A DNA stretch of 64,000 nt, taken from Prorocentrum cordatum. Taxonomy: Eukaryota; Sar; Dinophyceae; Prorocentrales; Prorocentraceae. The DNA lies in assembly GCA_963575745.1 (NCBI GenBank), contig CAUYUJ010014549.1, forward strand, positions 489,501-553,500. The letters are read 5' to 3'. The notes beneath the pieces were generated by a model. It was not told the origin of the DNA. It made no database searches and saw nothing but the letters and a program-made list of their open reading frames with translations. Positions 1 to 64,000 of this stretch are shown piece by piece (position 1 is the first letter of the stretch; each line of letters opens with the position of its first letter). The position numbers and the translations under genes are program-made.

Positions 1-22
1 CCTCACCGAGTGCCTCAGGGAC

Positions 23-1804
23 GTGCAGGGCTACGAGGTGGCGGAGCTGGCGCATGGGCGCCCGACCCCCTCCTTCGAGAAGGCCTCGCTGATCCTGATG
101 CTCTACATCGACGACTACATCGGTTTCAGGATCCTGGACGCGAAGGACGGCGACATCCAGATAGACAAGGACATCGTCAAGGGCCCTCTCGAGGCGAAGG
201 GTCTGCAGGTTCACAAGGAGGATTGGGGGCCTGGGATGACGAGGGGGTTGGGCCTGACTATCCGAGGACGGCCATGCACCGTCATGATACAGCCCGAGAA
301 GATGAAGGAGCTGGTCTTGGCGACGGAGGCCATCGTGATAGCTGGGAGCACCACACCATCGCGTCTGTCGTCTTTGCTGGGGATGTGGACCTGGTGTCTT
401 ATGATCTCTCGGTCTGGCTTCGCGATCCTCAGCGCGATCTACTCGTGGGTGCAGGAGCACATGGGGGACGAGTGGGACGTGAAGCTGAGGCTCCCCCAGG
501 ACGTCGTGTCCGAGCTGATGGCGCTGGCGAGCCTCTCGGTTTACTTTACCTCCAACCTCGAGGCCGACTGGTACCCCAAGGTGTTCATGACGGACGCCTC
601 CGAGGAGGGGTACGGCATCGTACAGACCGAGGCCACTTCGAGCGAGTGCCGCGCGGAGATGAGCAAGGGGAACCACCAGGTCTGGGAGATGAGGACCGAG
701 GAGGTCTTTGGCGAGATCGAGCAGGAGATCGAGATGGCTGGCCAGGAGGACGACGAGGTCATCCACCAACCAGCGGGGATACCAGGCTTCCTCGAGCTCT
801 ACTCGGGGGTCGAGACGCTGACGGACGACCTGAGGACGATCGAGGGCATCTGGTGCGAGGCCTCAGAGATCCTGCGCGGCCCGAACTACGACCTGATGAT
901 CCCGAGCGAGCTCGAGCGGCTCTTCGGACGGATCAGGAGGCGCTGGTGGTGGCTGGCGCACCTGCAGCCGGGCAAGGATGCCATCGCACAGCACCTGGCG
1001 CTGGAGGTGGCCAAGCTGATGCGCAGGGAAGGCCTCATCTCCACGGCGATCCTGCGGCACAGACGATTTATCGACGAGGTCTGGTCCGACTTTTTGGGGC
1101 TGGACGGGGTCTACGGCTACACCTGCGGCGACGCGTTATCGGAGATGCTGCTGGTGACCAACGACAAGCGGTTCTCGAGGCTGTACAGTGTGGAGGAACC
1201 TGGGACCTGGTCAGGCACGGGGGAGACGGACTTCAGCTACGGCACTGCCTGGCGGAAGTTGCACGGCGAGACCGTGGCGGAGATCTTGCCCGATTGGTGC
1301 AGAGTCTCGGCGGGGGCCCAGGCGAAGATCGAGGGGGGGCAGCTGAAGATCGTGCGGGCAAGGGGTCAGGCCCTACCCGCTTCTGCCTCATGGACGAGGG
1401 TTTCGAGGTGGGCCCTGCTGTTTCAGGGGAAGTGGGCCAAGGAAGAGCACAACAACATCCTCGAGCTGCGCACGATCGTTGCCTTGCTTCGTCACCTTTC
1501 CCGATCGAGGCCTTGCTGGGGCATGAGGGTACTGGTGTTTTCGGACTCCCTGGTATCCATGGGAGTGCTGGCCAAAGGGCGGTCATCAGCGGCTGGCTTA
1601 CTGCATCTGGCGAGGCAAGCGGCAGCAGTGGTGCTGGTGTGTGGCATCAAGCTGTGCACGAGATGGGTTGCATCGGAGGACAACGTGGCCGACGGACCGA
1701 GTCGTGGACTGGGGATCGGAGCGGCGGAGGCGACGAAGGAGGAGCACAAGTGGCGTCACACCCCGAAGGCTGTGAGGATGATGCTGGGGAGGCCCTCGAC
1801 GTGA
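23..1804 (+). CDS. Reverse transcriptase/RNase H of DIRS-like element (5' partial)
   Basis: This is the C-terminal part of the RT followed by RNase H; it copies element RNA into DNA and removes the RNA strand. The palm motif YIDD is at residues 28-31, so fingers and most of the palm lie left of the window and the ATG at 23 is internal, not a true start. RNase H acids are visible: TDAS (Asp191), LEL (Glu about 481), FSDS (Asp about 507) and VADGPS (Asp about 556). The first two are about 290 residues apart, far more than in a compact RNase H, so a spacer domain sits inside. It contains a stretch, FLELYSG, faintly like a methyltransferase motif I, which I do not trust. The frame is intact throughout. 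The stop overlaps the recombinase start in TGATG. Confidence 0.85.
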   Translation: MQGYEVAELAHGRPTPSFEKASLILMLYIDDYIGFRILDAKDGDIQIDKDIVKGPLEAKGLQVHKEDWGPGMTRGLGLTIRGRPCTVMIQPEKMKELVLATEAIVIAGSTTPSRLSSLLGMWTWCLMISRSGFAILSAIYSWVQEHMGDEWDVKLRLPQDVVSELMALASLSVYFTSNLEADWYPKVFMTDASEEGYGIVQTEATSSECRAEMSKGNHQVWEMRTEEVFGEIEQEIEMAGQEDDEVIHQPAGIPGFLELYSGVETLTDDLRTIEGIWCEASEILRGPNYDLMIPSELERLFGRIRRRWWWLAHLQPGKDAIAQHLALEVAKLMRREGLISTAILRHRRFIDEVWSDFLGLDGVYGYTCGDALSEMLLVTNDKRFSRLYSVEEPGTWSGTGETDFSYGTAWRKLHGETVAEILPDWCRVSAGAQAKIEGGQLKIVRARGQALPASASWTRVSRWALLFQGKWAKEEHNNILELRTIVALLRHLSRSRPCWGMRVLVFSDSLVSMGVLAKGRSSAAGLLHLARQAAAVVLVCGIKLCTRWVASEDNVADGPSRGLGIGAAEATKEEHKWRHTPKAVRMMLGRPST

Positions 1805-3102
1805 TGATTTACCTGATGGAGCTGGCCGAGACGCGAGAGGGGCCCGAGGAGTGGGCCTTCGGGCTCCAGCCCCCGCGTAGTGCTTCGACGAGATCACGGC
1901 CAGCTCACCTCTTCCTGATCATCTTTGGCCTTGTGCACACCGTCGGAGCTGTTCGTTCGACATCGAGACCGCCGCCCTTGAAGACCAGGGGAGCCCTGGC
2001 CTGGGCGAACGCGGCCACGGACACGTTGGAGTTCAACAACAGACTGGCGATCCACGCGGTCGACGACAAGACGAATGTGGTGTACGAGAAGGCTGTCAGG
2101 GATTTCCTCATCGACACAAAGAGGCTGGGCGTTCCGTTCGAGACGGTGCACCAGCGTGACAAGGCCCTGGCATCATACCTCTCGGACCTCTGCTACGTAC
2201 GTGGATTGGGTTATGCGAGTGGGAGTTTGGCTTTCAATGGATTCATGCACATCTTCGAGGATCATCGTAACTACCTGCCCCTGGCTGCGAGAGCTCTCAA
2301 AGCGTGGGAAAGACAGCAGCAGGGGCAGGAGGGGCAGCCCATCCCTATCGAAGGGGTCGCGCTGATAGTAGTGGATTTGTGTGAGCGCGGGCTGCCCCTC
2401 GAGGCCTGCGCGGTCATCGCGCAGCTGGACGGCTGGCTACGTGAGCAGGACTGGGCCGGCCTTCGCAGACGCGACGCGAGCACGGACAAGACGGGGCGCA
2501 TGGCCTTGCTCCTGGGGGACCGCGCCAGGGGCGAGAAGGTCAAGACGGGGTCGGGCCAGGGCGTCGAGCTGACGACGGAGCTCGGCAAGCAGATCATGAA
2601 GGTCCTGATCTCCGACCTCGCCCCCGACGACTGCGTCTTCCCCATCACCCCCGACAAGTACAGGCGCGAGTGGAACCGCTCCCTCGTCAGGCTCGGGCTC
2701 GAGGAGTTCGGGCCCCCGCATGGCCTCAGGCATGCGGGAGCCGCACATTTCGTGGCGGGAGGGGGAGACCTCGAGGTTGCACGGAGAAGGGGGCGCTGGA
2801 ACACCGCCAGTGCCCTCCAGAGGTATACGAAGTCGTTCATCCTCATTGCGAGGCGCAGCATCATGACTGACGCCAAGCTACGAGACGGCGAGGAGTTCTG
2901 GCGGGCCCCAGGCATGTTCATGGCACAGGCGCTGGGGAAGTCCAGGGTGGCGGACAAGCCACTCACTGCTCGTCTGATAAGGATGTTGAAGGGGCTGCCG
3001 CAGGGCGCCTCGCTGCCGCTCGGCTCCTCAGAGGTGCCGCGCCCAGAGGTGGCGAGGCCCAGGTCGGGCCTCAAGGCGCAAATTAGAAGGCGCAGCACGT
3101 AG
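1804..3102 (+). CDS. Tyrosine recombinase of DIRS-like element
   Basis: A 432-residue protein in frame 1. The C-terminal catalytic core shows HGLRH (residue about 306), RGRW some 25 residues on, and RYTKS with the likely nucleophile Tyr about 341, the H-x-x-R...W...Y pattern of phage-integrase-family recombinases. In DIRS/Ngaro elements this enzyme inserts the circular DNA intermediate, replacing the DDE integrase of LTR elements. I chose the ATG at 1804 because it overlaps the upstream TGA stop by one base (TGATG at 1802-1806), as expected for termination-reinitiation. The open frame itself extends much further upstream, but that part is a shadow of the RT frame. No internal stop. The first catalytic Arg (probably in DKTGRM) is less certain. 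Confidence 0.85.
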   Translation: MIYLMELAETREGPEEWAFGLQPPRSASTRSRPAHLFLIIFGLVHTVGAVRSTSRPPPLKTRGALAWANAATDTLEFNNRLAIHAVDDKTNVVYEKAVRDFLIDTKRLGVPFETVHQRDKALASYLSDLCYVRGLGYASGSLAFNGFMHIFEDHRNYLPLAARALKAWERQQQGQEGQPIPIEGVALIVVDLCERGLPLEACAVIAQLDGWLREQDWAGLRRRDASTDKTGRMALLLGDRARGEKVKTGSGQGVELTTELGKQIMKVLISDLAPDDCVFPITPDKYRREWNRSLVRLGLEEFGPPHGLRHAGAAHFVAGGGDLEVARRRGRWNTASALQRYTKSFILIARRSIMTDAKLRDGEEFWRAPGMFMAQALGKSRVADKPLTARLIRMLKGLPQGASLPLGSSEVPRPEVARPRSGLKAQIRRRST

Positions 3103-3291
3103 CCTCTTTTCTCTAATTAACATGAAGAATGATGTATTTTCGGGGATCCCTAATGATGTGCCTAAGCTGGGGGGGGTCAGGACTAGTCACCTACTCCTTC
3201 GCCCCTCCCTCCCTCCCACCCTGGTGTGCTACGTTCTGCGCTGTGCAATCTAGATAGGGCCTGCGGCCAGAAGGGGCTGGTTGGCCTGTGT

Positions 3292-3575
3292 GGGGTCTTC
3301 CGCACGTGATCTGATTTTGTTGGCCTCGAGGGCCCCTTGGAGTGCCAGGTCAGGTACTGGGGCCCTCGGGGCCCGCCTGCAGGTCCCGAGCGGGATCGAT
3401 CGAACAAATGTTGGGGGCTGGACGCCCCACGCTCGCCCGTGTCTGGTTTCTCCTCGTGTCCCGCTGCTGTGTCGGATATTCGTTGTTATCCTTTGAAGCC
3501 TGACGGCGCCGTGGGCGCCGCCTGCCCCCCCCTACAGCTCTGGCACGTGGGATCCTAGGACAGCATAGTTTAAAT
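3292..3575 (+). repeat. Split direct repeat, copy B1
   Basis: 284 bp that recurs almost unchanged at 3701-3992. The main difference is an 8-bp insertion in the second copy near 3770 and a few substitutions. It lies about 190 bp after the recombinase stop and ends in CATAGTTTAAAT. Confidence 0.9.
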
Positions 3576-3700
3576 ACATGTTTTTTATAACGCTCTTTTA
3601 TACTGCTTGTTCCCCTCCCCTCGTGCCGTCCTCTTCTGTGTCTTCTCTCGGCTTTGCCGTCCTCAAGATTTCGGCCCCGCCCACCCTCCTCTCGAGGGGA
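3576..3700 (+). repeat. Putative A2 segment of split direct repeat
   Basis: 125 bp between the two B copies, with a T-rich start and CT-rich body. By analogy with Ngaro-like elements this should match a segment at the 5' end of the element, outside the window, so it cannot be verified here. Confidence 0.45.
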
Positions 3701-3992
3701 GGGGTCTTCCGCACGTGATCTGATTTTGTTGGCCTCGAGGGCCCCTTGGAGTGCCAGGTCAGGTACCGACTTTCTGGGGCCCTCGGGGCCCGCCTGCAGG
3801 TCCCGAGCGGGATCGATCGAACAAATGTTGGGGGCTGGACGCCCCGCGCTCGCCCGTGTCTGGTTTCTCCTCGTGTCCCGCTGCTGTGTCGGATATTCGT
3901 TGTTATCCTTTGAAGCCTGACGGCGCCGTGGGCGCCGCCTGCCCCCCCCTACAGCCCTGGCGCGTGGGATCCTAGGACAGCATAGTTTAAAT
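3701..3992 (+). repeat. Split direct repeat, copy B2
   Basis: 292 bp, second copy of 3292-3575. Its end marks the likely 3' terminus of the element; T-rich sequence and the first minisatellite unit follow. Confidence 0.88.
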
Positions 3993-4015
3993 GTTTTTTT
4001 TGTTGTTGTTTTTTA

Positions 4016-7000
4016 TGTTTGAAAGCCCTCCCACTGAGCAAAATCCTCGCCGGGACCCCCCCCACCCCCCCTGACACAGCCAGCCTCCTGAGGCCTCTGG
4101 GCATTGGTTTTTTGTGAGTTTGAAAGCCCCCCCACAGCAAAATCCTCGCCGGGACTCCTCCCGCACCCCCCCCCCCCCCCTGACACAGCCAGCCACCTGA
4201 AGACTCTGGGCATGGTTTTGTCGTAGGTTCGAAGGCACCCCCGCTCAGCAAAATCCTCGCCGGGACCCCGCCCACCCCCCCTGACGCAGCCAGCCTCCTG
4301 AAACCTCTGGGCTTTGGTTTTTTCATAAGATTGAACGCCTCCCCACTCAGCAAAATCGTCGCCGGAATCCCTCCCACCCCCCCTGACACAGCCAGCCTCC
4401 TGAGGCCTCTGGGCATGGTTTTTCGTTGGTTTGAAAGCCCCCCGCTCGGCAAAATCATCGCCGGGACCCCCCCCCACGCCCTCCCTGACACAGCCAGCCT
4501 CCTGAAGCCTCTGGGCATGCGTTTTTCGCAAGTCCGATGGCCCCCCCCGCTCAGCAAAATCCTCGCCGGGCCCCCCCCCCACCCCCCCTGACACAGCCAG
4601 CCTCCTGAGGCCTCTGGGCATGGGTTTTTCGTAAAATTGAAGGCCCCCCCACTCAGCAAAATCCTCGCCGGGACTCCCCCCGCCCCCCTGGCACAGCCAG
4701 CCTCCTGAAGCCTCTGGGCATGGGTTTTTCGTAAGTTCGAAGGCCCCCCCACGCAGCAAAATCCCCGCCGGGACCCCTCCCCACCCCCCCTGACACAGCC
4801 AGCCTCCTGAAACCTCTGGGTCTGGGTGTTTCGTATGTCTGAAGGGCCGCCCACTCAGCAAAATCCTCGCCGGCCCCCCCCCCCACCTCCCTGACGCACC
4901 CAGCCTCCTGAGGCCTCTGGGCATGGTTTTTTTCGTAGGTTTGAAGGCCCCCCCACTCAGCAAAATCATCGCCGGGACCCCGCCCACCCCCCTTGACGCA
5001 GCCAGCCTTCTGAGGCCTCTGTGCATGAGTTTTTCGTGGGTTTACAAGCCCCCCCACGCAGCAAAATCATCGCCGGGACCCCCCCCCACCCCTTCTGACA
5101 CAGCCAGCCTCCTGAGGCCTCTGGGCATTGGATATTTTCGTAAGTTCGAAGGCCCCCCCACTCAGCAAAATCCTCGCCGGGACCCGCCCCGGCTTCCCTG
5201 ACGCAGCCAGCCTCCTGAGGCCTCTGGACATGGGTTTTTCGTAGGTTCGAAGGCCCCCCCACTACCACCCCCCCCTAACACAGCCAGCCTCCTGAGCCAT
5301 CTGGGCATTGGTTTTTCGTAAGTTTGAAAGCTCCCCCACTCAGCAAACTCCTCGCCGGGACCCCCCCCACCCTCCCTGACGCAGCCAACCTCCTGAGGCC
5401 TCTGGGCATGGGTTTTTCGCAGGTTTGACGCCCCCCCCCACCCCACACACACACACACTCAGCAAAATCCTAGCCGGGGCCCCCGCCCACCCTCCCTGAC
5501 GCAGCCAGCCTCCTGAAGCCTCTGGGCATGGGTTTTTCGTAGCTTCGAAGGCCCCCCCACTCAGCAAAATCCTTGCCAGGACCCCCCCCTCCACCCCTCC
5601 TGACGCAGCCAGCCTCCTGAAGCCTCAGGGCATGGGTTTGTCGTAGGTTTGAAGGCTCCCCCCACTCAGCAAAATCTTCGCCGGGACCCCCCCATCCCCC
5701 CTGACACGGCCAGCCTCCTGAGGCATGTGGGCATGGGCTTTTCGTAAGTTTGAAGGCACCCCCACTCAGCAAAATCTTCGCCGGGACCACCCCCACCCCC
5801 CCTCGCACAGCCAGCCTCCTGAGGCCTCTGGGCATTTGTTTTTCGTAAGTTTGACGGCCCCCCCACTCAGCAAAATCCTCGCCGGGACCCCACCCACCCC
5901 CCCTGACACAGCCAGCCTCCTGAGGCCTCCGGGCATCGGTTTGTCGTATGTTTGAAAGCTCCCCCACTCAGCAAAATCCTCGCCGGGACCACCCCCCCAC
6001 CCCCCTGACACAGCCGGCCTCCTGAGGCCTCTGGGCATAGTTTTCTTTGTAGGTTTGAAGGCCCCCCCACTCAGCAAAATCCTCGCCGGGGCCCCCACCC
6101 ACCCCCCTTGACGCAGCCAGCCAGCCTCCTAAGCCATCTGGGCATTGGTTTTTCGTAAGTTTGAAGGCCCCCCCACTCAGCAAAATCCTCGCCGGGACTT
6201 CCCCCACCCCCCCTGACGCAGCCAGCCTCCTGAGGCATGTGGGCATGGGCTTTTCATAAGTTTGAAGGCTCCCCCACTCAGCAAAATCCCAGTCGGGACC
6301 CCCCCCACCCCACCCCCCCTGACGCAGCCAGCCCCGAGGCCTCTGGGCATGCGTTTTTCGTAAGTTTGAACGCCCCCCGACTCAGCAAAATCCTCGCCGG
6401 GCCCTGACACAGCCAGCCTCCTGAAGCCTCTGGGCATGGGTGTTTCCTAAGTTTGAAAGCTTTCCACTCAGCAAAATCCTCGCCGGGACCACACCCCCCT
6501 GACACAGCCAGCCTCCTGAGGCCTCTGGGCATGGGTTTTTCGTAAGTTTGAAGGCCCCCCCCCCCACACACTCAGCAAAATCATCGCCGGGACACCCTGC
6601 CCCCCCTGACGCAGCCAGCCTCCTGAGGCCTCTGGGCAATTGTTTTTCGTAGGTTCGAAGGCCCCCCCACTCAGCAAAATCATCGCCGGGACTCCCCCCG
6701 CCTCCCTGTCGCGGCCAGCCTCCTGAAGCCTCTGGGAATTGGTTTTTCGTAGGTTTGAAGGCCCCCCCACTCAGCAAAATCCTCGCCAGGCCCCCTCCTC
6801 CCACCCCCCCTGACACAGCCAGCCTCCTGAGGCCTCTGGGCATTGGTTTTCCGTAGGTTCGAAGGCACCCCCACTCAGCAAAATCGTCGCCGGGACCCAC
6901 CCCACCTTCCCTGACACAGCCAGCCCCCTGATGCCTCTGGGCATTGGATATTCTCGTAAGTTTGAAGAGCCCCCCACTCAGCAAAATCTTCGACGGGACC

Positions 7001-8205
7001 CCCCCCCCATCCCCCCTGGCGCAGCCAGCCTCCTGAGGCCTCTGGGCATCGGTTTGTCGCAAAGTTGAAGGCTCCCCCACTCAGCAAAATCCCCGCCGTG
7101 ACCACCCCACCCCCCCGGACACAGCCAGCCTCCTGAGCCATCTGGGCCTGTGTTTTTCGTAGGTTTGAAAGCCCTCTCAGCAAAATCCTCGCCGGGACCC
7201 CCCACCCCTCACCCCCCCTGACACAGCCAGCCTCCTGAGGCCTCTGGGCATGGGTTTTTCATAGGTTTGAAAGCCCCCCCACTCGGCAAAATCCTCGCCG
7301 GGACCCCCGTCCACCCTCCCTGACAGCCAGCCTCCTGAGACCTCTGCGCATGATTTTTTCGTCGGTTCTAAGCCCCCCCCCACTCAGCAAAATCCTCGCC
7401 GGGACCCCCCCCACACTCCTTCTGACACAGCCAGCCTCCTGAAGCCTCTGGGCATGGGTTGTTTCGTAGGTTTGAAGGCATCCTACTAAGCAAAATCGTC
7501 GCCGGTGACCCCCCCCGCCCCTCCTGACACAGCCAGCCTCCTGAGGCCTCTGGGCATTGGTTTTTCGTCACTCAGCAAAATCCTCGCCGGGACCACCCCC
7601 ACCCCCTCTGACACAGCCAGCCTCCTGAGGCCTGTGGGCATTGGTTTTTCGCTGTTTGAAGGCCCCCCCACTCAGGAAAATCTTCGCCGGGACCCCCCCC
7701 CGCCCCCCCTGACAAAGCCAGCCTCCCTAAGCCTCTGGGCATGGTTTGTCGTATGTTTGAAGGCCCCCCACTCAGCAAAATCCTCGCCGGGATTCCCCCA
7801 CCCCCCCTGACGCAGCCAGCCTCCTGAGGCCTCTGGGTATTGATTTTTCGTTAGTTTGATAGCCCCCCCACTCAGCAAAATCCTCGCCGGGACCCCACCC
7901 ACCCCCTCTGACGCAGCCAGCCTCCTGAGGCCTCTGGGCACGGTTTTTCGTTGGTTTGAAAGCCCCCCCACTCAGCAAAATCCTCGCCGGGGCCCCACCC
8001 ACCCCCCCGCCAGCCTCCTGAAGCCTCTGAGCCTGGGCTTTTCGTAAGTTTGAACGCTCCTGCACTCAGCAGAATCCTCGCCGGGACCCCTCCACCCCCC
8101 CTGACACAGCCAGGCTCCCGAGGCCTCTGGGCATGGGTTCTTCATAGTTTGAAGCCCCCCCCCACTGAGCAAAATCCTCGCCGGGCCCCCCCCGCCCCCC
8201 CTGAC
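4016..8205. repeat. Minisatellite, about 42 units of about 101 bp
   Basis: The phrase CAGCAAAATCCTCGCCGGGA recurs about every 99-111 bp (for example 4038, 4137, 4248, 4350, 4450), each time followed by a C-rich stretch, CTGACACAGCCAGCCTCCTG, CTCTGGGCAT and a short TTTTTCGTA stretch. Units vary by small indels in the C runs; one near 5262 lacks the CAGCAAAAT block. The many short reading frames here are repeat shadows with no conserved start or frame, so I call no gene. Confidence 0.95.
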
Positions 8206-8280
8206 GCAGTCGAGGGGGAGGAAGAGAAGGAGGAGGAGGAGGAACAGGAGGAGGAGGAGGAGAAGGACTGCTGACCGGAT
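8206..8280. repeat. GGA-type purine microsatellite
   Basis: Purine-only GAGGAGGAGGA tract closing the minisatellite. Confidence 0.85.
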
Positions 8281-8770
8281 ACACTGCCACACCCCACGAT
8301 GCCGACCAAAAACAACTTGAAATACCCCCAAGCGGCCCCCCCCATAGGAACTCACAAATGCGGTGCGATCCGTCAGAACCATCATCATCATATTGTCATG
8401 GTTTTTTTTGACCACGCTCGCCCGTCCAGGAGGCTTCTGCGTGCTTGGCGTAGCCATCATCAAGGCAGGCTCCTGCCTCGACGCGCACAGCGCAGCGGCC
8501 GCGCGGCGCAGTCGAGAGCGAGGCCGAGCACACCGCCTCTGCGGCACGCTCGGGCCCCACTCGCCACGAGTATACAGGCGCCACCTCCCGCGAGACACGC
8601 AGCTGGGAGATGGCAGAAATACACCGCGCACACACAAGCTTAATTCGCGAAAAGACCAACACTCATGGCGCCTTTGCTCCGAGGGCCATGGTCGAAGTCA
8701 AGCTCGATACTGGACTCGCGAAACACTAAGCCACACGGGCCGGTATAGATCACCGGGGGCCTTGGCTACC
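8281..8770. other. Unassigned spacer
   Basis: About 490 bp of non-repetitive sequence between two repeat arrays. A 154-residue open frame starts at 8363, but its C-terminal third reads through the 34-bp repeats and it shows no recognisable domain. I see nothing supportable here. Confidence 0.5.
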
Positions 8771-8985
8771 CTAGGCCCTACCCAAGGCCCTAGGCTTCCC
8801 AAGGGTAGGCCCTACCCAAGGCCCTAGGCTTCCCAAGGGTAGGCCCTACCCAAGGCACTAGGCTTCCCAAGGGGTAGGCCCTACCCAAGGCACTAGGCTT
8901 CCCAAGGGTAGGCCCTACCCAAGGCACTAGGCTTCCCAAGGGTAGGCCCTACCCAAGGCCCTAGGCTTCCCAAGGGGTAGCCCTA
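8771..8985. repeat. 34-bp tandem repeat, six copies
   Basis: Units read CCCTACCCAAGGCCCTAGGC followed by TTCCCAAGGGTAGG, with C/A variants and one-base length changes. One isolated copy sits at about 10312-10345, next to the CCCTAGGG array. Confidence 0.9.
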
Positions 8986-9054
8986 AGGTAGCCCTAGGGG
9001 TGGGCCCCAGGGGTGGCCGGACCCCTTTGCAGCGGGAATCCGAGCCGGCAGCAT

Positions 9055-9240
9055 CCCTCCTCCCTCCTCCCTCCTCCCTCCGCACGCCTCCTCCCTCCTC
9101 CCTCCTCACTCCGTCCGCCCGCCTCCTCCCTCCCCCCTGCTCCCGCCGCCTCCTCCTCCTCCGCCGCCACCTCCTCCTCCTCCTCCTCCTCCTCCTCCTC
9201 CTCCTCCTCCACCTCCTCCTCCTCCCTCGCTACTCCCTCG
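9055..9240. repeat. TCC polypyrimidine microsatellite
   Basis: Long CTCCTCCTCC runs with few interruptions; pyrimidine-only on the + strand. Confidence 0.9.
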
Positions 9241-9337
9241 ATCCCCTGCTTCCCCCCCCCCCGCTCCCCCTTCCGAGGGCAGGGCGCCCGCGCCGCCCCC
9301 CGGCGACCGCGGCCCCGGCGCCGCAGACCCCCCCTCG

Positions 9338-9665
9338 CAGACCCCCCCTCTGGGACCCCCCCTCGCTGACCCCCCCTCGCAGACCCCCCCTGACCCCCCC
9401 TCGCAGACCCCCCCTCGCTGACCCCCCCTCGCTGACCCCCCCTCGCAGACCCCCCTCGCCCCCCCTCGCTGACCCCCCTCTGGGACCCCCCCTCGCTGAC
9501 CCCCCCTCTGGGGACCCCCCCTCGCTGACCCCCCCTCGCAGACCCCCCCTCGCGCACCCCCCCTCCCCCCTCGGACCCCCCTCGCTGACCCCCCCTCGGG
9601 ACCCCCCTGACCCCCCCCCCCTCTGACCCCCCCTCGCTGACCCCCCCTCACAGACCCCCCCTCAC
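9338..9665. repeat. C7-rich short tandem array
   Basis: Units of about 14-16 bp of the form TCGCTGACCCCCCC or TCGCAGACCCCCCC repeat some twenty times. The - strand carries regularly spaced G6-G7 tracts, which could form G-quadruplexes. Confidence 0.9.
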
Positions 9666-9689
9666 CGGTCTATCCTAGGGTTGATGCCT

Positions 9690-10312
9690 TTAGTCGGGCG
9701 GGCGGGCGGGACATTAAAGGCATTGATTGCTTGCTTGTGTGGTGGATTACCAATTGCTTCCCGTTGGTACCGGATTACGAGTAGATTCCATTTGTGGCGG
9801 ATTACAAGCTGATTCCTTTTGTCGGGCGGGCGGGCGGGACATTAAAGGCATTGATTGCTTGTGTGGCGGATGGCAAACTGATTCTTATCGTGGCAAATTA
9901 CACATTGATTCCTTTTGTCTGGCGGGCGGGCGGGACATTAAAGGCAATGATTGCTTGTTTGGTGAATTGCGAATGGATTCCCTTTGGCAACGGATTTTCA
10001 ACTTATTCCTTTGGTCGGGCGCCTTTTGCCGGGCGGGCGGGCGGGACATTGAAGGCAATAATTGCTTGTGTGGTGAATTACACATGGATTCCCTTTGGCA
10101 GCGGATTGCAAACTTATTCCTTTGGTCGGGCGGGCGGGCGGGACATTCAATGCATTGATTGCTTTCGTGGCGGATTACAAAGTGATTCCATTTGGCAGCG
10201 GATTGCAAGTTGATTACTATTATGGCGGATTACAAACTGATTCCTTTTGTCGGGCGGGCGGGCGGGACATTAAAGGCATTGCTTGCTTGTGTGGCGGATT
10301 ACACATACTGAA
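9690..10312. repeat. Composite tandem repeat with six GGGC tetrads
   Basis: The block GGGCGGGCGGGCGGGACATT (or close variants) appears six times, at about 9696, 9824, 9921, 10031, 10128 and 10250. Between the blocks lie one to three variants of a sub-repeat of about 29 bp built on GGCGGATTACAAACTGATTC. Open frames across it are repeat shadows. Confidence 0.9.
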
Positions 10313-10344
10313 GGCCCTAGGCTTCCCAAGGATAGGCCCTACTG

Positions 10345-10616
10345 GACACCCTAGGGTAGCCCTAGGGTACCCCTAGGGGTAGGCCCCAGAGGTAGCCCTA
10401 GGGTAGCCCTAGGGGTAGGCCCTAGGGTAGCCCTAGGGTAGCCCTAGGGGCAGGCCCTAGGGGTAGCCCTAGGGTAGCCCTAGGGGTAGGCCCTAGGGGT
10501 AGCCCCAGGGTAGCCCTAGGGTAGCCCTAGGGTAGCCCTAGGGGTAGGCCCTAGGGGTAGCCCTAGGGTAGCCCTAGGGGTAGGCCTAGGGGTAGCCCTA
10601 GGGTAGCCCTTCCTTG
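10345..10616. repeat. CCCTAGGG tandem array
   Basis: Repeats of GTAGCCCTAGG and GGTAGGCCCTAGG, units of about 11-13 bp centred on the palindrome CCTAGG. It abuts the 3' end of the - strand LINE, whose last open frame stops inside the array. Confidence 0.9.
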
Positions 10617-12069
10617 GGTGATCTATAAGCACGGGCCGACGAACAGAGCGCCCAAACATCACAGCTCGACGGAATAGAGAACATCCATTTAGTCCTGACT
10701 ACGTCGTCCAGGTCGTCCACGTCGCTTCGGTTGTGCTCTATCTTGAAGAATCTCGATGCCCTGAGCCTCTGGGGCAGCATGGGTACCAGCTTGCCTGCGA
10801 CGACGAACTGCACCAGCATGCTGGTGGCTACTGCTCGCGCGTAGTCCGCCATCGCCCTCCTCTGCGCCCCCTCTTCGACCAGCAACAAGGGCGCGTTGCG
10901 GGCCGACGTCAGCAAAGCCAGGCGCCCCAGCAAATGCAATCTGTCCGTGAACAGGGCCGCTAGCTTGTTGCCGAACGCGTTGCCCACGAACTCCCCCCCC
11001 TTGTCCTTTGCGGCCAGGCGCGCCGCCGCGCCCGACATGTCGCGCTGCACTGTGCCCCCCCCCCCCCCCCCCCTCCTCACCTTGAGGAACGCGTTCCCTG
11101 GCGGGCCCACGGGCACGGGAGTCGGGGCAATGCTCTGGATCGCGCCCTTCACTACGAACTGGGGGGCCCACGTGGCCATCGCCTCCATCATCCGGGGCCC
11201 CTGCGCGCACATCTTGCCTGCCACGACCGCGTCCTGGTCCCAATCCTTGCTGCCCTCGCCCTCGACCGCGCCCTCGACCTCGTCCACGCCTATTCCCCCG
11301 CCCTTCTTCACGTCCTTCTGCTTGCGGCCAGAGGGGTCGCCCCCCGCCTTCCGAGTCGCTCGGTCGGGAGACCCGAACATTGACGTCGGCGGGCACACGT
11401 AACTCAAGCGCAGGAGGAGGTGGCTCTGGCGGACCGTCTGAGAAAAATGGGCAACGGAGTAAACGGAAATGCTCGGCAGGGGAGTCGCGTCTGGTGAACT
11501 TCCTCTGACAATGCGGGCAAGCAGTAACACCTTTAGGAATGGTGCCGAACGACTGATGTACTCTAGCTTGATGTATACGTACCCCTCGCGGACCCGCGCA
11601 CAAAAGACCGCATTGGGGACGCGTAATCTTCTCGACATCGGCATACTCGGTCGTAGAAGCGCGAAAGGACAAGAGAGCAGTGAAAGTGGACCGAGGCTCG
11701 GTAGCAAGCCACTCCAACCACGGCTTCGAAAGGAACGCAGACTCAGCCTCAACACCACGCGTTCGAGCTCGCGCGCGAGCTTCCCCACGAGTACCTTCGA
11801 ACACCTGCTTAAGATCGTGAGAAAGTCTGAGCTGTCGCGGGGTATATAAAGTCCTCGCGGTCGCCCTCGAACGAGAAAACCCCAAAGACAGCAGCACGCA
11901 CAACAACCGCAGGATCATGTTCACGCGTGCCGAGGAAGGGATCGCCATCGTCATCACGAAAGGCAGGGGCAACAACTTTCTGCATCCACAAACAACGTCG
12001 GACAAGAAGGGTAGACTCAACACTATGCACACCACACTGTTCGCGAAGGTCATCAGAAGAAACTCTAGA
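10598..12069 (-). pseudogene. LINE C-terminal region with two zinc-finger motifs
   Basis: Frame 12092-10689 contains CGLLCAGPRGVRIHQARVH followed by CPHCQRKF and an H...C pair (about 11615-11450), a C2H2-like plus CCHC-like pair as found at the C-terminus of many LINE proteins; they probably bind template RNA or target DNA. From about 11400 the coding character moves to frame 11788-10598, which reads as an ordinary helix-rich protein tail and ends in the CCCTAGGG array. Confidence 0.55.
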
Positions 12070-13927
12070 TCAATGAACTGGTGGTCTAGCAATACGTCGG
12101 GGGCAACTTATCTGGAAACGCTCGAGCTTCTTGAGGCCACCAGGACTAATACGGCGCACCTCCAGGGCGCGCAGCAGGATGGAACGCACCAGTGGTACCC
12201 ACAGGCGAGCCTTCAGTTTGAGGGGGAGAACCTTGGAGCGCCAAAGCCTGGTTGTGAGCCTATGGTGGGCCACTCGGGACTGTTTGGGGCGAGCCTCAAC
12301 CTCGACCAGGTCGCTTCCCAAAATATTGATCATGGACCCCAGGTACTTAGCAGAAGTACTGGCCTCAATGAGGACCGCTGGCGCGCCTGGGCAATGCCCG
12401 CGGAGAACAAGCCGGTATTTTCCCAGACGGACCTGCTTGTTCAAGGCCCTAGACCCCGCTCCAAAGGCTCTGATGGTCACCTCAAGCTATGGCAAACTCA
12501 CCCCGAACCCAGACTCCGCCAAGATCTCACCAATGTTCGTCAGGAAGGGGGTGATCGCGCCAGCGTCAGTGAACAACTCCATTACGTTAAGATCGCCCAT
12601 AAAGACCGTCTCACCCAGGGACAGTTGTTCGGGGAAAATAGCATCCGACCCCCAAGAGACTCTCGAGCGTGGTGTCAAACGTCACCAACAAGGAATGATC
12701 GCCTCTCTCACGCTGAATCGCGCGGATGGTAAGATCGCACAATAAAATGAATCACAACGGGCCTTCGCAAGAGCCCTGTCGCACTCCAAGCTGGCTGCGC
12801 AAACGACGAACGACGCGGCCTGTTTTCGCATCTTTAATCAAGATACATGCTCTTTCATGGATGCCCTCTAGAAACAGCACAAGGCGTTCACGAAGAAAGA
12901 GAGCACGCACAGCCTCCCAGAGCTTACAACGGTCGATATTGTCAAAGGCTTTGGACAGGTCGAAGAGGCCTTGAATTAGAATGAATAACGGTTGGTCGTG
13001 CCGCTTGCACTTGGCGTTCTTAGCCGCAACAGCTGCGACTCTCTCAATGATCTCCTCAGCAGTCGCAATAGCATCGCGTGTACCTCGATGGGAAAGACCA
13101 CCGAAATGAATACGACTGATGCGCTGGACGATCGCAGCCTTTGAATCGCATAAGGATTCTTTCATCAACTTCTTCCCCCAGTGGCTGAGCATACTCAATG
13201 TACGATAATGTTCGCCAGCATCTGAGCCACCACCTTTGCCAGCCTTGCGTGGGTGCACGGCCTCCCCGTCCTTGAAAGACAACGGGGCCTGGCCGACGGA
13301 AATCAAGCCGGCGCTGGCAAGGGCCAGCGAGGGGGCAATCTCAGCGCGGGCTAACTTGTAGAGTTCGGCCACCGCTCCCTTGAACAACATGATCTGGGAA
13401 GGCGCCAAAATGGCGAGACCAGCCTTGAAGTTCGGCATCGAGGGGATCACGTCCGCGGCCGAAGATTCCGTGATCACGTGGGGCACAGGCGCGTTGGGCG
13501 GAGACTGGGGGGGCGGGCGCTGACGGGGAACGGCGTCGTGGAGCGGTAAATCACACGCATCGAACATCTCTTTCATAGCAAGAGCCTTGGCTTCGATTTC
13601 ATCCTGAGATCTCCAACAGCATTGGCCACGAAGCTTCAGCGTAGCCGCAGGCGAGGAAGACTTTGGCGCCAGCGCATTTACTATCTTGTAAGCCCCGCGG
13701 GGATCGCCACATCCAAAACGACTCTCAGCTTCCTTTGCAAGCGATTCAGCATTATCTTTCTTGTCGGCGCGAATTGCGGCGTTGGCTTTCTTCGTGGCAA
13801 TCCTATACTGATGCGTGTCGCAGTGCCGTTGAGATGAATAAACAAGTGTTTGCATGAACTCTCCATCGGCAAGCAACATCATCCATCTATGCTTCTCGGC
13901 AATCAGCTTCAAGGCTTCCTCTCGCAA
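12070..13927 (-). pseudogene. LINE reverse transcriptase, broken
   Basis: Frame 13927-12752 carries GLSHRGTRDA, the motif A region LFDLSKAFDNID and GVRQGSCEGP (motif B). The next part (12678-12487) should hold the catalytic xxDD box but reads VFMGDLN, so the first Asp is missing. An in-frame TAG at 12487 separates this from the thumb part (12480-12070) with KYLGSMI and a basic helix-rich tail. The 5' join crosses a G14 run at 13942-13955, where the frame changes. Confidence 0.75.
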
Positions 13928-14209
13928 TGCATTCGGCCGACGGGGGGGGGGGGGGTCCCGGGTTGTTGTAGAAACCCAGCGGCCATGGCCGCACTCGCAA
14001 GCGCGCCCCCCAGGAAGTCACACTGGGCGGTAGGTTCACCATGATGAGGAAACGAGGCGACACGCTCGGCAACGTCGGCTCGCAGAGCAAGAACCTTCTG
14101 TGCGACCTCCGTGTGGGAGTGATCCTCCTCGTCCTCGTCAAACCGCCTAGCAACCTTGACCGCTTCTCCCAGTGAAGGTCGGTTCCAGCGAGGAGCAGCC
14201 TTGGTCGCA

Positions 14210-15030
14210 CGTGTCGTCCTCCACGGTGGCATACGGAAGAGGCCATCGACAGGTCGGTGGTCGCGGTATCCGCCCAAACTAACAAGAAAAGAGTAATCCA
14301 CCCCCGCAGACACGCCTGGGCAGCGGGAGAGACGACATATCAGACAACACGTACGACAATGGTGTCCGTTCGGATGCATCCAAGTCCAATGAAAATGACG
14401 CTTCGACTTGAACGCGCTGAGGGCCTTCAAATTGAAGTCACGAAGGACGGAGGCGAGTTCGATACTTTTCACATTCAAGTTCGGCTTGCTAGAGCGTTGT
14501 CCACCAAAACCAGTGTAGGGAGGTTCGCACTTCAGGTCACCATTGCTATCACTACTCAAGATACGAGTAGCTCTAGTATGTTGTGTAAGACTGCTCAACG
14601 CGGTACTCATGCACTGCCAAAACTGCTTTTGATCGTCCTGACGTTATTTTTGGCTAGGCTGCACAGAAAAGCGAGCGCTGCCAGACAAGAAGTAGAGGTC
14701 GCGCTCGTAGCGCCCACGCCGACAACGAATGCGGACGCCTCCCAACTTGCCTGGCATCCATGTGTCCTTGCAAACCAGAGGGGACATACCAAACATATCG
14801 AGGTCCACGCAAATCATCAGTCCACCCCGTGATTGTGGCGTAGAACGTGGGAAAGACACAACACGATAATCGTGGGAGTTCAATTCTATGTCGATGTCCA
14901 TCGAAGTGCCCTGCAACATCATAATGTGAATACCTGCAGCACGAGAAAGCCGAAGAAGTTCGTCAATGCGCCCAACGACGCGCAGACTCTCGCAATTATA
15001 TGTACGGACACGTATATGGTGCATCTCATC
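14210..15030 (-). pseudogene. LINE APE-type endonuclease domain, broken frames
   Basis: This domain nicks target DNA to prime reverse transcription. The N-terminal half (frame 14644-15249) shows RTYNCESL, a run ending IMMLQGTS where the catalytic Glu of the usual LQET is Gly, and RGGLMICVD. The C-terminal half lies in another frame (13909-14610) and holds YRDHRPV, matching the terminal D-H pair. The change of frame near 14640 and the lost Glu suggest a dead copy. Confidence 0.65.
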
Positions 15031-15049
15031 GTGCGCCTCGTGTCGCTGT

Positions 15050-15718
15050 CGTCGACGTCTGGCGAGGTCGGGCCCAAGCGGTAGCCCTGGCAGTTCGGCG
15101 GCTCTGGACTTGGTGCCGAGAGCCCAGCGCACGCTCTGGAGGGTGGCGTAGTCGGCGAGCTGGGCCGCCTGCTCGAGGTTGTACTGTCGGCCTTTGTACC
15201 AACGCACACCTAATAAGAACAGACTTCGCATGGCCCGCCTCGGTGACAATTTGGTAACGTCGTGCCCGTGCTCTCCAGCAAAATATCTGACATGTTACGT
15301 CGTGCTGGATGCGCAGTCTGTGGGCTCAGACCGCACCCTCGGCTCCCACCAATCACTGAGAAGAAAGGCAATTCTCCATCGGTGCCCAGACTTGGGACTG
15401 GGGCCCCGGGTTCTAGCGCGGCGATCGCCCCCAGGAAAGGCCGACCTGCGCGGCAAGAAATCCTGGGCCACAACGGCGGCGGTCGGCCCCCCCAGGGGGG
15501 TACCCCCAGGTGGGGCCTTATTGTCATGGTTATGTGGATCCGCCACCGTGCTTCTCGGCACGGGGTGGGCGCGCCCTCAGGTCCTTCCATCACCCTCGCA
15601 ACCTCGCCCGTCATTCCTGAAGAATCATTCAGAGACCTAGACCCCACATCGCGAAATCTTCTCCTGGGGCTTCTCGAATTTCTCGCGCGACTGTTTCGGA
15701 GCAAAGAAGGCGCCCAAA
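15050..15718. other. Unassigned spacer
   Basis: Upstream flank of the LINE. Open frames on both strands (15210-15770 minus, 15262-15915 plus) have no recognisable domain. It may be LINE 5' untranslated sequence. Confidence 0.4.
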
Positions 15719-16075
15719 CGGGAAAACAGGGCCCACGGAGGCCCACGACGGCCCCAAAACGCCCACACATCGCCCCAAGACGCCTTACATGGCCTCATCA
15801 TGGCGCAAGAGGCCCCCAGAAAGCCCCAAGAGGCCTCGAGGATGCCCGAATTGACTTGCCGTCGTTGTTTGAAACATGTCGGCGTACTCGCGCGTTTCCT
15901 TTCCGACGCTCCTAGACAGCCCGAGGTCCCCCATGCAACCCCAGGGCTGGCCTAGAGGCCCCCAAGAGGGCCCCGAAAGCCCCAAGAGGTACCCAAGAGG
16001 CCTGAAGAGGCTCCAAGACGACCCCACGGGACCCAGCAGCGATCCGACGAAGCCTCCAAAACTGCATCCAATTGG
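15719..16075. repeat. Degenerate CCCCAAGAGG-type repeat block
   Basis: Loosely repeated AAGCCCCAAGAGGCCTCGAG-like phrases without a fixed unit length. The same phrases appear inverted at 16700-17350. Confidence 0.6.
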
Positions 16076-16337
16076 CCGCAAAGGTCCACAACGAAATCCC
16101 CACGCACATCCAATAAGCTGAATACCTACGACCTAGGCACTGTGGCCAGGAGGCCATTCGATAAAATGGGAGCCTCCGAAGTGCAACGGAGAATCATGAA
16201 TCCAGGCGGCGAGGCTCAGTCCTGGAAGTCTCAACGGAACCCTGTCGTACTTAGAAAGACACCCCGACAACAAATGAATAAAACATACGTCGCCTCAATT
16301 GGGGTCGGCGGCAGAGGCGGCAGCCTTTAGATTATAT

Positions 16338-16379
16338 ACTAGAACCACGCGCGCGCTTCGTGCGCGCTTAGGTTCTAGT
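16338..16379. repeat. 42-nt palindrome (hairpin)
   Basis: Outer arms ACTAGAACC and GGTTCTAGT are perfectly complementary. Inside, GCGCGC stems flank a TTCGT-like loop. It stands in otherwise unremarkable sequence. Confidence 0.75.
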
Positions 16380-16699
16380 CGACTCCGACGACGGGGTCAA
16401 TTTCCATGGGGCCTTTTCCATGTGGCTTTCCGGGTTCCTCCCTTTCACCCATGCGGCGTGACTTTCGGGCGGATACTGCGAAGTTCAGAGAAGTGTTTGG
16501 CCTGTAGCGCACCAGCGACGACCGACGACGACGACGACGGACCACCGACGATCAGCATCATTGTCACCTGATCCACGTGTGCAGGAAGGGCGTTTCTGGA
16601 GCGTCTTGCTGGCGTCATGGGGGCGCCCTCGGGCCTCGACATTGGGTGGGCGGGTCGGGGGGTGCAGCCAGGGCCACGTTTTCCGAAGGCTGTTCCGGA

Positions 16700-17350
16700 G
16701 CATGGAGGGCGAATGGCTTCTGGCGGGCTTCTGAGGGTCTGTGTAGAGGCCTCCTGCGAGCTCGGTGGGGGTTTCTCGGGTCTTTATGTAGCCTTTTTGG
16801 TGGCTTTTCTGAGCGTTCTGGAGGCCTCATGGGAGTCTCTCGGGGTCTCCTGGGGTCCTCTTGGGGCAGAGGGCGCTTCTGTTCGGGCATTTGGGGGGCT
16901 CTCTGGAGCCTCCTGGACATATCTTGGGCCAGCTTGGGAGCCTCTGGAGGGGTCTGGGGCCCCTTCTGAACCCTTTTGGAGCCCTCGAGGCACCCCCAGC
17001 CCCCCGTGTGAACCAGAGGTCGCAGTTCTGGGCCCATCCCGCAACAGTGTCTGGGTTGTGGGTTAGAGGCTTCTCGGATGTTCGCTGGGATGATATCGCG
17101 GGCTGCCTCTCGGGGGGCCTTTTGGAAGCAGGTTTGAAGCCTCCACGGGGGTGTCGTGGAGCTTGTCGGACCTCTCTTAAGCATCTGTGGGGCCTCTTCG
17201 GAGCCTCTTGGAGCCACTTGGGGGCCTCTTGGGGCCTCCTGGGGGTCTCTGGGGGCGGGAAACTCGAAAGGTCAGTTCGCGTTCCCTCTCTTGGGCCCAT
17301 CTTGGAGCCGACTTCAGGCCCTCTTCAGGCCCTCTTGCGCTCGAAAACGT
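16700..17350. repeat. Degenerate CCTCTTGGGG-type repeat block
   Basis: Repeated phrases such as GGGGCCTCTTGGGGCCTCC, inverse in sense to 15719-16075. Frames across it encode proline/glycine-rich shadows on both strands. No gene called. Confidence 0.6.
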
Positions 17351-17711
17351 GAGAAAGCAACAAATATTGGAAACACACAATGAAAATCAATGAGTTTGGC
17401 GTCTTGGGGCTCTCTTGGAGGTCCTCGCGAGGCGACCTTGGGACATCTTGGGGACTCTTGAGCCGATCATGGGGCCATCTTGGGCGGCTTGGAGCGCTCT
17501 TGAGCCGTCTTGGCGGCTTCTTGCCGTCTCCAGAAGCCTAGGTGGACGCCTCGGGGAAGCGGAAAAAGTTCCGGGACTCCGAAAACGGGCCCCTGGATGC
17601 CAAAAAAAGCCCCCGCAGCCCAGGAGGCAAATTCGGTTTCGGGGGGGGGGGGAGTTTGGGAAAAGTGCGCGACTCTGGGCCGCGGGGCCTCGGACGCCGC
17701 TTATATTAGAT

Positions 17712-17712
<1 letters not shown>
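17351..17712. other. Unassigned spacer
   Basis: Continuation of degenerate G-rich sequence with a G11-12 run near 17641. Nothing recognised. Confidence 0.4.

Positions 17713-17762
<50 letters not shown>
17713..17762. repeat. TA dinucleotide microsatellite
   Basis: About 50 bp of alternating TA, ending at the first codon of the VDD box of the LINE fragment that follows. Confidence 0.95.
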
Positions 17763-17764
<2 letters not shown>

Positions 17765-18861
17765 GACGACGTGTCCCTTCAGGCGTTCGGCCCGAGCGCC
17801 GCGGTCGTGCGCCAGCGGCCGACGGCGGTGGAGAGCTTGTTTCAGTCCTCTCGGGAGCTCGAGCTCCCCGTGCACTCCAAGAAGTGTAAGTTCCTAGCCA
17901 ATTCCGCTGAGCCGGCATCTTCCCCGATGGACAACTGGGCCCTTCCCCCGACCAGCAAGGTGGGCACGGCCAGGAACCGAGGGACCGACGAGAATATTGG
18001 GGGCATCAGGCGGGTCAGTATGACGAGAGCTCGTTGGGTAATATCGAATCGGCCGGCGCGGAGGATATCGCGGCTTCGTGGCGCGGGAGTTGAGACTACA
18101 TGGATCAAGAGGGGCGGCCCTGCGGCGTCGTCACTTTGGGGCGCGCGCGCGACGGGGCCCCGCCGACGGAGCTCCACCACATGAGGGCCCAGGCGCACAG
18201 AAGTCTTGGAGGGCCCCTGACGGGGGCCTCGCTCGGGCTCCGCATGTACTCTTTCATGGGCGGCGTCATGGTGGATCCTCGGGTCATCTCCGCGGTCCTC
18301 GCGGTGCACCAGCGAGCCTCTGCTGTCCTGGAGGGGGGGGGGGGGGCCAAGCCCAACGTCCTGAGCAAGGCGCTGGAGGCGGCCAGGCAGCGATGCGAGT
18401 GGCTTCGCCGTGCGGACGTGTTCTTTCTCGCGACCCAGGGGATCGGCTGGGCGCCGCAACCAGCTCAGGTCTTGCGTCCAGACGCTGGGCTCGTCATCAA
18501 CATGCGTCGCATGGGGCCAGCCCGCGTCGAGAAGGAGGTGGAAGCAGGAGTGGGCCGCGCGTCGGACAACGGAGCGCTCGAAGCGATCTCCCCCCCTGGG
18601 TGCCCCCTGTTTTTGGGCCGCTCACGGCCGCCTGTTTTCCGGGAGTCCAGCGTTTGGACTGAAAGGCACCAACACGCCCTTCGGTCTGCGTTTTCGGGCT
18701 CCGGGTGGTCCCAGGCGCTGCTGCGCAAGCGTAGATTTAGTCGATTGCCCTGCCTGTGCTCTGTGCGGCAACCTCGATGGCTCGATCTGGCACAGGTGCT
18801 ACAAGCGCGATGTTTTGTCCTGCAAACGGCGACGAGACGTGGTCTCGCCAGGACTGCGTAG
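17763..18861 (+). pseudogene. RT palm/thumb fragment
   Basis: Frame 2 reads VDDVSLQAFG, then about 30 residues on LPVHSKKCKFLANS, a typical spacing in LINE reverse transcriptases between motif C and the following motif D region, and VGTARNRGTD. At about 18140 the coding character passes to frame 1 (18100-18861), with LGLRMYSFMGG and an acidic/basic helical stretch, so at least one indel is present. A G10-11 run at about 18332 lies within this part. Confidence 0.6.
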
Positions 18862-19801
18862 CCGCGCTCGCCGCGCCAAGGAGCTTGGGCTCGAGGCTGG
18901 GGAGATCTTCGCTCGAGGAACATTTCCGACTCCTTCAGCCTCGTTCAGCTTTCAGCCCCCTGAGCAGACAATCCATGGGCACTGCCGCCCTGCCAGCGGA
19001 TATCTGACGGGCTTGTTGTTCTTTGACAGGTCGGGGCTCTGGGCGAGTTTTCCTGAGCTGGCTAGGGCAGGCTGGGCTGTTGCGATGTGCGAACCCCGCG
19101 GTGAGGTCATAGCAGCAGCCAAAGGACCAGTCCCTCTAGAGTTCGCCCCTCGCCAGACGGCGAGGGGCGGGGAAGATCTCGCAGTGCGCATGTTGACTCA
19201 GGTAGCGTTGACTCCATTCAACATTCATTGCGACTGTAAAAGCACGGTTCAGACTTTGACCATGGGCCCTGCAGCTGGAGCGGGGCCTGACAATGCCAGG
19301 GCCCACATGTAGGGCCTTTTGTGGGCCGCGTTTTCCAATGACGATTTTTCGGCCTACAAGACCAAGGCACACTGCATCGTGACAGATGCGCATAATGATG
19401 TGGCCACATCGTGGGAGAAGCGCGGCAATGCTGTTGCCGACGAGTTTGCTAAGAAGGGTGGTCGTTTGCGCGGCGTCAGAGCTGAACATATGCACCTGTG
19501 GCGCGTTCTAGAGGACCTCTGCCGTGCGGCAGCGCACTGGGCGGGGCAGGCGCACGCGTGGGTCGGGAACGGGGAGGTGGGTCGGGATCACAACGATTTT
19601 GGCGAGCTGTGGGCGGCGCGAGGCGAGGCCGAGGAGGCCCCCCCTGCTCCCGCCAGCCAGCCGCTGCCTAACCTCGCTGCTCCGTACAGGAGCCGCCGCG
19701 CCGACGGCTGGAACGAGTTTGCTGACGATGGCTATTGGTTCAACGGCCACCCGCTCCTCTTCGCTCGCGTGTCTGCGCGCGACTGGCGCGAAGATGACTG
19801 A
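18700..19801 (+). pseudogene. LINE RNase H domain, interrupted by one stop
   Basis: In frame 2 a zinc-like CALCGNLDGSIWHRC precedes the RNase H. The four acids can be followed: FFDRSG (19018-19035), GGEDLAV, HCDCKSTV (19225-19250) and GNAVADEFAKK (about 19421-19456). A TAG at 19310-19312 splits the domain between the third and fourth acids; the frame then continues to 19801. Its role would be removal of RNA from the RNA-DNA hybrid. Confidence 0.7.
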
Positions 19802-20318
19802 GCTCTCTGTTTTGGCTGCGGGTGCGGGGCCTATTTCACCGGCTTTCAGCCCACGCGGGCCCTGCTGCGGCCTTGCCCTTGTGAAAATGCGGGCCCTGGG
19901 CTGCAGTCCCAGCGTCGACGTCTGCGCGCGAGGCAGTGGCCATCGCACGCGGCCGGTGTCAAGGATCTGGTGCTGGAAGCGCCTGTCGGGGTCCCAACGG
20001 AGATCCGTGTCCACCTGGCCCAAATGTTTACACCCGAGGTGCTTGCCCGTGGCGACCTGTCGGAGGCCTCCGGGGGCCTGCCTTCTGGGCGTGGTCCTCC
20101 TGGTCGCGTGGGCTCTGGGGGCCTCCCGTCGGCCTCGCGGGGGTCGGGCTCCCGTTCTGGCGTTCCTGGGGCGGCTCCACACGCTGCGGGTTTTTGGCCT
20201 CGCGGAGGCCGAGCTGCCCTCGGTGGCGGAGCGCGGCACGCGCCTCTGCGCAAAGGACGCGGGTGACGGGGCGTCCGACGCTTCGGCCTCCGAGGCGTCC
20301 GATTTTGGGGCCGAGTAA
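19802..20318 (+). pseudogene. LINE C-terminal tail
   Basis: After the RNase H the sequence stays open in frame 3 up to a TAA at 20316. It includes a short hydrophobic helix (LLGVVLLVAWALG) and an acidic, alanine/serine-rich end. No domain recognised; it could be independent of the LINE. Confidence 0.3.
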
Positions 20319-20369
20319 GTCTAACCTTGACGGCCTTCAGGGCTCTGTCTCATTTCCTTCACTCCTCAT

Positions 20370-20628
20370 CCTCCCTCATCATCCGCTCCTCCTCCTCCTC
20401 CTCTTCCTCTCCTCCTCCTCCTCCTCCTCCTCCTCCGCCTCCTCCTCCTCCTCCGCCTCCTCTTCCTCCTCATCCTCATCCTCATCCTCGCCCTCGTCCG
20501 CCTCATCCCCATCCCCAGCGTCATCCTGCTCCTCCTCCTCCTCCTTCTCCGCGTCCTCTCCTCCTCCTCCTCCTCCTCCTCCTCCTCCTCCTCCTCGTCA
20601 TCATCATCATCATCATCACCATCGTCAT
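20370..20628. repeat. TCC/TCATCC/TCA microsatellite
   Basis: Compound trinucleotide tract changing from TCC to CATCAT just before the element at 20629. The TCA tract resumes at 27254 on the far side, so the element is nested in it. Confidence 0.9.
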
Positions 20629-20774
20629 CATCTCAACGCTACCCCGTGCCACACCCATGCTGCGTTCCACTTTTTGCTGTGCGGGCCGGGGGCCTGGGCA
20701 GCCTGGCCAGGGGCCGGGGCGCTGTGGAACCCGGGCCTGAACGAAAGGAAAACATTTCAGCGCGCTGAGACACG
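20629..20774 (-). repeat. Split direct repeat copy B2
   Basis: 146 bp, starts CATCTCAACGCT, ends GAGACACG; matches 20895-21040 with about three substitutions. It forms the element's outer 3' end beside the TCA tract. Confidence 0.95.
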
Positions 20775-20812
20775 AAACGAGGCGAGGAAGCGAGCAGGGA
20801 GGGAGGGGAGGG

Positions 20813-20893
20813 GCGAGAGAACTGAGCCAGACGGTTTCGGAGGATAAACCCTCGCGGCACTCAATCGCTAAGCAGATGACAAGTGAGACACGA
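20813..20893 (-). repeat. Split direct repeat copy A2
   Basis: 81 bp identical to 27173-27253 except two adjacent-region differences (TAAGCAGAT versus TAATGAGAT). It lies between B2 and B1. Confidence 0.95.
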
Positions 20894-20894
20894 C

Positions 20895-21040
20895 CATCTC
20901 AACGCTATCCCGTGCCACACCCATGCTGCGTTCCACTTTTTGCTGTGTGGGCCGGGGGCCTGGGCAGCCTGGTCAGGGGCCGGGGCGCTGTGGAACCCGG
21001 GCCTGAACGAAAGGAAAACATTTCAGCGCGCTGAGACACG
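20895..21040 (-). repeat. Split direct repeat copy B1
   Basis: 146 bp copy of 20629-20774, one base away from A2. The A2-B1 join shows the expected end-to-end junction of a circular intermediate. Confidence 0.95.
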
Positions 21041-21198
21041 CCCGAGTCCCGAATGGCAACGTGGCCCCCGGGGGCGGACCGAGAGGGCACACACCGCACC
21101 CGGGGCCGAACACTCAAACATCATTAACTAACATTGACATTCTGCCGATCCAATCTACCTGACACTGAATTATCCTGGCAAAAAATTGACAAAACTTC

Positions 21199-21909
21199 TT
21201 ACAGTATGGCTCGGCCCGACGAGTCCAGAGCATGCCAGTGGACCGGTCGATGCCGGTCAGAACGACGCGACGCTTGCTGGAGTAAGTGCACATCCCCCCC
21301 CCGCCCCCGGCAGAGACAAGGGGGCGAGGAAGGGGGATGGTAGGGGGCCCAACAGGTCACCCGGGTGCGTTTTCGCCACGGGGCCCCGAAAGAACACATA
21401 TCGAGCATGTACGTCCTGCAATCGGGTTTGGAGAGCAAGGCGGCCACTGCCGGCGCTGCCCGCAAAAACGACGCCCCAGGATTCTCTAGATACACTGGGG
21501 TAGACAGGCGGCGACACAAATGAATGACCTTTACTGTAAAGCGCATCTGGGCATTTCCCGAGCGGACGGCCTGGAGGGATCTACCCGAGAGCCCCTGGAG
21601 CCCGAGGGGAAAGGCCGCGGACCTGAGAGAACACCAGGAGGTCCCAGGGGGGCCGCGCCGCGCCCGGCTCCAGGAGGCACATGGGGTTCCCAACCAGACG
21701 GCTCGCACAACTCGAGCTTTGAGCCACCCGAGGACCATCTGCTGGACCTCGGGGCGGCTCAGATCACGCCAGGGCCGGCGACCCTGGTCGAAGTCCAGGG
21801 GGGGCGCGGCCAGGCCGAGAGACGATATCCGGGCAGAAAGACCACCGGATCCAGCAAAGAGTTCCAGAAAAACGGCGCGAGCTTTCACTACGTGCCTCGG
21901 GGCCCTCAT
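21199..21909 (-). CDS. C5-cytosine-methyltransferase-like protein of Ngaro/DIRS-like element
   Basis: 236 residues from an ATG 9 bp after the recombinase stop; the frame is also open upstream, so it may be a frameshift extension. Motifs: FLELFAGSGGLS (SAM-binding motif I, about 21870-21840), GTPCASWSRAR (motif IV with Pro-Cys, about 21690-21660), YLENPGAS (ENV-like, about 21490-21470) and FGAPWRKRTRV (QxRxR-like, about 21390-21360). The target recognition domain is very short. Cytosine methyltransferases captured by dinoflagellate retrotransposons have been reported; whether this one is active is unknown. Confidence 0.65.
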   Translation of the reverse strand: MRAPRHVVKARAVFLELFAGSGGLSARISSLGLAAPPLDFDQGRRPWRDLSRPEVQQMVLGWLKARVVRAVWLGTPCASWSRARRGPPGTSWCSLRSAAFPLGLQGLSGRSLQAVRSGNAQMRFTVKVIHLCRRLSTPVYLENPGASFLRAAPAVAALLSKPDCRTYMLDMCSFGAPWRKRTRVTCWAPYHPPSSPPCLCRGRGGDVHLLQQASRRSDRHRPVHWHALDSSGRAIL

Positions 21910-21917
21910 ACATCGTT

Positions 21918-23153
21918 TTAAGTCCTGCAAGAGCCTGCGGCAGATCGTGCAGGCGGAGGCGGGACGGCCGCCCCGCTCAGGAAGATGTCGGCCAGCGTCG
22001 CGCCCATCGCCCGCCCGAAGTCCACCGCCTCGGCGGGAAGCTTCGCCATCTCCGCCAAGATCCGCCCGGGCATGGCGTACCGCAAGAACGACTGCGGGCT
22101 CGCCCACCCCCCTCGAGCCTGGATCTCCAGGGCGGTCCGCCGCCGCGCCACGAGGTCGTCGGAGGCCCCGCCGTGCCGCAGCTGATGCGGAGAGGCCAGG
22201 GCGAGGCCGAGCTCCTCCGCGGCCGCGCGCATCTTTTGCCCCAGGTCGCCCGGGGGGTAGCTCCGCAGTCGGTCCTTCAGCGCCCGGCACCGCCTCTTCA
22301 GGGCAAGGAGCGACCGGCCGAGGAAGCGGAAAGTGTCCAGGGGCACTGTCATGTCCCACCTGCCCGTCTTGCTGGGCACCCCCATCTCCTCCGGGAAGAG
22401 CACCAGCGCCACGACGCCGCCGTTGCCGCTGCCCTCCGCGACGCCCTCGACGACCTGCAGCCCGACGAGTGAGTCCGCCTCCCCGGGCCTCATGTAGGTG
22501 CTGAAGCTCAGGATCATCGCCACCACGTGCTCCGCAAGCTGCCATCGCAGGAGCACGCCAGCCAGCGCGGCCACCACCAGCCAAGGGAGGGGCTGGCGCG
22601 AGCGCCGCGGGACGCACTTGCCCCACCCTGCCAGAGCCCGGGAGCAGCGAGGGAGGCTCTCTGTCCCCCACCTGCTCAGGTTCGCCACAAAGAACTTCAC
22701 CGCAGCCAGCAGCTTGGACGCATCGTCCCCGCTGTACCCCCGGAAGTAGAGCAGGTTGAAGTACTCCACGAGCACGGAGTCGAGCTCCGCCGAGCCCTTC
22801 CAGTCCCGGTGGTTCTCGGAGGCCCAAGTCACGAAAGACTGTGCCCGCCTGCGGTAGTCGGCCAGCACGGGCTTCGAGATCGACCTCTGCTCCAGAAAGG
22901 TCAACCCCGGCTCCAGCGCCACCTTCGCCGCCTCCCGGCAACGCGCCGCAGCGGCCGTCCCCGCGGCGGCCCCCAGCGCGATCCCAGCCCCGGGTAGGGC
23001 CAGGGGCCGATCCAGCGCGGCAACAGCCCCCAGCGTCGGCGCGCGGCCTCTCTTCCCCCCCGCCACCGTCGGGGGGGGCCAGGGCCAGCACCACGAGCTG
23101 CAGCAGGCGCAGGCTCCGCGGCCGCCCCTTCCCGCTTCTGCGCGTCGATGCAC
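21918..23153 (-). CDS. Tyrosine recombinase of Ngaro/DIRS-like element
   Basis: 411 residues. A SAM-like N-terminal core-binding part (ISKPVLADYRRRAQSFV) is followed by the catalytic domain: MRPGEAD (Arg I), HQLRHGG at 22186-22172 (H-x-x-R), GGWASPQ (Trp/His position) and LRYAMPG with the likely nucleophilic Tyr at 22080-22078. All catalytic positions are present. The frame overlaps the RT frame by about 250 bp, so the true start may be by frameshift rather than at the ATG at 23153. It should insert the circular DNA copy into the genome. Confidence 0.85.
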   Translation of the reverse strand: MHRRAEAGRGGRGACACCSSWCWPWPPPTVAGGKRGRAPTLGAVAALDRPLALPGAGIALGAAAGTAAAARCREAAKVALEPGLTFLEQRSISKPVLADYRRRAQSFVTWASENHRDWKGSAELDSVLVEYFNLLYFRGYSGDDASKLLAAVKFFVANLSRWGTESLPRCSRALAGWGKCVPRRSRQPLPWLVVAALAGVLLRWQLAEHVVAMILSFSTYMRPGEADSLVGLQVVEGVAEGSGNGGVVALVLFPEEMGVPSKTGRWDMTVPLDTFRFLGRSLLALKRRCRALKDRLRSYPPGDLGQKMRAAAEELGLALASPHQLRHGGASDDLVARRRTALEIQARGGWASPQSFLRYAMPGRILAEMAKLPAEAVDFGRAMGATLADIFLSGAAVPPPPARSAAGSCRT

Positions 23154-25261
23154 AGGTAGCCGCGGGGCGGGCGGTCGGCAGGATTGAGCTCACTTGGGAC
23201 CCACCGCACGTGCAGTTGCAGGCGGCAGGCAAGCGCCAGCGCGCAGAGCTCACGCAGCACGCTGCGGAGCTGCGCCGCCGAACCTCGACCTTTCCCTGCA
23301 GCCGGGGCCAGAGACAGGTTGTTCACCAGACGCACCAGGCGGTGCCCGAAAGCGCCCCGCGACCGCAGCGCGTGCCGCAGCGAGGCAGATAGGGCCAGCC
23401 CCTCCGTGTAGTAGATGTCGTGCTTTTCCCGCCACGGGAAGGACATCGCAATCTTCCAGCTGGGGTCCTGCATGAAGGACGCCGGGACCTCGCCGAACTG
23501 CTTGTCCAGGTCCTTGGCCGCCTCGCTCGGCAGCGCAGCGGGCCGCCGCAGCGTGGTCGCCACCCCCTCGCCATCGAGCGCGCGCGCGCGGGCGGTGATG
23601 GCCTCGTCGAAGTGGCACCGCCAGCGCTCCACTGTCCGCCCCAGCGAGGCTGCGGCGCTGCTGCTGGCCTGCCGGACGCAGACCCCGCCGCCCCACGGCG
23701 AGGCGTCGGAGGCCAAGACCTCCGCGTGCCACGGGGCTGCCAGGTGCGCGGAGAGCAGCGGCAGCAAGTTCCGCAGCGTGCGGAGCTCCCAGCGCACCGA
23801 GGCCCACAGGGGCAGGGCCTCGTCCCGCGCCGCCTGGCAGAAGCGGTAGCTCGCGTCGAAGATGGCGAGCGACGGCCGGCGCAGCAGCATGATCCAGGTG
23901 CAGTGCCCGAGGAGGACCTCCACGATCTCGCCCCGCGCGGACCCCCGAGCCAGCAGCTCGTCGATCGCATAGCGCACTCGCCACAGGCGCTTCGGGGACA
24001 CGCGGACGCAGTGCGACGACCCGCACAGCTCCAGCCCCACGAACGAGCACCTCTTGCTTGCCCGCTGCTGCTCGTGCACTGAGAAGCCGAGGTTGACCAG
24101 CTCCGACTCCACCCTCGCCGCGGCGGCGTCGACCTCCGACTGGCTGGCGCCCAGCACCAAGAAGTTGTCCACGTAGGCGGCGGCGCCCAGGCCGTCCTGC
24201 TTGCCCAGCACCAGCCCCTCGCCCCGATCTCGGACGTGCCGTGACACTGGGGCACCCGCCCGCACCAGGGCGGACACCGTGACCATCTGACACAGGTGCA
24301 TCGCCCAACTCCAACCCATGGGCAAGATGGCGAGCTGAGGGGCGAGCCAGTCGCCACAATCAACCGCTGCGCCGTCCAAAGAGGTGATCCCGACCATGCC
24401 CGCGCGGACCCGCCCGAGCCTGAAGAACGAACAGAGGCCTGCTGGGATCCGCATCGCGTAGACAGAGTTCTCGATGTCCCCGCGGGCGAAGAACAGCGGA
24501 GTAGTGGCCTCACTCTCCAGCCGAGAGAAGGATGCGGCCGACGGCAGCTCGGTAGCAGGCGCCTGCCGAAAGTGCAGGTTGACCAGCCTGGTGTCGAAGA
24601 TGAGCCTCTGGCGGTCCCCCTTCTTGCGAACCGTGAAGGCCCCCAACGTTGGGGCCCTCCCATCCCACTTGCAAAACTGGAGCATGCCACGACGGTGCAG
24701 CTGCTCAAGAAACCGTCCATAAACCTTGGGGTCTCGTAGCCCAGGGTCAGAGTAAGGAGCACGTAGTCCCAGTTCAGCGCGAAGCTGAGCAGCCTCCTCC
24801 GGGCTTCGAAGCACGTTGGCCTCCCAATCCGACAGCCACGCCGCGTCGGCCGGCTGGAGGGCGGACTCGAGAGACACAGGAGCCGTCCCCTCTGCTGGCC
24901 AGGAAACTTTGTCCTCGCTGTAGGATGCCAGATCCGCCCGCTCCATGCCGTACATGGGGCAGGCGCCGCAGAGCTCGCGAAGGCTCCCGCGGGGACACAC
25001 GTCGTCGGGCGGCCCCGGGAATCTGGTGCACTGCTCCCGGATGTGCTCGAGCGCCATGTGCTGCAAAACTGAGGCGCGACGGGGCCGACTGCCACTGCGT
25101 CCTGCCAACTCGTTGAGCGATCCGATGCCGAGGTTAGCCCACTGCAGTGAATGCACCAGTCTATCCCGGCGACGCCCCACAGCACGGCAAGCCGGTTGTC
25201 GGGCAGGCAGATCGCGAAAAAGAGGAAGAGGGAACACATCTCGCTGACGACTGGGGCCCAT
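22901..25261 (-). CDS. Reverse transcriptase/RNase H of Ngaro/DIRS-like element
   Basis: 786 residues, uninterrupted. RT motifs in order: RLIFDTRLVNLHF, FARGDIENSVY (motif A Asp), LPMGWSWAMHL (motif B) and YVDN at 24176-24165, where the second catalytic Asp of YxDD is Asn. RNase H follows with VLASDAS, YYTEGLAL, RLVNNLSLA (Asn where an Asp is expected) and the end motif WVPSELNPADRPPRG. The last 80 residues, past about 23150, are arginine-rich shadow of the recombinase frame. ATG at 25261 is the first after the gag-like stop. The two Asn changes may mean a dead enzyme or a subfamily with altered metal ligands. Confidence 0.85.
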   Translation of the reverse strand: MGPSRQRDVFPLPLFRDLPARQPACRAVGRRRDRLVHSLQWANLGIGSLNELAGRSGSRPRRASVLQHMALEHIREQCTRFPGPPDDVCPRGSLRELCGACPMYGMERADLASYSEDKVSWPAEGTAPVSLESALQPADAAWLSDWEANVLRSPEEAAQLRAELGLRAPYSDPGLRDPKVYGRFLEQLHRRGMLQFCKWDGRAPTLGAFTVRKKGDRQRLIFDTRLVNLHFRQAPATELPSAASFSRLESEATTPLFFARGDIENSVYAMRIPAGLCSFFRLGRVRAGMVGITSLDGAAVDCGDWLAPQLAILPMGWSWAMHLCQMVTVSALVRAGAPVSRHVRDRGEGLVLGKQDGLGAAAYVDNFLVLGASQSEVDAAAARVESELVNLGFSVHEQQRASKRCSFVGLELCGSSHCVRVSPKRLWRVRYAIDELLARGSARGEIVEVLLGHCTWIMLLRRPSLAIFDASYRFCQAARDEALPLWASVRWELRTLRNLLPLLSAHLAAPWHAEVLASDASPWGGGVCVRQASSSAAASLGRTVERWRCHFDEAITARARALDGEGVATTLRRPAALPSEAAKDLDKQFGEVPASFMQDPSWKIAMSFPWREKHDIYYTEGLALSASLRHALRSRGAFGHRLVRLVNNLSLAPAAGKGRGSAAQLRSVLRELCALALACRLQLHVRWVPSELNPADRPPRGYLCIDAQKREGAAAEPAPAAARGAGPGPPRRWRGGREAARRRWGLLPRWIGPWPYPGLGSRWGPPRGRPLRRVAGRRRRWRWSRG

Positions 25262-25354
25262 GGGACCACCAGAGCGCGATGCTCAAGCCTGGAGGAGCCA
25301 GTGAGGGTCGGCCGAGCTCCCTCACCAGCGGGGCGAGAGGTCGCCCCGTTCTCG

Positions 25355-26673
25355 TCACGTCTTCCCCTTCTTGCCGCCGCCGCCGCCGGGGCCACCGCCC
25401 CCGCTGCCGGCTCCGCCCCCGCCGCTGGGTGCGGCAAGCTGCCGCTCCTCACGCGCCTTGCGGCGCTCCTTCGCGATGCTGCTCTCGGCCTGCAGGCGCT
25501 CCGCCACCCACTTGGTGAGCTCCGGGCTGACCATGATGCCGCGCGTCGAGCCCATGTCGGTGAAGAAGTGCCCCTCGTCTTGCTGGAGCCCGCCTCCGCC
25601 CCGCTGCGACAAAATCTTGTCCTTGTACTTTTCCTCGCACAGCTGGAGTTGGCGGGCGACCAGCTCTCCGCACGCCAGGTTGGCGCCGTCCAGCTGGTCG
25701 TAGGTGCACATGGTCTGCGTGAGCTTGCTGAACTCCGCATGCAGGTGCACGACTGGGTCGTCGGGCCCGAGGGAGGCCCCCAGCGACGCCTTCCAAGCCA
25801 CGTGGTGGCCTATGGGGGCACCCCCATGCTCCATCTGGTACTCCGCCACCCACTGGAAAGTGCGAGGCCCTGGGACGGGCCAGTCAGGAAAGCTAGTGGA
25901 TCGGTTGCTCTGAACGGCTTCACGAAACTCTCGGTACCGCAACCCCTGACGATCATATCGTACAGCCAGTGTCCGCAGATCGTCTCCACCTCGCTCGCCC
26001 CCAACTGCGGCCCCAGCGCCATCGCCTTCGGCAGCCCCTGGGGCCCCCCCCCCAGCGCGGCGGCGAGACCCGCCAAGCCGCCCGCGGCGGGGGCGGGCGC
26101 CGCTGCCGCCGGGGCGCCATCACCCGCTGCGACCAAGGCGCCGCCTGGGGCCACGGCCGCGCCGCCGCCGGCGACGGCTCCCGCGCCAAGGGCGCCCGCG
26201 GCGCCGGCCCCGGCGGGGCCGGGCAGGGCAAGGGGCGCTGCGCCGGCGGCGGCCCCGCCTCCGCCAAGGGCGGCGGGCAGGCCAGCGGCCACGCCGGTTC
26301 CCAGCAGCCCCGCAGCAGCCCCGCCGCCCGCGCCGCCGCCTCCCGCACCGCCGCCCTCGAAGCAGGCCATGGCCACCTGCGCCTCCTGGAGGACCCCGAC
26401 CATCTGCGGCGCGGTCGGGAGGTGGGCAAAGTCGTAGTGGCCCCGCCCACCTGGCGCTGCCACCGCCAGGGCTCCAACACCACGAGGCTGCTTGAGGCAG
26501 TACCCGCGCAGGTCGGTGTTCGCTGGCGTGTACTCCTCAACATACACGTCCATGTCGGGGGTGAGCACAGAGAAGGCTCCGGGGGTGCGAGACGAGCCCA
26601 CCAGAAGAAGCCGAGCATGAAGAAGGGGAGGATCCACATCGTACTCCACCCAGATCTCGTCCCCGACATTCAT
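25355..26673 (-). CDS. Gag-like ORF, split by a frame change near 25945
   Basis: The N-terminal half (frame 26673-25810) begins MNVGDEIWVEYDV and has an ordered start, then a long Ala/Gly/Pro linker of about 110 residues, then VETICGHWLYDMIVRG. The C-terminal half is in frame 25942-25355 (SFPDWPVPGPRT, TYDQLDGANLACGEL, a charged helix and a GGGG-KKGK tail). Joining them needs one frame change around 25945. Position before the RT and the charged helical content suggest the nucleocapsid/gag-like protein of a DIRS-like element. Neither half has a zinc knuckle. Confidence 0.6.
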
Positions 26674-27161
26674 CGAAACTGGCCGCCTCCCCTCGGCACC
26701 CGCGGGTCAGGCGAACCCGGGGCCGCCAAGCCTGGCCTCGACGGCGGCAGGGCCGTCGCACGGATCGCACAGGAGCAGGCCCGGCGGGCCCAGCCCAGGA
26801 GGCCGCGGAAGAACTCGAGGGCGAGGAGCACGGCGGCCCCCACCACGAGCTCAAGGGCCGCGCGCCACCAGCCTGGCGACGCCGAAGCCCCGGCCCCGCA
26901 ATCGCAGCGGCACTCGGGGCAGGGGCTCGGGCACACAGGCGCCCGCGAAGCCAGGCAGTCGCCCAGCGCCTCCTGCAGCGTGCCGAGCACCTGCTGGAGG
27001 TCCCGCGACGCCGCGGCGCCGCTGTCCACCCCCGCAGCCGCGGGGCTGGTCACAGGCGCCTCCTCCGGCACCAGGGGGGCGGGCTGCGCCGCGAAATGAC
27101 CCAGGAACGCCCCGGCGAAGTGCGCGATGCCCAGCCCGGCCAGCGCGCGGGGGCTCAGCAT
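26670..27161 (-). CDS. Small ORF with hydrophobic segment, first ORF of Ngaro-like element
   Basis: 163 residues from the first ATG after A1 (the frame is open further up to a TTG inside A1). An alanine-rich N-terminal helix, a cysteine cluster (CPSPCPECRCDC) and a hydrophobic helix near ALELVVGAAVLLALEFF are visible. I do not recognise a family. Its TGA overlaps the ATG of the gag-like ORF (ATGA at 26673-26670), which suggests coupled translation. Possible structural or membrane-associated role is inference only. Confidence 0.55.
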   Translation of the reverse strand: MLSPRALAGLGIAHFAGAFLGHFAAQPAPLVPEEAPVTSPAAAGVDSGAAASRDLQQVLGTLQEALGDCLASRAPVCPSPCPECRCDCGAGASASPGWWRAALELVVGAAVLLALEFFRGLLGWARRACSCAIRATALPPSRPGLAAPGSPDPRVPRGGGQFR

Positions 27162-27172
27162 CTGGAGACCTC

Positions 27173-27598
<426 letters not shown>

Positions 27599-27729
27599 TC
27601 TCCTCCTCCTCATTTTTTTCCGGCTCCCTGCGAGAGGCCTGCGACGGCGCCGCCAGTGCAGGCGGTCGATGGCACCTCCTGGGTGGCGTTTAGAGCCAGC
27701 AGTGCAAGCCCCAGGCACGGGGCGAGGTG

Positions 27730-28680
27730 CTGCAGGGGGGGGGGATGGGCAAGGCGCAAAGAGGAACCATAACCAAAAGGAGGAGGGGAGGAGGAGAAGC
27801 ATTGTAGGGGAAGGAAATCGAAGACGAGAAGCTAAGCGAGAGGGCCCAGGGCGGAAAGGTGGGGAAGGAGCAGAGGGAAGAGGAACATATGAGGATGACG
27901 GGTTGGGGAGAACCGGGGGGGGGGATCGATTGGGAGTGGACTGGGAAGGGGCAGGACGAGGAGGAGCAAGATGAGGGAGGAGGAGGAGGAAGAGGAAGAG
28001 GAGGAGGAAAAGGAAAAGGAGGAGGAGAAGGAGGAGGGGGAGCAGCAGCAGCTGCAGGAGGGAGGAGGAGGATAAGGAGGAGTATGGAAAGAGCGGTGAG
28101 GCAGGAGGAGGAGGAGGAGGAAGTTGGGCAATGAGTGGGGGGAGAGTAAGGGAAGGAGAAGGAGGAGGGTGAGGAATTAATGAGAGGAATGGATGGAGGA
28201 TTGATTGATGTCGGAGTATGGGAATGTGGGTGATGAGAGCGACGAACAATACAGAAGTAGGCGGAGAGATCCGGGGGGGGGGCGAGTAGGAGAAGACAGA
28301 GGGGCATGATAATAAGGGGATAGAGCTGAGAGGAGGAGGAGGAGGAGAAGGAGGAGGACGAAGACGAAGGGATGGAGGAGGGGTAGGGGGAGAAGGATGT
28401 ATGAGAAAGTGGTCGGTGGGGGGAGGAGTAGAAGGAGGATCGTGCAGAAGAGGAGGAGCAGGGCCGATGGATGGGGGATCAGCGAGGAAAGGGTAGGGGA
28501 GACGAGGAAGAGGGAACAAAGAGATAGGGTGAATAAGATTATAATTATCAGCGGAAGGAGGGAAGCAGGAATGGGACGACGAGGATCGTGAGGAGGGCGA
28601 GCATGAGGGAAGGGAGGGACAGGAGGAGGACGACGAGGAAAGATGAGGATGATGGCATCAGTAGCAGCCATATGGATAGG
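27730..28680. repeat. Purine-rich (GGA/GAAG) tract of about 950 bp
   Basis: The + strand is almost entirely A and G with scattered T; few pyrimidine interruptions. Such mirror-like homopurine DNA can form triplexes. The 384-residue proline/serine/leucine-rich frame on the - strand is a composition artefact. Confidence 0.85.
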
Positions 28681-28699
28681 ACGGGGGAGGAATGGTGCG

Positions 28700-29481
28700 C
28701 TAGCCGCGCGGCTGGAATCGCGAGGCGGTCGGCTGAAGCACGAAATGTTCGGCGAGCTTGCTCACCGCCCGCTCCCCCGCCGGCTCGGGGCCGTCACTCC
28801 CGACAAGGGCCTTGTCGGGGTGACACGTCACCGACGCTTGCGGAAGGTGGCCTCGATGACAAGCCGAAGCGCGCCCGCGGCCGCGCCCAGGAGGTCGGCC
28901 GCGGTCTGCAGCCGCGCGGCGCTCGCAAAGCGGCGCCGTGTAGAGGTGCCCCGAAGGCGCCGGGGTCGAGCCCTGAGGGCTCGGAAGCTCGTCCGCAGAG
29001 GGCGGGGGCGGACCGGCGCCCGGACCCGAAGGTCGAGGTGGCCCCGACGAGGGCGCGGGAGACGCTTCAGGGTCGGAACCGTCGCCGGCAGGGCAGCGCT
29101 GACCGAACGACATGTTGTGCGGCCCCCGCGAAAGCGCGGCGGCGGCCGAAACCGCGGGGCCGCGAGGGGGGGCCCCAGGAGCTGAGGATGGGCCCGGCTC
29201 CGCGGGGCCCTCGGCAGGGGCGGCCATCCCGCGCCCCAAAGGGGGGGGGGCCACGGGCCCAGGGGAGCCCAGCCCCCAGGCATGTGAGCCAAACGCAACG
29301 CGACGAGGCGACCCCACAAACAAGTGGGGTAAGGCGCGCGGGAATCCGCAAGGGCCACACAATCAAACCTGGAGAAACCGCCGAACTCCGTTTCAGTCAG
29401 CCACGCGGGGGGGACCCGAGAGGGTGGCCGCACCGCGCGGTTACGAGTTGGGTCGTCAGCCTGGCGCGCATCACCTGGCAC
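28700..29481 (-). pseudogene. Possible J-domain (DnaJ-like) relic after a Pro/Ala-rich region
   Basis: In frame 29481-28828 the C-terminus reads LLGAAAGALRLVIEATFRKR and stops; one base out of frame, at 28822-28811, comes CHPDKALVGSDG followed by SKLAEHF. Joined by a one-base change, helix II plus the HPD motif match the J-domain pattern (A-x-F-R-K...HPDK). J-domains stimulate Hsp70 ATPase. The upstream 200 residues are low-complexity Pro/Ala/Arg. I cannot tell a decayed host gene from a sequencing indel, and the match is short. Confidence 0.3.
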
Positions 29482-29489
29482 GTACAGGC

Positions 29490-30340
29490 CTCCCAGATAG
29501 AGGCATCCCCCGATGATGTAGGGTAACGTCGTGCTGAGAACGTGGGAGAGCCCAGGAGAGCCTCAGGCTAGAGTGACCTTTGGTGCGCGGTTTCAGGTGC
29601 ACCCGTGGGGGCCCAACGCAATCGCGCAACCCAGCGTTACCGCGCCGCATCAACGATCGGCGGGGCGCCAGTCGAAGTTTTTGTTGCGCCAGCAGGCAAA
29701 CGCAGAATTCCGCCGATTGAATTCGAGCGCCCCGAATGGCACTTCGAAGGCGCTGCGAAAGCAGACGCTGCCGGGGGCCACCACGATGAGATCTGGCACT
29801 GTCGGGGCGCGTCGCGATGACGTCTGACCAGACCCGGCGTCGTGGTCAAAACCGGCCCCATCCGACAGCCTGGGAAATGGTGGAATATGTTTGGGGTAAC
29901 TCTTATCATCGGAAAGATTCCAAATGGTTTGAAACAAATCAAAACATATTCAGAGATGTTCAAATATATTCAAGCCAGACGATTTGGGATTTGGGGTTGA
30001 ATTCGGAACTAGTCCTGAGCCAGAAAACGCGCCGTCTGGTCGACGTGCCCCGCCTCGGGTAACCAATGCAAGCTGCAGGGTGCGACGCGCGTGCGTTGCT
30101 GTTGATTGCAAGGGGCGAGCCCAAACCTGGCGCGCTCAGAATCGAGCATAATCGCGCGATGCGAGCGCCGACGCGAGGCCAAGCTCTTTCCGCGAGAAAA
30201 ATCATCGGACCGTCTTTAGGCCAATTCCCAAGGTCACTCCGGCGAAGGGTCACTCTTACAAGTGTTGGAGTCCCCGCCCGTGAGCAATGGCGCACCGGAC
30301 AACTCTGGAGTCCAACTCAGTGATCCAGCGCAGAACAACA
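29490..30340. other. Unassigned sequence with an AT-rich island
   Basis: No recognisable coding domain. Positions about 29875-30010 are markedly AT-richer than the rest of the window, with near-repeats of GGAATATGTTTG and AAACATATTCAG type. Confidence 0.45.
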
Positions 30341-30368
30341 AGTGGGTCCAGAGAGGGGGGGGCCCATG

Positions 30369-30740
30369 TCAGTCAGCGCGCAGCTTGGCGAGCTCAGGCC
30401 CTGGGCAAGCCCCGCGGCTCAGTGCGGCAATCAGTCGGCGATCGCGCAGCGCGGCGAGCCAACCGCCGCGCTCGGACCTGCGCCACAACTCCGCCAGGAG
30501 GGGCGGGCTGACAGGCGCGCGGGCGACGCCGCCCCGCGCGAGGGGGGCGCCCGCGCCGAAAACCTCGGGGGCACAGCCCGCGCGAAGGTCGGTCGTGGCC
30601 AAGAGCTCGTCACGCACGGAGATGGGCAGCCAATGCTCCGCGTCGGTTCCTATCTCGCGAGTAGATAGGAAAGGGTTGGCGTGGGTGAACACCAGAGGAA
30701 GAGGCCGGCGATGCAGGAACGCCTGCGCCCAATGCCCCAC
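30369..30740 (-). pseudogene. RNase H N-terminal fragment without first Asp
   Basis: 123 residues in one frame (STREIG...LPISVRDELLATTDLRAG then EVFGAGAPLARGGVARAP and ELWRRSERGGW). The layout is that of a retroelement RNase H start, where x-TDAS-x5-GGV is expected, but the catalytic Asp position reads GAGAP. The rest of the domain is not found. Likely dead. Confidence 0.4.
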
Positions 30741-31149
30741 CAGCGACGTCAGCGCGGCGCGCGTCGAGGCGCGCTTGGGTTAGCGCGGGCCTGCGCCAAG
30801 CCACCGCCCGAGCGAGCGGGGCGCAGGCAATGCCGATCCCACCCCCCGCCTCCGCGCCAACGACGACCCTGCGGGCCGCGCCGCCGGCCCGCTTTCAAGG
30901 GTGCTGGATGGGGCCCGCACTGGGGCGCCCGCGGTCACAGGTGGCGAAGACCACCTGATCGACCCGGGACGGGCCATCAGGCCGCGGGGCATCGCCTGTC
31001 CAGGAGAGTTCGCGGAAGCCCGCGCGGTCGTCGATATTCTGCATCTCGACGCCGTGCGGAAAACGAGGCGCGATGCAATATTTGCTGCTCAGGGCGGAGA
31101 ACCCCGAAACTGCGCATCGCACCCTCGTGAGCGGAATTGGCGAGTTCGA

Positions 31150-31460
31150 CCCCCCATGTTGACGCCCAGCGCGAGCGCGTTCAGGCACGGGGGCACATCG
31201 AGCCCTATCAGCTCGGGTCTCCATGTCTGGAAAGACTTGGAGCGGCCCGCAGGGAGCCGCACTCGCAACGCATTCCGCTTGGCCCGCATCGGTGGCACCT
31301 TAAAGGTATAATAGAACTCGCGCAAATCATCGCATGACACATCCAGCCGCCCGCCAGGAGCCAGGCTCACGCGGCAACGCAAGAAGCCCTGGCTAAGGCG
31401 TTGAGTGCTGAAGGGAAAACGCTCTGACAGCGGCTGTTCACAACCGTGGGATTGAAGATC
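31150..31460 (-). pseudogene. RT palm fragment
   Basis: Within frame 31766-31089, CRVSLAPGGRLDVSCDDLRE is followed by FYYTFKVPPMRAKRNAL and, further on, FQTWRPEL and VPPCLNALALG. CDDLREFYY fits RT motif A and CLNALALG fits the start of motif B in dinoflagellate retroelement RTs. The catalytic xxDD box is not found downstream. The N-terminal part of this frame is microsatellite-coded (poly-Glu, poly-Pro) and not genuine. Confidence 0.5.
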
Positions 31461-31602
31461 TGGCGATCGAAATCGTCGCCCTCGGGGACCATGGGCCCCC
31501 TGCATGCCTGGTCCCAGGCGGGGTTCGAAAAGGGAGTCAGGTAGAGTGCGTTTCTTTATGTTCGGCGCGCGTTTCTTCATGTTCGGCGACGACGGGCGAC
31601 AT

Positions 31603-31630
31603 GGGGGGGGGGGGGGGGGGGGGGGGGGGG
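31603..31630. repeat. Poly-G run, 28 bases
   Basis: Uninterrupted G28, followed within 20 bp by a TCC microsatellite (about 31645-31700). Confidence 0.95.
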
Positions 31631-31991
31631 TATGAAGTGGCGCCCCCCCCGCCTCCTCCTCCTCCTCCTCCTCCTCCTCCTCCTCCTCCTCCTCCTCCTT
31701 GTCCACCTTCTTGCCCCCTGTCGTGCGGCTTGGCGTTGCAACGCGCGTGCGCATCTCAGCGTGCACCGCAGAATGGTCGATTGAATCGGTCCACTTGGTT
31801 CTCGGACGGCCAGTTTAGCCGGGGCCTCCCGGGCGCGAATGGGAGTTAGGGTGATGCGGGCGGACTCGGGGGGACTCGTAGATCCCAGCGGCGCTCCTGT
31901 GTCCATGAGGATGTGTTTTCCATTGTTTTCTCGGGAATCCACGCGCGCTCCATTTTGTCACAAGGATCCCTCGTGACATTCTATACACAAC

Positions 31992-32285
31992 AATGGTGCT
32001 GCGTTGCGCGCGGCTGATGTGGTGCACGCAGGCGCCGCGGCGTACACAGGCACTGCAATGCACGCAGGCATTGTGGTGTACACTGGTGCTGTGTTGCGCG
32101 CGGCTGATGTGGAGTGCGGAGGCGCTGCGGTGTACGCAGGAGCTGCTGTGCCCGCAGGCACGGCGGCACAAACTGACGCTGTGTTGCACGCGGCTGCTGT
32201 GGTGTACATCGGCGGTGTGGCGTACACAGGCGCTGCGGTGCACGCGGGCGCTGTGATGTACACAGGCGTTGTGGTGCAGATCGCC
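31992..32285. repeat. 18-bp minisatellite, about 16 units
   Basis: Units such as GTGGCGTACACAGGCGCT and GCGGTGCACGCGGGCGCT repeat in 18-bp steps. Because 18 is a multiple of three, several frames on both strands are open and give six-residue repeats (AVYTGA on +). No start context or flanking domain supports a protein. Confidence 0.85.
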
Positions 32286-32454
32286 ACCTACATGTTCGTG
32301 CTACCCGTCCTCCGTCATTCCTAAGCATTCCCAGACGCCGCCGGCGCGAAACGTGACGTCATCGACCTCCTCCCCCCCAGATGATTGCCGCCATCGGTCC
32401 GGACTAAAAAACAAGCTCCAGCCGCGTCCGCGCGCGCGACGACGATGAGCGACG

Positions 32455-32481
32455 AGCGACGAACCACGAGCGACGACGACG

Positions 32482-32522
<41 letters not shown>

Positions 32523-32525
32523 CTG
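32455..32525. repeat. GAC microsatellite
   Basis: GACGACGACGAC run with a few point changes. Confidence 0.9.
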
Positions 32526-32607
32526 CGGACCAGACACCTATGCGGATTCCTACGTGGACACCTACGCGGATTCCCAATGCGCACGGCGGCAGTGCCCGGA
32601 GCGCACT

Positions 32608-32631
32608 GGGGGGGGGGGGGGCGTTGCGTCA

Positions 32632-32668
<37 letters not shown>
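32608..32668. repeat. Two poly-G runs (G14 and G34)
   Basis: G14 at 32608-32621 and G34 at 32635-32668 with 13 bp between them. Confidence 0.95.
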
Positions 32669-32689
32669 CGGGGGCCATGGCGCCCGTTA

Positions 32690-33200
32690 TGCCCCAAGCA
32701 ATAAAGAAACGGGCTCATACTGAGCGCCGCGTGAGCCCCGCTCGCGAAGAAGCTCCCGCAGCCCCGCGTCACATCAAACCGATTGCCCGGAAGCCCCTCA
32801 GGCCATCCCCCGCGCGGCAGGCGCGTGACCTCGGGGCCCAGGACGGCATCGCGGACCCGAGGGTCGGAGAGGAAGGGGGTGGGATCAAACGCAGGCGAAT
32901 AATCCCACTTGGCGCGGGACGCCCTGACCTCAACGTCAAAGGGCCCAGCGCGGGAGGAGCCCCAAGCCGCCGCAGAAGCCAGCGGGCCAGCGACGGAGCG
33001 CTGCCCGGGCAAGCCCGCATGGGGGCGGGCACGAGGGAAGCGGAGGAGCAAGAGGCCTCAAGAGCTGCAACACGGGTGGCCAGACCATGGGGCGAGACCT
33101 CGGCGGCGTCGAACTTCGCGAACGTCCGCCCCGAATCGCTCTTGGCCCCTCGGGCAAGGCGAACTGCGATCATGCAGAGCCGCTCGACGCGGTTCCGCAT
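32690..33200 (-). pseudogene. Upstream coding-like fragments of the decayed element
   Basis: Two overlapping frames (33200-32769 and 33051-32632) share coding character: GAKSDSGRTFAKFDAAEVSP with a following helix, then KWDYSPAFDPTPFLSDPRV. No domain recognised. Their place, 5' of the RT fragment on the same strand, suggests the linker region between gag and RT. Confidence 0.3.
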
Positions 33201-34561
33201 GCCTTCCTGGCGCGGGGAAACCGCCGCGCGCGCGCGAGGCTAGGCTTGCCAGGAGTAAACCAGTTAAGCGCAGTCACGGCGTGCTGCGCTAGCGCGCGCG
33301 GCGCGCTTCGGCCGCCGGCGCTCCAGAGAGCGACCCGTCGACGACGCCGCGGGAGGCTCGAGGGCGGGGGCCGGAGGGCGCGGCCAGGGATCGCGGGGGG
33401 CGCACTCTTCGGAAGGAGGGGCGCCGAACCGGCGCGCGCAGGGATAAGCGGGAGAAAGGGGCAAGATAACATCGAGCACCCTGCCCCACCTGAGCCAACG
33501 CAGCGGCCCAGCGGGTGACATCGATGTTCGCGCCAGGAAAAAGGCGCAGCAAGGCAGAGAGGTCGGCGACGAACGGCGCGACCTTAGGCAAGCCAGGCAA
33601 AAGGCGGCAAGGAGACAAAATCCCTCCTCGAGGAGGGGCGCGCCTGCCGCTAGCGCGGCTGGCGGGGCCCACGGGGCCAGGGGGGCCCAGGGGGGCATTT
33701 TTGGGACGAAGCAGGGGGAACCGTGGCGGCGCGCACATCTGCGTGCGGGGCCGCAGCAGCATCGCTGGAGCGCAGAACCCAACCACCGCGACCCCGCTCC
33801 GCCCAGAGGCTCATGGCGGTGCGGGCGGCGCCGGGAACCCTGTGAATGATCAATCGTGTGGGCATCGTGTTTAGCGAAAGGCGCGTTGTCTGTAAAGTCA
33901 CCAGACATGCCTGCAGGGGCCCGTAGCAAGCGCGCGAGACAACATTCGGTGTCGCGCCATTTCGGCACAAGGCCCTGTGACCAGTTGTTAGCTACGTTTT
34001 TGATCTGCGGCTCCAAGGACGATTCCAGAGAGCGGGTCGAAACAAGCTTGGGGCAGCAAGCAAGATAATTGCCAGCGGGCCAAAAGCCAACGCCGGAATG
34101 CACATGCGAGGAACAAAATGAACCTCATTAAGCCGCACCAAAACGGCAGCCAACGACTGACAGCGGGGCGTCGCACAGCGGCGCCAGCGCCCAGCAAACC
34201 GGACGGCGAAGGGCAGGGCGCAGCGGGCAGCTGCAACCCTGGCACGCCCGCCCGTGAAAGTGCAACGAAGGCGAGCAGAATGGGGGCAAAGCCTCACTCA
34301 CGGAGCACCTCGTGTGCTCGAAGCTGGCATCACAGGACGAGGCGCCAGCGGACTAGACGTGAAGTCGAGTAGAAACACCAATGCACAAGGGGGGAACGTC
34401 ACGTGGGCCAGTGCGATCTCACCAGCCGTCGGCTGTGCACTGCCGGTGGGCGAATGACGGGGCGCCAGACCGGTGAGCACGTCCCTGCCAGACTGCGCCC
34501 CAGGTGCAGGAAGCCGGTGTGGGCCGACCTGCCAGTGCCGCGATGAGCGCACCCTATTGCG
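33201..34561. other. Unassigned sequence
   Basis: A 279-residue open frame (34103-33264, minus) shows no domain and is cysteine/proline/alanine-rich; another frame (33786-33289) contains a short coding-like stretch LRLFPGANIDVTRW. Part of it may be the 5' region of the decayed element at 30.4-33.2 kb, and 34390-34560 may be a worn partial copy of the repeat that follows. Confidence 0.4.
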
Positions 34562-34960
34562 TGATGTAGCCAGCGGAAGGCGCCTGCCTGGTGGGGGGGG
34601 AACGCCACAGGGCAAGGTCACCAGTCGTCGGATGTGCGTCGTGTGGAGCGTATGGGGCGGGCCTTAGGCCTGCGGCCCCAGCCATCCAAAGTGAGCGCCC
34701 AAGCGGGAGAGACGGGCCCATGTCCGCGTGAACAAGGTCAAGGTGAACCGTGGGCAGGAATAATGGCAGCCAGTACGACACGGACTAAGAACCCACGATG
34801 CACCATGGGAATCTAGACGCAGCGTTGCGAGAGGTGCACCTCGCCCCCAGGAGGTGACACGAGGGTATTAAGGCCAAGGCCTGTCACTGCGGTGAAACGA
34901 GTCCCTGTCGTGAAAGAGCCACCCAATCGGCAGTGGCCCGCGGGGGCAGCTGTCAGTGTT
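34562..34960 (-). repeat. Direct repeat of about 395 bp, copy 1
   Basis: Matches 35131-35525 over nearly its whole length with scattered substitutions and small indels. Includes GTATGGGGCGGGCCTTAGGC and the near-palindromic CCCACGATGCACC. Probably 3' untranslated sequence of the giant element. Confidence 0.88.
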
Positions 34961-35130
34961 GAGCGCGCCCTATAGCGCGAGAACGAACACGTCGAACGGG
35001 CCGCCACAGCAGTCGTCGCGAAGGAAGAGGGGGGGGGGGCGCAGCCGATAGCCGCAAGTCAGTCGAATACAAAGGAGGAGGAGGAGGAGAACCATGTGGC
35101 GACACAGATAGTCGAGGACCCAACAAGGCG

Positions 35131-35525
35131 TAGTCGGAATGTAGTCGGCGGAAGGCGCCTGCCTGGTGGGGGGGAAACGCCACCAGAGCAACCAGTCGTC
35201 GGATGTGCAGCGCGTGGAGCGTATGGGGCGGGCCTTAGGCCTGCGGCCCCAGCCATCCAAAGTGAGTGTCCAAGCGGGCGAGACGGGCCCATGTCCGTGT
35301 GAACAAGGCCAAAGTGAACCGTGGGCAGAAAATATTGCAGCCATTACCACACGGGCTAATAGCCCACGATGCACCGTGGGAGTCTAGACGCAGTGTGAGT
35401 GGTGCTCCTCACCCCCAGTAGGTGACACGAGTGTATTCAGGCCAGGGCCTGCCACTGCGGTGAAACGAGCCCCTGTCGTGTAGGGGCCGCCCACGGAAGC
35501 GGTGGCCCGTGGGGGGCAGCCGTCC
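35131..35525 (-). repeat. Direct repeat of about 395 bp, copy 2
   Basis: Second copy; contains the perfect hairpin CCCACG-ATGCAC-CGTGGG near 35362 and the palindrome GTCTAGAC. Between the copies, near 35037, lies GCGCAGCCGATAGCCGCA, also found four times at the element's 5' end. Confidence 0.88.
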
Positions 35526-36533
35526 GCATCGGTTTATTTCCTCACCAATTGCGTGCCTGTGTGCAGCAAAGGGGCGGTTGAGGACCATAGGGCTGCCGAC
35601 CCATTGGGCCCCGCATGGCACGGAGGGGTCCCATATGGCCCACAGGGTCAGCGCGATGGAGACCACTTTGTATAGGGAGGTGGAGGCTGTCCCCAGCTGA
35701 CCGAGGTCGATGTTGTCCAGAAAGCAAGCGCTGCATTCCGTGACGGGCTGGGTGGCAACTCGGAGCATTGACATGCTCAGGGGGAAAACGGGCAGAGCGG
35801 CGACTCTGAGTGTCGTCCTGGGGGGGAAAGTGGCTTGAGCCGCAGACCAGCATCGTGGAGCGCTCTTGAGAGCGCAGGGGGGGGGGGCAAGAGCAGGGAG
35901 AGTGCGTGGAGCCCTAGCCGACTGTCCCTCGACGATGGGGCTGCCTTCCTGGGCCTGGGGAAATGGAGGGGACAACGTACCTTTTGGATAGACCAGGCGA
36001 GCTCACTTGCGGGCAAAGTCCCATCCGCGCTGTCGTTTGTCAGCGTAGTGAGCGTCTCCTCTGGGGACAATTCGTTTCTCCCTGGTCCTCCAGTCTGTGT
36101 CGGCCCACGTGCCTTGCCGGCGGTCCCGCCCCTCCCAGGACTGCCATGGGTCGCATTGGGCGGCTGAACTGGATGCGCCTGTCTGCGTGGCAACGCTGTA
36201 GTCGGTGTACACCGGGGGGGAACATGTGGCCTCTTTTGGTTTGCTCCATGGGTGCCGGCGATCATCTCCACTGGGCCCGCCTGAGGCAGCTGCTTGCGTG
36301 GCGCCTCTGTCGCCGGCGGGCACTTGGGGGGAACCTGGCGCAACATTGCTGCCGACAGCCCATGGATACGGGCGACCGCCTCCACTGGGACCTTTGGCGG
36401 TGCGTGTCTTGGTTTCGCGTTGTAACTGCTGGCGCTGCTTATCCATAATGGTTGGCCATTCTGCCATTCTACGTAGAGCTGGTGCTAGGCGTCGAAGCCT
36501 GCTTTGTTCCATGCCTGGAGGAAGTCTTCGCAC
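35526..36533 (-). CDS. Unknown 3'-terminal ORF region, broken frames
   Basis: Frames 36533-36003 and 35975-35409 have coding character: QRQQLQRETKTR helix and PWSKPKEATCSPP in the first, CSACFLDNIDLGQLGTASTS and SIALTLWAIWDPS in the second. I recognise no family. It continues the chain of - strand ORFs after the helicase and ends just before the duplicated 3' block. One or more frame changes are needed. Confidence 0.35.
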
Positions 36534-38390
36534 TGCTGTAAGGAATTCTTCCTGGGGTCGGACTTGATGATGACCCAGGGGCCCCCTTGCTTGTTGCCTG
36601 CCTTACGGGCCCAGGCGGTCCAGATCCCGTTGAAGGCGCCTCCCAGCGTCTTCTGTAGTCTGATGATCTTGTCTGGTGCTGGTTCGTCCTTGTTAGTATC
36701 TGCTTCGTTGATTGGCTTCAAGTACATGGGGAGACCGCCCATGGGGTCATCTGGGCGCGCTGGTGGGAGGGATGCTGCCTGAGGATCGCGCCCTCGACCT
36801 GCGCTGCGATGCTGCCAGGGCGAGCTAAGTGGCGGGCGGGCTGCGCGGCCAAGTGAGGCGTCTTCGGGAATAGAGGGTGGTCGGCGCTCTGACTTGTTTT
36901 CAACTAGCCTTAGCTGCCTGCCGTCGCCGATTTCGTCCTGGAGTGCACGGGCGCATGCGCTAGCGTACGGCGACCAGGCTGCTGAGTCGACCCTCTGGGG
37001 GGGTTGGGGCCACAGGATCGGCGGACTGTGGGAAGCCTCACTGTCGCTTGGTTCTGGGATGTCGGCCTCGACTGCCTGGTGTGTGGGACTGGCTTGAGCC
37101 ACGGAGTCAGTCCTGTCTGGTGGGATTCCCTGAGCCTGTCCTTCTGTCTCAGATCCCTTGTTGGACTCATCCCAGTCAACTTCATACTCGCCGCCGCCGC
37201 TTCCATACTTGTGTGGGGACGGCACGTCTCCTGCTTCTCCGTCAGACTGTCCTGGCGCGGCGGGTTGCTGGGGGGAAGCGTGGTCAGGGGAGGGGCCTGG
37301 TGATGCCACCAGGGGCTTGTTGAGCCAGACGGCTGTGGGGGATCCTCCTTCCTCAGCGCTACTGGTCTTTGCAACCTTGCGCTGGCCAGCGAGGAGCTCT
37401 ATTGTTCCTCCTGAAAGGTCATCCTTCATTCGTGATAGAAAGAGGGTTAGCGTGTCCAAAGGCTGCCGCTGGGGGCACTGTCCTTTCTGGTTGTCGAGTT
37501 TGTCTGCAAAGCACTGCCATTCCTCCTGGTACTTCGGGTTACTCTCCACTAGGTGCGTGACAACATTGGCCGCCGCGGCCCTCCGCCCGTCCCAGGGGAT
37601 GCGCGGGGGGTGCCCGTTCCTAGGTATCTCGCCCCGTAGATGGTGTCCAGGAAGAGCACCAGGTGCTCGAGAGACCACCCCGACTCGTCGGTCACCTCAC
37701 CCACTACGTCCCTTCCCCACCGCTGAGTGTGGGCCGCCCAGAGGGAGTAGACCGTGTGACTCCACTCAATCAGAAACTTGACCAACTCGCGGACGGGGCC
37801 TCTCGACTGCTCCCCAGCAAGACGGCGGGTGGAGTATGTGGGTAGTGGCGGTGCATTAGGTGGTGGAAGAACCGGTAGTGAGTAGCTGTGAGCACCTCCG
37901 CCATCTGTGTCTCCTTGTGGACGCGGAGCGAGCTTTGGTCGGCCGTCGGCAGTTGCCGTTGGTGAGTTGGAGCCTGCGGCTGGCGCTGGGCTGTTTGGGG
38001 AGAGATGCGTTGACATGTCGTAGATGCCCCACTCCTCTGAGATCTCGCTCATGGCTGGCCTCTGGGGGGGGGGGGGCTGGGGGGGCGTATATCTCGTTGG
38101 AGCATTGGTCCAGAATACGGTCGAGGGCGCTGGGGGCAATGTCCCAGATGTGAACCAGGCACCTCCTGCAAGCCCAGCTGGCGTTCCACTGCCTCTTGAT
38201 CCACAATGATGGCATTGCGTCCCACGATGGGAGACCTGTCTGATCGGTGCAATCCGCATCCGCCTCTGCGCGCCATATGAAACAACCCAAGGCTGGTGCG
38301 CCTGGCGACCACTATAGCAGGGGGGAACTGGGGGGACAGAAGTCACAAGTGGCCGAGTAGCATTTGGTTTGGTGCACCTCAATGCAGAAC
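36485..38390 (-). CDS. Unknown ORF with Cys-x2-Cys module, downstream of helicase
   Basis: Three overlapping frames (38290-37856, 38382-37549, 37678-36485) make one plausible protein. The first has DADCTDQTGLPSW, WACRRCLVHIWD and ILDQC, a possible zinc site. The second has PAMSEISEEWGIYDM and RELVKFLIEWSHTVYSLW, predicted helices. The third has NPKYQEEWQCFADKLDNQ and a long acidic/proline linker, then GGAFNGIWTAWARKAGNKQG at its end. No enzyme motif seen. Frame changes lie near G/C runs at about 38067-38076 and 37600. Confidence 0.4.
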
Positions 38391-40133
38391 CTGCCGTCGG
38401 TGAGCCTGTGTGGTGGGAGTGTGGTGCCTGCGCTGGCTGGGCGGAACTGGCGCGGCGTACGTAGGACGAGCTCCTTGAGGGCAGTCGGGGCTGTAGCGTC
38501 AGATGGCACCCCGAACCCCAGCGGCAGTCTGGATAGAGAGGGGAGTGTCTTGGCCCTTTTTCCGTGCGCGGTTTTCATCCAGTCTGCGTTTGTGCCCTTG
38601 CAATAGCCACTGCATGGACTTCCTGCTGCTGCGCTCTGTCGTGTCGGGTTCGGGGAGGTGTACCCCCTTCCTTTCCAGCGAGCTGGCCCAGCATTGCTCG
38701 CAGAGCCATCTGCAGTTCCTTCCTTCCGCGTACGCCTGCGCACGGTTCTGGGCTAGCAGCTCCCGAGTGTCGTCGTCTTCCCAGGTGCCTGCTGTTCCAT
38801 GTAGCCCGACGCTGGTGCATCCGTCGCGGTTGTAAGTGGCATCCTTCTGCCGCCTGCAGAAGCGCTCGTCGCGTACGATTGGGGGGAACAGTGATGTTCC
38901 TGGGGCCGGGGAGGCCGGGATGTCTTCGTCAAGTCGGTGGCTGGAGATTGCTACCCCGCCCCCAATGTACCGGAGGTCGCCCATGGCATGTGGGCTGCCT
39001 AGTCCCACCTCTGATCCCGCCAAGGCTGTGTGCAGCTGGCAGATGGAACACCCTCCAATGTTTAGCTGTGTGACGTCGGCAGGCCGGACTAGAGTTTCCA
39101 GCACGCGCAGGGGGGGCCTCCAGGGTGAAGTCATGTGTCTGCATTCCTGCCCATGTCTTCGGACATTCGTGCTTGGCTGCAACCTCATGGTGATGGGCAT
39201 ATGTGGCCAAGGTGCTAGTGTGGTGTATGACCTCAGCTAGCTTGGTGTGGAGGGAGGCGAGGTCCGCGAGCTGGAAACCCCACGTCTCAGCAAACTGGCT
39301 GCGGAACTCTTTGTGAGCCTCCTGCCACGGAAGGCACAGGCCCATCATGGCCTCAAGAATGTCGCCTGTGGCCTCTGGGTACGGGAAGGGCCAGAGTGTG
39401 GCGCGGGGCTCGCGTAGCTGCAGCATCATCACCACAAGTAGCACTCTGAATGTGTGGGGATTGAGGGGCAGCCCGTCGTCTCCTACTAGGGTTGCGTGAA
39501 ATCTGTATCGATCTTGTCGGTCTTGAGTAGGGCATGCAGGTTCTCCATTCCTGGGTGCACCCTGCGGCGTCTGCACCGGCAGGTGGGGCTGCTCCAGGCC
39601 GCGGGAAACTGTGGGAGCGTGCTCCGGGGGGCACAGCGGCTTGAGGCCTTGGGGCGGCGGTTGCTCCCAACCATGTGGGGCAGCGGTGGGAGCGAGTCGT
39701 ATGCGACGCCTAACTGCTTGTCGTGCCACGGCGTACCCAGACCGAGGAACCAGACCAGGGCTGCCCACGTGAGGTTATACACGAGGTTGCTGGCATCGAT
39801 TCCAACTTCCACATCTAAGCAGTAGCGAAGGTGACTCCAGGCCTTCCTGTCTAAGCTGCCCGGCTGCCTGGGGGTGGCCCCCATTTGCCACTGGTGGGGG
39901 TGCAGCCCGGACACTGTGTACAGAAGGATAGCCGTAGTGGGGTCGTCAACCAACTTCCGCATGCTATCCGAGAGAGCAGCACTCAGCTTGTCCCAAGAGA
40001 ACTGAGGATCGAGTGGTGCCGCGATGCGGTCTGCGAAGGTGCTCTCCATTCTGGCTTTGGCCTTCTTGATGGCGTCGTCTAGATCTTTTACGCTGTCGTC
40101 CCCTGTGTGTGTGTGGGAGCGGGGGGAAGCCAT
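38312..40133 (-). CDS. Unknown cysteine-containing ORF after helicase
   Basis: Starts at an ATG at 40133 (MASPRSHTHTGDDSVKDLDD). Frame 40133-39486 has AAPLDPQFSWDKLSAALSDS and NLVYNLTWAALVWFLGLGTP; it passes to frame 39768-38929 (FHATLVGDDGLPLNPHTFRV, FAETWGFQLADLASLHTKL) and then to frame 39200-38499 with GGCSICQLH, FCRRQKDATYNRDGC and CRWLCEQCW. The paired Cys motifs suggest zinc binding. Nothing indicates an enzyme. It may be part of the same polyprotein as the helicase or a second ORF. Confidence 0.45.
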
Positions 40134-40139
40134 GTCGCG

Positions 40140-43004
40140 AGGTCCATGATGGGGTTATTTTCTGATCAGTGTGCAGCGTGGTTATCTTGCCCAGGTTGGC
40201 CCCCTGGAAGCGGACCCATAGCTTGGCCAGCCTCCCGTACTCGGAGAGCTCCCTGAGGTGTGCTCCTGTGGCAGTGCCGAACATCCTTCCGTCCCCGATT
40301 ATGACCACGTTGGAAGTGGCCCGTGTGATTGCGACGTTCCTGTTGGGGTTGTCCATGAAGCCCCAGTCGTGCCAAAAGTTGGAACGCGTGGTCAGGTAGA
40401 TCACAATGTCCGCCTCCCCACCTTGGCTTGAGTCCATGGTGGAAATGGTGAGTCTGCCGTTGGCCAGGTACTCCTCTGCAACTTGACGTAGCCCTCGGAA
40501 GCGTAGGTCGATTCCAGTGAGGGGGGAACTCCACTGTTTGAACACGTTCGTATCCCTTGTGGTCGCTGTCGCGTTCGGGGGGGAGAGAGGTGTAGTCGCT
40601 TGTTCTGATTGCCTCACCTTTGCCGACTCCTTTCTCCCTGGCCTTGGCCTGTCCCAGGGCGCCGCTGATGCTGCGCCCTGTCTGAGGCCATCCGTTCTCG
40701 AGCACAGCGCACTGCAATTGATAGCCAACCACGACGAGGACTGTGGCCCCCTTCTCCATGGCGGGCAAGAGCGCCCGCACGATGCCCACCGCCTGCGCAG
40801 CCTCTGGGAGATTCGCGTACCCTGAGTGGAGGATGGACGAGACCTCGAGGGAGGGGTTGTCGACCAGGAGGAACCGATGCCTCTCCTCTGGGTGTTGTGG
40901 AGGGGGCTGAAGGTCCCTCAATAACTCCTCCAGGTCCTCCGGGGTGGACTCGGTGGCTTCGGCCAGTTCGATGAGTCGCGCACTGTCCCAGGGCAGTATC
41001 TGCTGCCACGGTAGTCCTGTCACCAGTGGCCTCTGTCTGAGTGGGTCGGTGAGTCCTGTCCGTATTGCCATGTTGTAGAAGACCACGTTGGGCCAGGACA
41101 GGAGGAGGGGGTGCATGCGGTAGCAGAGGGTCAGCTGCACCACTGCTGAGGTGTCCTCACCCAGTGCGTTGTGCAGCCGGTCGAATATCGAAAGAAACAG
41201 GCCGCGGTCGGCTGCTTTCCTGGAGAGGACGGTGGGGGGAAGCTGCTTGGGATCGCCGACCAGCAATAGGTGCCCGCCGGGGCATATGACGCTAACGAGA
41301 GACATTGCGGCCATCAGCTCGTGGGCCTGTCCTGCTTCGTCGATAATGAGCAGGGCAACCGGGGAGGCAAGTTTGAGGGACTCTGCCGCCTCGTGCGTTG
41401 CAATGATCATCTTGGCGTCCCTCAACAGCTGCGCGCGGAAGGCGATGAATTCCTTGGAGGGTCCGCTCTGGTGAGGGGGGCGGTTGTGTGTTCTGTGGAA
41501 ATGTCCCCCAGGTGCGAGGGGGGCGAGCTTCAGCGCAACGCGCGCGTCCTTTGCAAGCCTGACGCACCTGTTGGGGAAGCAAGCTCCGGGCGCCAACCTG
41601 CCGTCTTCGTGCGCAACCCCAAGGCCGATGGCGGGTTGATCGGCGGCTGTGTTCGACCCTGCCGTGAGGGCCACTGCCTGCCTCTTGGGAAGCGAGCTTG
41701 CCCAGGCGTCCATTGTGGCCACTGAGAAGAATGTTTTGCCTGTCCCGGGGGGGCCCATGAACCACCGTGACGTGGTGTCGAATGGTGGCGACCAGGGCCT
41801 TGGTAGCGTCCTCATTGAGTCGGTGGCGTCGGGCGGCGTCGTTCAGGTTGGTGATGGGGGGAAGGTTTCTGACCCGCTGGAGCACCTGTCCTGTAGCACT
41901 CTCAACTTCGTCGTCCGTGAATGGGGCGTCCGATGGCCCCTTGCTCTGCTGCTGCAGTTGCGCCGTGCCGTCCACCTCGATTGCGTGGGGAAGGCTGAGT
42001 GTCTTGGCCTCGATGGTGGCTCTCGTCCTGGAAAGAAGGGAGCTGCTGCACGTTCTGGTATTCTCCACTTCGTTAGCCCGTGCCCTGTCCTTTCTGTCGA
42101 TGGCGCGGTGGTTGAGTAGGAACGTAATGACGTCGAGCGGTGCACCTACCAGGTCGTCTGGGGCCTGCTGCAGTTTGTAGATCTCACTGATGGCGTTCGA
42201 AATTCGCCAGTATTGCAGCTTGGAGGGAGCTTTGTCCACTCGGTACACGACTTCGCCTTCCTTGTCTGACTTCGCGGGCGCTCCGTGTGGGAGTAACTCC
42301 CCAGTCTGACTGGGGGCGCACCAGGCCAGGGCTTGGTTGGTTGGGTACTTGGAGCCTGCCCTTAGTCCGATGACGTCGCACTCGTTGCGGGGAATGGTGC
42401 CTCCGAAGTCCGGGGGCCACGCGAGTTTGAGGGTGGTAATATGGTCCTCCGTTGGGCTGATGAGAATGAGAAGCAATGTACGTGACTGCGCGTCCAGTCC
42501 CCCTTCTAATCCTCGGAGCATGAGCTTGAACTCGACTGGCCATTGTAAATGCAAAAGCAGCTTTCCGTCCTGCGGGGGGAAAGCGTTGCGAAACTTGTAC
42601 TTGTCGAGAAGGAAGCAGGTGGACCGCTCGTTGATGGGGGTGACCGTCACCTCCAAGGCACAGCTGTTTTTACGTGCCAAGTCTGTTCTGGCCGTCGCGG
42701 AGCCGTCCCATACTGTTTCAGTGGCTGCCATGCACTCGGTCCAGGCTAACCTGCACAGAGTGCAGCCTCTTTGTCGTAGATCCTGCTCCCAGTGCTTTGG
42801 CAGGTTGACTCCTGTGGGGACCGCGCCCAGGGGGGTGTGCAGGCGGAACTGGGCCCCTGGGTTGTCAGCGGGTATGGCGTATAGCCGTATGATAGCCTTA
42901 GCTGCTGCGTCTGCAGGAGAGTCTGGTGTCGTCAGGCTGTCTTGGGGGGGAGCGTCGCTTGCCCAGTTGTCCTCGTCCCCTCGCGGTTGTCCTGTCCGAT
43001 CCAC
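40140..43004 (-). CDS. SF1 (UPF1-like) helicase with N-terminal domain, three frames
   Basis: An NTP-driven nucleic-acid helicase. N-terminal part (43004 to about 41750, frame 2) ends RLNEDATKALVATIRHHV. Then Walker A GPPGTGKT (about 41757-41731), DEAGQ (41341-41327), GDPKQLPPTV (about 41257-41229) and CYRMHP (about 41128-41112) in frame 1, and TMDSSQGGEADIV (about 40440-40406) and RNVAITRATS (about 40346-40318) in frame 0. The order and the DEAGQ box place it with UPF1-like SF1 helicases rather than PIF1/Helitron helicases. Frames change at G7 runs 41747-41753 and 40577-40583. It follows the RNase H directly, overlapping by 73 bp with a G7 run (42944-42950) at the join. Confidence 0.75.
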
Positions 43005-45868
43005 CGGGTCCTGCGAAGAGGCCCTGCTGGAGCCAGCGTGTCTCTCCTTCTGGGTCGGTGGGCGCGCGGCCCGCCTGATGCGGCTGGGTTAGGGGGGGGC
43101 GGGTCAGTGCCCCCCCAGGCTCCTGTAGTGCGCCATGGGGTGATCCACCATCCATGTCGGTATTGGCTGGGCGGTCGGAGGTCAGTCGAGGGTATGGCGT
43201 CGGTGGAAATGGAGAAGTCGAACTTGTCGTCGCGAAACGGGAAGTTGACCGGTGCGTGGTCCCAGTCCTCGGGAAAGGTCCAGCCTGGTAGGTGCGCACG
43301 GCTGCCGTCCTTGACTGGGCCAGGAAGTTCCCAGCCTGGCCATAGTGGTCTCTCAATTTTGAGACCTGTCGCGCTGTCTGTGGTCGATCCTTGGGTCCTG
43401 GTCCAGAGGTTGCCTTGCTGAGTGTATATTCTGGGGTCCGGCCACCCGGTTCCCTTCTGCTTCACGGCCTCTGTAAAGTGGTCCCCACCCGGGAGGTGCT
43501 CCTTGCCGTCGCAGTACTTCTGGCAGATCTCACACCACCAGCACCACTCGTGGTTGAAATGTGCCCATCTGAGCCATGGGCATTCCCGAGCACGGAAGGG
43601 TCGGAGAGAGTCCTCTGCGCTGGGACCTTGCTCGCAGCGTTGGATGGGGGAAGGCCATCTGGCCAGGGGCCCGCTGTTACTCTTCTTCTTCTTCTTATTA
43701 TTATTATTCTTCTTTGGCGTCCTGCTGGGACGTGGGGGGAAGTGCGGCCGATAGCTGCGTAACAGGCAAATGCGTGCGCGGGGGGAAATCTTGAGCCACC
43801 GCGACGGGAACTCAGATGTTGCGGCGATCAGTCGCTCGTCGATCGGATCGAAGCGGGACAGAGAGGGAAGCGGAGGGGGGTGCATGAGCAGGTGAGCAGC
43901 TTCTGCTGCCGCGATAGGGTCGCAGAGGTTGGTTTCCCGAAGATCGATGCCGGGAAAGTGCACTGGCTGAGCGGGGGTGTTACAATTCCACTGTATATGA
44001 GAGGTGACAGCAGTAACGCCCTCCCTGCGGAGGGAGTCCGCCGAATAAACCCCAATGGTGGCCAGGCTATCAGCGGCTTTATTCAGTCTGCGTCTGACGG
44101 CCTGCCACGTGAGGACCCACCCAGCACCTTCAACTTGTCCTAGGGCGTCCTCCATCTGCTGAGCCAGGTGGAGCCTTCGGTATCTGGCGGTGCTGGCCCC
44201 ATATCTCACGGCTGCTAGGTTGTCGCCCGCAATCCGAGCCATGCGAGATGGGCTATCTAGGTGGGGGAGCAGCGCCAGCCCGGCACGGCAGCCTGCTACC
44301 TCTGCCATCTGAGCATTGCTGCAATCCGGGAGTGCAATGATGGTTATGGCGAGTACCCGGGGTGACCCGGTGCTGGGGTTGCGGTGCCAGAGGATGGCCC
44401 CGGCGCCCGACACCTTGTCACCGTTTCCACTGGTTCTTGCCCCTCCGTCGAAGGTGACCTCGTACGGCCATTGGGTGGAGTCAGAGTCGGGGAAGGGAGA
44501 ATCGCGTGCAGTGACCTCGTCGCCAAGCTCGAGTCTCGCGTTGGCCGTTAGCGTGGTAGTGTGGAGCCTGCACTCCCGGCAGAAGATGGACGACCAGCAG
44601 GCAGTGGGGAAAGTATCCGTCCTTGGGCAAGGGGACCAGCTTCTGCCTGGAGGCATCCATGCAGCCCGTGTGTGGGGGGACTGCAAAACCACTATTCTGT
44701 GCTCTGGGTTGTGGTGTCTGGTGACAATCGGGAGCCTGCGGATCTCGCATCCTGCCCTGCCCGCGTGTCGCTGTGAGTGGGGCCTGGCAGCACCACAAAC
44801 CGAACCGGCGGGGGCGGGACAGGGGTTGCACGTGCGACATGTGTCCCGCAGGGCGGTCCACACGGCTGTCTCGTCTAGACTGCTAATCCTTGGGGGCTCA
44901 TTGTCCCTGTGCTCCTCTTCATCGCTCTCCTCGTGATGATCAGCGTCGGGGGTAGCCAACCCGCGCATGATGTGTCTGGCGGCGCTACCTGCTTCGAGGG
45001 GGGAGGCTGTGAGGTTGACGCAGTATCTGAAGGAGATCTGATGTAGAATCTTGGCGAGTAACGGCTGATGCTCGCCCTCGCTGGTAATGGCTTGGGCGAG
45101 GGTCGGTGGGTCGTCTGGCCCCCGTATGGTGCCCCAGACAAGGGCGGCTGCTGGGCACCAATGCCAGACGTGCTCTGTGGTCGCCTCACCGAGCCCACAG
45201 AGCGGGCAGCGCCCATAGAGCCCTATTCTGACGGGTGGCCGTAGGCGCCCACCCGTACTTACATATGCGTCAGCCTGAGCCCTTAGAGGGAGTGGGAATA
45301 TGTCGGGGGGTAGGGTTTGCCAGAGGGCGAAGGTGTGTGGGCCGGTGCCGACGCATCTTGCACACCAGGCCGCCCCCTCGTCGTTCGGGCCGGCGGTGAT
45401 CCACACTTTGCTGGCCGGCGCCCCGCAGGAACACCTGTGGGGTATTATTTCGTCGCTTCCCCTGCGTCTTGCCGAACCAGGAAGGCCGTCGCAAAGGATC
45501 CTCATCACGTGATGTGCCGCGGTGAAGGTGGAGCAGTGGCGTAGCAATTGCCACTCCTCCCCTCTGGAGGGCTGCCATCTTCTCCCTTGGCTGGTGTTCT
45601 GGAGCCACTCTGTGAAGTGCCGGCTATTCATTTGGGCCCAGGCCGCCGTGTAGGTGATCCTGCCGAAGTGTCTGCCTTCCAGTAGGTGGGGTTGTTGTCT
45701 CGTGACGAGCAGGGCCCGGGCGGCCTTTCGTTCGGTGATCATCTTTGGTCGCGGGGGGAATGTCTCGGGGCTTGTTCCACCTGATGCTTGCTCGCTTTTT
45801 GACGGTACTGGGCCCCCAGAAGTCGTTGAGTGCGAAGTCTCTTGCGGCGACCGCGCGGGCCGTCGCAA
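42932..45868 (-). CDS. RNase H protein of the giant LINE, with zinc motifs
   Basis: 978-residue open frame. Order: RT-thumb-like helices (ITYTAAWAQMNSRHFTEWLQ), Cys pairs (HRCSCGAP, WCARCVG), CPLCGLGEATTEHVWHWC (about 45215-45150), RNase H with VTFDGGARTSG (44452-44441), QMAEVAGCRAGL, IAGDNLAAV and NKAADSLATIG (about 44075), then a Lys/Asn tract coded by a trinucleotide repeat (43680-43720), WCEICQKYC...H...H zinc finger, and a Trp/Pro-rich end. All four RNase H acids are present. The first about 40 residues are probably shadow; the true entry is by frame change from the RT frame near a G6 run at 45752-45757. Confidence 0.75.
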   Translation of the reverse strand: MRRPARSPQETSHSTTSGGPVPSKSEQASGGTSPETFPPRPKMITERKAARALLVTRQQPHLLEGRHFGRITYTAAWAQMNSRHFTEWLQNTSQGRRWQPSRGEEWQLLRHCSTFTAAHHVMRILCDGLPGSARRRGSDEIIPHRCSCGAPASKVWITAGPNDEGAAWCARCVGTGPHTFALWQTLPPDIFPLPLRAQADAYVSTGGRLRPPVRIGLYGRCPLCGLGEATTEHVWHWCPAAALVWGTIRGPDDPPTLAQAITSEGEHQPLLAKILHQISFRYCVNLTASPLEAGSAARHIMRGLATPDADHHEESDEEEHRDNEPPRISSLDETAVWTALRDTCRTCNPCPAPAGSVCGAARPHSQRHAGRAGCEIRRLPIVTRHHNPEHRIVVLQSPHTRAAWMPPGRSWSPCPRTDTFPTACWSSIFCRECRLHTTTLTANARLELGDEVTARDSPFPDSDSTQWPYEVTFDGGARTSGNGDKVSGAGAILWHRNPSTGSPRVLAITIIALPDCSNAQMAEVAGCRAGLALLPHLDSPSRMARIAGDNLAAVRYGASTARYRRLHLAQQMEDALGQVEGAGWVLTWQAVRRRLNKAADSLATIGVYSADSLRREGVTAVTSHIQWNCNTPAQPVHFPGIDLRETNLCDPIAAAEAAHLLMHPPPLPSLSRFDPIDERLIAATSEFPSRWLKISPRARICLLRSYRPHFPPRPSRTPKKNNNNKKKKKSNSGPLARWPSPIQRCEQGPSAEDSLRPFRARECPWLRWAHFNHEWCWWCEICQKYCDGKEHLPGGDHFTEAVKQKGTGWPDPRIYTQQGNLWTRTQGSTTDSATGLKIERPLWPGWELPGPVKDGSRAHLPGWTFPEDWDHAPVNFPFRDDKFDFSISTDAIPSTDLRPPSQYRHGWWITPWRTTGAWGGTDPPPPNPAASGGPRAHRPRRRDTLAPAGPLRRTRWIGQDNREGTRTTGQATLPPKTA

Positions 45869-46097
45869 CAGGGCACCTGGGGGCGCCCTGCACTTGGAAG
45901 CGGATGCCCAGCCCGGTCAGCACTAAGTCTGGGACCCAAGAGGCCCCAGCCAACCCGAGAGCAGTCCTCAGTTGGGCCCGTAGTTCGCGCTCTTGTCCCA
46001 CGTCGGGGGGGGCGTAGTGCGCGGCGTAGGGGGCCAGGGAAATCAGGTGGGCGTTCCAGGCCGCGGCCGTGCGGAATGGGGACATTTTGGCCAGGTG

Positions 46098-47396
46098 CTA
46101 AGCAAGGGCTCTCTCCCTAATTTTGGGAAGGGGGCGGTCCCACGTGCCTTTGCATAGGGCTTCCTCCTGCTCCTTGGTGAGTCCCCCGTTCCGTGGAGGG
46201 TCGTCGCCTTCTGCAGCTCGTGACACCACCACTGCCCCCAAGTAGGGGCATTGATCTCTGACCGACGAGCCTCCGAAGGGTGTGTGTTCCATAAGGGTGC
46301 GCCACCAATCTTGGTTGCCCGCCGGGACGAGTGCTGTCAAGGTGCAGTTGCAGACGTGTTGATAAGGTGAACGCCGGATCGGGCCTCGGCTTCCTGCGTT
46401 GCCTTCCACGAGTGTCTTGATCAGGTATCCTGGTAGTCCTGAGATGAGCACGCTGTCCCCGTCTTGTTCGAAGTGAACGGGGACCTCCTCCAGCGCAGCA
46501 CGAAGGGTAGGGGAATCCTCAGTGCGTATACCCCTGCATCTGTGTGCCTCGACCAGGAGACCAGCGGCCTTGGCGGCCCAGGGGAGGGCGATGGCAGCGC
46601 GTAGCGCTTGCCTCGTCGTGCTGAGCAGGGCGGCGAGGTCGTCAACGTAAGTCGGGTCGTCGTCCCCAGTGATGGAAGAGATGGTGGTGGTGAGAGGGTC
46701 GTACCCCAAGCTCCACAGGAGGGGAGAGGCGGTCACCCCCATGCCAACTGACCTCAGTAGGCGCCGTTCAGGGCCTTTGTATTTCCCCTTGCATGTCATC
46801 GCTCTTCGCTCAGCTACCAAGGAGTTGAGCGAGTGCAGTAGCCACGAGGGAAGTTTCCATCTCGGGAGGAGGCTGTCTACCCATTGAAGTGATATTCGCT
46901 CGAAAGCCTTATTCTGGTCACAGAAGATCACTGCCGTGCACGGGGCGTCACCCACCTCGGACGCGGTATGTTCGACAAAGTCCTCCACCATTGCTGCGTG
47001 TTGTCCGAGGAGCGCAGCCCATCCGGGACCTGGCGCCTCTGGTGGCTTGGGGGTAGAGCTCAAGTGCCGGGTAACCTTAGTAATGTTGGGGCCGCATTGG
47101 CCCCCCCGCTTGGCAGCCTGGTTGGAGCTCAGAAGTGGCTCGACGGCTGGGCCAAGGAGGTCGGCCAGGGATGCGCCGTATAGACGTCGAATGCATGTGG
47201 GGAGTTGCAACGGTCTCATGTCGTTGGGACCTTCCGCGCCAGACTTTTTCCCAATACATACCAAGAGGTCCACGGAGGGCCCTAGCACCTCCTCGGTGAG
47301 TGATGGATTGAGGTCCGCAGCGTACCACGCTTGGGCAATGAGGCAGGCGACGAACCTTGCCCCGGGATGATAAGCCTCATAGGGTATCCCGTCCAC
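46098..47396 (-). CDS. Reverse transcriptase of the giant LINE
   Basis: 432-residue open frame with the main LINE RT motifs: MDGIPYEAYH, RPLQLPTCIRRLYG, VIFCDQNKAFERIS (motif A Asp), GVTASPLLWSLGYDP (motif B) and YVDDLAAL at 46649-46638 (motif C, both Asp). GLPGYLIKTL marks the following thumb start. The start at 47396 is only the first Met; the same frame continues upstream through one TGA (47496) into the linker ORF. After the TAG at 46098 the same frame continues with HLAKMSPFRTAAAW into thumb helices to about 45740. It would carry out target-primed reverse transcription. Confidence 0.85.
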   Translation of the reverse strand: MDGIPYEAYHPGARFVACLIAQAWYAADLNPSLTEEVLGPSVDLLVCIGKKSGAEGPNDMRPLQLPTCIRRLYGASLADLLGPAVEPLLSSNQAAKRGGQCGPNITKVTRHLSSTPKPPEAPGPGWAALLGQHAAMVEDFVEHTASEVGDAPCTAVIFCDQNKAFERISLQWVDSLLPRWKLPSWLLHSLNSLVAERRAMTCKGKYKGPERRLLRSVGMGVTASPLLWSLGYDPLTTTISSITGDDDPTYVDDLAALLSTTRQALRAAIALPWAAKAAGLLVEAHRCRGIRTEDSPTLRAALEEVPVHFEQDGDSVLISGLPGYLIKTLVEGNAGSRGPIRRSPYQHVCNCTLTALVPAGNQDWWRTLMEHTPFGGSSVRDQCPYLGAVVVSRAAEGDDPPRNGGLTKEQEEALCKGTWDRPLPKIRERALA

Positions 47397-47495
47397 CCCC
47401 GGGGCGCTCCCGCTGGGTGTGAGGACGGTAGAAGCAAGCTTGGCCCACCTGGGTCTAGGCCTGCTGGAGATGTCAATCCCAGGGTGTCCGTGGAA

Positions 47496-48263
47496 TCAGT
47501 GGTCAAGGAGCCTGCCAGCAGAGCCAGGTAGGGGGGGGGCGGAGTGCCATATTGCACTGCGACTGTCCCAAAGGACGTTGTCCATCTGGTTGGGCCTGTC
47601 GTGCCATGTGCCATTGTGGTCCCGGACGCCTAGGATTGCGTGGGTCTTCTTGTATATCTCCCGCCCAGTTCTGTAGTGGGCTGCAAGGGGGGACCGTTCA
47701 GCTCCTGGGCCTCTTTGTGCAGGGGAAAGTCGAGCAGCCCTTCTCTGCGTGACCTCGGCGTCCCAGGTTCTGAGCCACCGTCCCGCTTGCTCTGGGGTTA
47801 GGTCCTGGCCGTCCCATCCGTACTCGTACAACCAGGCTGCCAGGGCTCCCACTGGGCGCGTCGTTTCTTGTTTTTGACTGGCTGCGGCGAGCAGCAGGCC
47901 TGGGGAAGTTCGCGCTCTGTGTGACTCCCACTTCTTCCACCAGTCATGCAGAGCGGAGGAGAGGGCGTGCCTGCCGAACCTCATGAGGGTGGGGAAGATG
48001 GGCGGGGTGGGCTCGTCGTCACTTGGCTCTCTTGGCACATGGTGTGTCGGGTCGGTGGGATTGCGGGAGGTGTCACCATCATCGTCGTCCGGGTGTTGGT
48101 CGAGGAACCCACCTGGGCGGGCAGGTCTAATCCAGTCAGTGGGTTGGACGAGGCCGCTTAGGTTGACGGGCGGTACACCAAGGGAGAGTTCAAGGTGAGC
48201 GTACAGCTGTCGGAGCTCCACGTGCGCCGCGGTTGGGAGGTTCCTGAAGTCTGCAGCTTTCAT
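47496..48263 (-). CDS. Linker between endonuclease and RT
   Basis: 255 residues in the same frame as the RT, bounded by a TAG at 48294 and a TGA at 47496. It has an acidic/proline stretch (DQHPDDDDGDTSRNPTD), then helices WKKWESHRARTSPG and REIYKKTHAILG. Matches the place of the endonuclease-RT linker of LINE proteins. No catalytic motif. Confidence 0.55.
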   Translation of the reverse strand: MKAADFRNLPTAAHVELRQLYAHLELSLGVPPVNLSGLVQPTDWIRPARPGGFLDQHPDDDDGDTSRNPTDPTHHVPREPSDDEPTPPIFPTLMRFGRHALSSALHDWWKKWESHRARTSPGLLLAAASQKQETTRPVGALAAWLYEYGWDGQDLTPEQAGRWLRTWDAEVTQRRAARLSPAQRGPGAERSPLAAHYRTGREIYKKTHAILGVRDHNGTWHDRPNQMDNVLWDSRSAIWHSAPPLPGSAGRLLDH

Positions 48264-48293
48264 GGCGTCATCCCTTCTTGCCCTCCTCGCGCC

Positions 48294-48964
48294 CTAGGGT
48301 TCGAGAGATATGAGAGCGTGGTCTGACAGCGTGAGCCTCCAGGATTTCCGGGGCTCGTAAGCGTAAATATGGCTGACTGGGCAGGCACACATGTCAATTT
48401 GGGACTCACTATCCTTGTCAATTCTAGTGGGGCCATGCATATGCACGGCAGCCGAGCCGGAGCTGGTCAGGATGTCCCTCAGGAGGGCGGCTGCCTCTAC
48501 CTCTCCGTCTCTTGGGTGCTCAAGCTGTAGGTTGACATCCCCCCCCCAGTATGTGTCGAGCGGCTCCCACTGCTCAACCGCCATGGCAATGCCGACAAGG
48601 GTTTCCTCCTTCCTGGTAGGGGGGAGGTATATTGACACAAGGCGAACCCTCCTTTCGCCCTGTTGAACAATAGCAGCAACTGCGCAGCCTGGGACTGTGT
48701 CTTGCTGCTCCAGGAGGGGAGTCCCATGCGGGAGAAGGATGCCCACTCCTCCGGTAGGCCTCCGGTCGGCCCGAGGAAGCCGGGGGAGGCCACTACTGTC
48801 CTCGCTGGAAACATGGTCTTCCACACTTCGGTCTCATGTTCAGACCAGTGGGTCTCTTGGATGAGGGCGATCCTGCTATTCATCGCGACTTGTGTCAGTA
48901 ATGCTTGTTTGATCTGGTGCTTACTGGCAGTGCAGTTTCTGAGGTATCCCACGTTCCAGCAGCT
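48294..48964 (-). CDS. APE-type endonuclease of the giant LINE
   Basis: Exonuclease-endonuclease-phosphatase fold. Frame 48952-48497 gives NVGYLRNC and IALIQETHW (metal-binding Glu, about 48859). The rest is in frame 48824-48294: GGVGILLPHG, RLVSIYLPPTRKE, YWGGDVNLQLEHP (Asp/Asn pair), TRIDKDSESQIDM and LSDHALISLEP (terminal Asp-His). Every catalytic position is kept. One frame change between the halves, around 48770. It nicks target DNA and supplies the 3' end used by the RT. Confidence 0.8.
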
Positions 48965-49252
48965 AAATCTGGGGAGGCTGCTCCGGGGGGGTGGCGTTGA
49001 GAGCTTGTATCACATAGTCGAGTGTGAGGTTACCACACATGCTTTCCCATGTGGGTTGTGACCAGGGGTCTGTGTGTAGAAGAGACCAGAGGCTTCTTGG
49101 TCCGCGGATCTTGCGTTGACGCCTGGCTTCGAGTGCTTCGTTGAGAGCGCGTCGTGCCTGTGCCCAGGCAAGCGTGCGCATCCCCGGCACTAGTGCGTGT
49201 CGGGGAGGGGACCCCAGCGCTCTGTGGAACGCATTGGGGCCCCTGGTCGAGT
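48963..49252 (-). CDS. Helical linker between methyltransferase and endonuclease
   Basis: Frame 49190-48963 reads RTLAWAQARRALNEALEARR and then SLWSLLHTDPWSQPTWESMC, ending QALNATPPEQPPQI directly before the endonuclease. It appears to join methyltransferase and endonuclease in a single protein, allowing for a TAG near 49253 and a frame change near the G8 run at 48985. Confidence 0.4.
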
Positions 49253-50812
49253 CTAGGGGCGTGTCGACTCAGGAAGGAGGGCTTCCTCGCGTCTCAGCTG
49301 CTCTGCGATGTCGTCTGGGAACGGGTGGTTCCTGAGCCGTGCCCACGGGCATTGTCTCCTGGCATATGCTCGCGCTGTTGCCCATGCCTTTGCTATCTGG
49401 GCGCCTGTCGGGGCAGGGGAGCAGGCTGTCGCCTGTTGCTCTCCTGCGCTCCAGGCCCGCATTGCTGTGACTATTCTGCGTTGTAGGCAGCGAGGGTCGA
49501 AGTGTATGCCAACCGCGTCATAGAGAGCCCTGTCGCTCACTCCGAGTCCACGGTAGTATCCCGCCAAGCCTATGGCTCTTGCTCTTTCGTCGGCATTTGG
49601 GGGTCCGAGTCCGTGGGTTTTTCCTTCTTTAACTAGCCACCTCCCCCACGCCTTGACCTTGTCCTCCGCGGCCAGGCCCTCCCTTTCTTTACCGGACATG
49701 ACCAGCCCGAGGCCTTCTGTGCACCCTGGAAACCGTTGTTCTGCGCCACGCTCGCCGAGCGTCTGCCTCGCCCCTTGCTTCAGATTTGTCGGGTTCCGAA
49801 GAAACCACCTATAGCTGCTGTCTTCGTTGTATAGAAGGCAGAGGAGATGGGTCTGGTAGCTACTGGGTAGAATGGCGTCCAGGTCCTCCTGGGCTACCCT
49901 GGATCGCGCCCGCGTGGGGATTCGGCCGTCAGGCCTGTATGCCCATCTGGGCTCCCAAGGGCTGGGGAGTCGGTCGTATGTTATCGTGCTGGAGGGGGGG
50001 GGGGGGGGGAAGTTTGCTACCCGCAGCCTCTCCCTTGGGCTGGCCACGTGATCCCCTGCATTCATTTTGGCCGCCCATTCCGGGCTAAGTTCACCCATGG
50101 CAGTCCTCATAGCATCCTGGTGTACAAGCTGCATGGAGGCAACGTTTTCCACGAGGACGAGTATGGTAACGTCTGGTCTCCTTTTGTTCGCGAGGTACCA
50201 TGCTGTTGGGATGGCGAAGAAGTGGGAGGACTGTGCTCCTGCCAGTCCATCCCTGCCAGCACGCGCGCCAGCTGCCGATAGGTTGTTGCACGGGGGTCCT
50301 GCCACTATGAGGAGGGTGCTTCCTTGCTCGAGCGAGTCCAGGTGCTTCTCCCAAAAGGATATGTTGTCGTGGGGGTCTTTCCGCCTGAACAGGTCCCAAA
50401 CGTCTTCAGCTATTTGTCTATGCTGGGGGCCTCCGTCTTGGGGGTCTGGTGCATTTGCCCATCTGCGCGCCACCGCCTCTGCTGCCGTCCTGTTGTGTTC
50501 CACAAATACAGATGTTCGGAATTTGTTAACTGCGTCTAGTTTCCGTGCTAGGTCCCCTACCGCGAGTCTGGCGATACCCCAGCCGTCGAATAGCGACGCC
50601 AGGTGTAGGGGGGAACTTTCGCCCGTGTGGGAGTGCTGCGCTGCACGTCCGTCTCCACCTGCCCTCTGCTCCTGCTGTGTGAAATCCCGTTCCGCCACTT
50701 CCTGAACGTGTAGCCTGCCCGTGATGTCGTCGGCTGCTTGGTCAGGTCCTAAACGGATGGTGCCTTGTTCATGCAGGGACTGAAGTGCCTCCCGGATGGT
50801 ACTGTTGTCCAA
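49253..50812 (-). CDS. C5-cytosine DNA methyltransferase (DNMT3-like) of the giant LINE
   Basis: 519 residues, uninterrupted. SAM motif I LASLFDGWGIARLAV (about 50593), motif II SVFVEHNRTAAEAV, motif IV AGPPCNNLSAAG with the catalytic Pro-Cys (50299-50282) followed by a GLAGAQSSHFF stretch, motif VI LVENVASM (about 50150-50130), and RERLRVANF (about 50035-50010) as motif VIII. The PCNxLS box and the GL-x-G...FF that follows recall DNMT3 more than DNMT1. A C-terminal helical part of about 200 residues is not assigned. Methylation of cytosines in the element's own DNA or at its target is the natural guess. The G18 run at 49992-50009 lies in the coding region (proline run) and keeps frame. Confidence 0.8.
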   Translation of the reverse strand: MDNSTIREALQSLHEQGTIRLGPDQAADDITGRLHVQEVAERDFTQQEQRAGGDGRAAQHSHTGESSPLHLASLFDGWGIARLAVGDLARKLDAVNKFRTSVFVEHNRTAAEAVARRWANAPDPQDGGPQHRQIAEDVWDLFRRKDPHDNISFWEKHLDSLEQGSTLLIVAGPPCNNLSAAGARAGRDGLAGAQSSHFFAIPTAWYLANKRRPDVTILVLVENVASMQLVHQDAMRTAMGELSPEWAAKMNAGDHVASPRERLRVANFPPPPPSSTITYDRLPSPWEPRWAYRPDGRIPTRARSRVAQEDLDAILPSSYQTHLLCLLYNEDSSYRWFLRNPTNLKQGARQTLGERGAEQRFPGCTEGLGLVMSGKEREGLAAEDKVKAWGRWLVKEGKTHGLGPPNADERARAIGLAGYYRGLGVSDRALYDAVGIHFDPRCLQRRIVTAMRAWSAGEQQATACSPAPTGAQIAKAWATARAYARRQCPWARLRNHPFPDDIAEQLRREEALLPESTRP

Positions 50813-51854
50813 TCCAGCTGCCTGATAGGCGGCAAGTACCTGGTTGGGGGGGGCTACTGGGGCGAGCCCAGTTACGCTGTCCCTGTGCTGCGACCATACC
50901 TGTTGGAGAACGTCAATCGGTTGAGGGGCTGCGGTGGGTTCACTGGGGATGTGGGGGTTGATTCTCGGTCTTGCCCTTCTTGTTATTTATCCTGCTCCTT
51001 GCTGCTCTGCTAAGGCGCGCGCACGGCCCCTTCCAGGTCGCGTCTGTGTTGGCGCTACTGGTTGAGATTCCCACATTGTCATCAGGGTCCAGGGGTTGTT
51101 CTCTGCCGTCCTTGGCGCTCCCGTCCTTGCCCTGCGTCTTAGCCTGGTTTCCCGGTGGCCTGTTTGTTGGGTCCGTCTGCTTCGGCCCCTGCTCTGCAGT
51201 CGTACCGAGCCCCTCCGCGTCCTGCTTCTGCCCTGTCGTTCTGTCTGGTCTGAAGGCTGGCGTTGTGGTGTAGTCCCCTCGGCCGCGCTGGCTCCTGCAC
51301 GCTGCCCATCGTTGTCCAGCCTCCTCTGTTGGGGCGTTGGGGGGGGTTCTGCCCCAGCTTCCTGCGAGGGTCGCTCGGCGGGACTCCCCAGGGGCGGTTA
51401 TCCCCTGAGGTTGGGCCAGGTGGGGTCGACTGTCCTCAGCCCGCTGGGGCTGGGGCCGGGACTGCTACCGGCGGCCGCGGAGAGTATTTCTTCAAGAGCC
51501 ACTTCGGTTAGGGGGGGGCAGGGGCTCGCAGGCCCGCCTGCGTCGGGGCTCCTGCCTGTTGCGTCTTGTAGGTGTGCGCATGCGTCATCCGCTGTTAGGG
51601 CTGCGTCCTTTGATGTTAGGTTTCTTCCGTTTGGGCTCCTTGTGCCGACTGGTGGGTGCCGCGCCCAGTACGCCTTGAAGGGGGCGATCAGCCTGTGTGA
51701 CATAAATGCTCTGGTGAATACTTGTCGCAACTGCTTCTCGAGTTGCAGCATTCACGTGCCCCAAGCTGTGGCGCTTAGTACTGTCCTCCATTTTGCTTCG
51801 TCCGTACATCCCAGCCCGTTCCATTGGGCGGGTGGGCCAAGGGTGCGGAGCGTC
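50813..51854 (-). CDS. Unknown region upstream of methyltransferase
   Basis: Short coding-like pieces in frames 52075-51752 (RRQWEQLLSNAAETLRTLG, DEAKWRTVLSATAWG) and 51751-51398 (QLEKQLRQVFTRAFMSHRL, LTEVALEEILSAAAGS) connect the Pro-rich ORF to the methyltransferase. No domain recognised; needs at least two frame changes. Confidence 0.35.
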
Positions 51855-53618
51855 TCAGCTGCATTGCTGAGGAGTTGCTCCCATTGGCGCCTCATGCAAG
51901 GTGGCACGTGTGCGCTCGCCCTGGGAGTATCGCCTCTTCCGAACGGGTCTCCGGGTGGGGTTCGGGCGACGCTGTGGGGGTGGTCTTGGTCTACCCGCCT
52001 GTGCTCGCGGTACCCCTTCTGCCTGGACCTGGCCTGCTGGTTCCTGTTGGGCTTGGTTCCCCCCGTCGCCTTCACCTGTCAGTACGTTTCCTTCCGTCAG
52101 GGGGGCAGGTGTCGTTGCCGTCGGGTGTGTGATCCCTGTCTCTCCCCGCTGAGGGGCCGGGTGCTGCGGGCGATGCCCCTCGAGGGTTTCTGTGGGCTGC
52201 TGCATTTGTTGGTGCCGCGTTCCCGTCGGCATCTCCGCATGTGGTGGGACCTGCGTTCGCGGGCTCTGCCGTCCTGCGTGCTCGGCCCCGCGGCGTCTAT
52301 CCCCACCTTCCTGGCTGGGGGTGCCTGCCGTTCCCGTGCTTGGGGTGTCGCTCGCGTGGGCGCATCCTGGGGATGCCGACGGTGTGGCGTTGCCCTCGCC
52401 GTTGCCTCCCCCTTCTCGATGTCTCGGGATGCTCGCTGGGGAATGGGGCACTTGGCTGCCCGGGCGCACGGTCTGCGGTGTGCCCGTCTGCACCGCGGGG
52501 GATGGGGTGGCCTGTCGACGTGGGGGGCTGTTGGAAGGGGTCTGCGGGCCCTGGGGAGGCTCCCGGCCCTCCGCCTGTGGGGCGTCTTGCCCCCTGCCGC
52601 GTGTCCCTTGCGGCTGCTCTTGCCTGGTCCGCGTATTCCGAACTCTGGCCTCTCCTATGGGGTCCACTTGATTGCTTCTGGGGGTCCTTCGTGGCCTGGG
52701 CGCTCTCCCTGGGTCGTGTCGCAATCTGTCCTGGCAGGCGGCCCTTCGGAGATGGGAGCCGCTACCCTTTTCGGGGGTCTTTAGTAGGAGGACTCCTACC
52801 CCCTTGAGGCCCGCTCTGTATCCTAGGGTTGCAGCCGCTTCTGCGGCCGCTGTCAGGGCGATACAGGTGGCGGCGGAAGAGACGGGGATGTGCACGGAGT
52901 CGGATGCCTCGCTGGGCCTCCAAGTGCTTCCGTTGCTGTTGGTCGCTAAGGCGGTTTGCGCTGCGATCTGGAGGGCTTCAATGTGGGAGTCATCTGGGGT
53001 CTGGCCTTGCATCGTCCTGTTGGGAAGGCATCGGACCACGTGGTGGTATAGTGGCTCCAGTCCTTCTCTTAGGAGGGTCTCGTCCCTGGGTGGGGGTATC
53101 CTGGTGGTGGCCCACTCAACGTCTCCAGGCGTCAAGTCCGAGTCTTCTAACATTTGCCTCCACCTTAGAATCTGGGCCACTACGGCGTCGTTCCTTTGCT
53201 CTGGCGCAAGTATGTGCAAAGCGTCGCTGGTGTCCACATCGCCACCTCCCCAGCGTACTACCACGGAGGGTGGGGACACTGTTCTTTGAGGGTTGCCCGC
53301 AATGTCGAACTGTGCCGCCACTAGCTGCGCCGGGGGGGGATTGCTGCGCCCTGTTATCACCGGGTCCCCTATAGGGAGCAGGTGCGTGATCATGTTGGTG
53401 GCCCGGTATCCCCATTGCGCGCTGGCGATGGCGATGAGTTCGGTTGGGTCTGGGCCTCCCGGCGTCGGGACTCCACGCCCTGTCAAGGCAATGATCCTGC
53501 AGGGGCCCACCCCCGAGGTTGCCGCCGCCAGCGCGGCCTGCAGCTGGGAAGCGCTGGCGTCCGCTATGAGGATGGTGGGGTTAGTGTGTCCCTCCTCTTG
53601 GGCATTCCTGTTGTTCAC
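51855..53618 (-). CDS. Unknown ORF with ordered N-terminus and Pro/Gln/Arg-rich tail
   Basis: 587-residue open frame. The first about 290 residues look folded (TILIADASASQLQAALAAAT, ELIAIASAQWGYRATNMITH, NDAVVAQILRWRQMLEDSDL, ISSAATCIALTAAAEAAAT-like helices); the rest is basic, proline-rich low complexity ending near 51855. I do not recognise the fold. It sits between the RING and methyltransferase parts. Confidence 0.5.
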   Translation of the reverse strand: MNNRNAQEEGHTNPTILIADASASQLQAALAAATSGVGPCRIIALTGRGVPTPGGPDPTELIAIASAQWGYRATNMITHLLPIGDPVITGRSNPPPAQLVAAQFDIAGNPQRTVSPPSVVVRWGGGDVDTSDALHILAPEQRNDAVVAQILRWRQMLEDSDLTPGDVEWATTRIPPPRDETLLREGLEPLYHHVVRCLPNRTMQGQTPDDSHIEALQIAAQTALATNSNGSTWRPSEASDSVHIPVSSAATCIALTAAAEAAATLGYRAGLKGVGVLLLKTPEKGSGSHLRRAACQDRLRHDPGRAPRPRRTPRSNQVDPIGEARVRNTRTRQEQPQGTRGRGQDAPQAEGREPPQGPQTPSNSPPRRQATPSPAVQTGTPQTVRPGSQVPHSPASIPRHREGGGNGEGNATPSASPGCAHASDTPSTGTAGTPSQEGGDRRRGAEHAGRQSPRTQVPPHAEMPTGTRHQQMQQPTETLEGHRPQHPAPQRGETGITHPTATTPAPLTEGNVLTGEGDGGNQAQQEPAGQVQAEGVPRAQAGRPRPPPQRRPNPTRRPVRKRRYSQGERTRATLHEAPMGATPQQCS

Positions 53619-53697
53619 TAGTCCTTTAACCTGCTCGTAGGCGCTAGGGCTGAGCAGCGCTATTGCGGTGCCCGTGTCGTCCGCGTGTCTGCCCCTA

Positions 53698-55538
53698 TTA
53701 GCGGTTCTCTTGTGATGAGTAGTTCTGCCCGCGGCTCCTTGACTGCCGCCATGAGCAGACTGGGAAGGTTGGTGGTCCTCTCTTTCTGGATCCTCCTTGT
53801 GGATGTCTGGCTAGGATGACAGCCCATCTGTTCTGAGTAATGGCCGGGGTTGACCTCATTCTTTCTTGTCTGGATGGGGGAACCGGTGCGTTACCGCCTC
53901 CTTGTCCCTCTTCGTCGGCGTGATCGGAGGGTGGAGTCGTACTGTCGGGGTCATGGTCCGTCTCATCGTCCACGTCCATTCCTTCTGGCTGCGCTGGGGG
54001 CCTTCTGCTGTCCGCTACGTATTCTTGGATTCTCTGCATGTCCCTGACTGTGATGTAGGTGTTCGGCCTCCGCATGGTCATTAGGTCAGCCCTTAGGTAA
54101 TCAAGCTCCGTTGCCAGTGCGGCTGTCGAAACTGCTAGCTCGCCGTATGTGATGTGGGGCCTTATTGGGACCAGGATTCCGTCTCTCAACTGTAGCGTTG
54201 CTTGTGCCTCGTTGGGGGAGGGGGGGGGGGGAGGATGTCCTGGTAGCAGCGCCGCGACGCTACCTCTGTCGCTGGCTCTGCAATATGGGCAACGAACAAG
54301 CATGGCGTTATTTCTCTCCCTGAATACTCCTGGCTGGCTCAGTCTCCATTGCTCGAGGCATTGTTTGCGAAACCGATGTCCACATGGCCTAGGACTTCCA
54401 CCACCACTCCTCGGAGCTCCCCAATACAGATGGCGCATGTTTGCTCCCCTTCCCCGGCGTCCCATGCCGGCATTTGCTCTGGCTGGCCTGCTCGGAGAGC
54501 CTCTTCAGCGTCACCGGGTGGGTCGGGCGAGTTGGCAATGGCTGCGCCGATGCTTTCTATGAGGAGTCGTGTTGTAGTGACTGCTTCTCCCCCCGTTAGA
54601 CACGCCTTGAGTCCAGCGGCGCGCACGAGGAGGCGTATTTGTAGGTTCCCGAACGGGGAGTAGGCTCCTGGAGGGTGTCCCCCCCCTTCGCTCAGTATGC
54701 GTCTGATGTCTTCGGGGGTGTGTATATCTGCGATTTGCAGCCACCTGGTGAGGGCCTCAAACGGTCGGTTGTCGATGCTCCGTGCCTGCAGTACGGGCCG
54801 TAGGAGGGGGGTGTAGTGGGGCGCTAGGCAGAGCCATATGGCTCTTGATTTCCAATCCCCTGGTTCGAGCTGAGCTCTGGTTTCTCTTAGCAACCCTTCT
54901 GCCACTACCTTGGCCTCTTTTCCGTTGAGGGAGGTGCGGTCTATACTCTGCTGCCTAGACCTGCCTGCGGCCTCGTCGTCTCTCTGTGTCGCGTCTAATG
55001 CCCGTATTAGGGCGTCCAGGGTTTCTCCTCCGTTGAGTGTCTGCGCGGTTGGTCTGTGGCTGTTGCTAGCTTGGTCGCCCAGCATGTGCCTGATGTCTTC
55101 GTGCCACGGTGTGGTGGTGTCTTGTGCTCTTCCTCTCGAGGGGGAGGCGGGCTGTTGTCCCCCTGCTGTGTTGTTCCCTATTCCGCTGCTCCTATCCTGG
55201 GCCCTGGCGTTCCGCAGGCGCGTGCCGCGGTCCACCGCGCCCCTGTCTGCTGTTAGTACTGCCTCCTGTAGTTGGCCGCGGGGATCGAGCCATCCCATGA
55301 TGCTTTCCTGGAGCTGAGGATCTATATACCCCCCTGGTAGCGGGGCCGCGATCGCTCTTCCTGTCTGTCGAGCGAGGCTAGCTGCTGCTAGTCCAAGTCT
55401 GTGGTGTGCTCCTTCGGGTGATGCGACGCCCGTCTGCTGCCATCTCTCGCCAGCACGTCTGGCGAGGGAGCGGGGGATTCCCGTGGTTTCAAACACGCGC
55501 TCGAGCGTTGCCCTTCCGTCCTCTGTCGCCGGCTTCAT
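53698..55538 (-). CDS. ORF with C-terminal RING finger, split by a frame change
   Basis: Frame 55538-54339 starts MKPATEDGRATLERVFETTG, has a helical body, and ends EQTCAICIGEL (first Cys pair, 54437-54426). The remaining ligands are in frame 54465-53698: RPCGHRFRKQCLEQW (54387-54358) and VRCPYCRA (54291-54280). Together they give C-x2-C...C-x-H-x3-C...C-x2-C, a RING pattern, broken by a one-base shift around 54400. RING domains usually act as E3 ubiquitin ligases or dimer contacts. The 180 residues after the RING include an acidic patch (DVDDETDHDPDS). A retroelement RING is unusual. Confidence 0.6.
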
Positions 55539-55544
55539 GTGATG

Positions 55545-56135
55545 TCATGTGATGTTGGGGGGAATGGTGTCGTTCGCCACTTGGGTGCGGATCTCGCGGA
55601 TATCCTGTAGTACTCGTCGCGCGTTCCCCTCGCTTCTCGGGGGGGGGGGGGTGGTCGGGCTTTGCCTTGGCATGTGGGTTGCGCGCGTCTCATTCTCTTC
55701 TCTTCTAATGCTCCGTTGATCGCCCCCTCGGGCTACCGGAGCCCCCGTTCCTCGCGCCCTCGTACGCAGTGCGACTGCCAGACGCATCGCCTCTCCACAC
55801 GGGCTGCCAGAAGCTAGACTGTAGGCTATGATTATTCCGTTGTTTCTGGCGGCCGCCACGATGGCCCGGCAAGCCACCTCAGTTGCTTCTACCGCTTCGG
55901 CGCTCGCGTCTGTTGCCCAGTCCCTGTCCGCTGGGGTGATAAAGAGAGAGCCTGGTCTATGAACGAGCCCCCTATTTCTCGCCGGAGCCATTCCACGTCT
56001 TCGGCAGGGAGTATTTCGAAGCATTGTCGGTACCTTGCCCTTGGACCCTGTGCGCTGTGTACGGAGCTTACCCCCGCTGGGGACTGAGCCGGCATGGTGA
56101 CAGTTGGGACTCGCGCGAGGCATCTTGGCACCCAG
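55545..56135 (-). CDS. Unknown ORF
   Basis: C-terminal part of frame 56360-55545: ADRDWATDASAEAVEATEVA, CRAIVAAARNNGIIIAYSLA, GEAMRLAVALRTRARG and a final REIRTQVANDTIPPNIT, with an amphipathic helical look. The word TDAS here is not in an RNase H context. Function unknown. Confidence 0.4.
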   Translation of the reverse strand: MGAKMPRASPNCHHAGSVPSGGKLRTQRTGSKGKVPTMLRNTPCRRRGMAPARNRGLVHRPGSLFITPADRDWATDASAEAVEATEVACRAIVAAARNNGIIIAYSLASGSPCGEAMRLAVALRTRARGTGAPVARGGDQRSIRREENETRATHMPRQSPTTPPPPRSEGNARRVLQDIREIRTQVANDTIPPNIT

Positions 56136-56143
56136 TCCCGTAA

Positions 56144-57133
56144 CTACCTGCCGAACGGGTGCTCCCTGATGGTGTGCTGTATGTGTGACATTGCTTCCAT
56201 GACCCATCCCATCGGGGCACAGCAGAGTCTGGCCAGAGAACCCGCCGCTGCCCGAAATGCCGGGTCGTCCCATACTCCCGTGTCTCCCGCCGCGGCAGGG
56301 CATGCTCCAGATTCTGCCCCCCTGCCGCTTTCCAGTGCTACTTCCGTCATGTGGCTCCATGCTGCGAGAAGCTCAGCGATGAGCCACGACGGGGAAAAAC
56401 TGGTGGCCTCTGGCGGGGGGATGTGGGGGTCTATGTGGCTTGCGATAGGTGCGTACCGAGCTCCCACTCTGGCCAGCTGGAAGGTAAGCCTTGTGCCTAA
56501 TAGATCCAGGGGGTGTCTGGGGGCTTCAAGGTTGCCCGTGTGCGTCTCGTCCGTAGAGGTCACCCATGGTGATCCTAACCTGCGGCACACAATGCAATTG
56601 GGGATGTCCTGTCGCGTGTTCCAGCAGCCACCGTGCCCGCATCTGCCGTTGGGGTGGAAGAAGCCTCCGAACCTTATAATTTGCGAGGTGCTGTTTATGG
56701 GCCAGGGTCCTGCCAAGTTGACGCCCTCGGAGTGTCTGGGTCCGCCTATGTCTGGAGTCTGCGGCTCGGCACTGGGGATGGCTGGAGTGACCCAATCGTC
56801 CCGGCCTGTGCCGCACTGTGGCAAGGAGAGGACGTCAGCCCCTGTATCGACCCAGTGTCCTCTGCTAATAGCCCACTGCTTGACTTCGCTATGGTCTGGG
56901 AAGTGAACCGTGTTACGACGGTGCTCGTGGACCACATGTTCGCACAGCCTGGACTTGTGCTCTGAGTTGGTGTCAGCTGGGCCGTTCTCCGCCACGTCCG
57001 GTGCAGGGTCGTGTCGCCACCTGGACAAACCGAGGAGAGTTGGGGGGAAGAGGCCCTCTGCCGGGTCACACGCTCCAATGTCCACGTAGAGAGCAGCGTG
57101 GCGTAGTATGTCGTATTCCCTTTTCTGCCGCAA
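56144..57133 (-). CDS. Unknown ORF with zinc-ribbon-like cluster
   Basis: 329 residues, uninterrupted. GGFFHPNGRCGHGGCWNT (56640-56622 for the CGHGGC) is followed by DIPNCIVCRRLG (CIVC at 56596-56585), giving Cys-x4-Cys...Cys-x2-Cys. Upstream is a segment with YVDIGACDPAEG, downstream a helical half (LLGTRLTFQLARVGARYAPI). No enzyme motif identified. Being uninterrupted for 1 kb in a region of broken frames supports real coding. Confidence 0.5.
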   Translation of the reverse strand: MRQKREYDILRHAALYVDIGACDPAEGLFPPTLLGLSRWRHDPAPDVAENGPADTNSEHKSRLCEHVVHEHRRNTVHFPDHSEVKQWAISRGHWVDTGADVLSLPQCGTGRDDWVTPAIPSAEPQTPDIGGPRHSEGVNLAGPWPINSTSQIIRFGGFFHPNGRCGHGGCWNTRQDIPNCIVCRRLGSPWVTSTDETHTGNLEAPRHPLDLLGTRLTFQLARVGARYAPIASHIDPHIPPPEATSFSPSWLIAELLAAWSHMTEVALESGRGAESGACPAAAGDTGVWDDPAFRAAAGSLARLCCAPMGWVMEAMSHIQHTIREHPFGR

Positions 57134-58453
57134 TGGTTTATTCCTGCGTTGGTTCCTCGAAGTCCTGGATTTCTGCTTCGATGTCTGGATCTTGTGACAG
57201 ACTCGCGTAGCGGAAAAGCGAGCACCTGGACTGGGTCCGGCCCTACTCGACCGAGCCTAGCCTCATGATCGGATCCTCTGATGGACCAGACCAGCCAGGA
57301 GAGATCCAGCTGAGCCATCGCTGAGGCGCAGCTGCGGAAGCTTCTTGTGCTTTCTTGCTCCTGCATCGTGGGCCCGGGGTCTCCCCTGTGCGAGCGGTTG
57401 TTTCCCCTTGTAGCGGGGGGGCCTGCGTTCCGTGGGGGGTGTCGGAGCCAGCAGAGGCTGATTAGCTCCACCAGCCCCTCGCGCATGGCCTGGCTGCGAG
57501 TGGGGTCACTGGGGATGCTCTTCCATGGCCCATCCCTAGGCTCCTGTTGCTCCAGTAGGGCCGAGATAGGACCCCCTCTCATGGTGTTCCTGGGGTCCAT
57601 AACTATTGGGGCGAGGCAGGGTGAGTCAATGTTGCGTGACACCCGTCGTCTTGGTGGAAGGGGGGTCTGGGCTGGGGCGTGCGTCCCCCCTGTCTGTGAA
57701 TGTCCTCCCACCTTCCTGGGCTGCGTGACCTTGAGCCGGGAGGAGGAGCAGGCCAGATGCCTGGGGGGGGGAGATTGGGCTGTCGAGACCGCGAGCGTCC
57801 GAATCGATGCTGATCCCGTCGTCGCTCTCCCAATCATGCGCCCACACGTCGCTCGGGGTGTCATTTCCTCGTTCGCCCTCGTTTGGAGGCGACCCCCCCA
57901 CAGCGTCCGTCCCTGTCCTCATGGCGCGGCCATGCTCCGTGTGATGCTGCCTCTCTCCGTCCGCGCGGATTCCTATCGGCTCGAATGGCACAGCGGGGGA
58001 TATTTCGACGTCCTCTGTCGCGTCAGTCCTGGGCAGCCAGGCCGGGAAAGCCGCAGTTGGATCATGTGGAGGGAGGGGGGCCCTGCCGGGGGAAGCCCTG
58101 CCGGGGGAGGCCACGACTCGGCCCCCGCTGGGAGTCTCTGGCGCGTGATGCATCGCCTCGCGTGCGCTGCTTTGTGCAGCACCTATCTCCTCCGCAGGGG
58201 CTAGGAGGTCCTGCATCTGCGGGCAGGCGTCGTCGGCGCCCCTCCCTGCCAGGCCCCCTTCCTGGTCGTGTGGGGGGCCTCGCGCCGTGCCTCGGGCCCT
58301 ACTCGGGCGCCCGTTTGTCCGCGTGCCAGGGCTAGTCTCTTCCCTCTGAGCGACGCCACGATCTGGGTTACTGACCCCAGATGCCACCTCGGATGCTTCT
58401 GTGTCCTGAAATGGTGGACGTTCGTGGGCCGCTGCCAGATCGTCGCGCACCAT
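57134..58453 (-). CDS. Low-complexity N-terminal ORF region
   Basis: Frame 58453-57626 is open for 275 residues and rich in Pro, Ala, Arg and acidic residues (DVWAHDWESDDGISIDSD). Frame 57864-56746 overlaps and has coding-like pieces (CWLRHPPRN, ISALLEQQEPRDGP). No fold recognised; probably a disordered linker. Confidence 0.35.
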
Positions 58454-58469
58454 GTGAGGGGGAGTAGAG

Positions 58470-59220
58470 GGGGGGGGCGCAGCCGATAGCCGCAGACACG
58501 GGTAAATTGGAGGAGCGGGGGGAAGAGACGGACCTGTGCGCCCTCGCGAGGCTCGAGTCGTCGGCGTCTGTCTCTGCTTGAGCTGGCGCTGGCACTATGT
58601 GGGGGGGAAGGATCCTCGGTGGACTGCCTATGTCACGTTGGGGGCCATGACCCTGTCCAGTTGTGGGGGGAACATGCGTGATAGGAGGATGGGAGGGGGA
58701 GGAGGCGCAGCCGATAGCCGCAGTATCTGGTAAATTGATGGAGGGGAGAGAGCGGTCGTCGATGTGCGTTCGCATGGCGCCGTCTTCCTCTCTGGAACCG
58801 GCCCGTTCAGCGCCTGGTGTTTCGGCCACCCTTGTCCCGCCGTCCTGGTCGAGGGCGCTGTTACCCAGTTACCCACCGCTGGGGGAAGAGCAGGCGTGCC
58901 CTGCGCCGTCGGAGGAGGAGAGGAGGAGGCGCAGCCGATAGCCGCAAGATCGGGTAAATTGAAGGAGGAGGGGGAGCCGTCATTGGTGTGCGTCCGCGTG
59001 GAGCCTGGGTCGTCTGGGATGGATCTCCTCACGTCAGACTGCGGGGGGACTGCTGCTGCCACTGTCGGGGGGAATCCAGTAACAGGCGCTCCACTGGCCA
59101 GTCCCTGAACATCGTGCCCAACCGCGGATGACGTCGCATGAGAGCCTTGCACGGTAGGAGGATGAGAAGAGGAGAAGGCGCAGCCGATAGCCGCAAGATC
59201 TGGTGAATTGAAGGAGGAGA
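58470..59220 (-). repeat. Tandem imperfect repeat, four units of about 225-250 bp
   Basis: GCGCAGCCGATAGCCGCA occurs at about 58478, 58706, 58930 and 59178, each next to a GGTAAATTG-like word and a GGAGGAGGAG stretch. On the - strand it codes the recurring peptide FNLPDLAAIGCA (variants INLPDTAAIGCA, FNSPDLAAIGCA). A fifth copy of the core lies at 35037, beyond the other end of the element. Confidence 0.85.
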
Positions 59221-60017
59221 GGGGGGGGGGGGGCGGTGATGTCTCTGCTGGCGTCATCCTGCGGAGGGTCCTCCGTCGACACCGTCGGGGGAAAGCGTCG
59301 TCTTCCCTTCGGTGTCCAGCATCGTCTTCGCCTGGGCGCCCTTCTCCCACTGTCCCACGTGTGGATTCTGTGGCTCCATTTCCAACCGCTGTGGGCTGGG
59401 CTGCGTCCGATGCTCGGGCCCCAGGTGGGCTGTCCACCCCCCTTCGCGGGGGGGGAGGGGAGGCGTGGGGGGAACTGGGATATGCTCAGGATTCGTCGCC
59501 GTGTCCGGGCCATCCCCCGGTACCTGGGAGTCTCCTTCCACCAAGCAAGGAGGAGGAGGTCTCAGACTTACCCTCGGTGCTGGGTCTGCCACGCCTGTGG
59601 GCGAAGGCTGCTCCATGTGGGGGGGCGTTGTCCCGATCGGTGGCAGTAGATGAACTCCCGAGCCATGTACTGTACGATCTGCGTCGTCATCCTCTCCATC
59701 TGGCGGGTCAGGCATCGTCTGCGTGGCCGCCGGGGGGACACCGCGTTCCTGGGCGGGGGGAACGGAGCGGCATCCGGGCGCCCCCTTGAAAGGTGGGAGA
59801 CTGCCCCGGAGGGGGCAGGCCCACCAGACGGCTTGAGCCAGGCTACGGAGTTTTTACCTACGCATAACAGCAAAAGATGTCCATCCAGATTGAGATCAAC
59901 GATATCTCTCCGACAGTGGCAGCGGGGCAGTTCATCCCGCGGCTGCATCGGCAGCGACGGCGGCCTCCTGGCCTCGGCTGCAGCGCGGCCCCCTGCGGCG
60001 CAGGACGCTCCCATCAC
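59221..60017 (-). CDS. N-terminal low-complexity ORF of the giant element
   Basis: Frames 59437-58628, 59715-59254 and 60017-59568 overlap in - strand coding-like sequence: a short ordered part (DLNLDGHLLLLCVGKNSVAW) at the start, then RMTTQIVQYMAREFIYCH and Pro/Ser-rich runs. No domain recognised. The 5' limit is uncertain; the + strand copia-like element begins within about 200 bp. Confidence 0.35.
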
Positions 60018-60559
60018 CCAGCTCGGCCACTACGTGCTCGTTCTCTCCCTCGCTGTTGTGTTGTTCCTTGTTGCTGGCAGCCCGGCAGAGATGGGTCCTT
60101 ACCTGGAGCGCGAGGACAGCTACATCCCAGGCTGGGATGCTGGGATGGCAACATTGCATCGTGGATGAATTACCCGGAAGAGGTTCGCATCTGGACGCTC
60201 GGACTGAATTTGGATGTACAGTAAAGTATCGCAGCGAGGGTGATCAGGAAACTCAAGGGAGCAGCTCGCAGAAAGGCCCTGACGCTCGCTCAAGAATGAA
60301 GATCTGCAGCCATACCGAGGTCAAGAAGTGCCAGGCGACCCACCTGACGGCAAGGGGAAACAGAAAGGCGAGATCATCACTGAAAGCAGTCCCCCAGACC
60401 TGGAGCGAGGCACTCGCAATTTGATGGAGGCGGTCGAGTCCCTGCGCCCGCCGAAGGTGCGCAGAGAGGGGGGGCCGTGACAGACTGCTTCGAGGCGCAG
60501 AAGTATGCGCTCAGTGCGGGCACCAGAATCTCGGATTAAATCGCGATGATTGGCCAAGG

Positions 60560-61090
60560 AGTGACGAAGAAGCTTTCCGAGGACGGTGTCGAGCTCACCG
60601 AGGATTATGATATCTTAGGTTGGTTCTTCATGCGGCGGCCCACCATTGCTAAGGGACAGAGAGCGGCCCATGGCAGCACTACCGAGTGAGACCTTTCAGT
60701 TGCGAGAAGTTCAAACCAAAGCGATGCGGATTGCTTAGGGCATTCATATCAATGGGCGCGGACATCTACAGCGGCGACGACCATTCGAGCAGAAGAAGCA
60801 GCGGAAACGCGGCGGCAATGGACGGGCGCCGCCCAAGTCAGTCAACGTGACCGAATACATGGATGACGACGGCTACGAGGACGACGAGGCCGACGAGGAC
60901 GGAGTCGAGGAGCTGGCGCAGCGCGAGCTGTAGGCCCTGGCCACCGACCTCGGCGACGCCAACAAGGAGGAGCTCGACCACGACCAGGCCGAGGCAGTTG
61001 AGAAGGCGGCGGCGCAGCCTTCGGAGTTGCCCGAGGCGCTCGCCACGGTCCGCCAGGCCCGCGACAGCCTCACGTAATTAGGGCGGTTCA
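60560..61090 (+). pseudogene. Gag fragments
   Basis: EDYDILGWFFMRRP near 60603-60644, then in another frame MAALPSETFQLREVQTKAMR (about 60669), then TEYMDDDGYEDDEADEDGVE (from about 60851) followed by a TAG and ATDLGDANKEELDHDQAEAV. These helical and acidic pieces fit a copia gag-like region upstream of a zinc knuckle. Multiple stops. Confidence 0.45.
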
Positions 61091-61189
61091 TCTGGCTCTG
61101 GAGGTGCTGCAGTTGCCCCGCCGTCGAGGTCGGGGCGCGGCCGTGGCCGACCTGTCGCGGGCTGGAATCCAGGGCGGAGAGCCAAGTTC

Positions 61190-61830
61190 AAGCCGAGCAA
61201 GGACACGCTCGATAAGCAGAAGAAGAACTCCCAGTGCCGCGTGCGTGACGGTTAGGGTCACTGGGCTGGCGACCCAGAATGCCCCGGCGCACAAGAGGCC
61301 CAAGCGGCGACGGCTGGAGTGGGCGACGACGACGAGGAGATTGACGTCCTAGCGGTCGAGATGACATTCCCACTCGCCGTGCTCCAGAAAACGGTGGTCA
61401 CTGGCCCGTCTCCGATGCGCAAGAAGGGCGCCGTCGACCCGGAATGCGCCAGGAGCGTGATGGGCACGCCGTGGTGGGATGACTCCTACGGCCACCTGAA
61501 GTCGCCAGGCCTCGAGAAGCTCGTGACCTTCGAGTCCGTGAGCGAGACCTTCAAGTTCGGCGATGGCGGTGCGAAGGATTATGCTACCTGGTGAGGTTCC
61601 TCGTGGCGGCGGCGAAGGTACCGCGTCTTATCAAGGCGTACTTGCTGGACGTTATGGGGCTCAGTCTCCTCCTGGGCCGCGACTACCCGGAGTCCGTGCA
61701 TGCCGAGATCGAGCCCTCACCGCCGAGAAGGATCACCACTGGGCCTCGTAAGGCCGAATTGCCCCAGGTTCGGCTTACTGGACACTACATGCTGGACTTG
61801 AACCCCGACGATTACCACGTGCTGTGCAGC
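61190..61830 (+). pseudogene. Zinc knuckle and aspartic protease
   Basis: Frame 2 gives SQCRVRDG-stop-GHWAGDPEC (61231-61282): a CCHC knuckle (C-x2-C-x4-H-x4-C) in which the second Cys is Arg and a TAG interrupts. Downstream, VDPECARSVMG (about 61434) matches the active-site strand DTGxxxSVxG with Thr-Gly replaced, and FKFGDGG follows. After a frame change near 61590, MGLSLLLGRDYPES (about 61657-61698) matches the second retropepsin strand, and GHYMLDLNPDDYH closes it. Inactive protease is likely. Confidence 0.55.
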
Positions 61831-62232
61831 CGCTCCAGGGGAATAATGTCGCCGACGAGCTACCTGAGGCTTTCACCGAGGACCACGGATGGCAAGACGG
61901 CGTCAAGGATCATGGCGATCGCGCCTGGAGCTCAGGCTGCCACCTCAACCTGCGGTCAGAGGCTCGGCCAGGCCGTGAAGGCAGCGAAGGAGGCCACCAG
62001 CGTCAATGAGACCCAGAACACAAAGAAGGTGACGTTCTATGACAGGCCGCCCGGAAACCACGATTGTTATATATGTGATAACCTAGCTACCTTCACTTGC
62101 GCATGTCGCACCGGCACACCCGTGAGTTGTGAACGCCAAGGTCCTGCCCGAACTACAAGTAAGATGTGGACATGGTGGGCTTCGTCGAGGGAGACTACTC
62201 GAACCTCCTTTCAGAAAGGCAGGTAGCGCTTC

Positions 62233-62721
62233 ATGAAGCGAGGCCAGCAGAAGCATAACCTTGCCGGGATCACAAAGGCCAAGACGCTACACGACCACAT
62301 CGTGAGACCGAACAAGGTGAAGAAGCTGATTCAACTCGAACAAGCAGATCAAGTTCATGGGCAGGCAGTTGGAGCTATCCGGCGAACACGCCCAAGGAGC
62401 CATAGCCTGTTCGAGCTAGCGCGTGAGCCCAATAGCCTACTAGGGAGAGAGTTCAACGCCACTGGCAGACATGATCGAACCTTCCGAGTTCACCTAACTA
62501 AATGCGACCCTCGGAAGAGAGGAACCGCGGAGGGCATACTGGTGAAGATCACGAAGGAGAAGAAGCTTGTCAGGATACCAGTGCTTTGGATCAGTATCCC
62601 GTGTACTCCGTGGTGCGCGTACCAGCGGATCTGCATTTCAGGGCGCCGGCCCAACGCGTTCGCTTTAGAATGGCCCGACAGGAGAATGATAAGATCTTGC
62701 GCAACATACTTTGGCTCTTGA
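62233..62721 (+). pseudogene. Methyltransferase-like segment with SIPCTPW
   Basis: Frame 1 carries RVHLTKCDPRKRGTAEGILV and LWISIPCTPWCAYQRICI (62590-62616 for the core). The Pro-Cys box after a hydrophobic strand resembles motif IV of cytosine methyltransferases, and segments like it are common in dinoflagellate copia-like proteins in my memory. Motif I is not clear. Followed after a frame change by FDGCRYGI. Confidence 0.4.
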
Positions 62722-62772
62722 GGGAGCTACGACCGACCTCATGCAGTTCCTACGGGCTTCGAACTACCTGTC

Positions 62773-64000
62773 GTGAGCGACATGCGGAATGACAGGTTCA
62801 AGCCGAAGGACCTCTCCCAGATTCAAGACATCCTTGGACTACGAGCTGTGTTTGACGGATGTCGGTATGGCATCAAGACCAGTAAGGGGGAGCCCATTCG
62901 GAAAAAAAACGTTCAGGGACCTGACGAACCATCAGCCCACAGTCGACGAGCTCCACAAGAAGTGCGACGGGAAGCACGTGCACGCGAAGGTGGTTGGCGG
63001 AAAGGACCTTACCCAGACCAGCCGCTACACCGTCCCACCCGTGAAGGACATCGCCTCAGGACCGCGAGCAATTCGCCGCGGCTGCGACGTGATGCCGGTG
63101 GCCCACGACTGGGAGGTCACTGCTCGCGCCAAGGCGGTCCTCGACGCCATGGGCCCGGCAGGGCGGGCGCAGCTCGAGCGCGCGGCCAAGCTGGCGCGCG
63201 CCAACGCCGGCCACCCGACCAACGCCAGCCTCGCGAGGACCATCCGCTTGCAGGGCGGCTCGGCCGAGGCGATCGCGGCAGCTGGAGCTCACCGCTGCCT
63301 CGACTGTGAGAGGCGAACATCTCCGCGCCTGCAGATCTGAGGTCCAAGTTCCGCGACGTTGGCGATGGAGTCGCTGCCGACCTGATGGCCCTCGCCGATG
63401 AAGGGCAACGAGGCTCAGCTGCAGAACAACCTCGACATGGCCGCCGCCTTCCAGTTGCTGGCACCGCAGGCCGACAAGAAGCCCGTCACATCGTGGACGA
63501 CGCTTCCTATGAGGTGGATGGGCTGGGCTGGCCCGCCCCAGGCGAGCATCGCAGACCTCGGAGGCGAGTTCGAGAGGGGGTTCCGCAGCGAGCTCGAAGG
63601 CATGGGTTCCGAGCTCATCGCCACCGCCGCCCTGGGTCCAAGGCAGAACAGCATCTGCGAGCTGCGCAGCGGCGAACGGAAGTACAACGCGAAGGCCATC
63701 ATCGACGAGTACCGTATCGATTTCACAGCCCCAGGCGCCTTGGAGTGGCTCTGCACTGTGGTCAACTGGGCGAAGCACAGCAAGGTGGGGCCGTCTGGAC
63801 ACAGCCTGGCGCAACGGGCGCTTGGTCGCGGCAACCGCCTGCCCTACAACATCCTCTCCAACCACGCGAGGCTCTCGCTCCACCAGCGCACCCGGGGCGA
63901 CCAGACGTTCCAGCAGCGCGCGGGCATGCTTGCTGCCGCTCAGCGCGCGGCCAAGGAGGTCGAGTACGACCGTCGACTCTCGGCGGCCTTCCTGGCCAAG
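62773..64000 (+). pseudogene. Integrase (zinc-binding and DDE core), partial
   Basis: Frame 62789-63340 reads KCDGKHVHAKVVGGKDLTQT, then NAGHPTNASLARTIRLQGG and HRCLDCERR, the HHCC zinc-binding module with its first His apparently lost. After a TGA at 63338 the same frame continues: DMAAAFQLL, WMGWAGPPQASIADLGGEFE (second catalytic Asp, about 63554), RQNSICELRSGERKYN (catalytic Glu, about 63657) and WAKHSKVGPSGHS to the edge. The first core Asp seems to lie in another frame (VAADLMALADEG). Integrase inserts the linear cDNA. Confidence 0.65.

Follow-up and report, generated by a model that had tools for sequence, protein, structure and literature searches.

LINEs are ordinarily 4–8 kb long, and Terminons, which reach tens of kb and bear several ORFs, are giant Penelope-like retroelements with a Penelope-type reverse transcriptase (RT). 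In a dinoflagellate LINE, SymbioLINE-Dnmt, the RT ORF is preceded by an ORF for a cytosine methyltransferase (de Mendoza et al. 2018, PMC5890265). According to that source it shows target-site duplications and conserved untranslated ends and is said to lack poly-A tails, and the figure legend names endonuclease, RT and RNase H (PMC5890265). The same source describes SymbioDIRS-Dnmt3 and KnitGypsy-Dnmt3, which are of DIRS and Gypsy type, respectively, and carry the methyltransferase within Pol (PMC5890265), while viral superfamily 1 (SF1) helicase sequences are reported in insect LINEs of the TRAS/R1 clade and Jockey (PMC6338049).

Here we analysed a 64,000-nucleotide stretch (the window; w marks positions in it) of the 4.1-Gb genome of Prorocentrum cordatum, which very probably holds a giant LINE. 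As far as the published description goes, this element resembles SymbioLINE-Dnmt in target-site duplications, conserved ends and the placing of a methyltransferase ORF ahead of the RT, but it differs in carrying both a helicase, a word that occurs 0 times in the main text of PMC5890265, and a RING finger, not mentioned in the description consulted; its short terminal A run may be a further difference. An SF1 helicase is shared with the TRAS/R1-clade and Jockey LINEs, but theirs is viral (PMC6338049), whereas the one found here is closest to UPF1/IGHMBP2 and has an ORF of its own. SymbioDIRS-Dnmt3 and KnitGypsy-Dnmt3 likewise carry a cytosine methyltransferase but are not LINEs (PMC5890265); a scan of 20 ORFs within the element revealed no tyrosine recombinase, the mark of DIRS. 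A tyrosine recombinase does lie in the window at w1–3102, outside the giant LINE. Terminons are similar in size and ORF number, but the element differs from them in its APE endonuclease and LINE order. The sequence-only reading had known of no described non-LTR element with the full set of domains. This holds only in part: the set is only partly new because a dinoflagellate LINE with a cytosine methyltransferase is already described (PMC5890265), and it is helicase, RING and size together that were not found in the literature consulted.

Results

The domains named all lie on one strand, the minus strand, and in the order claimed. The layout runs from an upstream coding region that includes the RING through the methyltransferase ORF and the EN-RT-RNase H ORF to the helicase ORF, which is UPF1-like, and its long tail (Table 1). 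The element is made of several ORFs and does not encode a single polyprotein.

Table 1. Features of the giant LINE in the window
Feature	Position	Strand	Basis or remark
Whole element	w33997-59849	minus	25.9 kb in window copy; ends common to fetched copies
5′ target-site repeat, decayed	w59849-59862	minus	12/14 bases identical to 3′ repeat; read by eye
Relict dinoflagellate spliced leader, CCGTAGCC..GGCTCAAG	w59832-59848	minus	5′ end of element
5′ leader with four GCGGCTATCGGCTGCGC copies	w58477-59194	minus	17-mer count
Upstream coding region, broken	w51404-58276	minus	Frame path
RING finger, split by frame change	w54277-54440 (limits approximate)	minus	19.4 bits
C5 cytosine methyltransferase-like ORF	w49253-50986	minus	Weak matches, all below curated cut-offs
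Main LINE ORF (pre-EN, APE-type EN, RT, Cys/His stretch, RNase H)	w43815-49271 (limits approximate)	minus	Homologue alignment
APE-type endonuclease	w48294-49000	minus	Homologue alignment
RT core (PF00078)	w46527-46943	minus	RVT_1 39.6 bits, cut-off 29.6
RNase H	w44057-44422	minus	RVT_3 16.9 bits, below cut-off 21.6
Helicase ORF (lysine-rich start, Cys motifs, UPF1-like SF1 helicase)	w40141-43717	minus	
Long tail after helicase	w36215-40139	minus	In-frame open with helicase end in two copies
3′ untranslated region (two 206-nt repeats, one copy of the 5′ 17-mer)	w34620-35396	minus	
Short A tail	w33997-34001	minus	
3′ target-site repeat, decayed	w33983-33996	minus	Read by eye

Six further copies of the element were fetched from the same genome, and the window element proved to be collinear with all six, long blocks being ~89–94% identical. 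Four of them (C16400, C9424, C12125 and C21211) start at the identical 5′ base and five have a common 3′ end; both ends are common to the window and three fetched copies. From these shared ends we corrected the limits of the element, formerly put at 34562 and 60017. Complete copies exceed the ~25 kb first given, the three other copies seen with both ends being 26.5–28.1 kb long; the window copy lacks ~1.6–1.8 kb at w52752 that four other copies contain. The remaining two of the six are 5′-truncated, at w49184 and w48578, and both keep the common 3′ end. The sharing of ends by repeated copies indicates that the methyltransferase-like gene, the RING and the helicase move together as one unit. 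Collinear copies, constant ends, target repeats and 5′ truncation thus bear out the reading as one giant LINE, and we conclude, with a probability of about 0.9, that it is one autonomous multi-ORF non-LTR retrotransposon of ~27 kb. Open frames were sought in five copies, two of which are 5′-truncated, and none was unbroken, which counts against an autonomous unit; the window copy itself is decayed, its frames being interrupted by stops and frame changes.

In the domain searches, RVT_1, AAA_11 and AAA_12 passed their cut-offs, RNase H, methyltransferase and RING stayed below theirs, and the endonuclease had no Pfam match in the window frames scanned. The main LINE ORF, interrupted by three stops and frame changes, aligns with five metagenome homologues of 1582–1811 aa (P0129–P0133), and this alignment over the window stretch places the APE endonuclease N-terminal to the RT in one ORF. 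Two of the five homologues pass the endonuclease cut-off and none passes that for RT, which P0129 misses with a score of 23.9 and the other four by no more than ~2.5 bits; the RNase H stretch aligns in the homologues and exceeds the cut-off in one of five. The RING, whose window score is below the cut-off of 27.3 bits, is unbroken in C21211 and scores 34.4 bits there. The methyltransferase match is itself weak, 16.0 bits vs. a cut-off of 22 in the window and below it also in the copies tried; SLFDGWG, GPPC and ENV in the window ORF are presumably C5 cytosine methyltransferase motifs. CpG observed/expected is mostly lower inside the element than in its flanks. Methylation-driven loss of CpG received no clear support, since CpG sites unanimous in the other copies were changed in 4.3% of cases, within the range of five other dinucleotides (2.7–5.7%).

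An ordinary LINE of ~5.5 kb might have inserted into a host cluster of methyltransferase and helicase genes that was then segmentally duplicated. The homologues would suit this, as they are stand-alone proteins spanning the EN-RT-RNase H ORF only, which also counts against the larger unit, as does a chimeric search for proteins of ~815–2590 aa related to the methyltransferase or the helicase, which found none; the short patterns used found no relatives in viral_contigs and genome_contigs. Duplication does occur, as seen from one 3′ flank common to C21211 and C13373 (a single insertion counted twice, as other copies may be), another common to C9424 and C21577, which counts against the giant LINE, and three copies ~43 kb apart in C18224. 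However, the element begins with the same base in C16400, C9424, C12125 and C21211 although their 5′ flanks diverge past the target, the 3′ flanks differ among C16400, C16643 and C21211, the unit is bounded by target repeats, and the truncated copies keep the common 3′ end beyond the helicase. We therefore regard duplication of a host cluster as very improbable.

Target repeats of 13–14 bp flank C16400, C9424, C21211 and C16643 on both sides, with at most one mismatch in the shared 13-mer. Several copies lie at a 20-mer found 11,233 times in the genome (reversed control, 0). Some observations count against the giant-LINE reading: three of the four pairs of repeats differ at position 4, no target repeat was seen at the 5′ side of the truncated copy C21577, and the common target is absent from the flanks of the window element.

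At the 5′ end, the spliced-leader pattern had one match in the window vs. none in 100 shuffles, and a leader-like sequence occupies the same position in C16400, C9424, C12125, C21211 and C17333. At the 3′ end, the A run is ~5–8 long, with a C breaking it up in two of the copies. The GCGGCTATCGGCTGCGC 17-mer occurs five times in the window vs. 0.02 expected, and its fifth copy, near the 3′ end, speaks for one unit. Among the 20 of 26 repeat families listed, no direct repeat of at least 40 bases joins the two ends as long terminal repeats would, this 17-mer alone being common to both, and a search for RNA family or tRNA matches gave none. The 5′ truncation, the A tail and the spliced leader suggest passage through RNA and argue against capture of a LINE by a large DNA virus, a virophage-like element or a DNA transposon. 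The large size and the helicase and methyltransferase do fit such elements, and PMC5890265 discusses whether retrotransposon methyltransferases came from viruses, but capsid, polymerase B and integrase families were absent from the ORFs scanned and no inverted repeat among the 25 longest listed links both ends, which leaves such an origin highly unlikely.

The sequence-only reading had named separate ends of the helicase or methyltransferase blocks as the sign of separate elements. A survey of the 39 RT copies listed besides that of the window, with 40 candidates scored per search, supported one unit. The helicase is in place in 26 of 39 (17 listed, 9 by fetching, one of the latter shifted ~0.8 kb), on the same strand at another distance in four, and replaced by element DNA from further 3′ in two; four have no sense-strand element DNA at that position, which counts against the unit, and three are unscored. 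The methyltransferase is in place in 27 of 39 (25 listed, 2 by fetching), partial in one, at another distance in two and missing from two shown to be 5′-truncated; six lack it without explanation, again counting against, and one is unscored. Among the matches listed, fixed spacing was found for methyltransferase-RT in 25/39, for RT-helicase in 17/39 and for both in 11/39. RT follows at 12.9–13.4 kb in 10 of the 17 strong 5′-region matches (weaker and partial ones omitted), and in eight of these ten the helicase lies at 18.7–19.2 kb. First-look candidates, whose numbers differ from copy numbers, climb 3′-ward from methyltransferase (346) through RT (577) and helicase (740) to the 3′ end (951, with a shorter query), as one unit would predict; the 457 candidates for the 5′-region query depart from this gradient, perhaps because that query contains internal repeats, and count against the unit.

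The helicase domains score above their cut-off (AAA_11 75.5 bits, AAA_12 49.4 bits, cut-off 27) and are closest to UPF1/IGHMBP2, ordinary members of which filled the list of helicase homologues. A microsatellite (AAT/AAG) at w43.7 kb was considered as the LINE 3′ end and rejected because it codes for the lysine-rich start of this ORF, which begins with ACG in the window copy vs. ATG in five of five other copies. In the long tail, no known domain was found. Conceivably, the helicase block is a formerly separate passenger, now always carried as useless 3′ sequence, since the RNase H ORF does not extend into it and a separate start codon serves the helicase. Its place within the unit is constant, however, and third-codon-position excess was found in all seven diverged helicase stretches tested, so that a useless passenger seems most unlikely. 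Both diverged methyltransferase stretches tested showed the same excess, which shows past selection on methyltransferase and helicase alike; close copies of the methyltransferase lack it, which counts against this.

Discussion

Giant LINEs of this kind would possibly be the longest known. A long transcript would be trans-spliced with the spliced leader, the endonuclease of the element would nick its preferred GTATCCCCACCAG target, and the RT may copy the RNA in place by target-primed reverse transcription. The internal ORFs could be translated from separately trans-spliced messages, and the methyltransferase, RING ligase and helicase might deal with silencing by the host, with its proteins and with the decay of RNA. 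In our judgement there is an even chance that this describes a class of giant LINEs, in which a ~27-kb spliced-leader-capped RNA enters a preferred repeat through a single round of target-primed copying, the ORFs are expressed via host trans-splicing, and the methyltransferase, ubiquitin-ligase-like RING and UPF1-like helicase are carried as counter-defence or RNA-protection genes.

A ~27-kb LINE copied up to its spliced leader raises the question of how far one RT can run in target-primed copying, and presents a retroelement that collects RNA-decay, ubiquitin and DNA-methylation genes. The giant LINE is also a candidate for supplying the enzyme activity to which dinoflagellates owe their many spliced-leader retrogenes.

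Ends and insertion marks of the element

The giant non-LTR retrotransposon (LINE) lies on the minus strand of the window; as a check, the sequence-only reading proposed a search for other copies with the same order and shared ends. We searched the 4.13-Gb assembly (21,875 contigs), in which the window is 489501-553500 of contig C13700, and fetched six copies, named here by contig, at about full span. Collinearity with the window reaches position 59848-59849 at the 5′ end in four of the six copies and 33991-33998 at the 3′ end in five. Copies bearing both ends measure 26.5 kb (C16400), 28.1 kb (C9424) and 27.5 kb (C21211), and two of the six are truncated, at 49184 and 48578. RT and helicase of C12125 are separated by 23.5 kb, pointing to a nested insertion.

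The window copy begins at its 5′ end with a relict spliced leader, CCGTAGCC..GGCTCAAG, which is shared by C17333 and by the four copies that reach the 5′ end, C21211 carrying a single base change; such relict leaders have been described as marks of retroposition (PMC6050394). The middle of the leader, ATTT in its known form, is altered differently in most copies, with both halves kept. At the other end, the 3′ target repeat is preceded by a run of about 5-8 A, which two copies have in interrupted form. GTA(N)CCCCACCAG follows the A run, and the same 13-mer closes the 5′ flank in C16400, C9424, C21211 and C16643, the last of these truncated; on the 5′ side of C12125 it differs by one base, and the 13-mer was not seen on the 5′ side of C21577. 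Both target repeats are decayed in the window, where by eye they agree at 12 of 14 bases. A common 17-mer gave five matches, four near the 5′ end and one near the 3′ end, against 0.02 expected.

Features of the window
Feature	Position	Strand	Remarks
Open frame, 1033 aa	1-3102	+	Weak tyrosine recombinase match (PF00589, 25.1 bits; cut-off 27.1); a different mobile element
C-rich tandem repeat	4017-8209		About 42 copies of a 101-bp unit
Open frame, 707 aa	21199-23322	-	No Pfam match; last third (FLELFAGSGGLSARI, GTPCASWSR) methyltransferase-like by eye
Giant LINE	33997-59849	-	Decayed copy
Coding signal of the LINE	about 58 kb to 35.5 kb	-	Few gaps; frame changes every one or two kb; crossed by stops
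Joint alignment of five metagenome homologues	49259 to 43895	-	EN-RT-RNase H ORF
Helicase tail	36215-40139	-	Several paired cysteines; no known domain found
Relict spliced leader	59832-59848	-	5′ end

Linkage of the parts

Each genome search scored 40 of its first-look candidates (577 for RT, 740 helicase, 346 methyltransferase, 951 3′ end and 457 5′ region), and linkage was counted over 39 copies, excluding the window's own. In 25 of 39 the methyltransferase-RT spacing was 3.04-3.26 kb, in 2 it was different, and 12 had no partner among the matches listed; the RT-helicase spacing was 5.4-5.9 kb in 17, different in 4 and without a listed partner in 18. The helicase was paired with the 3′ end in 8/39, with no partner among the matches listed in 31. 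Among 17 strong 5′-region matches carried over, RT lay at 12.9-13.4 kb in 10 and at another distance in 2, and 5 had no partner among the matches listed.

Twenty-two RT copies lacked a helicase in place, and the expected spot was fetched for 15 of them. Helicase sequence was present in 9 (shifted by about 0.8 kb in C2558), element DNA from further 3′ in 2, element DNA of the other strand in C20138, and no element DNA in 3; the other 7 copies had a helicase elsewhere on the contig (4) or were outside the check (3). For the methyltransferase, 9 of 14 spots were fetched (present in 2, partial in 1, absent in 6), the remaining five copies being truncated (2), with a methyltransferase elsewhere (2) or outside the check (1). 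Truncation at the 5′ end would explain these losses. Among the matches listed, every RT-helicase and RT-methyltransferase pair on one contig had both members on one strand. The fixed spacing speaks for one unit; the six spots without methyltransferase and the four without sense-strand element DNA speak against it.

One 3′ flank is common to C21211 and C13373, which are one insertion, and a second to C9424 and C21577; some of the copies are therefore not independent. On contig C18224 three RT copies lie at intervals of about 43 kb, and C1959 has one of similar score, which suggests segmental duplication.

Domains, reading frames and selection

Of the proposed domain set, RT and SF1 helicase exceeded their Pfam cut-offs in the window ORFs, and RNase H, methyltransferase and RING matched below them; RING reached 34.4 bits, above its cut-off, in C21211. 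The methyltransferase fell short of its cut-off (22) in the window, and of four ORFs taken from other copies two gave at most 17.8 bits and two no match. An NCBIfam match scored 15.5 bits where the cut-off is 100.65, and the best PDB matches, DRM2 chains, were weak. We take it to be a methyltransferase mainly from motifs read in its sequence.

A protein search with the EN-RT query returned five metagenome proteins (P0129-P0133; 1582-1811 aa, 33-56% identity). The endonuclease segment has the start of four of them slightly upstream and that of P0131 near by, and four end just past RNase H, P0133 ending before it, thus indicating that methyltransferase and helicase are unfused to RT in these relatives. 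In the other copies, the methyltransferase stop codon is retained in three of four aligned (the fourth has a deletion), a stop lies within about 40 codons past RNase H in 5/5, and the helicase ORF, with its lysine-rich start, has its own ATG in 5/5 versus ACG in the window; the element is therefore multi-ORF. The helicase end runs in the same frame into the long tail in C21211 and C9424, and 1079 aa of this tail are open in C16643 (L021, 4095-7334).

Codon positions were compared between the window and diverged copies of 78-86% identity. In the helicase, the frequency of differences at third positions was about 2.2-5 times that at first or second ones in all seven stretches tested (nine fetched; L031 left out, L038 grouped with the tail), with the same excess in both methyltransferase stretches and a clear one in one of three tail stretches. 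Close copies showed a small excess, and none in the methyltransferase, as expected if most changes postdate insertion.

Comparison with known elements

The sequence-only reading knew of no described element with the full set, and none was found in titles and abstract openings of the open-licence papers listed or in the passages retrieved from a dinoflagellate genomics review (PMC11453091). Parts of the set are known: Symbiodinium LINEs likewise carry a DNMT ORF upstream of the RT ORF and make target duplications (PMC5890265), and insect LINEs likewise carry SF1 helicases (PMC6338049).

Insertion target

C16400 and C9424 have the 20-mer GCTTCGCGTATCCCCACCAG ahead of the element, and C16643 and C17333 a version of it with a single change. 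The 20-mer has 11,233 exact copies in the genome, the reversed control having none. Among 16 fetched sites, a related CCC(A/G)TC..AAAC repeat, its first base changed in some, follows the 20-mer at 13; one other (L070) continues into an apparent 3′ region of the giant LINE by eye, and two into other sequence. ATTCT..AC precedes the 20-mer at 11 of the 16, and upstream of it no common sequence was seen except simple repeats. In this genome (G000, stretches L059-L074) several repeat families begin with the 20-mer, the DNA before it being otherwise unrelated; in this it resembles a shared leader or a common insertion target. The motif is absent from the flanks of the window copy; downstream of C21211 stands, by eye, an apparent remainder of a CCC(A/G)TC..AAAC-type repeat. 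The giant LINE thus seems to favour insertion close to where an abundant repeat begins, and we infer that the site is chosen by the LINE endonuclease.
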